Shown in pieces: positions 1 to 64,000 of a DNA stretch of 64,000 nt. This stretch comes from Acrocarpospora corrugata (GTDB lineage: Bacteria; Actinomycetota; Actinomycetes; Streptosporangiales; Streptosporangiaceae). Position 1 is the stretch's first letter, and every line of letters begins with the position of its first letter. The notes under the pieces were generated by a model. That model worked only from the letters and a program-made list of their open reading frames with translations. It ran no database searches and was not told the origin of the DNA. The DNA lies in the NCBI RefSeq assembly GCF_009687845.1, contig NZ_BLAD01000035.1, positions 1 through 64,000 on the forward strand. The letters are read 5' to 3'. The translations under genes and the position numbers were made by a program.

Positions 1-204
1 CGACACCGGGTCGCCGAGGTTCTGGAGCCGGACGGAGGCGCCGAAGCCGTTGCCGCCCTCCCAGGTCTTCGTGTACGTGACCTGACAGGCCACGGCGGCG
101 TTCGCCGGGGTCGAGGGGATGGTGGCAAGGGCGAAAGCAGTGGCGATCGCGGTCGCCACCGCCATCAAACGCCCTCGCCAGGATCTTAATCTCAAACTGA
201 TCAT
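1..204 (-). CDS. Secreted cellulose-binding (CBM2-like) protein, N-terminal fragment
   Basis: Only the first 68 residues are in the window; the gene runs off the left edge. The ATG at 204 gives a signal peptide: a basic n-region (MISLRLRSWRGRL), an Ala-rich hydrophobic core and a likely cleavage site after PANA. The mature part starts ACQVTYTKTWEGGNGFGASV, which resembles the start of a family 2 carbohydrate-binding module, seen at either end of actinomycete cellulases, xylanases and lytic polysaccharide monooxygenases. An internal ATG at 165 would drop the basic n-region, so 204 is preferred. A CebR-type palindrome lies 73 bases upstream, which fits cello-oligosaccharide control. The catalytic domain, if any, is outside the window, so the enzyme class is unknown. 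Confidence 0.75.
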   Translation of the reverse strand, partial: MISLRLRSWRGRLMAVATAIATAFALATIPSTPANAAVACQVTYTKTWEGGNGFGASVRLQNLGDPVS

Positions 205-276
205 CTCCCAGCCATATGGGGTCCACGCCGTCCCGATGTGCGGGCAAACGGCTACAAGCGCGCCCAACCCCCTCAT

Positions 277-290
277 TGGGAGCGCTCCCA
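277..290. promoter_or_regulatory. CebR-type operator (perfect 14-bp palindrome)
   Basis: TGGGAGCGCTCCCA is a perfect inverted repeat and matches the known CebR box of actinomycetes, where the LacI-family repressor CebR releases DNA on binding cellobiose or cellotriose. It lies upstream of the minus-strand CBM2 protein and 177 bases from the plus-strand Nudix gene. The CBM2 gene is the more likely target. A one-mismatch copy precedes the GH9 endoglucanase at 58213. Confidence 0.8.
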
Positions 291-424
291 ATGTCCGTTG
301 GTTTCGGATGGGCGTACAGGGTGTTTCGCCAACATGACGGGGTGGCCCCCCTGTGACGTGCGCCGCTGCGCCGGAGGCGGTGAAACGTTCACAGGGTCTT
401 GTGTGACAGGGAGTCCCGGCGTTA

Positions 425-455
425 TTCTCAATACGAGAAACACTCGACTTGAGAA
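425..455. promoter_or_regulatory. Interrupted palindrome before the Nudix-HTH gene, candidate operator
   Basis: The 31 bases read TTCTCAA-N2-CGAG-N5-CTCG-N2-TTGAGAA, that is, two 11-base half-sites with perfect complementarity. The site ends 11 bases before the ATG at 467 and overlaps the ribosome-binding region. NrtR-type Nudix-HTH proteins commonly repress their own operon from palindromes in this place; autoregulation here is inference. Confidence 0.55.
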
Positions 456-466
456 AGACGGGCGGG

Positions 467-1213
467 ATGAACGAATCGGAGTTCCTCGCGGGATACGACC
501 CGCGGGCCTTCCAGCCGATGGCGGTCACGGCCGATGTCGTGGCGCTGACCATCCGGGACGGGCGGCTGCACGTGCTCCTGGTCCGGCGCGGCGAACCGCC
601 GTACCGGGGCGCGTGGGCGCTGCCCGGCGGGTTCGTCAGGGATGACGACCTGCAGGAGGCCGCGGCGCGCGAGCTCGCCGAGGAGACCAATCTGTTCCCG
701 CACGATCTGGACCGGGTCCACCTGGAGCAGCTCGGAACCTACGGCAAGCCGGGACGCGATCCGCGGATGCGCGTGGTCACGGTCGCGTACCTGGCCTTCG
801 CCCCCTGGCTGCCCGATCCGAAGGCCGGATCGGACGCGGACGCCGCGCTCTGGACTCCCCTGACTGCCACTCGGGAGCTGGCCTTCGACCACGCGAAGAT
901 CCTCGACGACGGCCTGGAGCGGGCCCGCTCGAAGCTGGAGTACACCCCGCTGGCGACCTCGTTCGTCGGCGAGGAGTTCACCATCTCCGAACTGCGCGCG
1001 GTCTACGAGGTCGTCTGGGGGGAGCCGCTGCACGCAGGCAACTTCCACCGGAAGGTGCTGTCGGTCCCCGGGTTCGTGGAGAGCACCGGGATGACCACCG
1101 AGCGCGGGGGTCCGCGAGGGGGGCCCCGCGCCCGGCTCTACCGCAAGGGCGACGCCAAGCGGCTCCACCCCGCTCTGCTGCGGCCGTCGCGCGAAGACGA
1201 AATACGCAACTGA
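467..1213 (+). CDS. NrtR-like Nudix hydrolase / winged-helix regulator
   Basis: A 248-residue protein. The N-terminal half is a Nudix fold with the box GGFVRDDDLQEAAARELAEET (about residues 52-72): the REL.EE core is intact, but Asp stands where the upstream Glu is usual. The C-terminal part (about 165-248) resembles the winged-helix domain of NrtR regulators, which sense ADP-ribose and control NAD or sugar metabolism. Many NrtR proteins have weak or no hydrolase activity, so a sensor role is as likely as an enzyme role. The ATG at 467 was preferred to an in-frame TTG at 449 because the TTG lies inside a palindrome. It heads an operon with a vWA protein and a PurA-like protein (gaps of 24 and 10 bases). 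Confidence 0.8.
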   Translation: MNESEFLAGYDPRAFQPMAVTADVVALTIRDGRLHVLLVRRGEPPYRGAWALPGGFVRDDDLQEAAARELAEETNLFPHDLDRVHLEQLGTYGKPGRDPRMRVVTVAYLAFAPWLPDPKAGSDADAALWTPLTATRELAFDHAKILDDGLERARSKLEYTPLATSFVGEEFTISELRAVYEVVWGEPLHAGNFHRKVLSVPGFVESTGMTTERGGPRGGPRARLYRKGDAKRLHPALLRPSREDEIRN

Positions 1214-1237
1214 AGCCACCGGAACAGGAGAAACGTC

Positions 1238-2068
1238 ATGGGGAGCGGACGCTGGTCCATCGACTCCTACGATGCCGCGCAGCGGTATCGGGAGGAGAAG
1301 GGTCAGAGCGCCTTCGGGCACACCGAGGCGATGCAACGGCTCAGCCGCCATCAGTGGCGGGTCCACCAGGCCCTCGATCCGATCGGGCTCGGCGTCCGCG
1401 AATCCCGTGACTCGGCCGAGCATCCGGAGTCCGTGGCCATCGCGGTGCTCTTCGACGTGACCGGCTCCATGCAGCTGGTCCCGCGGGAGCTCCAGGCCCG
1501 GCTGCCCCGGCTGCTCGGCACCATCCACCGGCACCTGCCGGACGCGCAGATCCTGTTCGGCGCGATCGGCGACGCCACCTGCGACCGGGCGCCGCTGCAG
1601 ATCGGCCAGTTCGAGTCGGACAACCGGATGGACGAGGACCTGCGGCGCATCCTGCTGGAAGGCGGGGGCGGGGGCAGCATGGCCGAGTCGTACGAGCTGG
1701 CCTTCTACTTCCTGGCCAGGCACACCCAGCTGGACTGCTTCACCAAGCGCGGGGTCCGCGGCATCGCCTTCGTGATCGGCGACGAGACCGCCTACCCGGT
1801 GGTCAAGGGCCACGAGGTGGCCGGCCTGTTCGGCGAGGGGCTGCCGAACGACATCCGGCTGGAGGCCATCCTCAGCCAGGCCAAGATGTCGTGGGACGTC
1901 AACTTCATCATCCCCGGCGGCACCTCGCACGGGCGGGACCAGTTCGTCACGGGTTTCTGGCACAACCTGCTGGCCGACCGGGTGATCGAGATCGACGACC
2001 TCTCGCAGATCTGCGAGACGATCGCCCTCACCGTGGTCGACCGCGTCATGTCCCAGCGGGCACGGTAA
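1238..2068 (+). CDS. vWA-like protein with MIDAS motif
   Basis: A 276-residue protein without signal peptide or membrane segments. Residues about 66-76 read AVLFDVTGSMQ, the DxTGSM form of the von Willebrand factor A metal-ion-dependent adhesion site. A later Gly-rich stretch (GGGGGSMAESYELA, about 145-158) sits where the second MIDAS loop is expected. Cytosolic vWA proteins usually act as metal-dependent protein-binding modules, often with an NTPase. It lies between the Nudix-HTH regulator and a PurA-like nucleotide enzyme in one operon, so it may couple the two; this is inference. A good ribosome-binding site (ggagaa) supports the ATG. I do not recognise a named family. Confidence 0.65.
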   Translation: MGSGRWSIDSYDAAQRYREEKGQSAFGHTEAMQRLSRHQWRVHQALDPIGLGVRESRDSAEHPESVAIAVLFDVTGSMQLVPRELQARLPRLLGTIHRHLPDAQILFGAIGDATCDRAPLQIGQFESDNRMDEDLRRILLEGGGGGSMAESYELAFYFLARHTQLDCFTKRGVRGIAFVIGDETAYPVVKGHEVAGLFGEGLPNDIRLEAILSQAKMSWDVNFIIPGGTSHGRDQFVTGFWHNLLADRVIEIDDLSQICETIALTVVDRVMSQRAR

Positions 2069-2078
2069 CGGGGGAGAG

Positions 2079-3314
2079 ATGGACGAGCACGTCATCATCG
2101 CCGACCTGGGGTACGGCGACAGCGGCAAGGGCACCATCGTGGACTGGCTCTGCTCCCGCAAGGACCAGCCGCACGCGGTGGTCCGCTACAACGGCGGCGC
2201 CCAGGCCGGGCACAACGTGGTCACCCCCGACGGGCGGCACCACACGTTCGCGCAGTTCGGCGCCGGGACGTTCTGGGGCGTCCCGACGTTCCTGTCGCGG
2301 TTCATGATGGTCGACCCGCTGGCGCTGATCGCCGAGCACCAGCACCTGCGCTGGCTCGGCACGGCCGACCCGTTCGAGCTGCTCACCGTCGCGCCGGACG
2401 CGCTCGTCACCACGCCGTACCACAGGGCGGCGAACCGGGCGCGGGAGCGGGCCAGGGGGCGGGACCGGCACGGTTCGTGCGGGATGGGAGTGGGCGAGAC
2501 GGCCTCCTACGCGCTCTCCCATCCCGCCGCGGCGCCCCGGGTCGCCGACTGCGGCAGCCCGCGCTCGCTCCGGCTGCTGCTGCGGCGGCTGCGCGACTGG
2601 GTGCTCGACGAGGTCGGCGAGGTGCCGCTGCCGCCGGTGGACGACGTGGCGGACGCGTTCCGCTGGTTCGCGCACCGGGTGCGCACCGGCCGGCTGCCGT
2701 CGGGCGGGCCGCTGCTGTTCGAGGGCGCGCAGGGCGTGCTGCTGGACGAGCGGTACGGATTCCATCCGTACACGACCTGGTCCACGACCACGTTCGTGAA
2801 CGCCTTCACGCTGCTGGACGAGGCCGGCGCGGGGGACGGCGACGCGCGGCGGCTCGGCGTGCTGCGCACCTACAGCACCCGGCACGGGGCCGGGCCGCTG
2901 GTCACCGAGGACCCGAAGCTGGCGCTGCCGGAGCGGCACAACGACACGGGGGAGTGGCAGGGCGCGTTCCGGGTCGGGCACCTGGACCTGGTGGCCGCCC
3001 GCTACGCCGTCCAGGTTTGCGGGGGCGTGGACGAGCTGGCGCTCACCCACCTCGACGTCGCCGATGAGCATCCGGAGCTGCGCGTCTGCCGCGCCTACGA
3101 CGGGCAGGCCAGGCTCGCGCCCGGCGACTTCGGGCTGGCCGGGCGGCTGCTGGAGACCCGGCCGGTCCTGGAGGCGGTGCCGGGGCCGTGGCCGGCCTTC
3201 GTCGCCGACGAGCTGGGCGTGCCGGTCACGGTGACCTCCAGCGGGCCGACCTGGCTGGACAAGCGCGTCCGCCGCATTCCCCGGCTGAGCCGCAAGATGG
3301 CGCGGGCCGCCTAA
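2079..3314 (+). CDS. Divergent adenylosuccinate synthetase (PurA-like)
   Basis: 411 residues, close to PurA length. PurA landmarks are recognisable but altered: the P-loop reads GYGDSGKGT where PurA has GDEGKGK (the catalytic Asp is kept, the next Glu is Ser and the last Lys is Thr); NGGAQAGHN keeps the catalytic His; EGAQGVLLDERYG matches the EGAQG motif; and ARYAVQV...LALTHLDV matches the C-terminal PurA signature. The fold is clear, but the substrate may not be IMP plus aspartate. PurA relatives with other substrates exist, such as phage PurZ. It overlaps the convergent SUMF-like gene by four bases at the 3' ends. Its operon with a Nudix-HTH and a vWA protein, away from purine genes, argues against housekeeping purine synthesis. 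Confidence 0.75.
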   Translation: MDEHVIIADLGYGDSGKGTIVDWLCSRKDQPHAVVRYNGGAQAGHNVVTPDGRHHTFAQFGAGTFWGVPTFLSRFMMVDPLALIAEHQHLRWLGTADPFELLTVAPDALVTTPYHRAANRARERARGRDRHGSCGMGVGETASYALSHPAAAPRVADCGSPRSLRLLLRRLRDWVLDEVGEVPLPPVDDVADAFRWFAHRVRTGRLPSGGPLLFEGAQGVLLDERYGFHPYTTWSTTTFVNAFTLLDEAGAGDGDARRLGVLRTYSTRHGAGPLVTEDPKLALPERHNDTGEWQGAFRVGHLDLVAARYAVQVCGGVDELALTHLDVADEHPELRVCRAYDGQARLAPGDFGLAGRLLETRPVLEAVPGPWPAFVADELGVPVTVTSSGPTWLDKRVRRIPRLSRKMARAA

Positions 3315-3952
3315 CCCGTCCGGGCCACCCGGAAGCCGAGGTCGTCGATCCGGAAGGCCGGGTGGCTCTTGCGGCGGCAGGCGGCGCGCAGCGCCCGGGG
3401 CAGGTCGTGCACGCCGCCGCCGCGGAACACCCGGTAGGGGCCGTAGACGGCGGGGTCGTAGACGTCCCAGCACCACTCCCAGACGTTGCCGATCATGTCG
3501 TGCAGGCCCCACGCGTTCGGCGTCCTGGTGGCGACGTCGTGCGGTTCGCCGCCGGAGTTGTCCCGGTGCCAGGCGATCTCGTCGAGTTCGCCGTAGCGGA
3601 CGCCGGTGTGCCCGGCGCGGCAGGCGTACTCCCATTCGGCCTCGGTGGGGAGGCGGTAGCCGTCGGCCGTCCAGTCGCAGGCCACGTCCTCGCCGACGGT
3701 GTAGCAGGGCTGGAGGTCGCGCTGCCGGGAGAGCAGGTTGCAGAAGCGGATCGCGTCCAGCCAGGAGACGTCGGTCACCGGCGCGCGGGGCCCCGCCGGG
3801 CTCTCGGGGGCGTCGCCGGTGACGGCGCGGTAGAGCTCGCGGGTCACCGGATGCGGCGCCAGCCGGAAAGCCGCGATCTCGGCGCGCCAGTTCGTCCTGG
3901 TCCTTTCGTCCCGCAGGACGATCCAGCCGGCCGGGATCTCGATCAGGTTCAT
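3311..3952 (-). CDS. SUMF/FGE-fold protein without the catalytic Cys pair
   Basis: A 213-residue FGE-sulfatase (SUMF1) domain protein. Typical features are YRLPTEAEWEYACRAG (about 115-130), GLHDMIGNVWEWCWD (about 158-172), VFRGGG and the terminal DDLGFRVAR. Formylglycine-generating enzymes need two Cys near the C-terminus to bind copper and oxidise substrate; here that region has one Cys (ALRAACRRKSH), so FGE activity is doubtful. No DinB domain is present, which speaks against EgtB. The start codon overlaps the stop of the upstream CodA-like gene as ATGA, so the two are translationally coupled. There is no signal peptide. Function unknown. Confidence 0.75.
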   Translation of the reverse strand: MNLIEIPAGWIVLRDERTRTNWRAEIAAFRLAPHPVTRELYRAVTGDAPESPAGPRAPVTDVSWLDAIRFCNLLSRQRDLQPCYTVGEDVACDWTADGYRLPTEAEWEYACRAGHTGVRYGELDEIAWHRDNSGGEPHDVATRTPNAWGLHDMIGNVWEWCWDVYDPAVYGPYRVFRGGGVHDLPRALRAACRRKSHPAFRIDDLGFRVARTG

Positions 3953-5175
3953 CCGGCGAAGGTCGTCTGCGATCGGGTGGCGGCGACCACGCGGCCGGCC
4001 ACGATCACGTGGCTGGGCGGCGCGTGCTCGGCCAGCGCCGCCCGCACGGTGCGCCCGCGCAGGATGACGAGGTCGGCGTCGGCGCCCGGCTCGATCCGGG
4101 GCGCGGGCGCGCCCATGACCCTGGCCGCGGTGACGGTGATCATGTCGTAGAGCGCGTCCAGCCGGGCGTCGGTGCGGGCGTCCAGCAGGTGGGCGGCCAG
4201 GAAGGCGACCTCCAGCAGGTTGTGCCGCCCGAACGGGTAGTAGGCGTCCTCGATGTCGTCCTGCCCGAGCGCCACCGGGATCCCGGCCTCGGCCAGGGTG
4301 AAGACCGGCAGGTGCAGCGGGCCGGTGTGCGGGTCGCTGACGAAGCCCAGGCCCGCCACCCGGCACAGGCCGATCAGCCGGCGCAGGTAGGGCTCCGGGT
4401 AGAGCGCCATCGCGCGGGCGTGCTGGGCGCTGCCCCGGCCGGTCATGCCGTGTTCCAGGAGCGCGCTCGCCAGCATCTCGGTGGTCCGCAGCGAGGCGTC
4501 CCCGGCGTCGTCGACCAGCATGGCGACCCGGCGGCCGTACCGGTGGGCCAGCTCGACCATCCGGCGGATGTGCTCGCGGGCGTCGGCGTCGGTCCACTCG
4601 ATCCACGGGATCCCGCCGACCACGTCGGCGCCGAGCCGGACCGCCTCCCCGACCAGCTCCGCCGTGCCGTGCGCGCGCACCACCCCGTCCTGCGGGAACG
4701 CCACCACCTGGACGTCGACCCGGTCCCGGAACTCGGCCTTCAGCGCGAGCAGGGCTCGCACGCCGGTCAGCCCGGCCGCCGGGTCCACGTCGGCGAAGGC
4801 CTGCACGCGGCGGACGCCGTGCCGGACCGACTCGGTGAGCGCCGCCCTGGCCCTGGCGGTGACCGCTTCCACCGACTGGTCCGCCTTGACCGCCGCGGCC
4901 TGCTCGATCGCGCCCATCGCCGCGCCCATGGTGCCGCCGGTGTACGCCTCCAGCGCCGCCGGGCCGGACAAGTCCAGGGTGTGCACCTTGCACAGGTGCA
5001 GGTGCCCGTCGGCGAACGGCTCGGTGACCAGGTTGCCCTCCGCGTCGACGACGGTCGCCGCCGCCGGCGCGTCCCGGTCCTCCGGCTGTACGGCCGTCAG
5101 CTTGCCCGCCTCGGCGGCGATCATCCAGCGGCCGGGGCGCCCGCGCAGGGCGGCGTCGCGTATGAGCAGATCCAC
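3949..5175 (-). CDS. Cytosine deaminase-like amidohydrolase
   Basis: 408 residues of the CodA-type amidohydrolase superfamily. The HxH motif is at residues 58-60 (ADGHLHLCK), a later catalytic-type His lies in GSAQHARAM, and LGQDDIEDAYYPFG matches the CodA metal-Asp region (GHDDVFDPWYPLG). However, the CodA segment carrying a metal His and the acid-base Glu (VHCDEIDD) is replaced by VAMLVDDAGD, so one ligand and the Glu appear lost. Either the substrate has changed or the protein is impaired. The likely start is the GTG at 5175. It is coupled by ATGA to the SUMF-like gene. Cytosine, creatinine or another cyclic amide could be the substrate; the sequence does not decide. Confidence 0.7.
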   Translation of the reverse strand: MDLLIRDAALRGRPGRWMIAAEAGKLTAVQPEDRDAPAAATVVDAEGNLVTEPFADGHLHLCKVHTLDLSGPAALEAYTGGTMGAAMGAIEQAAAVKADQSVEAVTARARAALTESVRHGVRRVQAFADVDPAAGLTGVRALLALKAEFRDRVDVQVVAFPQDGVVRAHGTAELVGEAVRLGADVVGGIPWIEWTDADAREHIRRMVELAHRYGRRVAMLVDDAGDASLRTTEMLASALLEHGMTGRGSAQHARAMALYPEPYLRRLIGLCRVAGLGFVSDPHTGPLHLPVFTLAEAGIPVALGQDDIEDAYYPFGRHNLLEVAFLAAHLLDARTDARLDALYDMITVTAARVMGAPAPRIEPGADADLVILRGRTVRAALAEHAPPSHVIVAGRVVAATRSQTTFAG

Positions 5176-5367
5176 GGTTCCAACGTTACCGGACTTGAAA
5201 CATTCAATAAGCCACCGGAATTCCTATTGAACGATTCACGCCAATTCCCTTCAGGGAATTCCCGGCCTAATTGAAATATACATTTCAACTAACATTGATA
5301 TAGAGGTGTCCGCCCAGTTCAACGGCAGTAGCAGAGGGCGGAAAAGTTTTCCCGTGGCAGCCCGGGA

Positions 5368-5400
5368 TCAATGCCAACTTAGGGTTCTCGCGGGCATTGA
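5368..5400. repeat. Inverted repeat upstream of the 5425 membrane protein
   Basis: TCAATGCC at 5368-5375 and GGCATTGA at 5393-5400 are perfect 8-base arms around a 17-base spacer containing CTTAGGG. It lies 24 bases before the ATG at 5425, in an unusually AT-rich 250-base intergenic region. It may be an operator or an mRNA hairpin. Confidence 0.4.
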
Positions 5401-5424
5401 CAGCGATTGACACGGAGGCCGAAG

Positions 5425-6084
5425 ATGCCACCTCGAGTTCCCCACGCGACCGCGTGGACGGTGTTCGACCCGGCGTACCAGCCCGGGACCTCTGAGCAAC
5501 GCGCGGGCGACCTCCGCGCGTTGCTCAACCCCCGATCGGTCCTCGCGATCCTGCGCGACTTCTACTCCCGCCGGATGGCCTGGGCCGCCCTGCTCATCTC
5601 GGCGCTGCTGCTCGCCTACGGCGGCGGCGCGGTGATGTTCTGGTACCACGCCATCTACCTCGGCGAGGGCGGCCCCGCGATCAGCCACTGGCTGCACTGG
5701 CTGCTCGACTCCTCGGCCGGCTTCGTCGGGCTCATCCCCGCCATCGCCGTCATCCTGCCGCTGGCCGGCTGGGTGGCGGCCCGCGTCCAGGACGACCAGC
5801 TGCGCAAGACGCTCTACGTGGTGACGGGCGGCGTCGCGTTCGCCCTGGTCACCGCCCCGGGCCCGTTCCTGCACGACGCCCTGGTGGGCCGGGGCACCTG
5901 GGTGGCCTCCCAGGTCACCTCCTGGTGGGGGGACGGCCGCGCGCCGCTGCCTCCGGCGGAACAGGTCGGCGTCGTGGCGGAGGTGGCCCGGCAGGTGGCG
6001 CTGGGGGTGCCGCTCTACATCGTGACCATGGCGGTGGCGCTGGTCGCCGTACGGGCCGTCGTTCAGCTGTGGAGGGCCGCCTGA
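5425..6084 (+). CDS. Integral membrane protein of unknown function
   Basis: 219 residues, start chosen at the ATG 8 bases after acggagg. About 50 N-terminal residues are soluble. Hydrophobic segments follow at about 50-75 (WAALLISALLLAYGGGAV), 92-118 (GFVGLIPAIAVILPLAGWVA), 124-145 (LYVVTGGVAFALVTAPGPFL) and 190-215 (VPLYIVTMAVALVAVRAVV), so four membrane spans are likely. No catalytic motif was seen. It lies alone after the divergent CodA-like gene and before the GT2/ABC operon, and a GCAT-N8-ATGC motif follows its stop. A role in the enediyne cluster is possible from position only. Confidence 0.6.
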   Translation: MPPRVPHATAWTVFDPAYQPGTSEQRAGDLRALLNPRSVLAILRDFYSRRMAWAALLISALLLAYGGGAVMFWYHAIYLGEGGPAISHWLHWLLDSSAGFVGLIPAIAVILPLAGWVAARVQDDQLRKTLYVVTGGVAFALVTAPGPFLHDALVGRGTWVASQVTSWWGDGRAPLPPAEQVGVVAEVARQVALGVPLYIVTMAVALVAVRAVVQLWRAA

Positions 6085-6102
6085 CCTGCGTGAATGACGT
6101 CA

Positions 6103-6118
6103 GCATTTAGGAAGATGC
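6103..6118. promoter_or_regulatory. GCAT-N8-ATGC cluster motif (site A)
   Basis: GCATTTAGGAAGATGC has perfect 4-base inverted arms and an asymmetric spacer TTAGGAAG. It lies 78 bases before the GT2 gene at 6197. Near-identical sites stand before other cluster operons at 12004, 30669 and 40840. Confidence 0.55.
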
Positions 6119-6196
6119 GACCCCGCCGGGCCCCCCGGAGACTGACAGTCCGGGCGTTTTAGGCGCATTTCTCGACGTGGTGGGACTGGAGCGGCA

Positions 6197-7114
6197 ATGG
6201 CGGGGTCGTTGAAGTGCAGTGTGGTCATTCCTACTTACAACCGGGTGGAACTACTTCGGCACACGCTGGAGTCGATGGTCGGGCAGAGCCTGCCCGCCGA
6301 CCAGTTCGAAGTCCTGGTGGTGGACGACGGCTCCTCGGACTCGACCGGTGAAATGGTGGAGACCTTCCGGAGCCGGCTCAACCTCCGGTACTTCTACCAG
6401 GAGGACGAGGGCTACCGGGCGGCGAAAGCCCGCAACGTGGGGATAGCGGCGGCCGACGGCGACATCACCGTGCTGATCGACTCGGGGGTGCTCGCCCACT
6501 CGGGGTGCCTGCGGGCCTACCTGGACAGCCATGAGAAGGCCGACGGCCCTGTCGCGGTCGTGGGGTACGTGTACTGCTTCAACCTCGACAACGAGGACGC
6601 GGCCCAGATCAACCAGGCCATCGACTTCAAGGACCCGGACGGGACCATCGCCACCCTGGAGGAGAAGGGCACCTGGCTGGACGTCCGGGAGATCTTCTAC
6701 GGGATGTACGGCGACGACTTCGGCTACCTTCCCGCGCCGTGGCTGAACTACTGGACCTGCAACGTGTCGGTCGAGACCGACCAGCTGCGCAAGGTCGGCA
6801 TGTTCGACGAGGCGTTCACGCGCTGGGGCGGCGAGGACGTCGACCTCGGCTACCGGCTGCACCGCGACGGCGCCCACTTCATCCTGAACCGGAAGGCCGC
6901 CGCGATCCACTGCCCGCACGAGAAGAGCTTCGACGGCAACAACGAGCAGGCCGCGAGCAACTACGCGTACATGGCGGCCAAGTACCGGACGCCCATCGTC
7001 GACCTGCTGCCGCGGATCGGTGAGCTCAACTACTGGGAACTCAACAACATCATTCGCGAGTGGAATCTGCCGATGTGCGCGGACTACCTCGCCGCGAGTG
7101 GTCGGGGGGCCTGA
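6197..7114 (+). CDS. GT2 family glycosyltransferase
   Basis: 305 residues with a GT-A fold. The start SVVIPTYNRVELLRHTLESM, then VLVVDDGSSDST (nucleotide-sugar binding) and a DxD-like VLIDSG are typical of GT2. The C-terminal part carries FTRWGGEDVDLGYRLHRDG (about 213-231), the galactosyltransferase (GT7-like) acceptor motif in which the Glu-Asp is the usual catalytic pair. No membrane segments. The stop overlaps the next ABC gene by one base (TGATG). A second GT2 closes the operon after the two ABC genes. Donor and acceptor are unknown; secondary metabolites usually receive sugars from GT1 enzymes, so a GT2 here is unusual. Confidence 0.85.
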   Translation: MAGSLKCSVVIPTYNRVELLRHTLESMVGQSLPADQFEVLVVDDGSSDSTGEMVETFRSRLNLRYFYQEDEGYRAAKARNVGIAAADGDITVLIDSGVLAHSGCLRAYLDSHEKADGPVAVVGYVYCFNLDNEDAAQINQAIDFKDPDGTIATLEEKGTWLDVREIFYGMYGDDFGYLPAPWLNYWTCNVSVETDQLRKVGMFDEAFTRWGGEDVDLGYRLHRDGAHFILNRKAAAIHCPHEKSFDGNNEQAASNYAYMAAKYRTPIVDLLPRIGELNYWELNNIIREWNLPMCADYLAASGRGA

Positions 7115-8991
7115 TGTCCGGCAATGTGTCCGCGAATCCGTACGCGATGTCGGCCGGCGAACTGGCGGCCTCCCGCTGGCGGATCGCCAAGCTGGTGCCC
7201 AAGGCGGGGACGGGGCTGGTCACGCTGCTGGTGGCCGTCAACCTGGTGCTCGGCCTGCTGCCCGTGGTGTTCGTGATCGCCACCAGCGTGGTGCTGGGGC
7301 GGGTGCCCGAGGCCGTGCGGGGCGGCCTGGACTCGGCCGCGTGGGACTCGCTGGTCGCGGTGTTCGTGGTGGCCGCGGTGGCGTTCGTGGCGCAGCAGAT
7401 CATCGCGCCGCTGCAGGCGTCGCTGGGGGAGCTGACCGCGCGCAGGATCGACGGCCAGATGGTCGAGCGGCTGATGGCGGCGTCGCTGCGGACGCCGGGG
7501 ATCGGGCCGCTGGAGGATCAGGGCGCGCTCGAGGACCTGCGGGTGGCCGCGCGGGAGCTGGAGTTCGGGGTGCAGAGCCCGGGGCAGGCCTGCGCGGGAC
7601 TGGTCGCGCTGATCGGGCGCTACACGCAGCTGGCCGGGTACGCGGTCGTGGTCGGGGTGGCGTTCTCCTGGCTCGCCGCCGCCGGGCTGGTCGTCGCGGT
7701 CCTGCTGTTCCGGTACGGCCAGCGCGGCGGCCTGCGCAAATACGCCCGAGTGCGGTTCGCCCTCACCTCGGCCGAGCGTAAGGGCGACTACCTGCGCACG
7801 CTGGCCATCCAGCCGCTGGCGGGCAAGGAGATCCGGGTGTTCGGCCTGGCCGGCTGGATGCGGGACACGCTGCGGACCGCGTACTTCGCCTGGCTGCGGC
7901 CGATGTGGGCGGAGCGGCGGCGGGTCTACCTGTGGCCGTTCGTCTGGTTCGGGGCGTGGGCGCTGGCGGCCACGGCCGCGGTCTTCGGCCTGGTCGGGTT
8001 CACCGACACGCTCACGCTGACCACGTTCATCCTGGTCATGCAGGCGTCGCTCGGGTCGCTGCGGCTGGCGGAGTACTACCCGGAGTCGGACCTGCAGACC
8101 GCCATCGGCATGGAGGCGTACGACGCGGTCCAGCGGTTCGCCGACCGCATCGACGAGGTCGAGGAGGAGCCGGCGACCGGCACCGTGCCCGAGCCGGTGC
8201 ACACCATTCAGTTCGACCAGGTCACCTTCCGGTATCCGGGGCAGCGGCGCGCGGTCTTCGAGGACCTGGACCTGACCATCCCGGTCGGCCGGTGCACCGC
8301 GATCGTCGGGTTGAACGGCGCGGGCAAGACCACCCTGGTCAAGCTGCTGGCCCGGCTGTACGAGCCCACCTCGGGCGCGGTCCGGCTGGACGGCGTGGAC
8401 ATCTCGACCTACCCGATCGAGGCCTGGCGCGCCAAGCTTGGCGTGATATTTCAGGAATTCGCCAGGTATGAGGCGTCGGCGGCCGTCAACATCGGGTTCG
8501 GCGCGGTGGCGTACATGGATGATCGGGCCGGAATCCGGGCCGCCGCAGAAGGGGTGGGCCTGACCGCCACGCTGGAACGGCTGCCGCTCGGCCTCGACAC
8601 GCCGCTGGCCAGGCACCTGACCGACGGCGCGGACCTGTCCGGCGGGCAGTGGCAGCGGGTCGCGCTCGCGCGGGCGCTGTTCGCCCTCCGCCACGGCTCC
8701 TCGATCGTGGTCCTGGACGAGCCCACGGCCAGCCTCGACGTCCGCGCCGAGGCCCGGTTCTTCGACGACTTCGCCGGCCTCACGCAGGGCGCGACCACGC
8801 TGCTCATCTCGCACCGCTTCTCCACCGTGCGGCAGGCCGACTTCATCGTCGTCCTGGAACACGGCCGGATCATCGAGCAGGGCAGCCACGAGGAGCTGCT
8901 CGCGCTGGACGGCCGGTACGCCACCCTGTTCCACCTCCAGGCCGACCGTTTCACCGACGACACCGACATCGACGAGGAGGTGCCGGCGTGA
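7114..8991 (+). CDS. ABC exporter half-transporter, subunit 1 (first copy)
   Basis: 625 residues: an N-terminal membrane domain with about six spans (about 25-310) and a C-terminal ATPase domain. Walker A is GLNGAGKTT, the signature is LSGGQWQRVALARAL and Walker B is IVVLDEPTAS, followed by the switch His in LISHRFS, so the site is complete. The ATG at 7114 overlaps the GT2 stop. It pairs with the next gene (GTGA overlap) as a heterodimeric exporter. The gene product at 37840-39702 is very similar across its length. Export of product or of a glycosylated intermediate, or self-resistance, is the likely role; the substrate is not shown. Confidence 0.9.
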   Translation: MSGNVSANPYAMSAGELAASRWRIAKLVPKAGTGLVTLLVAVNLVLGLLPVVFVIATSVVLGRVPEAVRGGLDSAAWDSLVAVFVVAAVAFVAQQIIAPLQASLGELTARRIDGQMVERLMAASLRTPGIGPLEDQGALEDLRVAARELEFGVQSPGQACAGLVALIGRYTQLAGYAVVVGVAFSWLAAAGLVVAVLLFRYGQRGGLRKYARVRFALTSAERKGDYLRTLAIQPLAGKEIRVFGLAGWMRDTLRTAYFAWLRPMWAERRRVYLWPFVWFGAWALAATAAVFGLVGFTDTLTLTTFILVMQASLGSLRLAEYYPESDLQTAIGMEAYDAVQRFADRIDEVEEEPATGTVPEPVHTIQFDQVTFRYPGQRRAVFEDLDLTIPVGRCTAIVGLNGAGKTTLVKLLARLYEPTSGAVRLDGVDISTYPIEAWRAKLGVIFQEFARYEASAAVNIGFGAVAYMDDRAGIRAAAEGVGLTATLERLPLGLDTPLARHLTDGADLSGGQWQRVALARALFALRHGSSIVVLDEPTASLDVRAEARFFDDFAGLTQGATTLLISHRFSTVRQADFIVVLEHGRIIEQGSHEELLALDGRYATLFHLQADRFTDDTDIDEEVPA

Positions 8992-10766
8992 TAGACCTCT
9001 TCGCCGGCTCCTGGAAGATGATCAGCACCGCGTGGCGGATGGACCGGCGCAAGACCGCGATCTCGGTGGTGCTGATGGTGGCCGGCGCGGCGGCGGCCCC
9101 CGGGCTCGCCGCGGGCCTGGCCTGGATGACCAACGCGATCGTGGCCCACGACCCGGGCCAGGCGGCCCTGGCGGGCGTCGTCGTCGCGGCGCTCGCCGTG
9201 ATGGTGCTGACCTTCGGCCACTTCGCCCACCTGGCCTACTTCGAGCTCTCCGAGCTGGCCGAGCTCGACTTCGACGAGCAGCTCATCGCGCTCTCCAACG
9301 GCTCGGTGGGCATCGAGCACCACGAGCGGGCCGAGCACGCCGACGCGCTGACCGTGCTGCAGCAGGAGAGCCGCCAGTTCCGGGTCGGCCTGGAGGCGCT
9401 GCTCAACGGCATCGGTCTCGGCCTGGCGGTGACCTTCACCGGCGTGCTGCTGGCCCTGGTCAACCCGTGGCTGCTGCTGCTGCCGCTGGCCGCGATCCCG
9501 CCGCTGCTCACCGGCCGGCTGGCGGAACGGATCAGGGACACCGCGCGGACCGCCACCGCCGAGTCCACCCGGGTGGCGCTGAACCTGTTCCACCTGTCCA
9601 CCTCCGCCAGGCTCGCCGGTGAGCTGCGCGTCTTCGGCCTGGCCAAGGAGCTGCGCGGGCGGCACACCCGGCTGTGGGCGGACTCCACCCGCGGCCTGTG
9701 GCGGGCGCACCTGGCCGCCACCTGGATCCGCGCCGCCGGGCAGGTGATCTTCGCGCTGGCCTACGTCGGCGCGGTCCTGCTGGTGGTCCGGGACGCGATC
9801 GCCGGGCGGCGCGGCGTCGGCGAGGTGGTGCTGGTCATCGCCCTCGCGGCGCAGGTGAACCAGCAGGTCACGACCGCCGTCACGCTGCTTCAGGATCTGC
9901 AGCGCATGTCCAGCGCGTACCGGCGGCTGGCCGGGATCCGCGAGGTGGTGACCGTCTCCTCGCCCGGCGTCGAAAGCCCGCCCGACCGGCTCACGGACGG
10001 AATCCGGCTGGACGACGTCGGGTTCACCTACCCGGGCACCGACGCCAAGGTGCTCAGCGACGTCAACCTGCACATCCCGGCCGGATCCACGGCCGCCATC
10101 GTGGGCGAGAACGGCGCCGGCAAGACCACACTGGTCAAGCTGCTGTGCGGGTTCTACCAGCCGACCCGCGGCCAGGTGCTCATCGACGGCGTGGACATGC
10201 GGCGCTTCCCGATCGAAGCCTGGCGGGAGCGCATCGCCGCCGGTTTCCAGGACTTCGTCCGGTACGAGTTCCTGGCCGGCGAGACGGTCGGCCTCGGCGA
10301 CCTGCCCAACCTGGGCGACGAGACCGCGATCAGGGATGCGCTGGATCGGGCCCAGGGCTCCGACGTGCTCGACCAGCTGGACGACGGCCTGCAGACCCAG
10401 CTGGGCAAGTCCTTCACCGAGGGAGCCGAACTGTCCGGCGGCCAGTGGCAGAAGCTGGCGCTGGGCCGGGCGCTGATGCGCTCCTCGCCGCTGCTGCTGG
10501 TGCTGGACGAACCCACCTCCGCGCTCGACCCGCAGGCCGAGCACGCCCTCTTCGAACGTTACGCCGAGCAGGCCAGGCGGGTCGGCGAGGCGACCGGCGC
10601 GATCACGCTGTTCGTGTCGCACCGTTTCTCCACCGTCCGGATGGCCGATCTGATCATCGTGGTGCAGGACGGCCGGGTCGCCGAGGTCGGCGACCACAGC
10701 ACGCTCGCCGCCGGCGGCGGCCTCTATTCGGAGCTCTTCGCGCTTCAGGCGAAAGCGTACAGCTGA
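8988..10766 (+). CDS. ABC exporter half-transporter, subunit 2 (first copy)
   Basis: 592 residues starting at GTG 8988, which overlaps the previous stop (GTGA). An N-terminal membrane domain (about 20-300) is followed by an ATPase with Walker A GENGAGKTT, signature LSGGQWQKLALGRAL, Walker B LLVLDEPTSALD and a switch His in FVSHRFS. The spans and the KTAISVVLMVAG start match the 36059-37843 gene closely, so the two pairs are paralogous operons. It acts with the preceding gene as a heterodimer in the cytoplasmic membrane. A GT2 gene follows after 20 bases in the same operon. Confidence 0.9.
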   Translation: MIDLFAGSWKMISTAWRMDRRKTAISVVLMVAGAAAAPGLAAGLAWMTNAIVAHDPGQAALAGVVVAALAVMVLTFGHFAHLAYFELSELAELDFDEQLIALSNGSVGIEHHERAEHADALTVLQQESRQFRVGLEALLNGIGLGLAVTFTGVLLALVNPWLLLLPLAAIPPLLTGRLAERIRDTARTATAESTRVALNLFHLSTSARLAGELRVFGLAKELRGRHTRLWADSTRGLWRAHLAATWIRAAGQVIFALAYVGAVLLVVRDAIAGRRGVGEVVLVIALAAQVNQQVTTAVTLLQDLQRMSSAYRRLAGIREVVTVSSPGVESPPDRLTDGIRLDDVGFTYPGTDAKVLSDVNLHIPAGSTAAIVGENGAGKTTLVKLLCGFYQPTRGQVLIDGVDMRRFPIEAWRERIAAGFQDFVRYEFLAGETVGLGDLPNLGDETAIRDALDRAQGSDVLDQLDDGLQTQLGKSFTEGAELSGGQWQKLALGRALMRSSPLLLVLDEPTSALDPQAEHALFERYAEQARRVGEATGAITLFVSHRFSTVRMADLIIVVQDGRVAEVGDHSTLAAGGGLYSELFALQAKAYS

Positions 10767-10786
10767 CACGTCTTTAGGGAGAACTC

Positions 10787-12013
10787 ATGAAGATTTCCGT
10801 CATCATTCCCACCTACAATCGCGCGGAAATGCTGCGCGATACTCTTCATCACCTCGCCCGGCAGGACATTCCCGTCGACGATTTCGAGGTAATCGTCTCC
10901 GACGACGGTTCCACCGATCACACCAAGGCCGTGGTCGACTCCTTCGCCGGGCAGCTGAACATGAAATACCACTGGATGGAGTATCTGGGGTTCCGGGCCG
11001 GGCACGCCCGCAACGCGGGGGCTGGCATGGCGACCGCGCCGCTGCTGGTCTTCCTCGACACCGGCGGCATGGTCGGCCCCGACTTCCTCCGCGCCCACCT
11101 GGCCGAGCACGCCCGTCCCGGCGGCCCGCGGGCCATCGTCGGGTACGCCTACGGCTACAACCCCGACTACGGCCACGTCGAGGTGGACGCCATCGCCGAG
11201 GCGATGTCCCGGATGCCGCCCGAGCAGGTGGTCGAGCATTTCACCGGCAAGTCGTGGTTCCTGGACGTCAGGCATGGACTGTACGAGAAATACGGTTTCG
11301 ACCTGAGCCGCATGGCCATCCCGTGGCTGCTCTTCTTCACCATCAACGTCTCCGTCCCGGCCAAGGAGTTCCACCAGGCCGGCGGTTTCGACGAGGGCTT
11401 CGACCGCTGGGGCTGCGAGGACATGCATCTCGGCTTCCGGCTGTTCAGGAACGGCGTGCCGCTGGAGCTGTCCAGGACGGCCTGGGCGCTGGAGTATCCG
11501 CACGAGCGGAACCGGGCCAACGACATGCAGGACGTCGCGATCAACCTGCGCTACTTCCTGGCGGGCTGGGAGGAGCCCCAGGTCGAGGTGCTCGCCCTGC
11601 TCATCCCACGGCTGCTCTTCGGGACCATCGACGACGAGTGCCGGGCCGTGCTCGACTGGGCGGCGAGCGTCCGCGACCTGGACGTGTCCGCCGAGATCGA
11701 CGCGGCCGTGAAGGAGATCGCGCCGTCTGGCCGGATCGTCGTCTTCGGCTCGGGCGGCCGGGTGCCGCCGTCACTGCCTTCGGCCACCCTGTTCGACTTC
11801 GACCGCGAACTGCTCCAGCGGGCGACCGCGGGCGGCGGCCACACCGGGCACCACCGGATGGGCCTGCTCACCGGTCTCGACGACCAGTCCGTGGACACGG
11901 TCGTCATCACCTCCCGGATGGCCGGGCTCTGGGGTCGCTGGAGCGAGGACCTGCTGGCCGAGGCGGGACGGGTGGGGCGCAAGATTCACGTCACCTTCAG
12001 TGCGCATTCTTAG
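10787..12013 (+). CDS. GT2 family glycosyltransferase with C-terminal extension
   Basis: 408 residues. The first 290 are a GT2 domain: MKISVIIPTYNRAEMLRDTL, IVSDDGSTDHT, and the GT7-like motif FDRWGCEDMHLGFRLFRNG (about 204-222). It is a paralogue of the 6197 gene. About 110 further C-terminal residues have no known domain; the segment IVVFGSGGRVPPSLPSATLFDFD looks like an alpha/beta fold. The start has an agggaga ribosome-binding site. Last gene of the GT2-ABC-ABC-GT2 operon. The stop codon TAG lies inside the spacer of motif site B. Confidence 0.85.
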   Translation: MKISVIIPTYNRAEMLRDTLHHLARQDIPVDDFEVIVSDDGSTDHTKAVVDSFAGQLNMKYHWMEYLGFRAGHARNAGAGMATAPLLVFLDTGGMVGPDFLRAHLAEHARPGGPRAIVGYAYGYNPDYGHVEVDAIAEAMSRMPPEQVVEHFTGKSWFLDVRHGLYEKYGFDLSRMAIPWLLFFTINVSVPAKEFHQAGGFDEGFDRWGCEDMHLGFRLFRNGVPLELSRTAWALEYPHERNRANDMQDVAINLRYFLAGWEEPQVEVLALLIPRLLFGTIDDECRAVLDWAASVRDLDVSAEIDAAVKEIAPSGRIVVFGSGGRVPPSLPSATLFDFDRELLQRATAGGGHTGHHRMGLLTGLDDQSVDTVVITSRMAGLWGRWSEDLLAEAGRVGRKIHVTFSAHS

Positions 12014-12021
12014 AGATGCGC
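12002..12021. promoter_or_regulatory. GCAT-N8-ATGC cluster motif (site B, extended arms)
   Basis: GCGCAT-TCTTAGAG-ATGCGC has perfect 6-base arms, the strongest palindrome of the set. It overlaps the last codons of the GT2 gene and lies 67 bases before the hydrolase at 12089. As a palindrome over a stop codon it could also act as an RNA hairpin. Confidence 0.5.
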
Positions 12022-12071
12022 GGTCTCTCCTCGTATTCGAGGATCAAGACATCGGTAATCAAGGAGGGACC

Positions 12072-12092
12072 GTGGAGATGAAGAAATTATGA
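12072..12092 (+). other. Possible six-codon leader ORF coupled to the hydrolase
   Basis: The strong Shine-Dalgarno AAGGAGGG at 12061-12068 is 20 bases from the hydrolase ATG but three bases from a GTG at 12072. That GTG opens GTG GAG ATG AAG AAA TTA TGA, whose stop overlaps the hydrolase start as ATGA. The last sense codon is the rare TTA. Translational coupling through a tiny leader is inferred. Confidence 0.35.
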
Positions 12093-13036
12093 GACGCCTC
12101 ACATTGTTCGCGATAATCGCGGCGCTGGTGGCCCTGTTCACCTCCGCCGCCGGCCCGGCGAACGCGGGCGGCGACCTCAAGCACGGCAAGGTGACCGTGG
12201 ACGGCGGCAGCATCCACTACGTCAAGGCCGGGAACGGTCCGCCGCTGGTGCTGCTGCACGGCTGGCTCGGCACCTGGTACACCTGGAACAAGGTCATCCC
12301 CGAGCTGGCCCGCGACCATACGGTGATCGCGATCGACCTGCCCGGCCTGGGCGACTCCAGCGTCTACGCCAACGGCTACGACAAGGCCACCACCGCCCGC
12401 CGGGTCCGCGACGCGGTCCGCAAGATCGGCTTCCGCGGTCAGGTCGAACTCCTCGCCCACGACGTCGGCGGCCAGGTCGCCTATCCGTACGCGCGCGACT
12501 TCCCCACCGAGGTCTCCCGGCTGATGGTGATCGAGTCCGTGCTCCCCGGCTTCGGCCAGGAGGACTTCTACGCCTGGAGCTGGCACTTCCTGTTCAACAT
12601 GTCCCCACTCGCCGAGGCGGTCATTGACCGGGACGACGTCAAGCCGGTCCTCGACTACTTCTACGACGGCGCCCGCCACCCGGAGAACATCCCCAGGCAG
12701 GAGTACTACAAGGCGTACGGCGAGCCGGGCGACCGGCACGCCGGCTACGAGTACTACCGTTCGCTGGCCGCCGACTCCGCCGACAACCAGGCCAACGCCA
12801 CCGCCAAGCAACTGCACATCCCGGTCCTCGCGGCCGGCGGCGAGTTCTCGCTGGGCGGCATGATCGCGGCCTCCTTCGGCCACGTCGCCGACGACGTCCG
12901 CGAGGTCGTCGTCCCCGACGCCGGCCACTTCGTCCCGGAGGAGACCCCCCGGTACACGATCGACTGCGCGAAGCTCTTCTTCGCCAACACCCCACAACCG
13001 GCCCCACCGGCGAGCCTCGCGGGCTGCGCGGCGTAG
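12089..13036 (+). CDS. Secreted alpha/beta-hydrolase, epoxide-hydrolase-like
   Basis: 315 residues. A Sec signal peptide covers about residues 1-26 (RRLTLFAIIAALVALFTSAAGPANA). The mature part is an alpha/beta-hydrolase: oxyanion-hole motif HGWLGTW, nucleophile elbow LLAHDVGGQVA with Asp as nucleophile, and the catalytic His in DAGHFVPEE. An Asp nucleophile means epoxide hydrolase or haloalkane dehalogenase rather than esterase. Outside the cell it could act on the exported enediyne or on a competing compound; this is inference. It lies between the GT2/ABC operon and the NACHT gene, with motif site B upstream. A second, cytoplasmic epoxide hydrolase is at 41067. Confidence 0.8.
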   Translation: MRRLTLFAIIAALVALFTSAAGPANAGGDLKHGKVTVDGGSIHYVKAGNGPPLVLLHGWLGTWYTWNKVIPELARDHTVIAIDLPGLGDSSVYANGYDKATTARRVRDAVRKIGFRGQVELLAHDVGGQVAYPYARDFPTEVSRLMVIESVLPGFGQEDFYAWSWHFLFNMSPLAEAVIDRDDVKPVLDYFYDGARHPENIPRQEYYKAYGEPGDRHAGYEYYRSLAADSADNQANATAKQLHIPVLAAGGEFSLGGMIAASFGHVADDVREVVVPDAGHFVPEETPRYTIDCAKLFFANTPQPAPPASLAGCAA

Positions 13037-13049
13037 CCGAATCCATATT

Positions 13050-13081
13050 GTCGCCGTCGCTCGCATATGAGCGGCGGCGAC
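13050..13081. terminator. Hairpin after the secreted hydrolase
   Basis: Thirteen-base arms (13050-13062 and 13069-13081) pair with one G-U, around a six-base loop. No T-run follows. It begins 14 bases after the hydrolase stop, so it probably ends or stabilises that transcript. It also covers the first possible ATG of the NACHT gene, which argues for a later start there. Confidence 0.55.
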
Positions 13082-13120
13082 GCCATTCCCGTAGATCGCC
13101 CGGACTGTCACGATAGGGGA

Positions 13121-15277
13121 GTGAGGGGCTGGCCGTTGTGGCTGCGCGTGGGGGCGACGCTGGTTATCGCGGTGGTGCTGGTCGGCGTGCTCACCCCGCC
13201 CTGGTCACCCGGGACCATCGACTGGATCCAGATCGTCGGCCTGATCGTCGCCGTGGCCACCCTGCTCGGCCAGGTGGTCTTCGACTGGCGGGGCCGCCAG
13301 CCGGGCAGCATGAGCACCCCGGACCAGATCGCGGGGGCCGAGCAGGCGCTGCGCGAGTTCGTCCGGGCCCAGTGGCGGGAGGAGATCCAGATCCGGGAGC
13401 TGGACGATCCGGCCCCGCTGCCGGTGCGCTGGCGGATGACCGGCCTGCCCGGCGTGATGGACCGGGCCGAGAAGATCGACCGCCCGAGGTTCCCGCTCAA
13501 CTGGCTCGGCATCGGCCGCCCCCGCTTCGACGGTCGGGCGGATCGTATGCCGGAGATGGCGGAACGTTTCCGCCAGCTCACCCGGCGCCGGCTGGTCATC
13601 ATCGGCGCGCCCGGGATGGGCAAGACCACGCTGGCGGTGCTGCTGCTCAAGGAGCTCCTGGACGACCCGCGGCCCGGCGACCCGGTGCCCGTGCTGCTGT
13701 CCATGTCCGGCTGGGACCCGCGCGGCGAGTCGGTGCACCAGTGGCTGGCCCGGCGGCTCCGGGAGAACTATCCGGCGCTGCGGGCCGCCGACTTCGGGCC
13801 GGACGCCGCGCTCGGCCTGGTCCGGCAGCTGCGGGTGCTGCCGGTGCTGGACGGTCTCGACGAGCTGCCCGACGAGGTGCGCCCCCAGGTGCTGGCCGCG
13901 CTGAACGCGGTCGACGCGCTCATCCTGACCTGCCGTACCCCCGAGTTCCGGGCCGCCGTCGAAGGGCGCGGCGGGGGGCCGCTGGCGGGCGGCGCGGTGA
14001 TCGAGCCCAGGCCGGTGAAGAGCGCCGACGTGGTCGCCTACATCGAGGGGCGGCTGCCGGCCGGGCAGCGTACGGTCTGGGCGGGGGTGCTGGCGGCGGT
14101 ACGGCGGGAGCCGGACGGCCCGATCGCCGAGGCGCTGTCCACGCCGCTCGCGCTCTGGCTGCTGCGCAAGGTCTACATCGACACCAGGACCGACCCGGGC
14201 GGGCTGTGCGACCGCGAGTACTTCCCGACCTCGACCTCCATCACCGAGCACCTGCTGGACAACCTGGTGCACGCCGCGTTCGCCACCGTGCTGCCGGAGG
14301 ACGAGCAGGCGGTGGTCCGGGGCGGGCACCCGTTCCGGCCGCGCCGCGGCTGGGATCCCGACGACGCCAAACGCTGGCTGTCCTTCCTGGCCCGGCACAT
14401 GACCCAGGACAACCGCGACTTCCGCTGGTGGGAGCTGCACCGGGCGCTGTCCCGCAACTGGGTGACACTGGTCGGCGGGATCACCGTCGGGCTCACGGTC
14501 GGGCTGACCGTGGCGGTGTTCAGCGGGCTCATGACCCTGCTGCTGTATCCCAAGAGCATGCCGGGCCCGCTGCTGTTCTGCCTGGTCGGCGGGGTCGTCG
14601 GCGGCCTGGTCGGCGGCCTCACCGGCGGCCTCGCGCTGCTCAACAGGTCCGCGCTCGAACCCGCCTACGCCGACCTGCGGCTGCGCGGCCCGGTCCGGCA
14701 GTTCGCCGGGAACCTGACCTTCGGCCTGGCCGTGGTGTTCCTGGTGGGCATGGTGGCCGCGCTCGGGTTCTGGCTGGTGGCCGGGGCGGGCCAGCTCAGC
14801 GACGGCCTCTGGTTCGGGCTGGCGGTGGTGTTCACCGGCGGCCTGATCGTCGGCCTGAACCGCTGGGTGACCACCCCGCTGACCAGCGCGGGCCCGCAGA
14901 CCCCCGCCGTCACCCTGCGCCGCGACCTGGAGCTGGTCTACGGCCGCTCGCTGATCGGCGGCCTCACCCTCGGCCTCACCTTCGGCCTGACGGCCGCGCT
15001 GCTGCCCGGCCTGTCCGGGGCCGGCCCCGGCGTGGTGGCCGGGGTGCTGTTCGGCCTGGGCGGCGGCCTGGTGTTCACCTTCACCTTCGGGCTGAAGGGC
15101 GCCAGCTCCAGTTACCTGGTCGCGCTGATCGTGCTGAGCCTGCGGCGGCGGGTGCCGCGCCGGCTGATGGGGCTGCTGGAGGACGCCCACCGGGTCGGGC
15201 TGCTCCGCCAGGCGGGCCCGGTCTACCAGTTCAGGCACGCCCAACTGCAGGACAGATTGGCCCAGTCCGCCCAGTAG
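13121..15277 (+). CDS. Membrane NACHT-type NTPase
   Basis: 718 residues from the GTG at 13121; an in-frame ATG at 13067 lies inside a hairpin and is less likely. Two N-terminal spans (about 8-24 and 35-52) precede a soluble region. The NTPase has Walker A GAPGMGKTTLAVLLL (about 170-184), a NACHT Walker B LPVLDGLDELPDE (about 245-257) and sensor LILTCRTPEF. The C-terminal third holds about six to eight hydrophobic spans rich in Gly-Leu (GLTVGLTVAVFSGL, GGVVGGLVGGLTGG and others). Proteins of this build are common in actinomycetes and poorly understood; some NACHT proteins are anti-phage or stress sensors. It sits directly before the enediyne core on the same strand. A role in resistance, signalling or defence cannot be told apart. 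Confidence 0.8.
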   Translation: MRGWPLWLRVGATLVIAVVLVGVLTPPWSPGTIDWIQIVGLIVAVATLLGQVVFDWRGRQPGSMSTPDQIAGAEQALREFVRAQWREEIQIRELDDPAPLPVRWRMTGLPGVMDRAEKIDRPRFPLNWLGIGRPRFDGRADRMPEMAERFRQLTRRRLVIIGAPGMGKTTLAVLLLKELLDDPRPGDPVPVLLSMSGWDPRGESVHQWLARRLRENYPALRAADFGPDAALGLVRQLRVLPVLDGLDELPDEVRPQVLAALNAVDALILTCRTPEFRAAVEGRGGGPLAGGAVIEPRPVKSADVVAYIEGRLPAGQRTVWAGVLAAVRREPDGPIAEALSTPLALWLLRKVYIDTRTDPGGLCDREYFPTSTSITEHLLDNLVHAAFATVLPEDEQAVVRGGHPFRPRRGWDPDDAKRWLSFLARHMTQDNRDFRWWELHRALSRNWVTLVGGITVGLTVGLTVAVFSGLMTLLLYPKSMPGPLLFCLVGGVVGGLVGGLTGGLALLNRSALEPAYADLRLRGPVRQFAGNLTFGLAVVFLVGMVAALGFWLVAGAGQLSDGLWFGLAVVFTGGLIVGLNRWVTTPLTSAGPQTPAVTLRRDLELVYGRSLIGGLTLGLTFGLTAALLPGLSGAGPGVVAGVLFGLGGGLVFTFTFGLKGASSSYLVALIVLSLRRRVPRRLMGLLEDAHRVGLLRQAGPVYQFRHAQLQDRLAQSAQ

Positions 15278-15280
15278 CGC

Positions 15281-15294
15281 ACATTCGGAGATGT
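15281..15294. promoter_or_regulatory. ACAT-N6-ATGT variant of the cluster motif (site G)
   Basis: ACATTCGGAGATGT has perfect arms but a six-base spacer (TCGGAG) instead of eight. It keeps the core CGGAGATG and lies 76 bases before the first DUF1702 gene, the same distance and orientation as sites A and B. A second similar stretch, CACATCCGGAGA, follows at once. Confidence 0.4.
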
Positions 15295-15370
15295 CTCCCG
15301 CACATCCGGAGAAGCGCCGGCCCCCGCCACCTGGGCATCGTGTGAGGGTACGCGACCCCGAGGAGGGACC

Positions 15371-16357
15371 ATGCCGACCACGATCGGCTCGCTGCGCCGG
15401 CTGCTGCTCACCCCGTCGTTACGGGAGGTGAGCTTTTCCGCCCGCGGCTTCCCGGCCGCGCCGCCGGGAACCACCCGGCACCTGGAGGCGATCCCGCAGG
15501 CCGTCATCTGCGGTTTCGAATGGGGCATCGACGCCCGCGACCAGTGGGAGGTGGAACGCCGCCTCGAACTGGTCGAACCCGAACAGCGCGGCTTCGCCTA
15601 CGAGGGCGCCACCATGGCGTTCGCCGTGGTGGACGCGATGGGCGGCGGGCGCGGGCACCGCACCCGCGACCTGCTGCTCGGGCCTGGACATCCGCACATC
15701 TTCCTCACCTACATCGGCGTCGGCTTCGCCATGGCGCGGCTGCCCCGGCCGCTGTGGAAGAAGATCATGCCGGATCTCACCGGCTCGCCGTACTATCCGG
15801 CGATGACCTGGCTGGCCGTCGACGGGTACGGCTTCGACCGGGCCTACTTCGAGACCAGACGCTGGGTGGACGAGCAGCGCATCCCGGCCGCCTATCCGTG
15901 GGAGGGCCGGGCGGACTACTTCCCGCGCGCCGTCGACCAGGGCATCGGCCGGGCGCTCTGGTTCATCCACGGCGGGCAGGTCCCCGGCGTGGTCGGCGCG
16001 GTCCGCAAGTTCGCGGCCGGCCGGCAGGCGGACCTGTGGAGCGGCGTCGGGCTGGCGGCCACCTTCGCGGGCGGCTCCGACCCGGCCGCGCTGGCCGCGC
16101 TGCGCCGCGAGTCGGGGGAGCACTGGGCCCAGCTGGCGCAGGGCGCGGTGTTCGCCGCCAAGGCCAGGCACCACGGCGGGCACGTGCCCGAGCACAGCGC
16201 GGCCGGAGTGTCGATCCTGGCCGACGTGTCGGTCGAGGGGGCGGTCGCGGTGGCCGACGACTCGGCCGTCGACGCCGCCGCGAAGGCCGACGTCCCGGCC
16301 TACGAGTTGTGGCGTAATAACGTCAGAAGCAAGCTTAATTCGCGTGAGCAAGTTTGA
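15371..16357 (+). CDS. DUF1702 enediyne protein, E3/UnbL-like (copy 1)
   Basis: 328 residues, the normal length of this family. It shares blocks with the next gene: RGFAYEGATMAFAVVDA, YIGVGFAMARLPR, WLAVDGYGFDRAYFET, VDQGIGRALWF and GVGLAATFAGG. DUF1702 proteins (UnbL, SgcE3) belong to the conserved enediyne cassette; their biochemical role is not settled but they are thought to help core formation. No catalytic motif or signal peptide is seen. The start has a gaggaggg ribosome-binding site. First gene of the core operon. Confidence 0.9.
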   Translation: MPTTIGSLRRLLLTPSLREVSFSARGFPAAPPGTTRHLEAIPQAVICGFEWGIDARDQWEVERRLELVEPEQRGFAYEGATMAFAVVDAMGGGRGHRTRDLLLGPGHPHIFLTYIGVGFAMARLPRPLWKKIMPDLTGSPYYPAMTWLAVDGYGFDRAYFETRRWVDEQRIPAAYPWEGRADYFPRAVDQGIGRALWFIHGGQVPGVVGAVRKFAAGRQADLWSGVGLAATFAGGSDPAALAALRRESGEHWAQLAQGAVFAAKARHHGGHVPEHSAAGVSILADVSVEGAVAVADDSAVDAAAKADVPAYELWRNNVRSKLNSREQV

Positions 16358-16394
16358 AGTAGACGTGCCTCCACAGTCAATGGATATTTGATAT

Positions 16395-17369
16395 GTGGCT
16401 AATATGGTGCGCGCGCTCAGGCGCAAAATTCTTACCCCGGATATGTCTGCCACCAGGGTCGACGTAAGGGGATTCCACGAAAAGAGCCCGGCCGCCAAAG
16501 AATTGCTCGAAACGGTCGGGCGCTCCTTTCTCACCGGATTCGCCTACGCCGCCGAGGCCCGTACGGCGCCCGACGCGGAAGAATTGCTGGAGAAAATTCC
16601 GGAACGCTTCCGCGGATTCGCCTACGAGGGCGCGGCGATGGCATTCACCATCGTCGACGCGCTGCCATTCGGCGGCCGCGGCAGATTCCCCGCATTCATG
16701 GCGGGCCGCGGCCGGAACCACGTCTACATGGTCTATGTCGGAATCGGCTGGGCCATGGCCCGGCTGCCCCGGCTGGTCTGGTCGCGGGTCCAGGCCCCCG
16801 ACCCGCTGCTCCGCTGGCTCGCCCTCGACGGGTACGGCTTCCACCAGGCCTACTTCCAGACCGCCAAGTACGTGCACGGCCAGTTCCAGGAACCGCGTTT
16901 CCCCTGGCCGCGCGGCGACCACGGCGACTACCCCAACCGCGCCATCGACCAGGGCATCGGCCGGGCCATGTGGTTCGTGGCCGGCACCGACCCGGTCCTG
17001 GTGGCCGACCTGATCGACAAGTTCCCCGAGTCCCGCCGCGCCGACCTGTACGCCGGAACCGGCCTCGCCGCCACCTACGCCGGCGGCGCCACCGAGGCCG
17101 AGCTGCGCACCCTGTGGGACCGGGCCGGAATCTACCGCCCGCAGGTCGCGCAGGGCAGCGCGTTCGGCGCGACCGCCCGGATCGAGGCCGGGCTGCTCGG
17201 CCCGCACACCGAACTGGCCGTCCGCGTGTTCTGCGGGATGACGCCCGAGAAGGCGTCCCTGATCTGCGCGGAAGCCCTGCCCGACGGGCCGCTCGACGGC
17301 GTGCCGCCCGGCTACGAGGTGTGGCGGCAGCGCATCGCCGATGAATTCGTATCTCTTGGGAGGTGTTAG
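16395..17369 (+). CDS. DUF1702 enediyne protein, E3/UnbL-like (copy 2)
   Basis: 324 residues from GTG 16395; an ATG at 16404 is an alternative because neither has a clear ribosome-binding site. The blocks RGFAYEGAAMAFTIVDAL, YVGIGWAMARLPR, WLALDGYGFHQAYFQT, IDQGIGRAMWFV and GTGLAATYAGG match the previous gene, so this is a tandem paralogue. The pair probably arose by duplication before strong divergence. It leads into the E4 gene after three bases and so is likely co-translated with it. Two E3-type genes side by side suggest a heteromeric complex or divided function. Confidence 0.9.
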   Translation: MANMVRALRRKILTPDMSATRVDVRGFHEKSPAAKELLETVGRSFLTGFAYAAEARTAPDAEELLEKIPERFRGFAYEGAAMAFTIVDALPFGGRGRFPAFMAGRGRNHVYMVYVGIGWAMARLPRLVWSRVQAPDPLLRWLALDGYGFHQAYFQTAKYVHGQFQEPRFPWPRGDHGDYPNRAIDQGIGRAMWFVAGTDPVLVADLIDKFPESRRADLYAGTGLAATYAGGATEAELRTLWDRAGIYRPQVAQGSAFGATARIEAGLLGPHTELAVRVFCGMTPEKASLICAEALPDGPLDGVPPGYEVWRQRIADEFVSLGRC

Positions 17370-17372
17370 TCA

Positions 17373-19316
17373 GTGGCACGCACAGCTGGCTGGATCCGCA
17401 GGCAACTGCCGGGAATCGTGGCGTTGGCGCTGCTCGCCGTCGCGTTCGTGATCGTCAAACTACCCTCGGCGTCCCCCGCCGAGCGGCAGGAGATGGCGAG
17501 CACGTACGGCTTCAAGCCGATGAACATCGCGCTGCCGGGCGGCTTCAAGAACCAGACGATCCGCCGGGTCAACCAGGACTACACGCACATCGACGCGTGG
17601 ATCTCCTCGGTCGGCGCCGGCATCTCCATGAACGACCTGGACGGTGACGGCCTGTCCAACGACCTGTGCGTCACCGACCCGCGCATCGACCAGGTCGTGG
17701 TCACCCCGACGCCGGGCCTCAAGGCCGACAGGTACGCGCCGTTCGCGCTGGTCCCCTCGGGGCTGCCGATGAACGACGTGATGGCCCCGATGGGCTGCGT
17801 CCCCGCCGACCTGAACGAGGACGGCCGGATGGACCTGCTGGTCTACCTGTGGGGGCGGACCCCGATCATCTACCTGGCCAAGGCGGACGCGGACGGGCTG
17901 AGCGCCGCGGCGTACCAGGCGATCGAGGCGGTGCCGCCGCGGAGCAGCACGCCGGGGTACACCGGGCCGCAGTGGAACACCAACGCCGTGGTCGTCGACG
18001 ACTTCGACGGCGACGGCCACGACGACGTCTACGTGGGCAACTACTTCCCGCACGGGCCTGTGCTCGACGACAAGCTGAGCGGCGGGGTGGCCATGAACCA
18101 CTCGATGTCGCACGGCATCAACGGCGGCGAGGACTACTTCCTCCGCTGGACGGCGTCGGGACCGGCCTCGGTGAGCTTCCAGGAGATCGGCGACGCGCTG
18201 CCGCTGAACGTCTCCAAGGGCTGGGTGCTGGCCGCCGCGGCGACCGACGTGGACGGCGACATGCTGCCCGAGATGTACCTCGGCCACGACTTCGGCCCCG
18301 ACCGGATGCTGCGCAACTCCTCCAGCCCGGGCCAGATCAGGTTCACCGTGGTGGAGGGCACCAGGACGCCGCTGGTCCCCAAGTCCAAGGTGGTCGGCCT
18401 GGACTCCTTCAAGGGCATGGGCGTCGACTTCGGCGACCTCAACGGCGACGGCCTCTACGACATGTTCGTCAGCAACATCACCACCACCTTCGGCATCCAG
18501 GAGAGCAACTTCGCCTTCATGAGCGACGCGAAGGACAAGAGCCAGGTGCGCGCCGACCTGTCCCAGGGGCACGCGCCCTGGAAGGACCTGAGCGCCCCGC
18601 TCGGCCTGGCCTGGTCCGGCTGGGGCTGGGACCTGAAGATCGCCGACTTCAACAACAGCGGCCAGCCGGCCATCGCGCAGTCCACCGGCTTCGTGAAGGG
18701 CGAGGTCAACCGCTGGCCGCTGCTCCAGGAGCTGGCCACCGCCAACGATCAGGTGCTCCAGCACCCGGTGTGGTGGCCGAACGTGCGGGCCGGCGACGAC
18801 GTCGGCGGCAGCCAGACCTTCATGTTCTACGTCAAGGGCGCCGACGGCTACTGGAGCAACGTGGCCGGCGAACTGGGGATGTCCATCCCGGTGCCCACCC
18901 GCGGCGTCGCCACCGGTGACGCGGACGGCGACGGCCGCCTCGACATGGCGGTCGCCCGGCAGTGGGACGAGCCGGTCTTCTACCAGAACACCAGCACCAG
19001 CGAGGGCGGCTTCCTGGGCCTGCGGCTCACCCACGAGCGGGCCGACGCGAGCCTGTCCGGGTCGCCGGTGGTCGGCGCGCAGGTGACGCTGACCATGCCG
19101 GACGGCCGCAAGCAGATCAGCCGGGTGGACGGCGGCAGCGGCCACTCCGGCAAGCGCAGCAGCGAGGTGCACTTCGGCCTCGGCGAGAACGTGACCGGCC
19201 CGGTCCAGGTGAACCTCTGCTGGCGGGACCGTAGCGGCGAAATCCACGAACAGAACCTTCAGCTGAGTCCGGGCTGGCACGACATCCAGCTGGGCGCTCA
19301 GGCGACGGAGAGGTGA
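17373..19316 (+). CDS. ASPIC/UnbV FG-GAP enediyne protein, E4-like
   Basis: 647 residues from GTG 17373, with gggaggtg just upstream. An N-terminal membrane anchor or signal (about 13-30, GIVALALLAVAFVIV) is followed by an FG-GAP beta-propeller with repeated calcium-type loops: NDLDGDGLSND, ADLNEDGRMD, DDFDGDGHDD, TDVDGDMLPE, GDLNGDGLYD and GDADGDGRLD. The C-terminal 80 residues form the ASPIC/UnbV domain (VVGAQVTLTMPDGRKQISRV, SSEVHFGLGE). This is the UnbV/SgcE4 member of the enediyne cassette, probably facing outwards. It lies between the DUF1702 pair and the E5 membrane protein. Confidence 0.92.
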   Translation: MARTAGWIRRQLPGIVALALLAVAFVIVKLPSASPAERQEMASTYGFKPMNIALPGGFKNQTIRRVNQDYTHIDAWISSVGAGISMNDLDGDGLSNDLCVTDPRIDQVVVTPTPGLKADRYAPFALVPSGLPMNDVMAPMGCVPADLNEDGRMDLLVYLWGRTPIIYLAKADADGLSAAAYQAIEAVPPRSSTPGYTGPQWNTNAVVVDDFDGDGHDDVYVGNYFPHGPVLDDKLSGGVAMNHSMSHGINGGEDYFLRWTASGPASVSFQEIGDALPLNVSKGWVLAAAATDVDGDMLPEMYLGHDFGPDRMLRNSSSPGQIRFTVVEGTRTPLVPKSKVVGLDSFKGMGVDFGDLNGDGLYDMFVSNITTTFGIQESNFAFMSDAKDKSQVRADLSQGHAPWKDLSAPLGLAWSGWGWDLKIADFNNSGQPAIAQSTGFVKGEVNRWPLLQELATANDQVLQHPVWWPNVRAGDDVGGSQTFMFYVKGADGYWSNVAGELGMSIPVPTRGVATGDADGDGRLDMAVARQWDEPVFYQNTSTSEGGFLGLRLTHERADASLSGSPVVGAQVTLTMPDGRKQISRVDGGSGHSGKRSSEVHFGLGENVTGPVQVNLCWRDRSGEIHEQNLQLSPGWHDIQLGAQATER

Positions 19317-19324
19317 CAGCTCCC

Positions 19325-20323
19325 ATGTCAGCACAGAACGGTTCCACAGCGAATGGTGCTCGTCCGGTGGCCGAGCCGCCGCGGCACGACAAAAAGGTGA
19401 TCACCGCGCTGCGCCGGTTCGCCATGTCCATCACCGTCTTCAACATCCTCGGCTACACCTGGCTCGGCTTCGAGCAGCCCTACCTCTGGCCGTTCATCGC
19501 GCTGGCCACCGGCTACACGGTGGAGATCGTGCTGGAGATGATCGGCGCGCGGGTGGAACACCGGGCGCCGCGCTTCCGGGGCGGCGGGGCGAAGGGGCTG
19601 ATGGAGTTCCTGCTGCCGGCCCACATCACCAGCCTCGCGATGAACATGCTGATCTACGTCAACGACCGCCTGCTCGTGATGATCTTCGGTGTCATGGTCG
19701 CGGTCGGCGCCAAGTGGATCCTGCGGGCGCCGGTGCGCGGGCGGCTGCGGCACTTCATGAACCCCTCCAACTTCGGCATCACGGTCATCCTGCTGCTGTT
19801 CCCGTGGGCCAGCATCGCGCCGCCGTACCACTTCACCGAGCACATCGACGGGCCGCTGGACTGGCTGATCCCGCTCGGCATCGTGATGGCCGGGACGATG
19901 ATCAACGCCAAGCTGACCGGGCGGATGTACCTGATCATGGCCTGGGTCGGCGGGTTCGCGCTCCAGGCCGTGGTGCGCGGGGTGCTGCTGGACGTCAACA
20001 TCCTGGGCGGTCTGGCGACCATGACCGGGGTGGCGTTCGTGCTGTTCACCAACTACATGATCACTGACCCGGGCACCAGCCCGTCCAAGCCGGGGGCGCA
20101 GATCGCCTTCGGCGGCGGCGTCGCGCTCACCTACGGGGTGCTGACCGGCATGAGCATCCCCTACGGGATCTTCTTCGCCACCGCGATCGTCTGCCTGGTC
20201 CGCGGCGGCTTCCTGTGGTCGCTGCACTTCTCCGAGCAGTCCAGGGCCAAGCAGGAGGCCGCGACGCTGGCCGAGGCCCAGGCCGCGGTGGCCCAGCCCG
20301 GCAGGGAGGTCGCACCCGTATGA
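19325..20323 (+). CDS. RnfD-like membrane protein UnbU, E5-like
   Basis: 332 residues from the ATG at 19325, placed nine bases after the AGGTG of the previous gene's end; a GTG at 19313 overlapping the E4 stop is the alternative. About eight to nine hydrophobic segments lie between residues 35 and 300. The segment NYMITDPGTSPSKPGAQIAFGG (about 242-263) is the flavin-attachment-type loop of RnfD/NqrB proteins. UnbU/SgcE5 is a fixed part of the enediyne cassette with an unknown role; relation to RnfD suggests membrane redox. Its stop overlaps the PKS start (ATGA). Confidence 0.9.
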   Translation: MSAQNGSTANGARPVAEPPRHDKKVITALRRFAMSITVFNILGYTWLGFEQPYLWPFIALATGYTVEIVLEMIGARVEHRAPRFRGGGAKGLMEFLLPAHITSLAMNMLIYVNDRLLVMIFGVMVAVGAKWILRAPVRGRLRHFMNPSNFGITVILLLFPWASIAPPYHFTEHIDGPLDWLIPLGIVMAGTMINAKLTGRMYLIMAWVGGFALQAVVRGVLLDVNILGGLATMTGVAFVLFTNYMITDPGTSPSKPGAQIAFGGGVALTYGVLTGMSIPYGIFFATAIVCLVRGGFLWSLHFSEQSRAKQEAATLAEAQAAVAQPGREVAPV

Positions 20324-23300
20324 CCAGGATCGCCATCGTCGGGATGGCCTGCCGATACCCGGACGCGTCCTCCCCGCGCGAGCTGTGGGAGAACGTCCTC
20401 GCCGGGCGCAGGGCCTTCCGGCGGCTGCCCGACCAGCGGATGCGGCAGGCCGACTACTGGGACGCCGACCCGGCCGCCCCGGACCGGTTCTACGCCCGCA
20501 ACGCCGCGGTCATCGAGGGGTACGAGTTCGACCGGGTGGCGTACAAGATCGCGGGAAGCACCTACCGCTCCACCGACCTCACCCACTGGCTGGCCCTCGA
20601 CACCGCCGCCAAGGCCCTCGCCGACGCCGGGTTCCCCGGCGCCGAGGGCCTGCCGAAGGAGCGCACCGGCGTGATCGTCGGCAACACGCTGACCGGGGAG
20701 TTCTCCCGGGCCAACGTGATGCGGCTGCGCTGGCCGTACGTGCGCAGGACCGCCGCGGCCACGCTCAAGGAGCACGGCTGGGAGGACGAGAAGGTGGCCG
20801 CGTTCCTGCGCGACTACGAGACCGTCTACAAGGCGCCGTTCCCCGGCATCGACGAGGACAGCCTGGCCGGCGGCCTGGCCAACACCATCGCCGGCCGGAT
20901 CTGCAACCACTTCGACCTGAAGGGCGGCGGCTACACCGTCGACGGCGCCTGCTCCTCGTCCCTGCTCTCGGTCGCGACGGCCTGCCGGTCGCTGGTCGAC
21001 CAGGACGTCGACGTGGCCATCGCGGGCGGCGTGGACCTGTCCATCGACCCGTTCGAGGTGATCGGCTTCGCCAAGACCGGCGCGCTGGCCAGGGGCGAGA
21101 TGCGCCTGTACGACAAGGGCTCCAACGGGTTCTGGCCCGGCGAGGGCTGCGGGATCATCGTGCTGATGCGGGCCGAGGACGCCGAGCGGGCCGGCCGCCG
21201 GATCTACGCGACGATCGCCGGCTGGGGGATCTCCTCCGACGGCAAGGGCGGGATCACCCGGCCCGAGGTGGCCGGATACCAGCTGGCGCTGCGGCGGGCC
21301 TACGAGCGGGCCGGTTTCGGGATCGAGACCGTGCCCATGTTCGAGGGGCACGGCACCGGCACCCAGGTGGGCGACAAGACCGAGCTCACCGCGCTGTCGC
21401 TGGCCCGCAGGTCGGCCGACCCGGACGCCGCGCCCGCGGCGATCAGCTCGATCAAGGGCATGATCGGGCACACCAAGGGCGCGGCCGGGGTGGCCGGCCT
21501 GATCAAGGCGGCGATGGCGGTGCACCAGCAGGTGCTGCCGCCGACCGTCGGCTGCGTGGACCCGCATCCGGTGCTGACCGAGGAGCCGGTCGCGCTGCGG
21601 GTGCTGCGCAAGGCCGAGGCCTGGCCCAGCGGCGAACCGGTCAGGGCCGGGGTGACCGCGATGGGGTTCGGCGGCATCAACACCCATCTGGTGCTGGAAC
21701 GGTCGGGGGCGCGCAAGCGGCTCCCGTTCGATCCGCGCACCCGGGCGCTCGCGGCCTCGGCGCAGGACGCCGAGCTGCTGCTGATGGACGCCGGTTCCCC
21801 GGCCGAACTGCGGGAACGGGTGGCCGAACTGGCCGCCTTCGTGCCCGTGCTGTCGTACGCGCAGCTGGGCGACCTGGCCGCGACGCTGCAGCGGGACCTG
21901 CGCGACCTGCCGTACCGGGCGGCCGTCATCGTGACCTCGCCCGAGGACGCGGAGGCGCGGCTGCGCCGCGTCCTGGACGCGCTGGACGCGGGCGAGAGCA
22001 GCCTGTTCGACGGTAAGGGCTTCCTCGGCCACGTGACCGGGGTGGGCCGGGTCGGCTACCTGTTCCCCGGCCAGGGTTCCGGGCGCGGCGTCAGCGGCGG
22101 CGCGCTGCGCCGCCGCTTCGCCGAGGTGGACCAGGTGTACGCCAAGGCGGCGCTGCCCGCAGGGGCGGACGTGGTCGCCACCGCGGTGGCCCAGCCCAGG
22201 ATCGTCACCGGCTCGATGGCGGGGCTGCGCGCCCTGGCCACGCTCGGCATGGAGGCGGCCGTCGCCGTCGGGCACAGCCTCGGCGAGATCTCCGCCCTGC
22301 ACTGGGCGGGGGCGATGGACGAGGAGACGCTGCTGGAGGTGGCCGCCCTGCGGGGCAGGACGATGACCGAGCACAGCTCCTCCGGCACCATGGCCGGGCT
22401 CGCCACCACCGCCGACGCCGCCCTCGACCTGATCGGGGCGGACCCGGTGGTCATCGCCGGCTACAACGGGCCCGAGCAGACGGTGATCGCCGGAACCGCC
22501 GAAGCGGTCGAGGCGGTCGGCCGCAAGGCCGCCGCGGCGGGCGTCCAGTTCACCCCGCTGCGGGTCTCGCACGCCTTCCACTCACCCCTGGTCGCGCCCG
22601 CCGCGGCCGAATTCGCGGGCCGGCTCGACCGGGGCGCGTTCGGCCAGATCGGCGCGCGGATCGTGTCTACGGTGACCGGCGACGCGCTGGCCGCCGACAC
22701 CGACATCCCCGCCCTGCTGCGGCTGCAGATCACCGAACCCGTGCAGTTCGCGCAGGCCGTGGAGCTGGCCGCCAAGGACATCGACCTGTTCGTGGAGGTC
22801 GGTCCCGGGCGGGTGCTCAGCGGGCTGGCCACCGGCGTCACCGGCGTCGCGGCCGTCTCGATGGACACCGACGACGAGTCGCTGACCGGGCTGCTGCGGG
22901 TGGTCGCGGCGGCCTACGTGACCGGGGTCCCGATCACCACCGAGGCGCTGTTCCACGGCCGGCTGGTCCGGCCGCTGGAGGTCGGGCAGGAGTTCTCGTT
23001 CTTCGCCAGCCCGTGCGAGTCGGTCCCGGACGTGGACATCGCGGCCGCCCCCGTGCTGGCCGTCGAAACCGCCGCGGTCTCCGCCGAAGCCGGCGAATCC
23101 ATCGTGGACCTGCTCCGGCGGCTCGCCGCCGAACGGGCCGAACTGCCCATGGAGATGGTCGCCCCAGGCAGCCACCTCCTGGACGACCTGCACCTCAGCT
23201 CGATCACCGTCGGGCAGATCGTCAACCAGGCCGCGCAGGCGCTCGGGGTCCCCCCGGCCGCCGCGCCGATGAACTTCGCCACCTCGACCGTGAGCGAACT

Positions 23301-26025
23301 GGCCGACGCGCTCGGCACACTCGCAGAATCCGGTGCCCCCGCGGCACCACGAGAGATCGCCGGTTCCGCCGCCTGGGCGCGGCCGTTCTCGCTCGATCTC
23401 GACGAGACCCCGTTGCCCCCGATTACACCCAGGGTCCCCGGGGGCAACGGGCCCTGGCGGGCATTCGCCCCGCCGGGCCACCCGTTCGCGGACGCCCTCC
23501 GCGAACAGCTCGAACAGGCCGGGGTCGGCGCGGGCATCCTGGTGTGCCTGCCGGACCTGTGCCTGGAGGCCGACCTGGGAGCGGCCCTCGCCGGGGCCAA
23601 GGCGGCGGTGGTGTCGGCGCCCGGCACCCGGTTCGTGCTGGTCCAGTCGGATCCGTACGGCGCCGCCGGCCTGGCCAAGACCCTCTCCCTGGAGGCCCCG
23701 CACGTCCGGGTGACGATCGTCCACATCCCGTACGGGCCGGACACCGCCGCGAAGGTGCTGGCCGAGGTGGCCGCCACCGACCGGTACGCCGAAGTGCACC
23801 ACGACGCCGACGGCGTCCGCCGGGTGCCCACCCTGCGGGCCATGCCCGTCACCGCCGCGGTGACCGAACACCCGCTGACCAGGGATGACGTCCTGCTGGT
23901 CACCGGCGGTGGCAAGGGCATCACGGCCGAGTGCGCGATCGCGGTCGCCGCCGACAGCGGGGCCGCGCTGGTGGTGATGGGCAGGTCCGCGCCGGAGGGG
24001 GATGCGGAGCTGGCCGGAAACCTGCGCCGGATGGGCGACCTCGGGATCTCGGTCCGCTACGTCCAGGCCGACGTCACCGACCCGCGCCAGGTCGGCGCCG
24101 CGCTGGCCGGGATCGGCCCGATCACGGCGCTGCTGCACGGCGCGGGCCGCAACGAACCGGCCGGGCTGACCTCGCTGGACGCGGACGCGTTCCGGCGCAC
24201 CTTCGCCCCGAAGATCGACGGCCTGCTCGCGGTGCTGTCGGCCGTCGACACCGGCCGGCTGAAGCTGCTGATCACCTTCGGCAGCATCATCGGCCGGGCC
24301 GGGCTGCGCGGCGAGGGACACTACTCCACCGCCAACGAATGGCTCTGCGCCCTCACCGAGCAGTTCGCCGACCTGCACCCCGGCTGCCGCACCCTCTGCA
24401 TGGAGTGGTCGGTCTGGTCCGGGGTCGGCATGGGCGAACGGCTGGACGTGGTCGAGTCTCTGACCAGGGACGGCATCACCCCCGTCACCCCCGACCAGGG
24501 CGTCGAGATCATGCGGCGGCTGGTCAGCGACCCGGCCGCGCCGGTGGTCACCGTGATCAGCGGCAGGACCGAGGGCATCGAGACCGTCCGCTACGACCGG
24601 CCCGAGCTGCCGCTGCTGCGGTTCGTGGACCGGCCGCTGATCCGCTACCACGGCGTCGAACTGGTCACCGAGACCGAGCTCGGCGCGGGCGGCGACCTCT
24701 ACCTGGCCGACCACCTGCTCGACGGCAACCTGCTGTTCCCCGCCGTGTTCGGGATGGAGGCGATGGCGCAGGTCGCCACCGCCGCGACCGGCTGGAGCGG
24801 CACCCCGGTCATCGAGAACGCCGAGTTCCTGCGGCCGATCGTGATCCCGCCCGCCGGCGTCACCACCATCCGGGTGGCCGCCGCCGTCACCGGCGCGGAC
24901 GTGGTCGAGGTGGCCATCCGCAGCTCGGAGACGGCCTTCGCGGCCGACCACTTCCGGGCCAGGCTCACCTTCACCTCCGACCCGGTGCCGGAAGGCCCGC
25001 CCGACCAGATCGCCGACGGCCTGCCCGCCGTCCCGCTGGACCCGGCCGTGGACCTGTACGGCGGCATCCTCTTCCAGGGCCGGCGGTTCCAGCGCCTGCT
25101 GGGCTACCACCGCGCGGCGGCCCGCCACGTGGACGCCGACGTCGCCGCCGTGGACGCGGCCGACTGGTTCGCCGGCTACCTCTCCGGCGAGCTGCTGCTC
25201 GGCGACCCGGGCATGCGCGACGCGCTGATGCACGGCAACCAGGTCTGCGTCCCGCACGCCACCCTGCTCCCGCAGGGCATCGAGCGGGTGCACGCCACCC
25301 CGGCCACCGGGCGGATGCGCTACAGCGCGGTCGAGCGGGAACGCGACGGCGACACCTATATATACGACATCGTCGTCAGGGACGAGACCGGGCGGCCGGT
25401 CGAACGCTGGGACGGCCTGCGGCTGCGCGCCGTACGCAAGGGCGACGGCCGGGGCCCGTGGGCGCCCGCGCTGCTCGGGCCGTACGTGGAGCGGATGCTG
25501 GCGGACCTGATCGGCGCGGACGTCGCCGTCGCGGTGGAACCCGGCGGCGAACGGCGGGCGGCGACGGCCCTGGCCGTCGGGCGCGCGTCCGGCGGCCCGG
25601 TCGAGATCCGGTACCGCCCCGACGGGCGGCCGGAGATCGACGGCGGGACCGTCTCGGCCGCGCACGGCGCCGGGCTGACGCTCGCCGTCCGCGCGGACGG
25701 GCAGCTCGGCTGCGACCTCGAACCGGTCGCGGAACGGTCGGCCGAGACCTGGGCCGGGCTGCTCGGCGGGCACGCCGCGCTGGCCGGCCTGGTGGCAGAA
25801 GAGACCGGCGACAGCGCCGACACGGCGGGGACCAGGGTCTGGTCCGCGCTGGAGTGCCTGCAGAAGGCCGGGCTGACCACCGCCGCGCCGCTCACGCTGG
25901 CCAGAGCCGGCCGCGACCCCTGGGTCGTGTTCGCCTCCGGCTCGCTCCGGATCGCCACGCTGGCCACCAGCCTGCGCGGCCACGGCGAGCCGGTCGTGCT
26001 CGCCGTCCTCGCCGAAGGGCGCTGA
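20320..26025 (+). CDS. pksE: Iterative type I enediyne polyketide synthase (PksE)
   Basis: 1901 residues. Domains in order: KS (1-460; Cys211 in VDGACSSSLLS, His in EGHGTGTQVGD and IGHTKGAAG), AT (about 550-860; GHSLGE with Ser653), central enediyne-type ACP (about 930-1000; DDLHLSSITV with the phosphopantetheine Ser probably at 961), KR (about 1190-1400; TGGGKGITAE, then FGSIIGRAG and HYSTANEW), DH (about 1430-1690; LADHLLDGNLLFP with His1465) and a C-terminal phosphopantetheinyl transferase (about 1710-1901; GCDLEP, and WSALECLQK with Glu1845 and Lys1849). This order is unique to enediyne PKSs, which make a linear polyene from acetyl- and malonyl-CoA and activate their own ACP. All active sites are present. 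The gene is coupled by ATGA to E5 and is followed after one base by the thioesterase. Confidence 0.98.
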   Translation: MTRIAIVGMACRYPDASSPRELWENVLAGRRAFRRLPDQRMRQADYWDADPAAPDRFYARNAAVIEGYEFDRVAYKIAGSTYRSTDLTHWLALDTAAKALADAGFPGAEGLPKERTGVIVGNTLTGEFSRANVMRLRWPYVRRTAAATLKEHGWEDEKVAAFLRDYETVYKAPFPGIDEDSLAGGLANTIAGRICNHFDLKGGGYTVDGACSSSLLSVATACRSLVDQDVDVAIAGGVDLSIDPFEVIGFAKTGALARGEMRLYDKGSNGFWPGEGCGIIVLMRAEDAERAGRRIYATIAGWGISSDGKGGITRPEVAGYQLALRRAYERAGFGIETVPMFEGHGTGTQVGDKTELTALSLARRSADPDAAPAAISSIKGMIGHTKGAAGVAGLIKAAMAVHQQVLPPTVGCVDPHPVLTEEPVALRVLRKAEAWPSGEPVRAGVTAMGFGGINTHLVLERSGARKRLPFDPRTRALAASAQDAELLLMDAGSPAELRERVAELAAFVPVLSYAQLGDLAATLQRDLRDLPYRAAVIVTSPEDAEARLRRVLDALDAGESSLFDGKGFLGHVTGVGRVGYLFPGQGSGRGVSGGALRRRFAEVDQVYAKAALPAGADVVATAVAQPRIVTGSMAGLRALATLGMEAAVAVGHSLGEISALHWAGAMDEETLLEVAALRGRTMTEHSSSGTMAGLATTADAALDLIGADPVVIAGYNGPEQTVIAGTAEAVEAVGRKAAAAGVQFTPLRVSHAFHSPLVAPAAAEFAGRLDRGAFGQIGARIVSTVTGDALAADTDIPALLRLQITEPVQFAQAVELAAKDIDLFVEVGPGRVLSGLATGVTGVAAVSMDTDDESLTGLLRVVAAAYVTGVPITTEALFHGRLVRPLEVGQEFSFFASPCESVPDVDIAAAPVLAVETAAVSAEAGESIVDLLRRLAAERAELPMEMVAPGSHLLDDLHLSSITVGQIVNQAAQALGVPPAAAPMNFATSTVSELADALGTLAESGAPAAPREIAGSAAWARPFSLDLDETPLPPITPRVPGGNGPWRAFAPPGHPFADALREQLEQAGVGAGILVCLPDLCLEADLGAALAGAKAAVVSAPGTRFVLVQSDPYGAAGLAKTLSLEAPHVRVTIVHIPYGPDTAAKVLAEVAATDRYAEVHHDADGVRRVPTLRAMPVTAAVTEHPLTRDDVLLVTGGGKGITAECAIAVAADSGAALVVMGRSAPEGDAELAGNLRRMGDLGISVRYVQADVTDPRQVGAALAGIGPITALLHGAGRNEPAGLTSLDADAFRRTFAPKIDGLLAVLSAVDTGRLKLLITFGSIIGRAGLRGEGHYSTANEWLCALTEQFADLHPGCRTLCMEWSVWSGVGMGERLDVVESLTRDGITPVTPDQGVEIMRRLVSDPAAPVVTVISGRTEGIETVRYDRPELPLLRFVDRPLIRYHGVELVTETELGAGGDLYLADHLLDGNLLFPAVFGMEAMAQVATAATGWSGTPVIENAEFLRPIVIPPAGVTTIRVAAAVTGADVVEVAIRSSETAFAADHFRARLTFTSDPVPEGPPDQIADGLPAVPLDPAVDLYGGILFQGRRFQRLLGYHRAAARHVDADVAAVDAADWFAGYLSGELLLGDPGMRDALMHGNQVCVPHATLLPQGIERVHATPATGRMRYSAVERERDGDTYIYDIVVRDETGRPVERWDGLRLRAVRKGDGRGPWAPALLGPYVERMLADLIGADVAVAVEPGGERRAATALAVGRASGGPVEIRYRPDGRPEIDGGTVSAAHGAGLTLAVRADGQLGCDLEPVAERSAETWAGLLGGHAALAGLVAEETGDSADTAGTRVWSALECLQKAGLTTAAPLTLARAGRDPWVVFASGSLRIATLATSLRGHGEPVVLAVLAEGR

Positions 26026-26026
26026 G

Positions 26027-26464
26027 GTGGGCAACTACTTCGAATACCTGCACACGGTCGGCTTCGAGGAGACCAACATCGTCGGCAACGTCTACTACGT
26101 CAACTACCTGCGCTGGCAGGGGCGTTGCCGGGAGATGTTCCTCAAGACCAACGCGCCGGACGTGCTCGCCGAACTGCAGGACGACCTCAAGCTGTTCACG
26201 CTCAAGGTCGACTGCGAGTTCTACGCCGAGATCACCGCCTTCGACGAGCTGTCCATCCGGATGCACCTCGTCGACCTGGCCCAGACCCAGCTCGAATTCA
26301 GCTTCGACTACGTCAAGCTCGACGCCCGCGACCTGGGCGTCGGCGAGGCGCTGATCGCCCGCGGCCGTCAGCGGGTGGCGTGCATGCGGGGACCCAACAC
26401 CCGCACCGTGCCCGCCCGCGTGCCCGACTCGCTGGTTCGAGCACTCCAACCCTACGTGCCGTAG
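26027..26464 (+). CDS. Enediyne hot-dog thioesterase, E10-like
   Basis: 145 residues starting at GTG 26027, one base after the PKS stop. The sequence FEETNIVGNVYYVNYLRWQG (about 13-32) is the acyl-CoA thioesterase signature of SgcE10/DynE7-type enzymes, which release the polyene from the PKS. These enzymes use Arg and a backbone network instead of the Asp found in 4-hydroxybenzoyl-CoA thioesterase, and Asn-Val here fits that. The chain RARQRVACMRG... ending in LVRALQPY is also typical. Part of the core cassette, translated with the PKS. Confidence 0.95.
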   Translation: MGNYFEYLHTVGFEETNIVGNVYYVNYLRWQGRCREMFLKTNAPDVLAELQDDLKLFTLKVDCEFYAEITAFDELSIRMHLVDLAQTQLEFSFDYVKLDARDLGVGEALIARGRQRVACMRGPNTRTVPARVPDSLVRALQPYVP

Positions 26465-26481
26465 CCCTCGGGGGAATCCAC

Positions 26482-26979
26482 ATGGCAGACCAGAAAATCC
26501 TCAGGCGCGCCTTCGGGAGGTTCGCGACCGGCGTCACCGTGGTGACCGTCGGCGGGACCGCTCCGCACGGCATGACCGCCAACTCCTTCACCTCCGTCTC
26601 GCTGGATCCGCCGCTCGTGCTGATCTGCGTGGACCGGAGCGCGATCATGCACGGCATGCTGCCTGACGCCGGCTCGTTCGGGGTGAACGTGCTCGCCGCC
26701 GACCAGGAGGGCCTGGCCAAACGCTTCGCCGACCGCTGGCGGGTGCCCGGCCTGGCCCAGTTCGAGAACGTCGACTGGTTCCCCGGCACGCTCACCGGCG
26801 CGCCGATGCTCAACGCCAGCATCGCCAGGTTCGAGTGCGAGGTCTGGCGCACCTACGACGGCGGGGACCACTCCATCTTCATCGGCAAGGTGCTCTCCCA
26901 CGACGAGGAGGCCGAGGAGGCCCTGCTGTTCTTCAACGGCAGGTTCCGGCAGATCGACCTGAGTGAGGTACGCACATGA
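26482..26979 (+). CDS. NAD(P)H:flavin reductase, E6-like
   Basis: 165 residues of the flavin reductase (FMN-binding split-barrel) family: LRRAFGRFATGVTVVTVGG, HGMTANSFTSVSLDPPLVLICVD and SFGVNVLAADQEGLAKRFA are typical. SgcE6 of the C-1027 cluster belongs here and supplies reduced flavin to a two-component monooxygenase. Two class D monooxygenases in this cluster (34786 and 42388) need such a partner, and no other reductase is seen. The stop overlaps the P450 start (ATGA). Confidence 0.92.
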   Translation: MADQKILRRAFGRFATGVTVVTVGGTAPHGMTANSFTSVSLDPPLVLICVDRSAIMHGMLPDAGSFGVNVLAADQEGLAKRFADRWRVPGLAQFENVDWFPGTLTGAPMLNASIARFECEVWRTYDGGDHSIFIGKVLSHDEEAEEALLFFNGRFRQIDLSEVRT

Positions 26980-28355
26980 CCGCGACCACCGGCGGCCAAC
27001 GTGGACACCAGGCCCGGGCGGTTCCGCCCGGGCCGCCCCGGCGGTCCGCCCCGGCCCTGTTCGTCAAGCTGGCGAGCGACCGGCTGGCCCTGATGGGCGC
27101 CGCCGCCGACCAGTACGGCGACGCCGTGAAGATCTCCATGGGCCCCAAGACGCTGTACTTCTTCAACCACCCCGACCACGCCAAACACGTGCTCGCCGAC
27201 AACAGCGGCAACTACCACAAGGGCATCGGCCTGGTGCAGGCCAAACGCGCCCTCGGGGACGGCCTGCTGACCAGCGAGGGCGACCTGTGGCGCAAGCAGC
27301 GCAAGATGATCCAGCCGGCCTTCCAGGCCAAACGCATCGCCGCCCAGGCCGGCGTGGTCGCCGAGGAGGCGGCCGCGCTGGTGGACCGGTTGCGGGCGCT
27401 GGCCGGGACCGGTCCAGTGAACGTGACCGACGAGCTGACCGCGCTCACCCTCGGCGTGCTCGGCCGGACCCTGCTCGACGCCGACCTGGGCGCCTTCAGC
27501 GGGGTCGGGCACGCCTTCGAGGCGGTCCAGGACCAGGCCATGTTCGAGATGGTGTCGCTGGGCGCGGTGCCCATGTGGGTGCCGCTGCCCAAGCAGCTGC
27601 GGTTCCGGCAGGCCCGCAAGGAGCTCCAGCACGTGGTGGACCGGCTGGTGGCCGAGCGCCGGGCCCGGCCCGGCGACTGGGGCGACGACGTGCTGTCCAA
27701 GCTGATCGTGTCCACCGCGGAGGAGGACGATCCCAAGGTCGGGCGGCAGCGCATGACGGATGAGCTGATCACACTGCTGCTGGCCGGGCACGAGACCACG
27801 GCGAGCACGCTGGGGTGGACGTTCTACCTGCTGGACCGGCATCCCGAGGTGGCCGAGCGGCTGCGGGAGGAGGCCGTGGAGGTGCTGGGGGACCGGCTGC
27901 CGGCGTACGAGGACCTGCACCGGCTGCGGTACACCTCGATGGTGATCGAGGAGGCCATGCGGCTGTATCCGCCGGTGTGGATCCTCACCCGGCAGGCGCT
28001 CGCGGACGACGAGGTGGGCGGGTATCACGTTCCAGCGGGTTCCGACGTGCTGGTCTGCCCGTACACGCTGCACCGGCATCCGGCCTTCTGGAACGAGCCG
28101 GAGAAGTTCGATCCCGAGCGCTTCAACCCCGACGTGCAGACCGGGCGGCCGCGCTACGCCTACATCCCGTTCGGCGCCGGGCCGCGGTTCTGCGTGGGCA
28201 ACAACCTCGGCATGATGGAGGCCGCGTTCGTGACCGCCATGGTGGCCAGGGACCTGCGGCTGAGGGCCGCGCCGGGCTATCAGGCCGTCCCCGAGCCGAT
28301 GTTGTCGCTGCGGATGAAGGGCGGCCTGCCCATGTCGGTGACCGCGATCGGCTGA
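26976..28355 (+). CDS. Cytochrome P450, E7-like
   Basis: 459 residues with all P450 motifs: oxygen-binding helix LLLAGHETTAS (about 268-278), ExxR in IEEAMRLYPP and haem-binding FGAGPRFCVGNNLG (about 397-410). Its helix-I and haem motifs are of the CYP102/class II-like type, different from the P450 at 33534. By family and position after E6 it corresponds to SgcE7 of nine-membered enediyne clusters, where a core oxidation is assumed. The N-terminus is Pro-Arg rich and not a membrane anchor. Last gene of the core operon; a strong hairpin follows. Confidence 0.9.
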   Translation: MTATTGGQRGHQARAVPPGPPRRSAPALFVKLASDRLALMGAAADQYGDAVKISMGPKTLYFFNHPDHAKHVLADNSGNYHKGIGLVQAKRALGDGLLTSEGDLWRKQRKMIQPAFQAKRIAAQAGVVAEEAAALVDRLRALAGTGPVNVTDELTALTLGVLGRTLLDADLGAFSGVGHAFEAVQDQAMFEMVSLGAVPMWVPLPKQLRFRQARKELQHVVDRLVAERRARPGDWGDDVLSKLIVSTAEEDDPKVGRQRMTDELITLLLAGHETTASTLGWTFYLLDRHPEVAERLREEAVEVLGDRLPAYEDLHRLRYTSMVIEEAMRLYPPVWILTRQALADDEVGGYHVPAGSDVLVCPYTLHRHPAFWNEPEKFDPERFNPDVQTGRPRYAYIPFGAGPRFCVGNNLGMMEAAFVTAMVARDLRLRAAPGYQAVPEPMLSLRMKGGLPMSVTAIG

Positions 28356-28365
28356 CGAAAATGTG

Positions 28366-28396
28366 AGGGGCCACGGTCGTCCTTGACCGTGGCCTC
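28366..28396. terminator. Bidirectional terminator between P450 and AraC genes
   Basis: GGCCACGGTC at 28369-28378 and GACCGTGGCC at 28385-28394 form a perfect 10-base stem with a six-base loop between convergent genes. No T-run is present, as is common in high-GC actinomycetes. Confidence 0.75.
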
Positions 28397-28414
28397 GTCG
28401 TGCGTCCTCTGCTG

Positions 28415-29185
28415 TCACCCGGCGGATCTGAGCGCGACCTTCCGCACGTCCAGTAGCGCCATCAGCACAGGTGGGTCAAGAGGATGCGCCGGCCTGAGGT
28501 GCAGGTCGGCGGTCGTGATCCGGGTGTCGGGACCGATGGTGATCGGGCCGACCCCGGCGACCGACGGCGCGTGCGCTCGGCTGAAGGGGTCACCGATGAT
28601 CTCCTCTTCCCCTGGGGAGACCGCGTGCGAGAGCAGGTGCCAGGAGCCCGGAGGAACGTCCTCCAGCAGGTACGGACCGGGGCTGTGCAACACCGTGCAC
28701 CGCACCGGCCGGCCCTGGGGCACACAGGTGGGGAAGAGCCCGACGAAGATCAGGCCAAGCCGGGCCGTCGAGGGCGCCCAGACCTCGCCCTGGATGGTGG
28801 CGGACCGGATCTCCGCGCCGATCGAACGGCTGTCGGGGACGATGCGGGTGGCGAAGCCGCCGTACTGCCGGTAGGTGGTGGGGGCGATGCCCACGCTGCT
28901 CTTGAAGCGCGAGCTGAAGGTGCCCACACTCGTGTAGCCGACCCGGTTGCTGATATCGGCCACGCTGAGCGAGGTGGAGATGAGGAGGCGCTTGGCCTCC
29001 TGCAGGCGGAGCGCGGACAGGAACCGCCCGGGTGAGATCCCGGTGGCCTGACGGAAGACGCGGGAGAAGTGAAACTTGCTGAACATCGCGGTGCGAGCCA
29101 TGTCATCGACAGTCAACTGCTCGCTGAGATTCTCATGCATGGTTTGAATAACTCGTCCGACGGCCTTTTCGATGGCCTCTTCCAT
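28415..29185 (-). CDS. AraC-family regulator with N-terminal HTH (SgcR2-like)
   Basis: 256 residues. The start at ATG 29185 has aaggggaag six bases upstream. The two AraC helix-turn-helix motifs lie at the N-terminus (about 8-110: LTVDDMARTAMFSKFHFSRVFRQ and VADISNRVGYTSVGTFSSRFK), the reverse of the usual order. The C-terminal 145 residues are a separate beta-rich domain of unknown ligand. C-1027 and other nine-membered clusters carry an AraC/XylS regulator next to a StrR protein; the neighbour at 29564 is StrR-like, so the pair matches SgcR2/SgcR1. Probably an activator of the cluster. Confidence 0.85.
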   Translation of the reverse strand: MEEAIEKAVGRVIQTMHENLSEQLTVDDMARTAMFSKFHFSRVFRQATGISPGRFLSALRLQEAKRLLISTSLSVADISNRVGYTSVGTFSSRFKSSVGIAPTTYRQYGGFATRIVPDSRSIGAEIRSATIQGEVWAPSTARLGLIFVGLFPTCVPQGRPVRCTVLHSPGPYLLEDVPPGSWHLLSHAVSPGEEEIIGDPFSRAHAPSVAGVGPITIGPDTRITTADLHLRPAHPLDPPVLMALLDVRKVALRSAG

Positions 29186-29563
29186 TGCTGCTTCCCCTTG
29201 GCCAAAACGTCTTTCGCGACTACGTGTAGTCGGACGTTTGAAGATGTCACAGGTCCAATTATTCCCCACATGAATAGAGCTCGAATTCGCGCGCGTCCTC
29301 GGTGAATTCGGGTTTTCTTCTTCGGGGCAGCCTCCATTCACGCTACGGCGGCGGAAGGGTTCGGCGGTGTCTTGGAGAATCACCGCACAGCGTTAAGAGA
29401 CAATGGGAAACCCCTCCCTGTCAACCTTTCAAGTTCTGAACATGAAAGTTTCCGGGCGGCCTGCCGTGAACATTTGCGGGGGGTGCCTGAACCGGTGCGC
29501 GACGTAATCGCACGAGGCCATGGGCGTATTACGCTCGGCGTTTAGGGCCGCCTGGGCCGGTGA
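29186..29563. promoter_or_regulatory. Regulatory region between AraC and StrR genes
   Basis: 378 bases without a supported gene, less GC-rich than its surroundings. It holds a nested palindrome at 29423-29450: outer arms AACCTTTCA and TGAAAGTT, and an inner GTTC-T-GAAC. Closer to the AraC start, ACGT-TTGAAG-ATGT (29234-29247) resembles motif site G. Either may control the AraC gene. No terminator was recognised after the StrR gene, so the two regulators may also be co-transcribed. Confidence 0.45.
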
Positions 29564-30514
29564 TCAGCCCGAATCCTCCCGGCGCTGCAGCTCGCTGGCG
29601 AACTGACCCCACGCCTCGGCGCAGTCGCGGGCCAGCTGGGCCACGGAGTCGGCGCAGTGCGCCGGTACCGCGTCCACCAGATCGCGCCAGTCGCCGACGG
29701 CGATCGACCGCGAGTGGAGCAGCCGGAGCAGCTCACGTCCCGGGTCGGTCAGCCGGAGCGAGGGGTCCTTCCGCAGCGTCTGCAGGATGCTGGGGGAGTC
29801 TTTGGGTTCCGGGCGGGGCGGCGCCGGCGGCTTACGCGGCGGTCGCGGCGGCCGCTCGGGGTCGGCGCCCCTGAGCAGCCGGTGGCGCACGTCGTGGGCG
29901 GTGCCGAGGGAGACCCCGGCGGCCCTGGCGATCTCGCGGATGGACGCGTCCGGATTGGCCGCGATCACTTCCGAGGCCCGCCGCCGGCCGTCCCCGCCGT
30001 CGAGCGGGCGCACCCGGCCGTCGACGCCCAGACGCCGGCCCGGCTGGTTCGACTGCGGCGAATCCGCGTTCGAACGGCGGCGCACCGCGCCGACCGTCTT
30101 GGCGGCGAGCCCGGCGCACGCGGCGATGGCCCGATCGGAGAGCATCGGGTGCGAGGCGATGATCCGCTCCGCCGCCGCCTTGCGGTCCGCCAGCGAGAGC
30201 GGCAGCCCGTGGGCCACGTTCTCCTGGACCGCCCGGACGAACGCGTCGGCCTCGCTGCCGTCGAAGAACCGCACCTCGATGGTGTCCTGACCGCGCATCG
30301 CCGCCGCCCGCAGGCGGTGCATGCCGTCGATCACACGCATCGTCTGGCGGTGCACGAGGATGGGCGGCAGCGCGGTCTCCAGTCCGGCGAGCCGGATCAG
30401 GTGGTCCGCGTCCTCCCCGGCCAGCCGGGGTGAATCCGCAGGTCGCAATGAGGCCAGCTGGACCAGAGAGGGTCCGTCGAGCCCGCCTGCCGGAGAATCA
30501 GGCGCACGTATCAT
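29564..30514 (-). CDS. StrR-family (ParB-like) pathway activator, SgcR1-like
   Basis: 316 residues from ATG 30514, which has ggaggtgg at the right distance. The N-terminal ParB/Srx-like domain (about 10-100) includes PPILVHRQTMRVIDGMHRLRAA and VRFFDGSEADAFVRAVQENVAHGLPLS. A central HTH follows (about 118-145, ERIIASHPMLSDRAIAACAGLA) and a second one at about 185-205 (IREIARAAGVSLGTAHDVRHRL), then a Pro-rich linker. StrR-type activators switch on streptomycin, C-1027 (SgcR1) and many other clusters. No TTA codon was seen. It reads away from the 30772 operon; the 257-base gap between them holds motif site C. Confidence 0.9.
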   Translation of the reverse strand: MIRAPDSPAGGLDGPSLVQLASLRPADSPRLAGEDADHLIRLAGLETALPPILVHRQTMRVIDGMHRLRAAAMRGQDTIEVRFFDGSEADAFVRAVQENVAHGLPLSLADRKAAAERIIASHPMLSDRAIAACAGLAAKTVGAVRRRSNADSPQSNQPGRRLGVDGRVRPLDGGDGRRRASEVIAANPDASIREIARAAGVSLGTAHDVRHRLLRGADPERPPRPPRKPPAPPRPEPKDSPSILQTLRKDPSLRLTDPGRELLRLLHSRSIAVGDWRDLVDAVPAHCADSVAQLARDCAEAWGQFASELQRREDSG

Positions 30515-30668
30515 CGGCCACCTCCACCGCCGCGCGGCACACGTGACGGTTCCGAGTAGGACGGGTCCCCGGCCCCTCCCCACGGGGGGCTGATCTTTGC
30601 AAAATACCCCGGCCTCGCGCGGACCGGAACCCCACGGGGTGCCACGGTCTGAACGCCCGGCGAGGACG

Positions 30669-30684
30669 GCATTTCGGAAGATGC
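30669..30684. promoter_or_regulatory. GCAT-N8-ATGC cluster motif (site C)
   Basis: GCATTTCGGAAGATGC has perfect arms and differs from site A only at one spacer base (C for A). It lies 87 bases before the operon at 30772 and 154 bases before the divergent StrR gene. Confidence 0.55.
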
Positions 30685-30771
30685 ACCGCAATCGGTACTG
30701 AAACGACGATGTGGGAGTTCGATCGCGCGCGTCCACATGCCGACTCCACGGTACAAACAGGAGGAACGCCG

Positions 30772-31338
30772 ATGCGACCTGACCTACCCGACAAAACCCA
30801 CTTAACTATGACGTTAGAGGCGTTTGCCGACACTATCGTCCCCGGTGAGAAGCGGTTTCCGGACGACCTCGCGGTCGCCGGAGCCGCGCCCGGCGGCGGC
30901 GCCGTCGCGGCCGGCGCGCTCGAACTCCTGGGCGACCCGGCCACCGGCATCGCCACCGAGCTCGGCGCGTTCGCCGACCTGCTCAACGAGCACGCCCGCG
31001 GCTACGCCGCCGAGCACGGCCTGACCCCGGACCCGGCGCTGCCGCCCCTGGTCGGCCTGTCGTTCGCGGACCGGACCGCGCTGGTCCAGCACCTGACCTC
31101 GCCGCTCCACCCCGAGCGGGAGATCTGGATCCTGGTCGCGCTGTTCAGCAACATGGCCTTCGACACCGGGGCCCACCTGCACACCGTCGACGCGATGGCG
31201 GCCGGTCACCCCGGCCTCGCGGCGATGGGCTTCTCCCGGCCGGACGCCGACGGGCTGTGGCGATTCCCGGACTACTCCTACGGGCGTCAGCTGGCCGATC
31301 TCCATCCGGGCACGACCTCATCGGGGAGCCCCGCATGA
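30772..31338 (+). CDS. Small partner protein of the GMC oxidoreductase (E8-like)
   Basis: 188 residues, start chosen at the ATG after aggagg; an in-frame ATG at 30709 has no ribosome-binding site. It resembles the small subunit-3-type proteins that accompany GMC dehydrogenases (TLEAFADTIVPGE near the start, then a helical body) and would be the counterpart of SgcE8; this naming is tentative. Codons 11 and 15 are both TTA (30802 and 30814), rare in this DNA, so translation of this first gene of a five-gene operon may need the bldA tRNA. Its stop overlaps the GMC start (ATGA). There is no Tat signal, unlike gluconate dehydrogenase subunits. Confidence 0.75.
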   Translation: MRPDLPDKTHLTMTLEAFADTIVPGEKRFPDDLAVAGAAPGGGAVAAGALELLGDPATGIATELGAFADLLNEHARGYAAEHGLTPDPALPPLVGLSFADRTALVQHLTSPLHPEREIWILVALFSNMAFDTGAHLHTVDAMAAGHPGLAAMGFSRPDADGLWRFPDYSYGRQLADLHPGTTSSGSPA

Positions 31339-33017
31339 CTCAGCGCAATGGCACCGAAAGCCGCAACGGCACGGAAAGCGTGGACGTCCTCGTCGTCGGG
31401 AGCGGGTTCGGCGGCGCGATCGCCGCCTACCACCTGGCGGCGGGCGGCGCCAGCGTCCTGGTCCTGGAACGCGGGCCCTGGCTGGAAGGCGAGGACTTCG
31501 ACCACGACTTCAAGCTCGGGGCGTCCTACACCCGGATCTTCGACTTCGTGGTCGGCGACGGGATGAGCCTGCTCGGCGGCAACTGCGTCGGCGGCGGCAG
31601 CGTGGTGTACTTCGCCGCGATGCCGCGGGCCCCCCGGTTCGTCTTCGACCGGCAGGGCTCGATCGGCCGCCGGATGTGGCCGGGCTCGGTCAGCCGGGAC
31701 GCCCTCAACCCCTGGTACGACCGGGTCGAGGAGTCACTCCCGGTCACCCGCCAGGACTGGAACGACGTCACCTACTCCGGCGGCCTGTTCGCCGCGGCCT
31801 GCGCGCACGCCGGGCGCACCGCCAACCCGGTGCCGGTGGCCATCGACACCGGCAAGTGCACCAACTGCAACTGGATGATGGCGGGCTGCAAATTCGACGC
31901 GAAGAGGTCGTTGCTTTTCAACTACCTGCCCGCCGCGCTCGCCCACGGCGCGCAAATCCGGCCGATGCACGAGGTGCAGAAGCTGACCCGCAACGCCGAC
32001 GGCGGCTACCGGGTGCACTACAACATCATCGACGACTCGGACTACCGGATCACCGCCGGCAGCGGCTCCATCGACGCCAAGATCATCATCCTGGCGGCCG
32101 GGGCCGGGGCGACGCCGGTGATCCTGCAGCGGTCCGAGCCGGAGCTCGGCACGATGCCGCACGCGGTCGGGCGGTACTTCTCCGGCAACGGGGAGCGGCT
32201 GAACACCGCGATCCTGGACGAGGACCGGGTGCGCGACCTGCTCGGGCTGGCCAAGTCCGACGGCGTGCCGTACGCGGCGTCCCAGGTCGGGAAGGGTCCG
32301 TGCGTGGCCAGCTGGGACCGGCTGGACGGCGCGCGGCCCGAATACACCCGGTACTCGCTGGAGCAGCTCTACTTCCCGCCCGGGTTCGGCACCATCCTGG
32401 CGCAGGTGCCGGACGCGACCGGGCCGAGCTGGTTCGGGGCCGAGAAGAAGGAGATCGTCCGGCGCTGGCAGTCCTGGCTGACCATCTTCGCGATGACCGA
32501 GGACGACAACGAGGGCGTCTTCGGGCCGCCGCCGGCCACCGGGAACGCGATGCGGATCTCCCAGCAGATGCTGGGCCGGGGCCCGATCCGGTACGACCCG
32601 ACCCCCAACACCCTGCGCGGCTGGGCGATGGCCGACGCCGACGTGAAGGACATCATGGAGCGGGACGGCCTGTCCCGGGTGATGCCGTGGACCAACGACG
32701 TGGTCGGCGCGTACACCGTGCATCCGCTGGCGTCCTGCCGGATCGGCGACGACCCGGCCACCTCGGCCCTGGACGACCGGCACGAGCTGCGCGGGCATCC
32801 GGGCATCTTCGTCACCGACGGATCTGCGGTGCCGGGCGCGCTGACCGTCAACCCGGCGCTCACCATCGCCGCGCTGGCCGAGCGGGCCATGCCCGGCATC
32901 GTCGCGGCGGCCCGGGCCCGCGGCGTGAACGTGACCTACGGCGCGCCCGCGCCGGACGGCGCGACCTCGGCCAGGAACGCGGTCCTGCCGCTGGTGCCCT
33001 CGCTCGTCCGCGACTGA
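31335..33017 (+). CDS. GMC-family FAD oxidoreductase (E9-like)
   Basis: 560 residues. FAD-binding VVGSGFGGAIAAYHLA (about 20-35), VLERGPWLEGED, a Cys-rich loop GKCTNCNWMMAGCKFDAK (about 174-191) and the C-terminal signature VTDGSAVPGALTVNPALTIAALAE are typical of GMC oxidoreductases; HPLASC and VNPALTI carry the usual active-site His and Asn. Nine-membered enediyne clusters have an oxidoreductase (SgcE9) assumed to act on the core. Coupled to the small protein before it. The substrate is unknown. Confidence 0.85.
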   Translation: MTQRNGTESRNGTESVDVLVVGSGFGGAIAAYHLAAGGASVLVLERGPWLEGEDFDHDFKLGASYTRIFDFVVGDGMSLLGGNCVGGGSVVYFAAMPRAPRFVFDRQGSIGRRMWPGSVSRDALNPWYDRVEESLPVTRQDWNDVTYSGGLFAAACAHAGRTANPVPVAIDTGKCTNCNWMMAGCKFDAKRSLLFNYLPAALAHGAQIRPMHEVQKLTRNADGGYRVHYNIIDDSDYRITAGSGSIDAKIIILAAGAGATPVILQRSEPELGTMPHAVGRYFSGNGERLNTAILDEDRVRDLLGLAKSDGVPYAASQVGKGPCVASWDRLDGARPEYTRYSLEQLYFPPGFGTILAQVPDATGPSWFGAEKKEIVRRWQSWLTIFAMTEDDNEGVFGPPPATGNAMRISQQMLGRGPIRYDPTPNTLRGWAMADADVKDIMERDGLSRVMPWTNDVVGAYTVHPLASCRIGDDPATSALDDRHELRGHPGIFVTDGSAVPGALTVNPALTIAALAERAMPGIVAAARARGVNVTYGAPAPDGATSARNAVLPLVPSLVRD

Positions 33018-33047
33018 GCGCGACCGAGTGGCGACCGACCGGGGGCA

Positions 33048-33063
33048 GCAACCACAGAGATGC
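33048..33063. promoter_or_regulatory. Degenerate cluster motif (site E)
   Basis: GCAA-CCACAGAG-ATGC keeps the right arm and the spacing, with one mismatch in the left arm. It lies 57 bases before the SgcJ-like gene, in the 103-base gap after the GMC gene. Weak evidence alone; listed because spacing and orientation match the better sites. Confidence 0.3.
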
Positions 33064-33120
33064 AGCCCCCGGTCACGGATGGCAACGTCAGAGAGACAAC
33101 CCCACCGAAAGGCAAAAGCA

Positions 33121-33513
33121 ATGACTACTGCCCCATCCCGCGGTGCGGAACAGGCCCCCGGCCGGATCGTCGCCGCGTGGGCGAAGAACGACGGCGACGC
33201 CTTCGCCGCGGCCTGCACCGAGGACGCGTCGCTGATCCTGCCGGGCGTCTACCTGAAGAGCCGGGCCGAGATCCGCGACTTCATGACCGCCGCGTACGCC
33301 GGCCCGTTCAAGGGGACCCGGGTGCACGGCGACCCGCTCAGCATGCGCTACCTCAGCGACGACGTCGCCGTCATCGTCACCCAGGGCGGCGTGCTGCACC
33401 CCGGCGACGAGAAGGTCACCCCCGAGCGGGAGATCCGGGCGACCTGGGTGCTGACCAGGAAAGACGACGGCTGGCTGATCGCCGCCTACCAGAACACCCC
33501 CACCGCGGCCTGA
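33121..33513 (+). CDS. SgcJ/EcaC-family SnoaL-fold protein
   Basis: 130 residues of the NTF2-like SnoaL fold: RIVAAWAKNDGDAFAAACTEDASLILPGVYLKSRAEIRDFMTAAY... and a closing WVLTRKDDGWLIAAYQNTP. The family is named after SgcJ of the C-1027 cluster, where it is proposed to help cyclise the polyene to the enediyne core. The fold forms a cone-shaped pocket. It lies between the GMC gene and a P450 in the operon that starts at 30772, which supports a core-forming role. Confidence 0.85.
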   Translation: MTTAPSRGAEQAPGRIVAAWAKNDGDAFAAACTEDASLILPGVYLKSRAEIRDFMTAAYAGPFKGTRVHGDPLSMRYLSDDVAVIVTQGGVLHPGDEKVTPEREIRATWVLTRKDDGWLIAAYQNTPTAA

Positions 33514-33533
33514 CCAAGGTTCTGGAGATCACT

Positions 33534-34775
33534 ATGCAGGAGAACAAGTGCCCCGTCGCCCTCGACCCGACCGGCCGTGACTTCCACGGCGAGGCGGCCC
33601 GGCTGCGCGCCGAAGGTCCGGCGACCCAGGTCGAGCTGCCCGGCGGCGTGGTGGTGTGGGACGTCAACAGCTACGCGGTGGCCAAGAAGCTGCTGGCCGA
33701 CCCGCGGGTGACCAAGAGCGCCCGCTCCCACTGGCCGGCCTTCTACACCGGGCAGATCCCGCAGGACTGGGAGCTGATCAGCTGGGTGGCCATGGACAAC
33801 ATGGTCACCGCGTACGGCAAGAACCACCAGCGCCTGCGGAAGCTGGTCTCCAAGGCGTTCACGCCGCGCCGTTCCGAGGCGATCAGGCCCAGGATCGAGG
33901 AACTGGTCGACGAGCTGATCGACGGCCTGGCCGCCGCCGCCCCCGGCGAGGTCGTGGACCTGCGCGAACGCTTCGCGTACCCGCTGCCGGCCCGGCTGGT
34001 GGCGGACCTGATCGGCCTGCCGGAGGCGGCCCGCCGCAAGGCCAACGAGGTCATCGACATGATGGTGAACACCACCGTCACGCCGGAGGAGGCGCAGGCC
34101 ACCCTGATGGGCTGGCGGCTGGCGATGGAGGACCTGATCGCCGCCAAGCGGGCCGAGCCCGGCGAGGACATGACCAGCGACCTGATCGCGGCCCAGGAGG
34201 AGGACGGCTCCCGCCTCAACGACGGCGAGCTGGCCGACACCATCTTCGCCATCCTCGGCGCGGGCTCGGAGACCACGATCAACTTCATGGACAACGCGGT
34301 CACCCTCCTGCTCACCCACCCGGAGCAGCGCGCGCTGCTCACCTCGGGCCAGGTCGGCTGGAACGACCTGATCGAGGAGGTCCTGCGGGTCGAGTCGCCC
34401 CTCGGCCACCTGCCGCTCCGGTACGCGGTCGAGGACATCGACCTGGACGGCGTGGTGATCCCGAAGGGCGACCCGATCCTGATCAACTACAGCGGCGCCG
34501 GCCGCGACCCGGCCCTGCACGGCGACTCGGCCGAGGTGTTCGACCTCACCCGCGAGAACAAGGAACACATCTCCTTCGGGTACGGCGTGCACTACTGCCT
34601 CGGCGCCACGCTGGCCCGGATGCTGGCCACCGTCGGACTGACCCGGCTGTGGGAACGCTTCCCCGACATGACCCTCGCGGTCGAGCCGGACGACCTCCAG
34701 CCGCTGCCGACCTTCATCATGAACGGCCACCGTTCGCTGCCGGTCCGGCTGACCCGCGTGCCCGCCACGGTCTAG
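33534..34775 (+). CDS. Cytochrome P450 (bacterial CYP105/107-like)
   Basis: 413 residues. Oxygen-binding motif AILGAGSETTINFM (about 240-253), ExxR in EEVLRVESP and haem-binding FGYGVHYCLGATLAR (about 344-358) are complete. The sequence style (MDNMVTAYGKNHQRLRKLVSKAFTPRRSE) is that of soluble actinomycete tailoring P450s, unlike the E7-type P450 at 26976. It probably hydroxylates or epoxidises the core or an attached group. It starts 20 bases after the SgcJ-like gene and is followed by a class D monooxygenase after 10 bases. Confidence 0.9.
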   Translation: MQENKCPVALDPTGRDFHGEAARLRAEGPATQVELPGGVVVWDVNSYAVAKKLLADPRVTKSARSHWPAFYTGQIPQDWELISWVAMDNMVTAYGKNHQRLRKLVSKAFTPRRSEAIRPRIEELVDELIDGLAAAAPGEVVDLRERFAYPLPARLVADLIGLPEAARRKANEVIDMMVNTTVTPEEAQATLMGWRLAMEDLIAAKRAEPGEDMTSDLIAAQEEDGSRLNDGELADTIFAILGAGSETTINFMDNAVTLLLTHPEQRALLTSGQVGWNDLIEEVLRVESPLGHLPLRYAVEDIDLDGVVIPKGDPILINYSGAGRDPALHGDSAEVFDLTRENKEHISFGYGVHYCLGATLARMLATVGLTRLWERFPDMTLAVEPDDLQPLPTFIMNGHRSLPVRLTRVPATV

Positions 34776-34785
34776 GGAGTTCAAC

Positions 34786-35970
34786 TTGCATACAACGGAG
34801 ATACCGCAGCGCGCGGAGATGCTCCGCCGGGCCACCGACCTGGTCCCGCTGATCAGGGACCGCGCGCCCGCCGCCGAGGCGGGCCGCCGGATGGACGACC
34901 AGGTGGTCGACGCGCTGACCGAGACCGGCATCCTGCGGATGCGGGTCCCGGTCAGGTACGGCGGCTTCGAGTCCGACACCCGGAGCCTGGTCGACGTCGG
35001 CATCCAGCTCGGCCGGGGCGACGGCGCGGTCGGGTTCACCGTCGCGCTCTGGTGGATCACCTCCTGGATCGTCAGCCTGTTCCCCGACCCGGTCCAGGAC
35101 GAGGTCTGGGGCAACGACCCGGACGTCCGGGTCTGCGGCACCCTGGCCCCGACCGGGATGGCCACCGCGGTGGACGGCGGCATCCTGGTCAACGGCCGGT
35201 GGGCGTTCAACAGCGGCGCCGCGCACAGCCAGTGGAAGATGCTGTCGGCGGTCCTGACCACCCCCGACGGCGGCGGCGAGCCGATTATGGCGCTGGTCCC
35301 GATCGGCGAGATCCAGGTCCTGGACGACTGGCATGTGTCCGGGCTACGCGCCACCGGCAGCGTCACGATGGTGGCCGAGAACCTGTTCATCCCGCAGGAC
35401 CGGGTGATCGCCATCGCGCCGCTGATGATGCAGCAGTACGCGTCCAAGATCAACAAGGACCGGCCGATCTACCGGTGCCCGATGATCCCGGCCGCGTCCG
35501 CCTCCACCATCGGCAAGGTGGCCGGCCTGATGATGAACGCCCGCGAGGCGTTCTTCGCCCGGGTGCCCGGCCGGGGCATCACCTACTCCGGGTACACCGA
35601 CCAGCGCGAGGCCCCGATCACCCACCACCAGGTGGCGGCGGCCAACCTCAAGATCGACGAGGCCGAGTTCCACGCGTACCGGCTGGCCGAGCTGGTCGAC
35701 GCCAAGTGCGCGACCGGCGACAGCTGGTCGGTGACCGAGCGGGCGCTGGCCCGGGTCGCGATGGGCCGGGCCTGCCGGCTGGCCCATGACGCGATCGGCA
35801 TCTACAACACGGCGAGCGGCGGCTCCTCCATCTTCGAGTCGGTCCCGATGCAGCGGATCGTCCGGGACATGGAGGCGATCAACCTGCACGCCCTCAACCA
35901 CCCGAACACCAACATGGAGCTGTACGGCCGGGTGCTCTGCGGCCTGGAACCGGACAGCCCGTATCTGTAG
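34786..35970 (+). CDS. Class D (acyl-CoA-dehydrogenase-fold) flavin monooxygenase, copy 1
   Basis: 394 residues from a TTG start six bases after agggag. It has the HpaB/HsaA/ActVA-ORF5 type of acyl-CoA dehydrogenase fold: LTETGILRMRVPVRYGGFES, GDGAVGFTVALWWITSW, INGRW-like NGRWAFNSGAAHSQW, and a C-terminal TASGGSSIFESVPMQRIVRDMEAINLHAL. These enzymes use reduced flavin from a separate reductase to hydroxylate aromatic or activated rings; the E6-type reductase at 26482 would serve. It is a close paralogue of the 42388 gene. Last gene of the operon. Confidence 0.85.
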   Translation: MHTTEIPQRAEMLRRATDLVPLIRDRAPAAEAGRRMDDQVVDALTETGILRMRVPVRYGGFESDTRSLVDVGIQLGRGDGAVGFTVALWWITSWIVSLFPDPVQDEVWGNDPDVRVCGTLAPTGMATAVDGGILVNGRWAFNSGAAHSQWKMLSAVLTTPDGGGEPIMALVPIGEIQVLDDWHVSGLRATGSVTMVAENLFIPQDRVIAIAPLMMQQYASKINKDRPIYRCPMIPAASASTIGKVAGLMMNAREAFFARVPGRGITYSGYTDQREAPITHHQVAAANLKIDEAEFHAYRLAELVDAKCATGDSWSVTERALARVAMGRACRLAHDAIGIYNTASGGSSIFESVPMQRIVRDMEAINLHALNHPNTNMELYGRVLCGLEPDSPYL

Positions 35971-35977
35971 GGATGCG

Positions 35978-36040
35978 ATCCCCGGAACGACGAGAGTCCA
36001 GGCCCGCCGGAGCGGGGCTGGACTCTCGCCGTTCGGGGAT
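35978..36040. terminator. Large bidirectional terminator hairpin
   Basis: A long inverted repeat lies between convergent genes: left arm ATCCCCGGAACGACGAGAGTCC from 35978 (given here in part) and right arm GGACTCTCGCCGTTCGGGGAT ending at 36040, with two mismatched positions and a GC-rich loop. A variant of the cluster motif (GTAT-CTGTAGGG-ATGC, 35961-35976) overlaps the preceding stop codon. Confidence 0.8.
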
Positions 36041-36058
36041 TACCAGGCGTGGCTTCGG

Positions 36059-37843
36059 TCAGCTGTAGGCCCGCGCTTGCAGGGCGAACAGCTCGGAGTA
36101 GAGGCCGCCGGCGGCGGCCAGGTCGGCGTGCGCGCCGGTCTCGACGATCCGGCCGTCCTGGACCACGATGATCAGGTCGGCCATCCGGACGGTGGAGAAG
36201 CGATGCGAGACGAACAGGGTGATCGCGCCGGTGGCGGCGCTGACCCGGCCGGCCTGCTCGGCGTACTGCTCGAACAGGGCGTGCTCGGCCTGCGGGTCGA
36301 GCGCGGAGGTGGGTTCGTCGAGCACCAGCAGCAGTGGCGCGGAGCGCATCAGCGCCCGGCCGAGCGCCAGTTTCTGCCACTGGCCGCCGGACAGTTCGGC
36401 GCCGTCGGCGTAGGTCTTGCCGAGCTGGGTGTCCAGGCCGTGCTCCAGCTGGCCGAGCACGTCGCCGGCCTGGGCGCGGGCCAGCGCGGCCCGGATCCCG
36501 TCCTGGTCGGCCAGCCGGGGCAGGTCGCCGACGCCGACGGTCTCGCCGGCCGGGAACTCGTACCGGATGAAGTCCTGGAAACCGGCGGCGATCCGCTCGC
36601 GCCAGTCGTCGATCGCGATCCGGCTCAGGTCGACGCCGTCGATGAGGACCTGGCCGCGGGTCGGGCGGTAGAACCCGCACAGCAGTTTGACCAGGGTGGT
36701 CTTGCCGGCGCCGTTCTCGCCGACGATGGCGACCGTGCCGCCGGCGGGCAGCCGGAGATTCACCTCACCCAGCACCGCGGTCGCGGTGCCGGGGTAGGTG
36801 AACGACACGTCCCGCAGAGTGATCCCGTCGCGCAGCCGGTCGGGCGGCGACTGGTCGGGCGAACCTGGGCCCGTCGTGGTGACGACCCTGGCCAGGTCGG
36901 CCAGCCTGCGGTACGCGGCGGCCATGCGCTGCAGGTCCTGCAGTAGTGTGACGGCGGTGGTGACCTGCTGGTTCACCTGTGCCGCGAGCGCGATGACGAG
37001 GACCACGTCGCTCACGCCCCGCCGCCCGGTGATCGCGTCGCGGACCACCAGGAGGACCGCGCCGACATACGCCAGCGCGAAGATTATCTGACCCGCCGCG
37101 CGCACCCAGGTCGCGGCCAGGTGCGCGCGGACCAGGCCGCGCGTCGCGGCCGCCCAGATCGAGCGGTGCCGCCCGCGCAGCTCGTCGGCCAGCCGGAACA
37201 CCCGCAGCTCGCCCGCCAGCCTGGCCGAGGTGGTCAGGTGGAACAGGTTGAGCGCGACCCGGGTGGGCTCGGCGGTGGCGGTCCTGGCCCGGTCGCTGAT
37301 CCGCTCGGCGATCCGGCCGGTCAGCAGCGGCGGCAGCGCCGCCAGCGGGAGCAGCAGCAGCCACGGGTTGACCCGGGCCAGCAGCACGGCGGTCAGCGCG
37401 ACGGCCAGCGCCAGGCCGATGCTGTTGAGCAGGGCCTCCAGGCCGACCCGGAACTGGCGGGCCTCCTGCTGGAGCACGGTGAGGGAGTCGGCGTGCTCGG
37501 GCCGCTCGTGGTGCTCGATCCCGGCCGAGCCGTTGGACAGGGTGATGAGCCGCTCGGCGAAGTCGAGTTCGGCCAGCTCGGAGAGTTCGAAGTAGGCCAG
37601 GTGGGCGAAGTGCCCGAAGGTCAGGACGGCCACGGCGAGCGCCGCCACGACCACCCCGGCCACGGCCGCGCCGCCGGTGTCGCCCGCCACCACCGCGCCG
37701 GTCATCCAGGCCAGGGCGGCGGCCAGGGCGGGCGCGGCCACCGCGCCGGACACCATCAGCACCACCGAGACGATCGTCTTGCGGCGGTCCATCCGCCAGG
37801 CGGTCGAGATCATCTGGACCGCGCCGGAGAGCAGGTCCCTCAT
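36059..37843 (-). CDS. ABC exporter half-transporter, subunit 2 (second copy)
   Basis: 594 residues from ATG 37843, coupled by ATGA to the upstream gene. A membrane domain is followed by an ATPase with Walker A GENGAGKTT, signature LSGGQWQKLALGRAL, Walker B LLVLDEPTSALD and switch SHRFS. It is very like the 8988-10766 protein throughout, including the loops HLAYFELSELAELDF and GSAGIEHHERPEHADSLTVLQQE, so the pair was duplicated. Reads against the enediyne oxidation operon. Probably one half of a second drug exporter. Confidence 0.9.
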   Translation of the reverse strand: MRDLLSGAVQMISTAWRMDRRKTIVSVVLMVSGAVAAPALAAALAWMTGAVVAGDTGGAAVAGVVVAALAVAVLTFGHFAHLAYFELSELAELDFAERLITLSNGSAGIEHHERPEHADSLTVLQQEARQFRVGLEALLNSIGLALAVALTAVLLARVNPWLLLLPLAALPPLLTGRIAERISDRARTATAEPTRVALNLFHLTTSARLAGELRVFRLADELRGRHRSIWAAATRGLVRAHLAATWVRAAGQIIFALAYVGAVLLVVRDAITGRRGVSDVVLVIALAAQVNQQVTTAVTLLQDLQRMAAAYRRLADLARVVTTTGPGSPDQSPPDRLRDGITLRDVSFTYPGTATAVLGEVNLRLPAGGTVAIVGENGAGKTTLVKLLCGFYRPTRGQVLIDGVDLSRIAIDDWRERIAAGFQDFIRYEFPAGETVGVGDLPRLADQDGIRAALARAQAGDVLGQLEHGLDTQLGKTYADGAELSGGQWQKLALGRALMRSAPLLLVLDEPTSALDPQAEHALFEQYAEQAGRVSAATGAITLFVSHRFSTVRMADLIIVVQDGRIVETGAHADLAAAGGLYSELFALQARAYS

Positions 37844-39702
37844 GCCGGGACCTCGCTGGTGAACCGGTCGGCCTGGAGCCGGAACAGGGTGGCGTAGCGG
37901 CCCTCCAGGGCCAGCAGATGCTCGTGGGCGCCCTGTTCGATGATCCGGCCGTGTTCCAGGACGACGATCAGCTCGGCCTGGCGGACGGTGGAGAAGCGGT
38001 GCGAGATCAGCAAGGTGGTGGCGCCCTGGGTGAGGGCGGCGAAGGTCTCGAAGAACTGGGCCTCGGCGCGGACGTCGAGGCTGGCGGTGGGTTCGTCCAG
38101 GACCACGATGGGGGAGCCGTGGCGGAGCGCGAACAGCGCCCGGGCCAGCGCGACCCGCTGCCACTGGCCGCCGGAGAGTTCGGCGCCGCCGGTCAGGTGC
38201 CGCGCCAGCGGGGTGTCCAGGCCGAGGGGGAGCGCGTCCAGGGTCTCGGTGAGGCCGACCGCGTCGGCGGCGGCCCGGATGCCGGCCCGGTCGTCCATGG
38301 CGGCGACCGCGCCGAAGGCGATGTTGTCGGCGGCCGGGGCCTCGTACTTCGCGAACTCCTGGAAGATCACGCCCAGCTTGGCGCGCCAGACCTCGATCGG
38401 GTAGCTGGCGATGTCCACACCGTCGGCGCGGATGGCGCCCGAGGTCGGCTCGTACAGGCGGGCCAGGAGTTTGACCAGGGTCGTCTTGCCCGCGCCGTTG
38501 AGGCCGACGATCGCGGTGCAGCGGCCGATCGGGAAGGTCAGGTTGAGGTTCTCGAAGATCGGGCGGCTCTGGCCCGGGTAGGCGAAGGTGACGTCGTCGA
38601 ACTGGATCGTCCAGACCGGGTCGGGGATGCGGGACGGGAGCCAGGGCCTGATCGCCCCGCCCGGCGACGGCGCCGACGGCGTCTCGACGTGGCGGGCGAA
38701 GCGCAGCACCCGGTCGTAGGCCTCCATGCCGACGGCCGTCTGCAGGTCGGCCTCCGGGTAGTACTCCGACAGGCGGAGCGCGCCCAGGCAGGCCTGCATC
38801 ACCAGGACGAACTGGGTGAGGGTGAGGGTTCCGGCCGCGCCGGCCGCGCCGAAGACGGCGGCCATCACCGCCAGCGTCCAGAGCGCGAACCCGACGAACG
38901 GCCACAGGTAGACGCGGCGGCGTTCCGCCCACATCGGCTTCAGCCAGGTCAGGTAGGAGTCCCGCAGCCGGTCCCGCAGATGGCCGGTCAGGCCGAAGAC
39001 GCGGATCTCCTTGCCGGCGGCGGGCTGGGTGGCCAGGTCGCGGAAGTAGTCGCCCTTGCGTTCGGCCGGGCCGAGGGCGAACCGGACCTTGACGTACTTG
39101 CGCAGGCCGCCGCGCTGGCCGTACCGGAAGAGCAGCACCGCGACGGTGAGGCCGGCGGCGGCGAGCCAGGAGAACATCAGGCCCACCACGACCGCGTAGC
39201 CGGTCAGCTGGGTGTAGCGGGCCAGCAGCGCGAGCAGCCCCGCGCACGCCTGGCCGGGGCTCTGCACGCCGAACTCCAGCTCCCGGGCGGCCGTGCGGAG
39301 CGCGTCCACCGCCTCCTGGTCCTCCAGCGGCGCGATGCCCTGGCTGCGCAGCGCGGCGCCCATCAGCTCGTCGTAGACCTGGCCGTCGATCCGCCGGGCC
39401 AGCAGCTCGCCCAGCGTCGACTGGAGCGGCGCGAAGATCTGCTGCCCCACGAACGCCGCCGCGGCCACCACGAAGACTGCCACGAGCGAGTCCCAGGCGG
39501 CCGAGTCCAGCCCGTCCCGTACGGCCGAGGGCACCCGCCCCAGCACCACGCTGGTGGCCGCCACGAAGACCACGGGCAGCACGCCCAGCACCAGATTGAC
39601 CAGCACCAGCAGGAGCACCAGCCCGCGTCCGCCACGGGGCGCCTGCCGGGCGATCAGCCACCGGGCGGCCACCAGTTCGCGCGGCTTGGACAGGGCTCGC
39701 AT
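37840..39702 (-). CDS. ABC exporter half-transporter, subunit 1 (second copy)
   Basis: 620 residues from ATG 39702 (aggaggtgg upstream). About six membrane spans, then Walker A GLNGAGKTT, signature LSGGQWQRVALARAL, Walker B IVVLDEPTAS and LISHRFS. Long identical blocks are shared with the 7114 protein, for example ARELEFGVQSPGQACAG, LLFRYGQRGGLRKY and MWAERRRVYLWPFV. It forms a heterodimer with the next gene. The promoter faces that of the sigma factor gene at 39860 in a 157-base gap, so the two may share control. Confidence 0.9.
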   Translation of the reverse strand: MRALSKPRELVAARWLIARQAPRGGRGLVLLLVLVNLVLGVLPVVFVAATSVVLGRVPSAVRDGLDSAAWDSLVAVFVVAAAAFVGQQIFAPLQSTLGELLARRIDGQVYDELMGAALRSQGIAPLEDQEAVDALRTAARELEFGVQSPGQACAGLLALLARYTQLTGYAVVVGLMFSWLAAAGLTVAVLLFRYGQRGGLRKYVKVRFALGPAERKGDYFRDLATQPAAGKEIRVFGLTGHLRDRLRDSYLTWLKPMWAERRRVYLWPFVGFALWTLAVMAAVFGAAGAAGTLTLTQFVLVMQACLGALRLSEYYPEADLQTAVGMEAYDRVLRFARHVETPSAPSPGGAIRPWLPSRIPDPVWTIQFDDVTFAYPGQSRPIFENLNLTFPIGRCTAIVGLNGAGKTTLVKLLARLYEPTSGAIRADGVDIASYPIEVWRAKLGVIFQEFAKYEAPAADNIAFGAVAAMDDRAGIRAAADAVGLTETLDALPLGLDTPLARHLTGGAELSGGQWQRVALARALFALRHGSPIVVLDEPTASLDVRAEAQFFETFAALTQGATTLLISHRFSTVRQAELIVVLEHGRIIEQGAHEHLLALEGRYATLFRLQADRFTSEVPA

Positions 39703-39859
39703 GCCACCTCCTGGGACTGCTGCAACGGACTTCACAAGTACAGACCAGACGTGCGTCCAAAACTCATCGGCTCCGCGCAAAGATCAGGTAGGGACAAGCA
39801 CGGGCCGGATGATTACGGTGGGATCTGACAGTCTTGGCGGCCGGAGCAGGGAGTGTCGG

Positions 39860-40834
39860 ATGGCAGATCGCGAGGGTGACTTCACCCGCCTGGCCGATCC
39901 GTTCCGGCGCGAGCTGCTGGCGCACTGTTACGGCATCCTCGGCTCGGTGGACGAGGCGGAGGACCTGGTCCAGGAGACCTACCTGCGGGCGTGGCGGTCC
40001 TACGAGCAGTTCGAGGGGCGCTCGTCGATCCGTACCTGGCTGTACCGGATCGCCACCAACGCCTGCCTGACCGCGGTCGAGCAGCGGAACCGGCGGCCGA
40101 TGCCCACCGGGCTCGGCGGCCCCTGCGAGGACCCGGAGCGGCTGCCCCCGGCGCAGCCGGAGATCCCCTGGCTGCAACCGCTGCCGGACGCGCTGCTGCG
40201 GCCCGAGTACGTGGACCCCGCCGCGATCGTCCACTCCCGCCAGACGGTACGGCTGGCCATGGCCGCCGCGCTCCAGCACCTGCCGCCCCGGCAGCGGGCG
40301 GTGCTGCTGCTGCGCGACGTCTTCGAGTGGCGGGCCAACGAGGTGGCCGAGCTGCTGAACACCACCACGGCCGCGGTCAATAGCATGCTGCAGCGGGCCA
40401 GGGCCCAGCTGGGCGAGGTCTCGGCCGACGACGACTACACCGAGCCGGCCCGGCGGGACCAGCGCGAGCTGCTGGACCGGTGGGCGGCCGCGATGGAGAC
40501 GGCCGACGTGGCCGCGCTGATGCGGCTGCTGGAGGAGGACGCGGTCTGGGAGATGCCGCCGTTCGCGGCCTGGTTCAGCGGGCGCGCGGCGATCGGGCGG
40601 CTGATCGCCTCCCAGTGCCCGGCCGGGCCGGGTGACACCCTGATGGTCCCGACCCGGGCCAACGGGCAGCCCGCCTTCGCCTTCTACCTGCGTCAGGACG
40701 CGCGGGTGCACCGCGCCTACTCGATGCACGTGCTGAGCCTGAAGGGCGGCTACGTGCACCGGGTCTCGGTGTTCTTCTCGCCGGAGCTGTTCGGCTCGTT
40801 CGGCCTGCCCATGGAGTACGCCGCCGCCGGATAG
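39860..40834 (+). CDS. ECF sigma factor with SnoaL-like C-terminal domain
   Basis: 324 residues. Region 2 (about 8-75: LLAHCYGILGSVDEAEDLVQETYLRAWRSYEQFEGRSSIRTWLYRIATNACL) and region 4 (about 130-185: LPPRQRAVLLLRDVFEWRANEVAELLNTT) are clear. The C-terminal 130 residues form a SnoaL-like domain, as in SigG-type (TIGR02960) ECF factors, which lack a classical anti-sigma factor and use this domain for control. Start chosen at the ATG after agcagggag. Its place among cluster genes makes it a candidate regulator of the cluster; its promoters are unknown. Confidence 0.88.
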   Translation: MADREGDFTRLADPFRRELLAHCYGILGSVDEAEDLVQETYLRAWRSYEQFEGRSSIRTWLYRIATNACLTAVEQRNRRPMPTGLGGPCEDPERLPPAQPEIPWLQPLPDALLRPEYVDPAAIVHSRQTVRLAMAAALQHLPPRQRAVLLLRDVFEWRANEVAELLNTTTAAVNSMLQRARAQLGEVSADDDYTEPARRDQRELLDRWAAAMETADVAALMRLLEEDAVWEMPPFAAWFSGRAAIGRLIASQCPAGPGDTLMVPTRANGQPAFAFYLRQDARVHRAYSMHVLSLKGGYVHRVSVFFSPELFGSFGLPMEYAAAG

Positions 40835-40839
40835 ACGCG

Positions 40840-40855
40840 GCATTTAGGGAGATGC
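40840..40855. promoter_or_regulatory. GCAT-N8-ATGC cluster motif (site D)
   Basis: GCATTTAGGGAGATGC has perfect arms and differs from site A by one spacer base. It lies five bases after the sigma factor stop and 211 bases before the epoxide hydrolase operon, farther than at the other sites. Confidence 0.55.
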
Positions 40856-40884
40856 GTCACGGCCCGGCCGGGCCGACCATGAAT

Positions 40885-40915
40885 ATGCGGCCCCGGCGGC
40901 CATGGCCGGCCGCAT
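40885..40915. terminator. Hairpin after the sigma factor gene
   Basis: ATGCGGCC (40885-40892) and GGCCGCAT (40908-40915) are perfect 8-base arms around a GC-rich 15-base loop that can itself pair. It probably ends the sigma factor transcript. The promoter of the 41067 operon would lie in the remaining AT-richer 150 bases. Confidence 0.5.
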
Positions 40916-41066
40916 CGCACGCTGGCCCGTGCGTCTCCCGTTCCCTCCACCCGTCCGGTTGCGCCGGATGAGTGATTTGCCACGCCCAAAAGCAAAACGC
41001 CCCAATAGTGCCATTTTTCCGGGCAATGCCCGAAATGTCATGGCCTAATCTGGAAGGTGGCTGAAA

Positions 41067-42230
41067 ATGCGTCCATTTCGCATTGAAATTCCGCAGGCCG
41101 ACCTGGACGACCTGCACGACCGGCTGGCCAGGACCCGGTGGCCGGAAGAGCCGCCAGGAACCGGCTGGAGCCGCGGCGTCCCCCTCGACTATCTGAAGGA
41201 ACTGGCCGAGTACTGGCGGACCGGCTTCGACTGGCGCGCCGCCGAGGCCCGGCTCAACGAGCACCCCCAGTTCGTCACCGAGATCGACGGCGCCAACGTG
41301 CACTTCGTGCACGTGCGCTCGCCGGAACCCGACGCCACCCCGCTGATCATCACGCACGGCTGGCCCGGCTCGATGGCCGAGTTCCTGGACGTGATCGGCC
41401 CGCTCACCGACCCCCGCGCCCACGGCGGCGACCCGTCCCAGGCGTTCCACGTGGTCATCCCGTCGCTGCCCGGCTTCACCCTGTCGGGCCCGGTGGCCGA
41501 GACCGGCTGGGACTCCTGGCGGGTGGCCCGCGCCTGGGCCGAGCTGATGCGCCGCCTGGGCTACCAGCGGTACATCGCCCAGGGCTCCGACTGGGGGATG
41601 ATGATCTCCTTCCAGCTGGCCCAGGTGGACCCGGAGAACGTGCTCGGCGTGCACGTGAACATGCTGGTCACCTTCCCGTCCGGCGACCCGGCCGAGATGG
41701 CCGCGCTCACCCCGGACGAGATGGCCGGCCTCGGCAAACTCCTCCACTTCGACCAGGAGCTGTCGGCCTACTTCAAGCTCATGGCCACCCGCCCGCACAC
41801 GATCGGCTACGGCCTGACCGACTCGCCGGTCGGCCAGCTGGCCTGGATCGTCGAGCGATTCATGGACTGGACCGACGCGGAGAAGGCCCCCGAGGACGCC
41901 GTGGACCGGGACCAGATGCTCACCAACGTCTCCCTCTACTGGCTGACCCGCACGGCCCTCTCGTCCGGCTCGCTCTACTACGAGAACACCGACCGGACCG
42001 TCTCCAACGTGGCCGCCAAGTTCGGCGGCCCCTGGCCGGTCACCCAGCCGGTCGGCGTGGCCGTCTTCGCCGGCGACGCGACCGCGCCGATCAGGTCCTG
42101 GGCCGAGCGGCTGGTCCCCACCATCACCCACTGGAGCGAGCTGCCGCGCGGCGGCCACTTCGGCGCGATGGAGGAGCCCGACCTGTACGTCGCCGACGTA
42201 CGCGCCTTTCAGCGATCGCTGCGCGGATGA
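41067..42230 (+). CDS. EHN-type epoxide hydrolase, SgcF-like
   Basis: 387 residues. The N-terminal EHN domain ([24 protein letters not shown]) precedes an alpha/beta-hydrolase: oxyanion motif [10 protein letters not shown], nucleophile elbow [10 protein letters not shown] with Asp, and His in [13 protein letters not shown]. Such enzymes (SgcF, NcsF2, KedF) open the epoxide of nine-membered enediyne cores to a vicinal diol. Its presence is one of the better signs that the core is nine-membered. First gene of an operon that runs to the MFS exporter. No signal peptide, unlike the 12089 hydrolase. Confidence 0.92.
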
Positions 42231-42361
42231 ACGTTTCAGGCCCGGCGGGTGACCGGCCGCGCCGGTCGCCCGCGCGCCAGATGAATTGCGGCGCGAATTC
42301 CAGCGTCGCGCCAATAGCGCGGCAAGCGTTATCCGGGCCCGCCGGAAACGCCGCCGCATCG

Positions 42362-42376
42362 GTTATTCGGAATAAC
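42362..42376. repeat. Perfect palindrome before the second class D monooxygenase
   Basis: GTTATTCGGAATAAC is a perfect 6-3-6 palindrome directly before the gaggagg ribosome-binding site of the 42388 gene. A second inverted repeat, GGCGCGA (42290-42296) and TCGCGCC (42306-42312), lies in the same 157-base gap. An operator or an mRNA structure affecting translation is possible. Confidence 0.45.
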
Positions 42377-42387
42377 GAGGAGGCCCG

Positions 42388-43563
42388 GTGAAACACGCTC
42401 AGGCGCCAGCCCAGGAAGAGCTCGTCCGGCGCGCGTCGGAACTGGTTCCGCTGCTCCAGGCGAACGCGCTCAGCACCGAGGACGGCAGGCAGCTGACCCC
42501 CGACTCGCTGGACGCGCTCCGCGACGCCGGCATCTACCGGATGCGCGTCCCGGCCCGGTACGGCGGCTACGAGAGCGACGCCCGCACCATGGTCAGGGTC
42601 GCCTCGGAACTCGGCCGCGGCGACGGCTCCACCTCGTGGACCGCGTCCGTCTGGTGGATCACGTCGTGGATGGCGGCGATGTTCCCCGACGACGTCCAGG
42701 ACGAGGTGTTCGACTCGCCCGACACCCGCCTGTGCGGCACGCTCAGCCCGACCGGCATGGCCGTACGGCAGCCGGGCGGGGCCGTGCTGAACGGCAAGTG
42801 GGGCTTCATCAGCGGCGCCAGGCACAGCACGTGGCAGGTGATCGTCGCGGTCAGCCCCACCCCGGAGGGCGGCCACGAGCCGATCATGGCCCTGGTCCCG
42901 CTGGCCGACCTGCAGATCGTGGACGACTGGTTCACCTCGGGCCTGCGCGGCACCGGCAGCATCACCACGATCGCCCAGAACGTGTTCATCCCCGAGGAGC
43001 GCATCCTCTCGATGGGCGCGATCCTGCACGAGCAGTACGGCTCCAAGCGCAACGCCGAGAGCGCGATCTACCGCAACCCGCTGCTCCCGGTCGCCTCGGC
43101 CTCCTCGGTCGGCACCGTGCTCGGCATGGCCAAGGGCGCCTGGGACGCCTTCCTCGGCCGGCTGCCCGACCGGCACATCACCTACACGGCGTACACCAGC
43201 CAGCGGGAGGCCCCGCTCACCCACTTCCAGGTGGCCGAGGCGCGGCTGCTGATCGACGAGGCCGAGTTCCACGCCCTCCGGCTGGCCGGCCAGGTGGACG
43301 AGAAGTCCGGCGCGGAGTGGACCGCGGAGGAGCGGGCCCGCGCCCGCGCCGACATGGGCGCGGTCTGCGACCTGGCCAAGCAGGCGGTGGATCTGCTGAC
43401 CACCGCGAGCGGCGGCTCGTCCATCTACAGCGACGTGCCGATGCAGCGGATCCAGCGCGACATGCAGGCCGTCAACCTGCACGCGCTGATGCATCCGGAC
43501 ACCAACCGTGAACTCTACGGCCGCATCCTGTGCGGGATGCCGCCCAATACCTTCTACCTGTAG
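42388..43563 (+). CDS. Class D (acyl-CoA-dehydrogenase-fold) flavin monooxygenase, copy 2
   Basis: 391 residues from GTG 42388. It aligns along its whole length with the 34786 protein: LRDAGIYRMRVPARYGGYES, ASVWWITSWMAAMFPDDVQDEV, LCGTLSPTGMAV, NGKWGFISGARHSTW, TASGGSSIYSDVPMQRIQRDM and a shared ending LYGRILCGMPPNTFYL. The family (HpaB/HsaA/ActVA-ORF5) hydroxylates phenols with reduced flavin from a partner reductase. Two divergent copies suggest two separate hydroxylation steps. Followed after 11 bases by an FAD oxidoreductase. Confidence 0.85.
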   Translation: MKHAQAPAQEELVRRASELVPLLQANALSTEDGRQLTPDSLDALRDAGIYRMRVPARYGGYESDARTMVRVASELGRGDGSTSWTASVWWITSWMAAMFPDDVQDEVFDSPDTRLCGTLSPTGMAVRQPGGAVLNGKWGFISGARHSTWQVIVAVSPTPEGGHEPIMALVPLADLQIVDDWFTSGLRGTGSITTIAQNVFIPEERILSMGAILHEQYGSKRNAESAIYRNPLLPVASASSVGTVLGMAKGAWDAFLGRLPDRHITYTAYTSQREAPLTHFQVAEARLLIDEAEFHALRLAGQVDEKSGAEWTAEERARARADMGAVCDLAKQAVDLLTTASGGSSIYSDVPMQRIQRDMQAVNLHALMHPDTNRELYGRILCGMPPNTFYL

Positions 43564-43574
43564 AGGAGCAGAAG

Positions 43575-44897
43575 ATGCGGAACCGCGCGGTGGTGCTGGG
43601 CGGCGGGATGGCCGGCCTGGTGGCCGCCAAGGTGCTGTCGGAGCAATTCGAGGAAGTCCTGCTGGTGGACCGGGACCAGCTGGCCGGGGTGGCCGACCCA
43701 CGCCGCGGCGTTCCGCAGGGGGCGCACGCGCACGGCCTGCTGGCCAAGGGCCAGGAAGTGCTGGAGGGCATGTTCCCCGGCCTCACCAGGGAACTGGCCG
43801 ACGCCGGGATCCCCACCGGCGACATGGGCGTCAACCTGCGCTGGTACTTCAACGGCCATCGGCTCCAGCCGAAGGCGACCGGCCTGAAGGTGATCTCGGC
43901 CACCCGGCCGGAGCTGGAGGGCGCGGTGCGCGCCCGGGTGCAGGCCCTGCCCAACGTCAGGTTCCTGGAGAACCACGTCATCCTCTCGCTCACGGTCACC
44001 CAGGACCGGAGCCGGATCACCGGGGTCAAGGTCGCGCCCGAGGGTGAGGGCGCGGAGGTCGAGCTCACCGCCGACCTGGTGGTGGACGCCACCGGGCGCG
44101 GCTCGCGCACCCCCGCCTGGCTGGCCGAGCTCGGCTACCCGCGCCCCGAGGAGGACCGCGTCAAGATCGGCCTCTCCTACACCACCTGCCACTACCGGCT
44201 GCGCGAGAACGTGCTCGGCGAGGACATGGCGATCCTCTGCGTGGCCACCCCCGACCACCCGCGCGGCGCGTTCTTCTCCCGGCTGAACGACCGCTACCTG
44301 CTCTCGCTCACCGGCATGCTGGGCGACCAGGCCCCGACCGACCCCGAGGGCCACCTGGCCTTCGTCAAGTCGCTGCCGGTGCCGGACATCCACGAGGCCG
44401 TGCACGACGCTGAGGTGCTGGACGAGCGGGTGGCGTTCCGCTACCCGGCCAGCGTCTGGAAGCACTTCGAGCGGCTCACCCGCTTCCCGCTGGGGCTGCT
44501 GGTGGTCGGCGACGGCGTGTGCAGCTTCAATCCGGTGTACGGCCAGGGCATGACGGTGGCCGCGCTGGAGGGCCTCACCCTGCGCGAGCACCTGAAGGGC
44601 GGCGGCCTGCCCGACGCCAAGGCGTTCTTCACCGACGTGGCCAAGGTGATCGAGGCGCCGTGGGGCGTCGCGGCCGGCGGCGACCTCAGCTTCCCCGGCG
44701 TGGAGGGGGAGCGGAGCGAGGAGGTGCTGATGGGCAACGCGTACATGGACCGGCTGCGGGCGGCGGCCGAGCACGACGGGATCGTCACCGCCGCGTTCAT
44801 GCGGGTGGCCGGGCTCATCGATCCGGTGGAGTCGCTGATGCGGCCGGCGATGGCGCTGCGGGTCTCCCGGCACCAGCCCGAGACCCAGAACGCCTAG
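43575..44897 (+). CDS. FAD-dependent oxidoreductase (monooxygenase/reductase type)
   Basis: 440 residues. N-terminal dinucleotide fold VVLGGGMAGLVAAKVL (about 6-21), then GVPQGAHAHGLLAKGQEVLEG, a DLVVDATGRGSRTP motif (about 170-183) and GLLVVGDGVCSFNPVYGQGMTVAALEG (about 308-334), the FAD-ribityl and pyrophosphate region. This style is shared by aromatic hydroxylases, squalene-epoxidase-like and geranylgeranyl-reductase-like enzymes found in polyketide clusters. No halogenase WxWxIP motif was seen. A Baeyer-Villiger, epoxidation or hydroxylation role is possible; the substrate cannot be told. Confidence 0.8.
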   Translation: MRNRAVVLGGGMAGLVAAKVLSEQFEEVLLVDRDQLAGVADPRRGVPQGAHAHGLLAKGQEVLEGMFPGLTRELADAGIPTGDMGVNLRWYFNGHRLQPKATGLKVISATRPELEGAVRARVQALPNVRFLENHVILSLTVTQDRSRITGVKVAPEGEGAEVELTADLVVDATGRGSRTPAWLAELGYPRPEEDRVKIGLSYTTCHYRLRENVLGEDMAILCVATPDHPRGAFFSRLNDRYLLSLTGMLGDQAPTDPEGHLAFVKSLPVPDIHEAVHDAEVLDERVAFRYPASVWKHFERLTRFPLGLLVVGDGVCSFNPVYGQGMTVAALEGLTLREHLKGGGLPDAKAFFTDVAKVIEAPWGVAAGGDLSFPGVEGERSEEVLMGNAYMDRLRAAAEHDGIVTAAFMRVAGLIDPVESLMRPAMALRVSRHQPETQNA

Positions 44898-44901
44898 TCC
44901 G

Positions 44902-45828
44902 GTGATCGTCAAGAGGGCGCTGCGGAGGTCCCTCGCCCAGGTCCGGCATGTCACGCCGGTGCCGCCAGGGGCGGCGAGGGGGCTGGTGGCGGAGGTGTAC
45001 GCCCAGGTGGAGCGCGACTTCGGGATGCTGGCCCCGCCGGTCGCGCTGCATTCGGCGGCGCCCGAGGTGATGGCCGCGGCCTGGATGCTGCTGCGGGAGT
45101 CCCTGCTGGCCCAGGGGCAGGTGGCGCGGGGGGCCAAGGAGCTGGTGGCGACCGAGGTCTCCCGCGCCAACGCCTGCCCGTACTGCGTGGACGTGCACGG
45201 CGCGACCCTGCGCGGCCTGGGCGGCCCGGCCCCGGCCGAGCCCGGGCCGCTGCCTGAGGTCGTCGGGACCCGGCTGACGTTCCACTACCTCAATCGCATG
45301 GTCAACGTGTTCCTCGGCGAATCGCCGCTCCCGCCCGAGGTGCCGGGGGGCATGCGCGGCGGCGCGCTGCGCGTCCTCGGCGCCATGATGGGGGCGTCGG
45401 CCCGCAAGCCGCGGCCACCGGGCGACTCGCTCCGGCTGCTGCCGGACGCGCCGCTCCCGGCCGAGCTGTCCTGGGCGGACGGAAATCCGTACGTGGCGGG
45501 CGCGGTCGCGCGGGCGACCGCGGCCGTCGCGGCGGCGGGCGAGCGCTCGGTGCCCGAGCCGGTCCGCGACCTGGTCACCGCCGAGGTCGGCAAGTGGGAC
45601 GGAACCCCGCCCGGCCTCAGCACCGCCTGGGCGACGGAGGCGGCGGCCGGGCTCGCCCCCGGGCACCGCCCGGTGGCCCGCCTCGCGCTGCTCACCGCCA
45701 AAGCCTCCTACCAGGCCGGCACGGCGATCGACGCCTTCCGGGCCACCGACCCCAGCGACCGGGCCTTGCTGGAGGTGACCGCGTGGGCCAGCATGATGAC
45801 GGCCCGCGCTCGTTCTGGAGGACCATGA
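44902..45828 (+). CDS. AhpD/carboxymuconolactone decarboxylase-like protein
   Basis: 308 residues from GTG 44902. The AhpD-type motif is at about residues 91-104: ANACPYCVDVHGAT, with the CxxC pair and the His expected for a peroxidatic thiol reductase. The rest is helical. AhpD-like proteins reduce peroxides or act with lipoyl partners; in an enediyne cluster a thiol-redox or protective role is conceivable, but this is inference. It is coupled by ATGA to the MFS exporter gene. Confidence 0.75.
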   Translation: MIVKRALRRSLAQVRHVTPVPPGAARGLVAEVYAQVERDFGMLAPPVALHSAAPEVMAAAWMLLRESLLAQGQVARGAKELVATEVSRANACPYCVDVHGATLRGLGGPAPAEPGPLPEVVGTRLTFHYLNRMVNVFLGESPLPPEVPGGMRGGALRVLGAMMGASARKPRPPGDSLRLLPDAPLPAELSWADGNPYVAGAVARATAAVAAAGERSVPEPVRDLVTAEVGKWDGTPPGLSTAWATEAAAGLAPGHRPVARLALLTAKASYQAGTAIDAFRATDPSDRALLEVTAWASMMTARARSGGP

Positions 45829-47042
45829 ATCCGGCGAATCCCTGGCGTGCCCTCGCGGTGTTGTGCGTGGCCAACTTCCTGATCCTGGTGGACACCACGA
45901 TCGTGAACACGGCCGCCCCGGCGATCATGACCTCGCTGGGCGCGGGGGTCGGCCAGATCGTCTGGATACTCAACGGCTACCTGCTCGCCTTCGCCTCCCT
46001 GCTGATCGTGTTCGGCCGGGTCGGCGACCTGCTCGGCCCGCGCAACGTGTTCGCCGCGGGCCTGGCCGTCTTCACCGGCGCGTCGCTGCTGTGCGCGCTG
46101 TCGCCCACGCCCGGCCTGCTCGTCGCCGCCAGGGTCGCCCAGGGCGTCGGCGCGGCGGCGCTCGTCCCGCAGGCCCTCGCGCTGATCCATGCGATCTTCC
46201 CGGCGCACCGGCGCGGCCTCGCCCTCGGCATCTTCACGGCCGTCGCCGGGGCCGCCTCGGTCGGCGGCCCGACCTTCGGCGGCCTGCTGGTCACCCGGTT
46301 CGGCTGGCAGTCGGTCTTCCTGATCAACGTGCCGGTCGGCCTGGCCGCGCTGCCGCTCGCCCTGCTGCTCATCCCGGACCTGCGCCCGCCCCGCCCGCAC
46401 CGGTTCACCGCCGTCCCCGGCCTGTTCCGGCACCGCGACTACACCCTGGCCGTCGCGATCACCGCGATCACCTCCTTCTCGCTGTACGGCCTGCTCCTGG
46501 TCTACGTGCTGGAGACCCAGCACGCGCTGGGCCTGAGCCCGCTGATGTCCGGCGTGACCGCGCTCCCGATGACGCTCGCCCTGACCGCGCTGGCGCCGCT
46601 GTCCGGCAAGCTGGCCGACAAGGTCGGCGGACGGCTGCCGCTGGCCGGCGGGCTCACCCTCTACGCGCTCGGCGTCCTGGGCGTCGCCTACCTGACCTCG
46701 GACGCGGCCTCCTACCTGATCCCGCTCGGCGTCATCGGGATCGGGATGGGGCTGGCCTTCGCGCCGGCCACCATCGAGGGCCTGCGCGCGATCCCGCCGC
46801 ACCTGGCGGGGGTGGCGTCGGGGACGCTGAACACGGCGCGGCAGCTCGGCGGCGCGCTGGGGGCCTTCGCGATCGGCGACTACTTCGGCGCGGCCAAGCC
46901 CGCGCTCGGCCTGGTGGCCGCCCTGATCTGCGTCGCGGTGGCGCTGGCGCTGCTCATGTCGCGGCGGCGCGCGGGCGCACCACCGCCGCCCGCGCCGCGT
47001 ACGCCAGCAGTCCCGCCCCCAACAGGAGCAGCAGCCCCGTGA
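45825..47042 (+). CDS. MFS drug exporter (DHA2/EmrB-like)
   Basis: 405 residues with about 12 hydrophobic segments. Drug:H+ antiporter motifs are seen: LVDTTIVNTAAPAI (motif D1-like in span 1), FGRVGDLLGPRNVF (motif A) and the span 5 motif C region GAASVGGPTFGGLLV. Shorter than the usual 14-span EmrB proteins. C-1027 and related clusters carry an MFS exporter (SgcB) for self-resistance. Coupled by ATGA to the AhpD-like gene. The Pro-rich C-terminal tail overlaps the convergent gene at 46954 by 89 bases. Confidence 0.88.
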   Translation: MNPANPWRALAVLCVANFLILVDTTIVNTAAPAIMTSLGAGVGQIVWILNGYLLAFASLLIVFGRVGDLLGPRNVFAAGLAVFTGASLLCALSPTPGLLVAARVAQGVGAAALVPQALALIHAIFPAHRRGLALGIFTAVAGAASVGGPTFGGLLVTRFGWQSVFLINVPVGLAALPLALLLIPDLRPPRPHRFTAVPGLFRHRDYTLAVAITAITSFSLYGLLLVYVLETQHALGLSPLMSGVTALPMTLALTALAPLSGKLADKVGGRLPLAGGLTLYALGVLGVAYLTSDAASYLIPLGVIGIGMGLAFAPATIEGLRAIPPHLAGVASGTLNTARQLGGALGAFAIGDYFGAAKPALGLVAALICVAVALALLMSRRRAGAPPPPAPRTPAVPPPTGAAAP

Positions 47043-47388
47043 ACACCCACTCGTCTGACCCGTCGGGCCCGTAGACCCAGTAGGTCCTGCCGATGTCCAC
47101 GGCGGAGGCGGTCGCGCCGGCGCGCATGCTCTCCCGGCCGCTGCCGTACAGCGAGACGCGGTCCCTGACCTGCCCGGTGGGGGCCAGGAAGTCGCCCGTC
47201 CAGGTGCAGCTCTCGTGCCCGGGATGCTGGACGCAGACCAGCTCTCTGGCGGTGAAGACGCCGGAGACCCCGTCAGCCCGCGCGGCGCGAACCGCGGGGC
47301 CGATGCCGGGGACCGTGAACCAGAGCAGGATGAACCCGGCGAGCGCCGTCACCACCGAGGAGAACGGCAGACCCCGCCGGCGGCTCAT
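46954..47388 (-). CDS. Small two-span membrane protein
   Basis: 144 residues with spans at about 12-33 (VVTALAGFILLWFTVPGIGP) and 116-135 (FTGLLLLLGAGLLAYAARA). The loop between them has two Cys in ELVCVQHPGHESCTWTG (about 49-65) that could form a disulfide outside the cell. Its start overlaps the stop of the 47948 gene (ATGA), so the two are coupled. No known family recognised. Its 3' end overlaps the MFS gene on the other strand. Confidence 0.65.
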   Translation of the reverse strand: MSRRRGLPFSSVVTALAGFILLWFTVPGIGPAVRAARADGVSGVFTARELVCVQHPGHESCTWTGDFLAPTGQVRDRVSLYGSGRESMRAGATASAVDIGRTYWVYGPDGSDEWVFTGLLLLLGAGLLAYAARAAVVRPRAAAT

Positions 47389-47948
47389 ACCGGGACGGGG
47401 ACTGCGCAGGTGCAGTTCATCCGGGCCTTCTCCGTCCGGTTCGGACGGCGGTGCAGGATCATCGCCACCACCATCGGCGCGAAGACCACCGCGTTGTAGA
47501 ACAGGTGCAGCTCCACCCGGGGCACGATCAGCTGCAGGATGCTGGTCGGGGCCGGGCGGCCGAGCAGGTTGGCGGCGAACAGCGCCTGCAGCAGCAGAAG
47601 CAGGTGCTCCAGGTGATGCCACACCTGGATGCCGAGCGAGATGTTCCACCAGGTCCTGGCCCGGCCGGTGAAGCCCTTCCGCAGGATGATCAGGCCGACC
47701 AGCATGAACAGCGCGTATCCGTAGTGCATCCACTCCGACTTGACCAGCCACGGGAACGGCACGCCGAGAACGCCGCGGGCCTCCGGCAGCGGCCAGCCGA
47801 GCGCGTAGATCTGGATGGCCTGGGCGACGTGCTCGGCCCAGTGCGCGATCACGATGAACAGGAAGATGTTGAGGCCGAGTTTGTGATGACGCGTGTTCAG
47901 CGCGCCGTTCTGCACCGGGAACGAGCCCGCCGCGGCATGGGTTGCCAT
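47385..47948 (-). CDS. Four-span membrane protein with paired HxxEH motifs
   Basis: 187 residues with likely spans at about 25-50, 68-90, 98-128 and 144-168. Two similar motifs, AHWAEHVAQ (span 1) and WHHLEHLLL (span 3), plus MHYGY and VELHLFYN, place several His and Glu residues within or near the membrane, as in metal- or haem-binding membrane enzymes. No named family is recognised. Start chosen at ATG 47948, before which coding signs stop. Divergent from the SDR gene at 48097, with a 148-base shared upstream region. Confidence 0.7.
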   Translation of the reverse strand: MATHAAAGSFPVQNGALNTRHHKLGLNIFLFIVIAHWAEHVAQAIQIYALGWPLPEARGVLGVPFPWLVKSEWMHYGYALFMLVGLIILRKGFTGRARTWWNISLGIQVWHHLEHLLLLLQALFAANLLGRPAPTSILQLIVPRVELHLFYNAVVFAPMVVAMILHRRPNRTEKARMNCTCAVPVPV

Positions 47949-48096
47949 CGATGCCCTCCGAGTCTCTGGAGTGTGTACCCATCTTTTCCCGCAGGCGAGC
48001 GCGTTTCTTCTTCCAGAATGCTCCGTTAGCGCACGTTGAGAGAAGACACCTGGATCAACCCCGGGGGACGCTGGTGGCCGACGAGGGGGGTTACAG

Positions 48097-49098
48097 ATGC
48101 TGGTGTGCGTTACCGGCGGTACGGGATTCGTCGGCTCCCATTCGGTCGCGGCCCTGATCCGGGCAGGGCACCGGGTCCGGCTGCTGGTCAGGGACCCGGC
48201 CGGGGTCGAGCACGACGCCGTCGACGCCGTCGCCGGAGACATGACCGACGAGGCCGCGGTCGCCCGCGCGGTGCGCGGCGCGGACGCGGTGCTGCACGCC
48301 GCGGCCGTCTATTCCTTCGACAGCAGGCGGCACGCCGAGATGCGCCGGGTGAACACGCGCGGCGCCGAGGTGGTGCTGGGCGCGGCCCGGCGCGCGGGTG
48401 TCGGCCGGATCGTGCACGTGTCCACGGTCGGCGCGCTCTATCCCGCGCCGCCGGGCGTCATCGGGCCGACCTCGCCGGTGGGCCGGCCGCGGGAGACGTA
48501 CCTGGCCAGCAAGGCGGGCGCGGAGGAGGTGGCGCGCGGCCACCAGCTGGACGGCGTGCCGGTGGTGATCACCTATCCGCCCGCGCTGGCCGGGCCCGAC
48601 GATCCCCGGCTGGGCGACCAGAACGCCCGGATCCGGGATGTGCTGCGGGGGCTGATGCCGATGTGGCCGACCGGCGGTTTCCCACTCGGTGATGTCCGCG
48701 ACACCGCCGAACTGCACCTGCGGGCCCTCACCGGCCCCGACGTCGGCGGGCGGCATTTCGGGCCTGGGAGGTATGTGGCGACCCGGGAGTTCCTCGGCGC
48801 GCTGCGCCAGGTCACCGGGCGTCCGCTGCGGGCCGCGTACCTGCCCGCCCGGGCGATGCTCCCGGCCGCCCGCCTGGCCGACCTGGCCCAGCGCTGGTGG
48901 CCGTGGCACATACCCGCCCAGTACGGCGCCGTCTACACCTGCGCGGTCGCCACCCCCGTGGACGAGGGCGCCTCCACGCTCGCCGTCCCGGCCAGACCGC
49001 TCGCCGAGACCATGGGCGACACCGTGAGCTGGCTGCGCGCCACCGGGCGGATCACCGCCCGGCAGGCGGGCGCGGCCGAGCGGGTGGCGGTCCGATGA
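48097..49098 (+). CDS. Extended SDR / NAD-dependent epimerase-like protein
   Basis: 333 residues. Rossmann motif VTGGTGFVGSHSV (about 5-17), VLHAAAVYSF, the catalytic Ser region VHVSTVGALYP and YLASKAGAEEV (Tyr-x3-Lys, about 136-146) are complete. The type resembles dihydroflavonol-4-reductase-like extended SDRs rather than nucleotide-sugar epimerases. It may reduce a ketone on the product or an attached acid. Coupled by ATGA to the acyl-CoA carboxylase gene. Confidence 0.8.
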   Translation: MLVCVTGGTGFVGSHSVAALIRAGHRVRLLVRDPAGVEHDAVDAVAGDMTDEAAVARAVRGADAVLHAAAVYSFDSRRHAEMRRVNTRGAEVVLGAARRAGVGRIVHVSTVGALYPAPPGVIGPTSPVGRPRETYLASKAGAEEVARGHQLDGVPVVITYPPALAGPDDPRLGDQNARIRDVLRGLMPMWPTGGFPLGDVRDTAELHLRALTGPDVGGRHFGPGRYVATREFLGALRQVTGRPLRAAYLPARAMLPAARLADLAQRWWPWHIPAQYGAVYTCAVATPVDEGASTLAVPARPLAETMGDTVSWLRATGRITARQAGAAERVAVR

Positions 49099-50792
49099 CG
49101 GTCTCGCGGGAGGACCTCAGACCGTTTCCAGAACCCCCGGGAAGGGGAGTGCGTGCCGTGGGCAGTTCGGTGCGGAGGGTCAACGGCCGATCCGTGGTCG
49201 ACGTGCCCGTGCCGGAGGTCTTCGCCGACCCGCCGCCGCCGGAGCCGCGCACCATGGCGGGCCTGCGGCGGGAGCACGGCGGCCTGCGCGACCGGATCAC
49301 GGCCGGCGACCCGGACGCGGCGGCGCGGCAGCGCGCGCTCGGCAAGCGCACCGCGCGCGAACGGCTGGCCGCGCTGCTGGACGAGGGCTCCTTCGACGAA
49401 CTCGACCGCTACCGCCGCACCCAGGCGCACGGCCTGAAGATCGGCGAGAACCGGCCGCACACCGACGGCGTGGTGACCGGCTCCGGCACCATCTTCGGCC
49501 GCAGGGTCTTCGTCTACGCCCAGGACTTCACCGTCTTCGGCGGCTCGCTCGGCGAGGCGCACGCCGCCAAGATCCACAAGGTGATGGACCTGGCCGTCGC
49601 CACCGGCGCGCCGCTGATCGCGCTCAACGACAGCGGCGGCGCCCGGATCCAGGAGGGCGTGCTGGCCCTGCACGGCTACGGCGGCATCTTCCGCCGCAAC
49701 GTCCAGGCGTCCGGGGTGATCCCGCAGATCAGCGTCATCCTCGGGCCGTGCGCGGGCGGCGCGGCGTACTCGCCGGCGCTGTCGGACTTCACCTTCATGG
49801 TCCGCGACATCGCCAAGATGTACCTGACCGGGCCCGACGTGGTCGCGGCGGTGAGCGGCCAGCGGGTCACCCACGAGCAGCTCGGCGGCGCGGCCGTGCA
49901 CGCCGGGACCGGCGTGGCCACCTTCGTCCACGACGACGAGGAGAGCTGCTTCGCCGACGTGCGCCACCTGGTGTCGCTGCTGCCCGGCAACAACCTGGAG
50001 CCGCCCCCTGGCGGCCCGGCCAGGGGCGCGACCACGGACCTGCGCCCCGCGCTGGCCGGGATCGTCCCCGTCGAACCGAACAAGCCCTACGACATCCGCG
50101 CCGTCGTCGCCGAACTGGTCGACGACGGCGACTTCATCGAACTGCACGAGGACTGGGCGCCCAACATCGTCTGCCTGCTGGCCAGGATCGACGGCCAGAC
50201 CGTCGGCGTGGTCGGCAACCAGCCGATCGCCCTCGCGGGCGTGCTGGACGTGCACGCCGCCCAGAAGGCCGCCCGGTTCGTACGGTTCTGTGATGCGTTC
50301 GGCATCCCGCTGGTCACCCTGGTGGACGTGCCCGGCTTCCTCCCCGGCACCGACCAGGAATACGCCGGCGTCATCCGGCACGGCGCGAAACTCCTGTACG
50401 CCTACTGCGAGGCCACCGTGCCCCGGGTGTCGGTGATCCTGCGCAAGGCGTACGGCGGGGCGTACATCGTGATGGACTCCCGGTCGATCGGCTGTGACCT
50501 CGCGCTGGCCTGGCCGACCAACGAGATCGCCGTGATGGGCGCGGAGGGCGCGGTGAACGTGCTGTTCCGCAAGGAGCTGGCCACCGCCGCCGACCAGGAC
50601 GGCCTGCGCGCGGAACTGGTCACCGAGTACACCGACCAGCTCATGCACCCGTACTACGCGGCCGAGCGCGGCCTCGTCGACGACGTCATCGACCCCGAGC
50701 AGACCCGCGCGGTCATCGCCCGCGGCCTGGAGATGCTGCGCACCAAACGCTCCCCGGCGGTCCAGCGAAAGCACGGCAACGTGCCGCTGTAG
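49095..50792 (+). CDS. Acyl-CoA carboxylase beta subunit (carboxyltransferase)
   Basis: 565 residues including about 45 extra N-terminal residues from ATG 49095; a start near GTG 49150 would give the more usual length. Carboxyltransferase motifs are present: GKRTARERLAALLDEGSF, GGSLGEAHAAKIHKVMDLA, LNDSGGARIQEGV, LGPCAGGAAYSPAL and VILRKAYGGAYIVM. It would form malonyl- or methylmalonyl-CoA with a biotinylated alpha subunit, which is not in the window. A dedicated malonyl-CoA supply for the enediyne PKS is plausible. Confidence 0.9.
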   Translation: MTVSREDLRPFPEPPGRGVRAVGSSVRRVNGRSVVDVPVPEVFADPPPPEPRTMAGLRREHGGLRDRITAGDPDAAARQRALGKRTARERLAALLDEGSFDELDRYRRTQAHGLKIGENRPHTDGVVTGSGTIFGRRVFVYAQDFTVFGGSLGEAHAAKIHKVMDLAVATGAPLIALNDSGGARIQEGVLALHGYGGIFRRNVQASGVIPQISVILGPCAGGAAYSPALSDFTFMVRDIAKMYLTGPDVVAAVSGQRVTHEQLGGAAVHAGTGVATFVHDDEESCFADVRHLVSLLPGNNLEPPPGGPARGATTDLRPALAGIVPVEPNKPYDIRAVVAELVDDGDFIELHEDWAPNIVCLLARIDGQTVGVVGNQPIALAGVLDVHAAQKAARFVRFCDAFGIPLVTLVDVPGFLPGTDQEYAGVIRHGAKLLYAYCEATVPRVSVILRKAYGGAYIVMDSRSIGCDLALAWPTNEIAVMGAEGAVNVLFRKELATAADQDGLRAELVTEYTDQLMHPYYAAERGLVDDVIDPEQTRAVIARGLEMLRTKRSPAVQRKHGNVPL

Positions 50793-51446
50793 CTACATCT
50801 CGATCTCGTCCACGCGCTCCAGGGAGCGCGCCACCGACTCGGTCGCGGACGGCCAGTCGTCGCCGGCGCTGACCATCAGCCCGACCAGCTGGGCTTCGAC
50901 GCAGGCGTTCGCGTCGTACGGCGGGATGAGGTAGCCGCCGAGTTCCAGCGTGACCAGTCCGTGGATGGCCGTCCACATCTGGTGTGCCACCAGGATCGCG
51001 TCCCCGGGCCGGAACCGGCCACTCACCAGGCAGCGTTCGGCGCACTCGGCGACGTTGCCCAGCGTGTACCGGCCGTGCTGGCGGTCTTCCTCCGACAGCG
51101 AGAATCCGGCCAGCGAAGAGCCGCCGAACATCACCGCGTACAGATGCGGGTTGGCCAGCGCGTTGAACCGGTACGCGCGCCCGAGCAGCGCCATGTCGGC
51201 CACCGGATCCGCTGTCTCCCGCACGCTCGTCAGCCGCTCCTGGAGCCGGGAGAAGCCCTCCCGGACCATCTCCCTGACGAGCCCGCTCATCCCGCCGAAA
51301 TGTGTGTAGACGGTCATCGTCGAGCTGTCTGCTTCGGCGGCGATACGGCGAGTGGACAGCGCCTGCGGGCCGTTCTCGGCCAGCAGACGGGCCGCGATGT
51401 CCACGAGGGCGGGCTTGGTGGCGGGGTCCGATCGGCGAGGGCTCAC
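50793..51446 (-). CDS. TetR-family regulator
   Basis: 217 residues from GTG 51446. The N-terminal HTH reads LVDIAARLLAENGPQALSTRRIAAEADSSTMTVYTHFGGMSGLV (about 13-56). The C-terminal part has the shape of TetR ligand domains (TetR_C_33-like), with no known ligand. It stops directly after the carboxylase stop without a gap. It is divergent from the 51515 gene, and an inverted repeat in the shared 68-base region is its likely operator. Confidence 0.88.
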   Translation of the reverse strand: MSPRRSDPATKPALVDIAARLLAENGPQALSTRRIAAEADSSTMTVYTHFGGMSGLVREMVREGFSRLQERLTSVRETADPVADMALLGRAYRFNALANPHLYAVMFGGSSLAGFSLSEEDRQHGRYTLGNVAECAERCLVSGRFRPGDAILVAHQMWTAIHGLVTLELGGYLIPPYDANACVEAQLVGLMVSAGDDWPSATESVARSLERVDEIEM

Positions 51447-51459
51447 CTTGACATTGTTG

Positions 51460-51496
51460 CATAACAGCGATATCTATTAACCACAACACTGTTATG
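51460..51496. promoter_or_regulatory. Inverted repeat between TetR and the 51515 gene
   Basis: CATAACAG (51460-51467) and CTGTTATG (51489-51496) are perfect arms around an AT-rich 21-base spacer, between two divergent starts. A typical place for a TetR operator controlling both genes. Confidence 0.6.
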
Positions 51497-51514
51497 TATT
51501 GGGAGGCGTCGGTC

Positions 51515-52348
51515 ATGACCGCACACGACGTCGCAGTTCGGTTCGAGGATCCGCTGGCCGTGGAGGGTGTGCTCCCCGCCGAGCTGACCGGTTCGCTAGT
51601 CCAGGCGCTGCCCAGCCCGGGCGCCGCGCACCCGCTCGCCGGCCCACTCACGCACTCGGGCGTGAGGTTCCGCGACGGGGCCGCGCACTGGTACCGCGCC
51701 GAGGCGTCGCTGTGCGGCCGGCCGCCGCTCGGCCCGATTCCCGCGCTCGCCCCCGCGCTCTGGCTCAGCCCCTCGGGGCTGCCGGAGATGACCGTGGCCA
51801 GGCCGGTGCCTGATCCGGTGACCGGCTGCTGGCACACCGTCGTCACCTACCCGGAGCTGGGCCAGGCCGAGCACGTCACGGCCGGTCCTGACGGGACGGT
51901 GCTGCGCTCCGTGCCGTTCGCGCTGGCCGACCCGGCGCCGTTCATCAGCTCGGTGGCGCTCACCGAGCGCTATCTGGTGATGCTCCACCCGCCGGTCGCC
52001 TACAACCGGGCGGCGGCGTTGCTCGGCACCCGCCTGCCGTACGTGGCCAGGCCCGGCGGCGGGCAGATCGGCCTGCTCTCGCGCTGCGGCGCCAAGGAAC
52101 CGGTCTGGCTGCCCGCCGACTCCTCCGTCTTCGACCTGGGCCACCGCAGGGTGACTCTGGGGCCGGGGTGGCGGGCCGGGCGGCCGGTGGCCGTGGGGGA
52201 GTGGCTGCTGGTGTTCGGCCACGACCCGGTCGGGCGGCGCGGCGCGCTGCACGTCTTCCAGGTTGCTGACCTGACGCACCCCGTCGCGGTGGTTCACCTG
52301 CCGGTCAGCGTGGGTGTCAGCGACCGCGCGGCCTGGCTGCCGGAATAG
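51515..52348 (+). CDS. Short carotenoid-oxygenase-like protein, probably inactive
   Basis: 277 residues, against 450-550 for carotenoid cleavage oxygenases. The start is the ATG nine bases after gggagg; an upstream ATG lies inside the TetR operator. Family traces are VLPAELTGSLVQ near the start, ISSVALTERYLVMLHPP, GGGQIGLLSRCG and the closing HLPVSVGVSDRAAWLPE. In active enzymes the second trace reads HDFALTERY, with an iron-binding His, and a later one reads FHxxNA; both His are missing here. Blades of the propeller must also be missing. A binding or sensor role is possible, or decay. Confidence 0.65.
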   Translation: MTAHDVAVRFEDPLAVEGVLPAELTGSLVQALPSPGAAHPLAGPLTHSGVRFRDGAAHWYRAEASLCGRPPLGPIPALAPALWLSPSGLPEMTVARPVPDPVTGCWHTVVTYPELGQAEHVTAGPDGTVLRSVPFALADPAPFISSVALTERYLVMLHPPVAYNRAAALLGTRLPYVARPGGGQIGLLSRCGAKEPVWLPADSSVFDLGHRRVTLGPGWRAGRPVAVGEWLLVFGHDPVGRRGALHVFQVADLTHPVAVVHLPVSVGVSDRAAWLPE

Positions 52349-52437
52349 CTGCGCAATCCAAAAGGTGCGGCGCGATGCGCCTTCTCGTGACGATGAGACG
52401 GACGGGTCTTGCGACATCCGGGCGAGAGGACACCGAC

Positions 52438-53221
52438 ATGACCGACCTGAAACTTGTGATCGCCGCGCTCACGGCGGACGGCGACGACGTGGACCGCATG
52501 GTGGCCGGCCTGCCCGCCGCGAAGTGGGCGCTGGAGACCCCCTCGCCCGGCTGGACGATCGCGCACCAGATCGCGCATCTGTCCGCGACGTTCCGGATGG
52601 CGGGGCTGGCCGCCTCCAACGCGGAGGCGTTCGGGAAGCTGGCGGCCTCGCTGTCGCCGGACTTCGACGCCAACGTCCGGTACGCGATGGCGGGCTTCCT
52701 GGCCGAGCCGCCGGAGGTGCTGCTGGGCCAGTGGCGGGCCCAGCGGGACGGTGCGATCAAGGCGCTGGCCGCCGCGCCGCCGGACCAGATGGTGCCCTGG
52801 CTGGTCAACCCGCTGCCCCCGGCGGTGCTCGGGATGGCGGGCATGATGGAGCTGTTCGGCCACGGCCAGGACATCGCCGACGCGCTCGGCATCAAGCCGG
52901 AGCGTACCGACCGGATCCAGCTCATCGTGGCGTTCGCCATCAGGACCTGGACGTTCGGCTACCTGGCCCGCGGGCTGACGCCGCCGGACGAGGAGTTCCG
53001 GTTCGAGCTCACCGGGCCGTCCGGGGCGCTCTGGGCGTTCGGGCCCGAGGACGCGCAGAACCGGATCACGGGGGCGGCGGCGGACTTCTGCCTGCTGGTG
53101 ACCCGGCGGCGGCACCGGGACGATCTCGACCTGGCCGCCGAGGGAGGAGAGGCCGACCGGTGGATGGACCTCGCCCAGGCCTACCGTGGCCCCGCCGGAG
53201 ACGGCCGCACGCCAGGTCAGT

Positions 53222-53229
<8 letters not shown>
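52438..53229 (+). CDS. TIGR03084-type DinB-fold metal-binding protein
   Basis: 263 residues, start at the ATG after gagagga. The N-terminal part (about 1-140) resembles the mycothiol-dependent maleylpyruvate isomerase / DinB four-helix fold: TPSPGWTIAHQIAHLSATFRMA with the first metal His, and FGHGQDIADALG with the third. The family (TIGR03084) has no firm function; mycothiol-linked detoxification is a guess. It is convergent with the condensation-domain gene, with 8 bases of overlap at the 3' ends. Confidence 0.75.
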
Positions 53230-54961
<1,732 letters not shown>

Positions 54962-55072
54962 CGGTCGCTCCTTCGCCCATCCCGGCCGCGCCCGCCTCCG
55001 CCGACCAGAGGCAGGAACCGAAACGGCCGACACATTTCTAAGTATGTCCGAAAATTTCGGTCGCGGGATGTG

Positions 55073-55110
55073 AAAAGGCCGCGCCGTCCGGAGACGACGC
55101 GGCCCTGTTT
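55073..55110. terminator. Terminator after the GH9 gene
   Basis: GGCCGCGCCGTC (55077-55088) pairs with GACGACGCGGCC (55093-55104), one mismatch, loop CGGA. A-rich and T-rich flanks on both sides make it a fair intrinsic terminator for the minus-strand endoglucanase transcript. Confidence 0.8.
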
Positions 55111-55115
55111 TCCGA

Positions 55116-55143
55116 TAGTTACGCGCAGGTAGTTACGCGCAGG
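55116..55143. repeat. 14-base tandem duplication over the GH9 stop codon
   Basis: TAGTTACGCGCAGG occurs twice in direct succession (55116-55129 and 55130-55143). The GH9 stop codon lies in the second copy; the duplication leaves the encoded C-terminus complete. Confidence 0.8.
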
Positions 55144-58100
55144 CTTTCCCGTTCAGGGTGAACAGCCCCGGAGCCGGGTTCGCCCCGCCGGCGCTGTCCC
55201 CGAGGAAGCCGAACGTCACCGTGCTGCCCGGCATGATCTTCTTGTTGTGGCTGAGGTTGGTCGCGGCCACCGACGCGCCTGACTGGGTGATGCTGCTCAG
55301 CCAGTGGTCGGTCACCTTCTGGTCGCCGGTCCACGCCCACCGCAGCGTCCAGCCGTCGATCGGCGTCGTCCCGGTGTTGGTGACGGTGGCCTGCGAGGTG
55401 AACCCGCCGGCCCACGCGCCGTGCCGGACGTAGTCCACCCGGCACGCCCCGGCGGCCGGCGCCTGCCCGTTGCCCTGGTCGGCCAGCGCGGACGCGATCC
55501 AGGCCAGCGCCGAGTTCCAGTTGACCGCCACCTCGTTCGTCGCGTACGACTCGATGTGGTCGACGTAGCAGAACTGCGGCTTGCACCCGGCCAGCAGGCC
55601 GGAGGCGTACGGATCCTCCAGCGCCGCGTTCGCGCCCCCGGCGATCGAGCCCGCCGGCGGATTCGGCAGGGTCTCGTCTAGCTGGTGGCCGAAGATCCGG
55701 CTGTGCTGGTTCTGCGGGTTCTTCTCCCCCCAGCCGGTGACATAGGAGTGGTTGAGCGCGTTCCTGCCGAAGATGTAGTCCATCCCCTGCAGCGCCCCGG
55801 CCTGGTACTTGCGGTCCCTGGTCAGGTCGTACGCGGTGGCCATCACGATCACGTTGTTGATGATGTTGCTGTTGGAACCCCAGAAGTAGCTGTTGCCGCT
55901 CCCCGGTAGCGGCAACCCGTACGCCTCACCGGCCAGCGTGGCCAGATACCCGTCCGCGGCCGTCACCACCGACTGGCGGAGCTGGTTGCGCTCCGCGGCC
56001 GGCAGCTCGCTCGGCACGGTGGCCAGGTCCATCCGGCCCAGCGCGGCGGTGGCCGGCCAGCCGAACCCGGTCGAGCTGAACACGTTCCCGGTGTGGTGCG
56101 GCGAGGCGCGCAGCTCGGTCAGGTAGGCGGCCTCGCCGGTGGTCAGGTACAGCTCGGCCGCCGCCCAGTAGAACTCGTCGCTCACGTCGTTGTCGTTGTA
56201 GGTGCCGCCGCCGTTGCCGTCGTTCGGGCTGGCGTACCTGGCCGGGTTGGCCTTGGCGGCCGTCCAGGCGCGCTTGGCGGAGGTCAGGCACTTGGCCGCG
56301 AAGGCGGAGTCGTACCGGGCGAACAGCCGGGCGCACTGCGCGGCCGTGGCCGCCAGGTTGAGGGTGGCCGCCGTGGACGGCGGGTGCAGTTCGCGGAGCT
56401 GCGGGTCGTCCTCCGGCTGGAGCGGCAGGCCGGTCCAGTTCTGGTCGTGTATCTTGTGGTGCGCCATGCCCGCCAGTGGCTTGCCCGCGGGCACCTGCAT
56501 CCGGATCAGGAACTCCAGCTCCCAGCGGGCCTCGTCCAGGACGTCCGGCACGCCGTTGCCGCGCTCCGGCACCCGCAGCGTGCTGTCGCCCAGCTCCGCG
56601 CCGCCGAAGCCGGTGATCGCGGTCTTGGTCCGCTCGAAGGTGCTGAGCAGCTGGTAGGCCGCGATGCCGCCGTTGACGACGTACTTGCCGTGGTCGCCCG
56701 CGTCGTACCAGCCGCCGCGCACGTCCAGCCGGTAGTCGCAGACGCCCGGCTGGCAGGGTACGTCGGTGTCACCCTGGTTGGGGGCGACCCCCAGGTGACC
56801 GGCGGGCCGCGCGTACTGCGCGCCGAACAGCGCGCCGTCGATGGCGATGCCGCTGCGCTGGATCGCGAAGAACTGGAGCGAGTCCGAGCGCAGCTGGTCG
56901 TACACGTCGGCGGAGATGTCGAACGGGTAGCTGACCTGGCCGTCGGCGACCAGCGTCAGGCCGGTCCCCGCGCCGGTGTAGGCGCTGAAGTCGACCGTGT
57001 GCACGTTCTGCCCCGAAGCCGGGTCGACGCCTCGCGACGTGCTGTTCCCGCTGGCCAGCACCGTTCCGCCGCCGTTCTTGAGCTGCCACGGCAGCGCCGC
57101 GGTGGCGTCGGTCACGACGGTCGCGTGCTTCGGCCCGTTCGGCAGGTAGCCGACCTGGTTCACCCGGACCCTCGGCCCGGTGTCCGGCACATACGGCGGC
57201 TCCTCCTCGCCGCCGCGCAGGGACACCTCGTCCAGGCAGAGCCGGTACTCGGCGGTATTGGCGCCCACGTGGAACACCACCTGCGACCGCTCGGTGTCCG
57301 CACTCGCGGTGAAGGTGTACTCGAAGGTCTGGGTGGCGGGGGTCAGCGGCACCGCGCGCGAGAAGAACGAGGTGAACGGCGCGTCGCCGAGCTGCACGTT
57401 GGCGTTGACAGAAGAGCCGGGCGAGGCCGACGCCTCGAACGAGAAGGTGTAGGTCGCGCCGTCGACCAGCGGCACGTCGTTCTGCCCGATCCCGGCGTCC
57501 CACGGGTTGGCCAGACCGGCCGGCACGGTGGTGCACAGCCGCCCGTCCGCGGTGCTGGTGGCGTTGGTGCCGTAGGTGAACCAGCCGCCGAGCCCGTCCC
57601 CGAAGTCGCCGTTCTCCAGCTGCTCCGGCCCGCCCGCCGGCGGCTCCGCGTCGCTGTCGCTGGTCAGCGAGACGTCGTCCAGGCAGAACGTGAACGCCGT
57701 GGCGGCGCCGCCCAGCTGGAAGGTGAAGGTCCCGTTGGCCGAGTCCAGGTTGCCGTCGAACTCGTAGGTGAAGGTCTGCGGCGTGGTGGTGAGGGCCACC
57801 TCGCGGGAGACCGCCGTGGTGAACGGCGCCTCGTTCAGCTGCACGTTCGCCCGGACCGTCGCGGCCGCGCTGGCCGAGGCCGTGAAGGTCAGCGTGTACG
57901 GATCGCCGTCGGCCAGCGCGATGTCGTTGTGGCCGAGACTGGCGTCCCAGGGGTTCGCGGTGCCCGCGGGCACCGCCGCGCACAGTTCGCCGTCCACGAC
58001 CGAGATCGGGGTGTTCCCGGTGGACCACCACGGAGTGGTGGCGCTGTCGAACGTGCCGTTGTGGAGGTGTTCGATGACCTCGGCGTGCGCCGAGGAGGCC

Positions 58101-58180
58101 GTCAGGCCGGTGAGGGTGAGTACGGCGGCGGCGCAGCCCGCGACGAACGCGTGCAGGCGCCGGCCAGGCGATCGGGTCAC
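55133..58180 (-). CDS. Secreted GH9 endoglucanase with two CBM4/9 and one CBM2 module
   Basis: 1015 residues. Signal peptide (about 1-33, ending SAHA); two similar CBM4/9 (CenC) domains (about 35-175 and 185-325, both with the motif NPWDAxxGxNDxxLxDG); an Ig-like CelD N-terminal domain ([20 protein letters not shown], about 338-430); the GH9 catalytic domain ([16 protein letters not shown] with the catalytic Asp pair, later [15 protein letters not shown] and [15 protein letters not shown] with the catalytic Glu); and a C-terminal CBM2 (ACRVDYV... to NGKACA). The layout is that of Cellulomonas CenC-type processive endoglucanases. A CebR-type operator lies 33 bases upstream. It belongs to cellulose use, not to the enediyne cluster. 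Confidence 0.95.
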
Positions 58181-58212
58181 GACGGTCCTTCCAGGATCGC
58201 GTGGGAGGGATG

Positions 58213-58226
58213 TGGGAGCGCTCCCG
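58213..58226. promoter_or_regulatory. CebR-type operator upstream of GH9
   Basis: TGGGAGCGCTCCCG matches the CebR box at 13 of 14 positions and is 33 bases before the endoglucanase start. The remainder of the 261-base gap up to 58441 shows nothing further that I can support. Confidence 0.8.
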
Positions 58227-58441
58227 CGCAGGCTAGGGGAACTGGCGACCGTCGGAAAGACATCGGTGGCAGCGGACCGGCCCGGGAGGCGGTCAGGGCC
58301 TCAATCCGCAGGTCGCGGCCGTGTCCGGGCCGGAAGGCCCGGCCGTCGCGTGATCTTCTATGAATGTTTCACCGCGGCATGACGGGCATGCCGCGGCGTC
58401 CGGAGTTCGCCGGCCAGGTCGCGGCCCGGGGCAACGCCGGC

Positions 58442-59071
58442 TCAGCTGCCCGACTGCTTGCGCCAGGCGGCATAGCGGTTGGTCGGCGGGAGCCAGACGG
58501 TGATCAGGGCGACCAGGCCGCCCAGGCCCGCCGCCAGGCCGAGGATCATGATCAGCGGGCTGAGGCCGTCGGCCAGCGCGATCAGGGCACCGAGGATCGC
58601 GCCGAGGCTGAAGAGCGTCAGGACCACCCGCGCCCAGGTCTTGGCGGACCGGAGGGCCACCACCAGCAGGCCGATGACCAGGCCGTTGATGATGAACATC
58701 AGGCCGCGGGTGGTCACGATGGAGGTGTCGGCCGAGGCCAGCGCCAGCTCGGCCAGTTCCTCGCTCACGCCCAGCGCCTTCGCCTGCTCGATCAGCAGGT
58801 CCTCGCCGGCCATCAGGTAGACGACGCCGTTGACCAGGTTGGCCACCGCGATGACGATGGCGCTGATCAGAGTGATCGTGAGCGTCGTGGGGGCCGCCAG
58901 CGGAGGCTGCGCCACCGCGGCGTGGCCGGGCTGCTGCGGGTAGCCCTGCTGCGGCGGGTAACCCGGCTGCTGGGGATATTGCGGGCCCTGCGGGTACTGC
59001 GGATTCTGCTGATACTGCGGATTCTGCTGATACTGCGGGTTTTGCGGATACTGCGGGTTTTGCGGATTCAC
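58442..59071 (-). CDS. Pro-Gln-Tyr-rich membrane protein
   Basis: 209 residues from GTG 59071 (gagagg upstream). The first 65 residues are low-complexity repeats of the type NPQYQQ and YPQQPGY. Four hydrophobic segments follow (about 72-95, 123-143, 147-170, 173-195), with a soluble helix between the first two (EQAKALGVSEELAELALASA). The layout is common in actinomycete cell-envelope proteins of unknown function. No link with the neighbouring cellulase or MarR genes is evident. Confidence 0.75.
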   Translation of the reverse strand: MNPQNPQYPQNPQYQQNPQYQQNPQYPQGPQYPQQPGYPPQQGYPQQPGHAAVAQPPLAAPTTLTITLISAIVIAVANLVNGVVYLMAGEDLLIEQAKALGVSEELAELALASADTSIVTTRGLMFIINGLVIGLLVVALRSAKTWARVVLTLFSLGAILGALIALADGLSPLIMILGLAAGLGGLVALITVWLPPTNRYAAWRKQSGS

Positions 59072-59378
59072 GGAATACCTCTCATCGCGTAAATATCCGC
59101 CATTGTGTGCGGCGCCATCAGTGATCAATGGAGGCAGCCTGAACACGCACAACGAGGCGCCGGAAAGGCGCGTGGCGGGTAACGCTAATACCTTGGCCGT
59201 GGTCTCTCCGCGAGGTCAAAGTCCACTAAGAATGTAAATAACATCGCAAAGTGGCCCTGTTCAACCGGGTGAATCAGTGCCCCGGGATCCGCCACGAAGA
59301 TCGTGAGCGGCGTAGCTCCGGCCTCCGCTGAGCGATACCCTTTTCTCTGTATGTCATACGACACGAGGGTCATAACAT
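59072..59378. promoter_or_regulatory. Divergent intergenic region with MarR-type palindrome
   Basis: 307 bases between the membrane protein and MarR genes, AT-richer in the middle. The palindrome GTATG-T-CATAC (59349-59359) lies 20 bases before the MarR start and is a candidate autoregulatory site. Small ORFs here have no coding signs. Confidence 0.4.
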
Positions 59379-59873
59379 ATGGATTCAGTATCATCTGAGT
59401 TCGCGGCTCCCCACCGGCGGCGGCTGGCCGTGGAGATCAGGGAGTCGCTGCGTGCGCTCGGCAACCAGTTGGCGCTGCTCAACCACCACGTCGGCATGCA
59501 CGCCGGGCTCAAGGACGTGGATCTGGACTGCCTCGAACTGATCTCCCGGCACGGCCCGATCAGCCCGAGCGCGCTGGCCCGCCGGGCCGGTCTGCACCCG
59601 GCCACGGTGACCGGGATCATCGACCGGCTGCAACGCGACGGCTGGGTGGTCCGCGAACGCACCCCCGAGGCCTCCGACCGCCGCGCGGTCGCCGTTCGCG
59701 CCCTCCGTGACCGGGGCGCGGAACTGTTCCACCTCTACTCGGGGATGAACACCGCACTGGACCAGATCTGCACCGGATACGACGACAAGGAATTGGAACT
59801 GCTCGCCGAATTCCTGCGCCGCACCAATGTCGCGGGCCGCGAAGCCACCGAGGCACTCGCCGAAGAGGACTGA
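59379..59873 (+). CDS. MarR-family regulator
   Basis: 164 residues. The winged helix covers about 45-115: LELISRHGPISPSALARRAGLHPATVTGIIDRLQRDGWVVRERTPEASDRRAVAV, with the usual DxRxxxV wing. Flanking helices would form the dimer. The start ATG has a weak gaggg nine bases upstream. A single gene followed by a strong terminator. Ligand and targets are unknown; the ABC importer genes downstream run convergently. Confidence 0.88.
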   Translation: MDSVSSEFAAPHRRRLAVEIRESLRALGNQLALLNHHVGMHAGLKDVDLDCLELISRHGPISPSALARRAGLHPATVTGIIDRLQRDGWVVRERTPEASDRRAVAVRALRDRGAELFHLYSGMNTALDQICTGYDDKELELLAEFLRRTNVAGREATEALAEED

Positions 59874-59879
59874 CGGCGA

Positions 59880-59921
59880 AAAGGGCGCCGGTCGCCGGAC
59901 TTCGCGGCGACCGGCACCCTT

Positions 59922-59922
<1 letters not shown>
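59880..59922. terminator. Bidirectional terminator between MarR and ABC importer
   Basis: GCCGGTCGCCG (59887-59897) and CGGCGACCGGC (59905-59915) are perfect 11-base arms, extended outwards by AAAGGG and CCCTTT after one mismatch. Convergent genes lie on both sides. Confidence 0.85.
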
Positions 59923-60979
<1,057 letters not shown>

Positions 60980-60983
<4 letters not shown>

Positions 60984-61828
60984 GATTTCTTCCTTCCGGC
61001 CCGGGACAGCGTGAGCAGCAGCAGCCAGGCGAGCAACAAGCTGAGAATGGACAGCGCCACCGACAGCTGCCCGTCGCTGCCGGAGATCGTCACGATCCAG
61101 ACCGGGAACGTCTGGTAGCCGAGCAGCGCGGCGACGGTGTATTCGCCGAGCACCAGCGCCAGCGTCAGGAACGCGGCCCCGGCCAGCGAGGAACGCAGGT
61201 TGGGCATGATCACGCGCAGCATCACCTGCGGCCAGGACGCGCCCAGGTTCCTGGCCGCCTCGACCAGGGTGACCACGTCGATCGCCCGCAGGCCCGCGTC
61301 CAGCGACCGGTAGGCGAACGGCAGCGCCAGCACCACGTACGCCAGCACCAGCACGAACGGGAAGTTCTCGTCCTGCAGCGAGATGAGCGTCTGCCAGAAC
61401 GGCGTGGCCGCCAGCGCGTCCGCGCCCTCCCGCAGCGAGGTGCTGATGCCCACCACGTAGGTGATCGGGGGCACGATCAGCGGCAGCGTGGTGATCGTCT
61501 CCAGCACCGGCCGCAGCCCCGGCGCGCCCAGCCGCACGGCCAGCATGGCCGGCAGCAGCAGCACCAGCACGATGACGATCGTGGCCGCCGCCAGCGCCAG
61601 CGACAGCAGGAAGCTCGACACGAACCCGGGCGCGGACAGGATCCGGCCGTAGGCGCCGAGGGAGAACCCCTGCGCCTCGTTGTACACGGTGAACGTCGCC
61701 GCGATCACCATCGGCACCAGGAAGTAGACGGCGGCCACCAGCAGGACCACCCGCCGCCCCCAGCCGCCGCCCGCGACCGGCAGCGGCGCCGCCGTCACCG
61801 GCACGGCGGTCGGCGTCACCGCAGCCAT
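60980..61828 (-). CDS. ABC importer permease (PotC/PhnV-like)
   Basis: 282 residues, six predicted spans. The EAA loop is at about 205-224: EAARNLGASWPQVMLRVIMPN, where the ATPase docks. Start at ATG 61828 with aaggagtt upstream; it overlaps the previous permease by 13 bases. It pairs with that permease to form the membrane channel. Confidence 0.88.
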
Positions 61829-62673
61829 CGTGAACTCCTTCGTTGCAGCGGCAGGTAGACGGCCATCACCAGCAGGGCGATGACGATCATGTCCAGGCTC
61901 AGCGCCAGCGCCACGTTCTCGAAGCCGACCAGCACGTTGCCGGTCAGCGCGTCCGCGATCTGCAGCGTCACCAGCGGCACCGACGCGCCCACCATGGCGG
62001 CGGCCGTCGCGTACGCCGCGAACGCGCCGCCGAACAGCAGGACCACGCCGCCGAGCAGCGCCGGGGCCAGCACCGGAATGCCGACCAGCCGCCAGAACTG
62101 CCAGGTCGTCGCGCCGCTGTTCAGCGCCGCCTCCCGCCACTGCGGGCGCAGCCCCTCCAGCGCCGGCGCGATCACCAGCACCATCAGCGGGATCGAGAAG
62201 TACAGGTAGACCATGGCCAGGCCCCAGAAGTTGTAGAGCAACCCCGAGCCGAGCCCCAAGCCGACGGTGACCACGCCCGAGTTGCCCAGGGTGGCGATCC
62301 AGATGAAGGCCAGCGGCACGCCGCCGAAGTTGGCCAGCACCCCCGACACGCTCAGCACCGCCTCGCGCAGCATCGCGCTCTTGGAGGTGAGCACGGCGTG
62401 CGCCAGGAACGTCCCGGTCAGCGCGCCGCCCACGGCGACCACCGCGGACAGCTGCACACTGCTCAGCAGCGTCCCCAGGTACGGCTCGCGCAGGCTGGCG
62501 GCCAGGTTCGCGAAGCCGTACGAGGAGGGCTCGCCTGGCGCGCCCTTCTCGGTGAACGCGCCGGCGGCCAGCATCACCGCCGGGATGCCGAAGGCGATCG
62601 CCACCACCAGGAGAAGGGGCACGGCGGGGCCCCACCCCTTCCCCCAGGTGCGGCGTGCTTTCCGCTCGGTCAT
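61816..62673 (-). CDS. ABC importer permease (PotB/PhnU-like)
   Basis: 285 residues, about six spans. The EAA loop reads REAALNSGATTWQFWRLVGIP (about 188-208). The start overlaps the binding-protein stop (ATGA). The N-terminus is basic and cytosolic (MTERKARRTWGKGWG). Partner of the next permease. Confidence 0.88.
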   Translation of the reverse strand: MTERKARRTWGKGWGPAVPLLLVVAIAFGIPAVMLAAGAFTEKGAPGEPSSYGFANLAASLREPYLGTLLSSVQLSAVVAVGGALTGTFLAHAVLTSKSAMLREAVLSVSGVLANFGGVPLAFIWIATLGNSGVVTVGLGLGSGLLYNFWGLAMVYLYFSIPLMVLVIAPALEGLRPQWREAALNSGATTWQFWRLVGIPVLAPALLGGVVLLFGGAFAAYATAAAMVGASVPLVTLQIADALTGNVLVGFENVALALSLDMIVIALLVMAVYLPLQRRSSRWLR

Positions 62674-63833
62674 CCGGCGACCGCGGCGCCCCAGCCGGCC
62701 GCCAGCGCCTCCTGAGCCTTCTTGGCCTGCTCGTCGGTCGGGAACGTGGGCGTGCCGTCCACGGCCGGCAGCGCGGCGGAAGCGGCCTGGTCCACGGTTC
62801 CGTCAGCGATCATCGCGGGCAGCAGCACCGGGCGGGCGAAGCCCTTCAGGAACAGGTTCTGGCCCTCGGGGCTGTACAGGAACTCCTGCCAGAGGCGGGC
62901 CGCCGCCGGGTGCGGGGCGTCCTTGTTGATCGCCTGCGCGTACAGCTGGAAGTACTTGCCGTCGGTGGGGATGACGGTCTTCCAGTCCAGGCCCTTGGGG
63001 GCCATGATCGGCGCGTAGGCGGCGTTGTTGTAGTCCCAGTCGATGCTGATCTGGGTCTCGCCCTTCTCGATCGTGGCCGGGGTGGTCTCCACCGGGTTGA
63101 AGTTGCCGGCGTCCTTGAGCTTCTTGAAGAACTCGATGCCCGGGGTGATGTCGTCGAACGAGCCGCCGTTGGCCAGCGCCGCCGCGAACACGCCGGCGAA
63201 CGCGGAGCCCGCCTTGGTCGGGTTGCCGTTCATCGCGACCTTGCCCTTGTACTCGGGCTTGAGCAGGTCGGCGAAGGTGGTCGGGCAGGGGTCGACCTTC
63301 TTGGCGTCACAGCCGATGGAGACGTAGCCGCCGTAGTCGTTGAACCAGAGCCCAGTCGGCTCCTTCTGCCCATCGGGGATCTTGTCCCAGGTCTGCACCT
63401 TGTACGGCGCGAACAGCCCTTCGGCGGCGCCGCTCACCGCGAACGCCTGGCCGACGTCGAGCACGTCCGGGGCGCGGTCCTGGCCCTTGCGGGTCTTCAC
63501 CGCGTTGATCTCGTCGGCGGAGGAGGCGTCCGGGGTCTCCTCCTCAATCTGGATCTTGGGGTACTTGGCCTTGAAGGCGGTCAGGATCTCACCGTAGTTG
63601 GCCCAGCTGGGCGGCAGCGCGATGACGTGGAGCTGGCCCTCGGCGTTGGCGGCCTCAACCAGCTTGTCCAGACCGCCGAAGTCGGCGGCCGAAGTGGCGG
63701 TCCTGGCGTCAACCCCGCCGCTGGACGCCGACCCGGACGCTCCCGTGGTGGTGCTGGGAGCCGCTCCACAGGCGGCGGCGCCGAAAATGAGAAGGGCCGA
63801 AAGTCCGGCGATTGGCAGTCGTGCAGAGGTCAC
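62670..63833 (-). CDS. ABC importer solute-binding lipoprotein
   Basis: 387 residues from GTG 63833, chosen because it gives a proper lipoprotein signal: RLPIAGLSALLIFGAAAC with the lipobox Ala-Ala-Ala-Cys at about residue 22, after a ggaga ribosome-binding site. The mature part is of the periplasmic-binding-protein-like II type (spermidine/putrescine, Fe3+ or 2-aminoethylphosphonate): ALPPSWANYGEILTAFKAKYP, PDVLDVGQAFA, GLWFNDYGGYVSIGCD and FLYSPEGQNLFLKGFARPVL. The ligand cannot be chosen from sequence alone. First gene of the importer operon. Confidence 0.88.
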   Translation of the reverse strand: MTSARLPIAGLSALLIFGAAACGAAPSTTTGASGSASSGGVDARTATSAADFGGLDKLVEAANAEGQLHVIALPPSWANYGEILTAFKAKYPKIQIEEETPDASSADEINAVKTRKGQDRAPDVLDVGQAFAVSGAAEGLFAPYKVQTWDKIPDGQKEPTGLWFNDYGGYVSIGCDAKKVDPCPTTFADLLKPEYKGKVAMNGNPTKAGSAFAGVFAAALANGGSFDDITPGIEFFKKLKDAGNFNPVETTPATIEKGETQISIDWDYNNAAYAPIMAPKGLDWKTVIPTDGKYFQLYAQAINKDAPHPAAARLWQEFLYSPEGQNLFLKGFARPVLLPAMIADGTVDQAASAALPAVDGTPTFPTDEQAKKAQEALAAGWGAAVAG

Positions 63834-64000
63834 AGCAGATCTCCAGGTGGAACGATGTAGGACTTCTCCGAACAAACTAGGGATGGCGTCTCTTGGGTCA
63901 GTGACGCGGGAGTGAACGGGGGCGGACCATCTGGAAACCGCTGACCTCATCCCACCGTCCTCCGGATCGATCTGGCTTGATAGTCGTCAATATCGGTCAA
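63834..64000. promoter_or_regulatory. Upstream region of the ABC importer operon
   Basis: The last 167 bases carry the promoter region of the minus-strand importer. Near the window end, TTGACCGATATTGACGACTA (minus strand) holds two TTGAC boxes that could serve as -35 elements. No gene is seen. Confidence 0.3.

Follow-up and report, generated by a model that had tools for sequence, protein, structure and literature searches.

The window analysed here, 64,000 nucleotides from an Acrocarpospora soil bacterium (Streptosporangiaceae), carries apparently intact genes for an enediyne of the nine-membered type. Its central gene encodes an enediyne polyketide synthase (PKSE; 20320..26025, plus strand), assigned from Pfam, motifs, an alignment and trees, in which KS, AT, ACP, KR and DH domains are followed by a C-terminal PPTase-like part. 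The KS, AT, KR and DH domains score above their Pfam cut-offs and the ACP slightly below (20.5 vs 20.8 bits), and the motifs DGACSSS (KS), GHSLGE (AT), LSSI (ACP) and DHLL (DH) are kept. The PPTase part has no Pfam match and is recognised from a conserved C-terminal stretch in a 15-row alignment. Preceding the PKSE on the same strand are an E2-type DUF1702 protein (15371..16357; PF08012, 5.7e-140; 61% identical to the E2-type copy of C-1027), an E3-type DUF1702 protein (16395..17369; PF08012, 7.4e-135), which is the best match of the single copies at the calicheamicin (CAL) and dynemicin (DYN) loci, an E5/UnbV-type protein (17373..19316; PF07593, ASPIC/UnbV; PF13517, FG-GAP) and an E4/UnbU-type membrane protein (19313..20323), which has no Pfam or NCBIfam match and has homologues in 14 of the 15 enediyne loci compared. 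It is followed, also on the plus strand, by an E10 thioesterase (26027..26464) that matches PDB 4i4j, which we take to be SgcE10, at 235 bits, CALE7 at 208 and DYNE7 at 120, an E6 flavin reductase (26476..26979; PF01613; PDB 4hx6/4r82) and an E7 cytochrome P450 (26976..28355; PF00067).

The genes between 28 and 45 kb encode regulators, oxidoreductases and other candidate tailoring functions. Two regulators lie on the minus strand, an AraC-family protein (28415..29188; PF12833) and a StrR/ParB-like protein (29564..30517) with a 49% homologue in C-1027 and only a weak HTH match in Pfam. Plus-strand genes then encode a DUF5987 protein (30766..31338; PF19449), a GMC oxidoreductase (31335..33017; PF00732, PF05199) found at 74-84% in 14 of 15 loci, an SgcJ-type protein (33112..33513; PDB 4ovm, 3.3e-37, and 4i4k), a second cytochrome P450 (33525..34775; PF00067), with homologues at 66-77% in Streptosporangium carneum, Salinispora mooreana, M. 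chaiyaphumensis, Haloechinothrix and a further Streptosporangiaceae genome (G054), and a class D monooxygenase (34786..35970; PF08028, HsaA-like). After an ABC exporter pair on the minus strand (pair b, 36062..39711, with genes at 36062-37837 and 37840-39711; PF00005), the plus strand resumes with an ECF sigma factor bearing a SnoaL domain (39857..40834; PF04542, PF08281, PF12680), an SgcF-type epoxide hydrolase (41067..42230; PF06441) matching PDB 5f4z (3.5e-166) and 4i19 (1.8e-151), both presumably enediyne epoxide hydrolases, a second HsaA-like class D monooxygenase (FMO2; 42388..43563) and an FAD-dependent oxidoreductase (43575..44897; PF01494/PF12831; 62% in C-1027). An earlier note on this DNA had read the PKS domain order, E10, DUF1702, UnbV and UnbU where we find them, DUF1702 in fact occurring twice; Pfam or PDB matches bear out its SgcF-type, SgcJ, E6/E7 and AraC assignments, and homologues in nine-membered loci support StrR.

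The range of 15371..44897 first given for the cluster proved too narrow, and synteny extends it to about 6.2-53.2 kb. The left flank, on the plus strand, begins with a GT2-family glycosyltransferase (GT2a; 6197..7114; PF00535), which is linked upstream of the cluster in genomes G000, G002 and G003, sits at the end of a contig in both G001 and G004, and has a 69% homologue within the enediyne cluster of G054. ABC exporter pair a follows (7120..10766, with genes at 7120-8991 and 8991-10766; PF00005; 76% and 80% identical to pair b), then GT2b (10787..12013; PF00535; 51% in G054) and an alpha/beta hydrolase (12089..13036; PF00561) kept in the congeners and present at 54% in G054. The membership of a STAND/NACHT-type putative regulator (13067..15277, plus; PF05729) is doubtful because it was found in G003 only. 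On the right, the plus strand encodes a CMD/AhpD-like protein (44902..45828; PF02627; homologue in 14 of 15 loci), an MFS exporter (45594..47042; PF07690 from residue 90, the true start probably lying near 45830), an HpnA-like SDR (48097..49098; PF01370; TIGR03466 below cut-off) and an acyl-CoA carboxyltransferase (48897..50792; PF01039, domain from residue 145). Beyond a minus-strand TetR regulator (50793..51446; PF00440, PF13305) and a partial carotenoid-oxygenase-like protein (51494..52348, plus; PF03055 over 150-263 of 469 positions), an MDMPI/DinB-type protein (52375..53229, plus; PF11716; homologue in 14 of 15 loci) marks the right edge of synteny. We do not count the condensation-domain protein at 53222-55033 as a member; it occurs in G001 and G003 and not in the stretches of G002, G004 and G054 compared.

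Each of the five Acrocarpospora genomes examined has the cluster, and a rearranged version occurs in one further genus (G054). Gene order is shared with four congeners, with protein identities of 80-98% for the genes at 15.4-44.9 kb. Chance can be excluded as the source of this arrangement because of the E-values of the domain matches together with this synteny.

The PKS cassette E3/E4/E5/E/E10 defines enediyne biosynthetic clusters (PMC5181780, section 6), and all five genes are present. For ring size, PMC5181780 (section 8) gives the E2 gene as a feature confined to nine-membered clusters, and the window has one. In a scripted count over a database that excludes the window, 32 of the 35 rows inside the C-1027 clade had an E2-type copy close to the PKSE vs 3 of 22 outside; because of those three rows, E2 is not a marker of that single clade. 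In the PKSE tree the window falls within this 35-row clade with C-1027, the sole characterised nine-membered reference in our trees (SH-aLRT 100), with CAL and DYN outside; in a KS-AT tree its 13-row clade has support of 100/98. PMC7692728 groups Phytohabitans flavus (L117) among nine-membered PKSEs. A ten-membered product would fit the nearly equal E10 scores against CALE7 and 4i4j and the 58.5% identity of the PKSE to its CAL-anchored counterpart. However, neither the CAL nor the DYN stretch compared, each of 20 kb, was found to hold an E2-type gene or homologues of E6, E7, GMC, DUF5987, MDMPI, CMD and F, and E2 together with the two PKSE trees leads us to reject this very unlikely reading. 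The nine-membered type proposed earlier, and the phylogenetic placement suggested as its check, are thus upheld by the E2-type DUF1702 and by a PKSE that groups with C-1027 apart from the CAL- and DYN-anchored enzymes. We found no identical characterised cluster, which the earlier note had named as a refuting outcome, among the named loci compared or in the papers searched that mention both Acrocarpospora and enediynes. The best explanation of the locus, to which we give a probability of about 0.88, is an orphan, genus-wide cluster of about 47 kb, with an E2/E3 DUF1702 pair, E5, E4, PKSE, E10, E6, E7, SgcF-type, SgcJ-type, AraC and StrR genes, whose ring size is predicted from sequence to be nine-membered.

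The families present allow a pathway to be proposed, following the gene-by-gene roles known for nine-membered cores. The iterative PKSE would make a polyene, which E10 would free. Its conversion to the nine-membered core would involve E2-E5, the P450 E7, the GMC protein paired with DUF5987, and further conserved genes. The class D monooxygenases would receive reduced flavin from E6, F would open an epoxide by hydrolysis, and the core would be tailored by these monooxygenases along with the second P450 and the FAD oxidoreductase. From gene neighbourhood, GT2a and GT2b may glycosylate it; export would use the ABC and MFS pumps, and AraC, StrR, ECF and TetR proteins would regulate the pathway. 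The predicted product bears a sugar and lacks an apoprotein, a beta-amino acid and an aromatic acid. A decayed or silent cluster yielding only polyene shunt products would accord with the literature searched, in which no Acrocarpospora metabolite is known, but it is very unlikely given open reading frames, retained catalytic motifs and a gene set maintained in five species.

What is really unusual in this cluster is narrower than first thought: its two GT2 enzymes, the duplication of the ABC pair, the ECF-SnoaL protein and the extra class D monooxygenase. Much of the remaining set is ordinary, including one class D monooxygenase and the FAD oxidoreductase, GMC, DUF5987, CMD and MDMPI genes, all shared with the Streptomyces globisporus C-1027 locus. 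The two GT2s and two ABC pairs exist as reported, although the GT2s and one ABC pair lie at 6.2-12.0 kb, outside the original range. Both class D monooxygenases are likewise present, but FMO2 is the standard orthologue, for which 29 of 30 genomes with enediyne genes have a homologue. The extra paralogue forms its own clade of five Acrocarpospora sequences and G054, in a tree that contains one spurious long row (L063_G037_15130) and an outgroup that is not one clean branch. Possession of two copies is not unique: counting copies at 50% identity or more, 5 of 30 named genomes have at least two, a set that includes two Acrocarpospora genomes and one genome whose copies lie on different contigs; Actinomadura xylanilytica has three in tandem. 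Among 100 relatives, all 13 genomes that have E2- as well as E3-type DUF1702 carry the family, and the remaining 87 lack it.

The earlier statement that a sugar pathway is missing is correct in that the window has no classical deoxysugar set, but it does not extend to the conserved GT2s or to a four-gene locus elsewhere in the genome, newly found here. This unlinked locus, which in G000 lies on contig 75 at about 44.0-48.0 kb, encodes a third enediyne-type class D monooxygenase, a GT2, an NDP-sugar-epimerase-like protein and another GT2, and it co-occurs with the cluster in the same six genomes (five Acrocarpospora and G054); a GT2 search of a 200-genome family sample found no further carrier. 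Together the GT2s and this matching locus suggest a sugar-bearing product of an unfamiliar kind, and the locus may be a trans-acting sugar module for the enediyne. It is reasonably plausible, at a little under even odds, that the GT2-ABC-ABC-GT2 block and the unlinked locus instead serve another glycoconjugate pathway that merely sits beside the enediyne cluster in Acrocarpospora: relatives of GT2a adjoin NRPS genes (L262, L270) or lie in a radical-SAM/PIG-L/GH3 cluster (L263, L264, L333), the top NCBIfam matches, all below cut-off, are polysaccharide GT2s, and GT2 and ABC homologues are missing from the C-1027 locus. Against this, G054 keeps the order GT2a-ABC-ABC-GT2b inside its rearranged enediyne cluster, and the FMO family of the unlinked locus is otherwise limited to enediyne genomes among the 100 relatives. 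We tentatively suggest a split pathway in which the unlinked locus acts in trans to make and attach sugars that GT2a and GT2b extend. The product would then be a nine-membered enediyne that is glycosylated by GT2-fold enzymes rather than the usual natural-product glycosyltransferases and that belongs to none of the known structural families. If the unlinked locus does act with the cluster, mining confined to clusters would overlook some of the genes of an enediyne pathway, and the class D monooxygenase family could mark nine-membered enediyne genomes.

Enediynes are DNA-cutting natural products, and those of the nine-membered type are rare. Few are chemically known: PMC10381858 lists five intact and four cycloaromatised families before the jejucarbosides. 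A compact cluster that five species of this little-studied genus have kept, and that lacks an apoprotein gene, makes a tractable target for discovery.

The calicheamicin and dynemicin loci (L229 and L235, anchored by CALE7 at 98% and DYNE7 at 100%; 20 kb each) share the cassette E3, E4, E5, E and E10 with the window, but have a single E3-type DUF1702 per stretch and PKSEs, 58.5% and 43% identical, on separate branches. The C-1027 locus (Streptomyces globisporus JCM 4378, L189-L193) holds homologues of 18 window genes, with the same core of E2, E3, E5, E4, PKSE (64%), E10, E6 and E7, the AraC, StrR, DUF5987, GMC, SgcJ, F, FAD oxidoreductase (62%), CMD and MDMPI genes, and one class D monooxygenase, 62% identical to FMO2. 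Its gene set is not identical, since it lacks homologues of GT2a, GT2b, both ABC pairs, the hydrolase, ECF-SnoaL, the carboxyltransferase and TetR. The C-1027 cluster also has benzoxazolinate, beta-amino acid and sugar genes, with no counterpart among the annotated window genes, and an apoprotein gene (PF00960), found in both C-1027 producers tested as a positive control and in none of the six genomes. The cluster therefore lacks the gene that marks chromoprotein enediynes of the nine-membered type. Outside the genus, the closest PKSE (73-74%) is in the uncharacterised cluster of Streptosporangium carneum (L194-L197), which shares the core, SDR, carboxyltransferase (80%), TetR (78%) and second P450 (73%), and in which we found one class D monooxygenase and no GT2, ABC or ECF homologue. 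The cluster of G054 (contig 47, about 6.9-43.8 kb) differs in its single ABC pair, altered gene order and a PKSE of only 67% identity, but it resembles the window in its compact core, second P450 (77%), both class D monooxygenases, F (72%), FAD oxidoreductase (70%), ECF (63%), carboxyltransferase, GT2a-ABC-ABC-GT2b block and unlinked locus.

Judged from its genes, the cluster in the window is a real, orphan enediyne cluster of nine-membered type. PMC5181780 gives the rule that only nine-membered clusters carry E2 and only ten-membered ones carry R3. We anchored reference loci through thioesterases of known structure: a locus of genome G147 matches CALE7 at 98% identity and one of G144 matches DYNE7 at 100%, for the ten-membered calicheamicin (CAL) and dynemicin (DYN) loci, and a locus of S. 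globisporus JCM 4378 matches PDB 4i4j at 100% for C-1027. The thioesterase of Streptomyces sp. CB02366, a confirmed C-1027 producer in PMC5181780, is 99% identical to 4i4j. The enediyne PKS of the window (PKSE, 20320-26025) shares 64% identity with that of C-1027, 58.5% with CAL and 43% with DYN. The earlier note had proposed the nine-membered type and named a grouping with ten-membered PKSEs as its refuter; we find that the PKSE groups with C-1027 instead. In a 57-row PKSE tree built by a quick method, both fall in a 35-row clade (SH-aLRT 100), with the CAL and DYN PKSEs outside it, and a 23-row KS-AT tree under a mixture model is concordant, with a 13-row clade at 100/98. The Phytohabitans flavus PKSE (L117), placed with nine-membered PKSEs in PMC7692728, takes an agreeing position in our tree.

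The DUF1702 proteins follow the same division. The window encodes two, and the C-1027 locus has both types, the E2-type 61% and the E3-type 54% identical to the window copies; the stretches covered at CAL and DYN, 20 kb each, contain a single copy apiece, closer to the E3 type. In a scripted count over the DNA covered, an E2-type copy accompanies 32 of the 35 rows inside the C-1027 clade and 3 of the 22 outside, a count in which the window's own row is absent from the database searched, though the window has such a copy, the L117 copy lies further out, and L248 is covered over 20 kb only.

Sequence and profile searches located every gene listed in the earlier note, the PPTase, UnbU and StrR assignments being based on conservation and not on a family match. 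The range it gave, 15371..44897, is replaced by a wider one. The window proteins were compared with 60 kb from each of three congeners and, for a fourth, a contig of 43.7 kb. The genes at 15.4-44.9 kb show synteny with all four, at identities of 80-98%, and synteny argues for taking the cluster to extend over about 6.2-53.2 kb of the window, which is G000:C35:1-64000 in a 9.27 Mb genome. On the left, the GT2a (6197-7114)-ABC-ABC-GT2b (10787-12013)-hydrolase block directly adjoins the rest of the cluster in G002 and G003. In G001 and G004 the block closes one contig and the E2 gene closes another, which fits the same order without proving it there. The block is counted in the cluster mainly because it sits inside the enediyne cluster of G054, a Streptosporangiaceae genome of another genus with nearly the same gene set in a different order. 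On the right, the shared genes end with an MDMPI gene (52375-53229), present in G001-G003; the G004 contig stops short of its position. A STAND gene is found among the congeners in G003 only.

Adjoining the cluster, 53222-55033 (-) encodes a free-standing condensation-domain protein, also in G001 and G003. Part of a frame at 47385-48030 (-), membrane-protein-like and with no Pfam match, is kept in the congeners, and several enediyne loci have it in part. At 449-5175 lie NrtR, an adenylosuccinate-synthetase-like protein and an amidohydrolase adjoining an FGE-type domain, genes that A. phusangensis has as well; G054 has an NrtR of 85% identity close to its own cluster.

A profile search for an apoprotein gene (PF00960) gave no match in the five Acrocarpospora genomes or G054; the control search found it in four of eight other enediyne genomes, both C-1027 producers among these. 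Self-protection is likely to proceed through export by ABC and MFS pumps.

Enediyne PKS relatives are common: at least 547 were counted among the collected genomes and 49 among plasmid records, and DUF1702 occurs in 81 of 200 family genomes. The window cluster is thus one of many orphans. The passages searched, from a minority of the enediyne biosynthesis papers, contain no description of an Acrocarpospora enediyne cluster, a weak negative. One locus, L076 (G012:C13:109499-113343), has four tandem DUF1702 genes adjoining a PKS whose identity to PKSE is only 28%; it gave no match for E10 and is possibly a different kind of system.

A search with GT2a matched eight of 200 family genomes (five Acrocarpospora, G054, G031 and G308) and, own genome counted, three of 394 in a class sample. 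The Acrocarpospora genomes and G054 have two more such genes, paired apart from the enediyne cluster (by contigs, at least ~236 kb away in G002 and ~121 kb in G054) and accompanied in all six by a class D monooxygenase and an epimerase-like SDR (PF01370). The order is FMO-GT2-SDR-GT2 in all five Acrocarpospora (in the window's genome L261:8024-11969, that is G000:C75, ~44.0-48.0 kb) and GT2-FMO-GT2-SDR in G054. This third monooxygenase and the two of the cluster, FMO1 (34786-35970) and FMO2 (42388-43563), form three groups in a tree (FMO1 100/100, FMO2 99/96, third 100/99), each made up of the five Acrocarpospora and G054, the third placed with moderate support (81/86) among enediyne-cluster monooxygenases. 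Locus content and tree together show a monooxygenase of enediyne type travelling with a sugar-type SDR and two GT2s in those genomes whose enediyne cluster has GT2s. These six genomes are two lineages at most, and the other 194 family genomes were excluded by the GT2 search alone. Against such co-travel, G308 has an E2/E3-type DUF1702 pair and a single GT2a relative, in a radical-SAM/PIG-L/GH3 cluster with no class D monooxygenase of the enediyne-type family, and GT2a relatives in Acrocarpospora also adjoin an NRPS. In the GT2 tree, the GT2a of the G054 cluster pairs with the unlinked G054 GT2 (98/98) and not with Acrocarpospora GT2a, so simple inheritance of the GT2s as a single set does not fit.

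In L262:9145-15926 and L270, the GT2a relative adjoins condensation-type proteins and a C-A-PCP NRPS module, with 87-92% conservation from G000 to A. macrocephala. A cluster conserved in three genomes (L263, L264 and L333) combines GT2s and radical SAM/SPASM with a flavin monooxygenase, an MFS protein, a PIG-L deacetylase and GH3; its product looks aminosugar-bearing. G004 has an additional GT2b-GT2a pair without ABC genes (L267:10268-12639, G004:C13), 90-92% identical to the window's, on a contig other than that of its full GT2-ABC-ABC-GT2 block.

The earlier note had also called the gene set unusual. Comparison with 15 fuller enediyne loci, C-1027 among them, bears this out in part, on grounds that are mostly not those the note gave. 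The genes that stand out are GT2a and GT2b, the two ABC pairs (pair b at 36062-39711; mutual paralogues, 76% and 80% identical), ECF-SnoaL, the hydrolase and FMO1, 56% identical to FMO2. Of 30 named enediyne-bearing genomes, 29 have an FMO2-like enzyme; among 100 relatives such enzymes occur in 13, the same 13 with two DUF1702 matches above 430 bits, and in none of the remaining 87, including eight with other DUF1702 patterns. A CMD/AhpD-like protein (44902-45828) and the MDMPI/DinB-type protein each have homologues in 14 of the 15 loci, though the latter lacks one within the 20 kb covered at CAL and at DYN; mycothiol-type enzymes might play a part in self-protection or in thiol chemistry. The C-1027 locus has homologues of 18 window genes, among them the FAD oxidoreductase, one class D monooxygenase, GMC, DUF5987, CMD and MDMPI.
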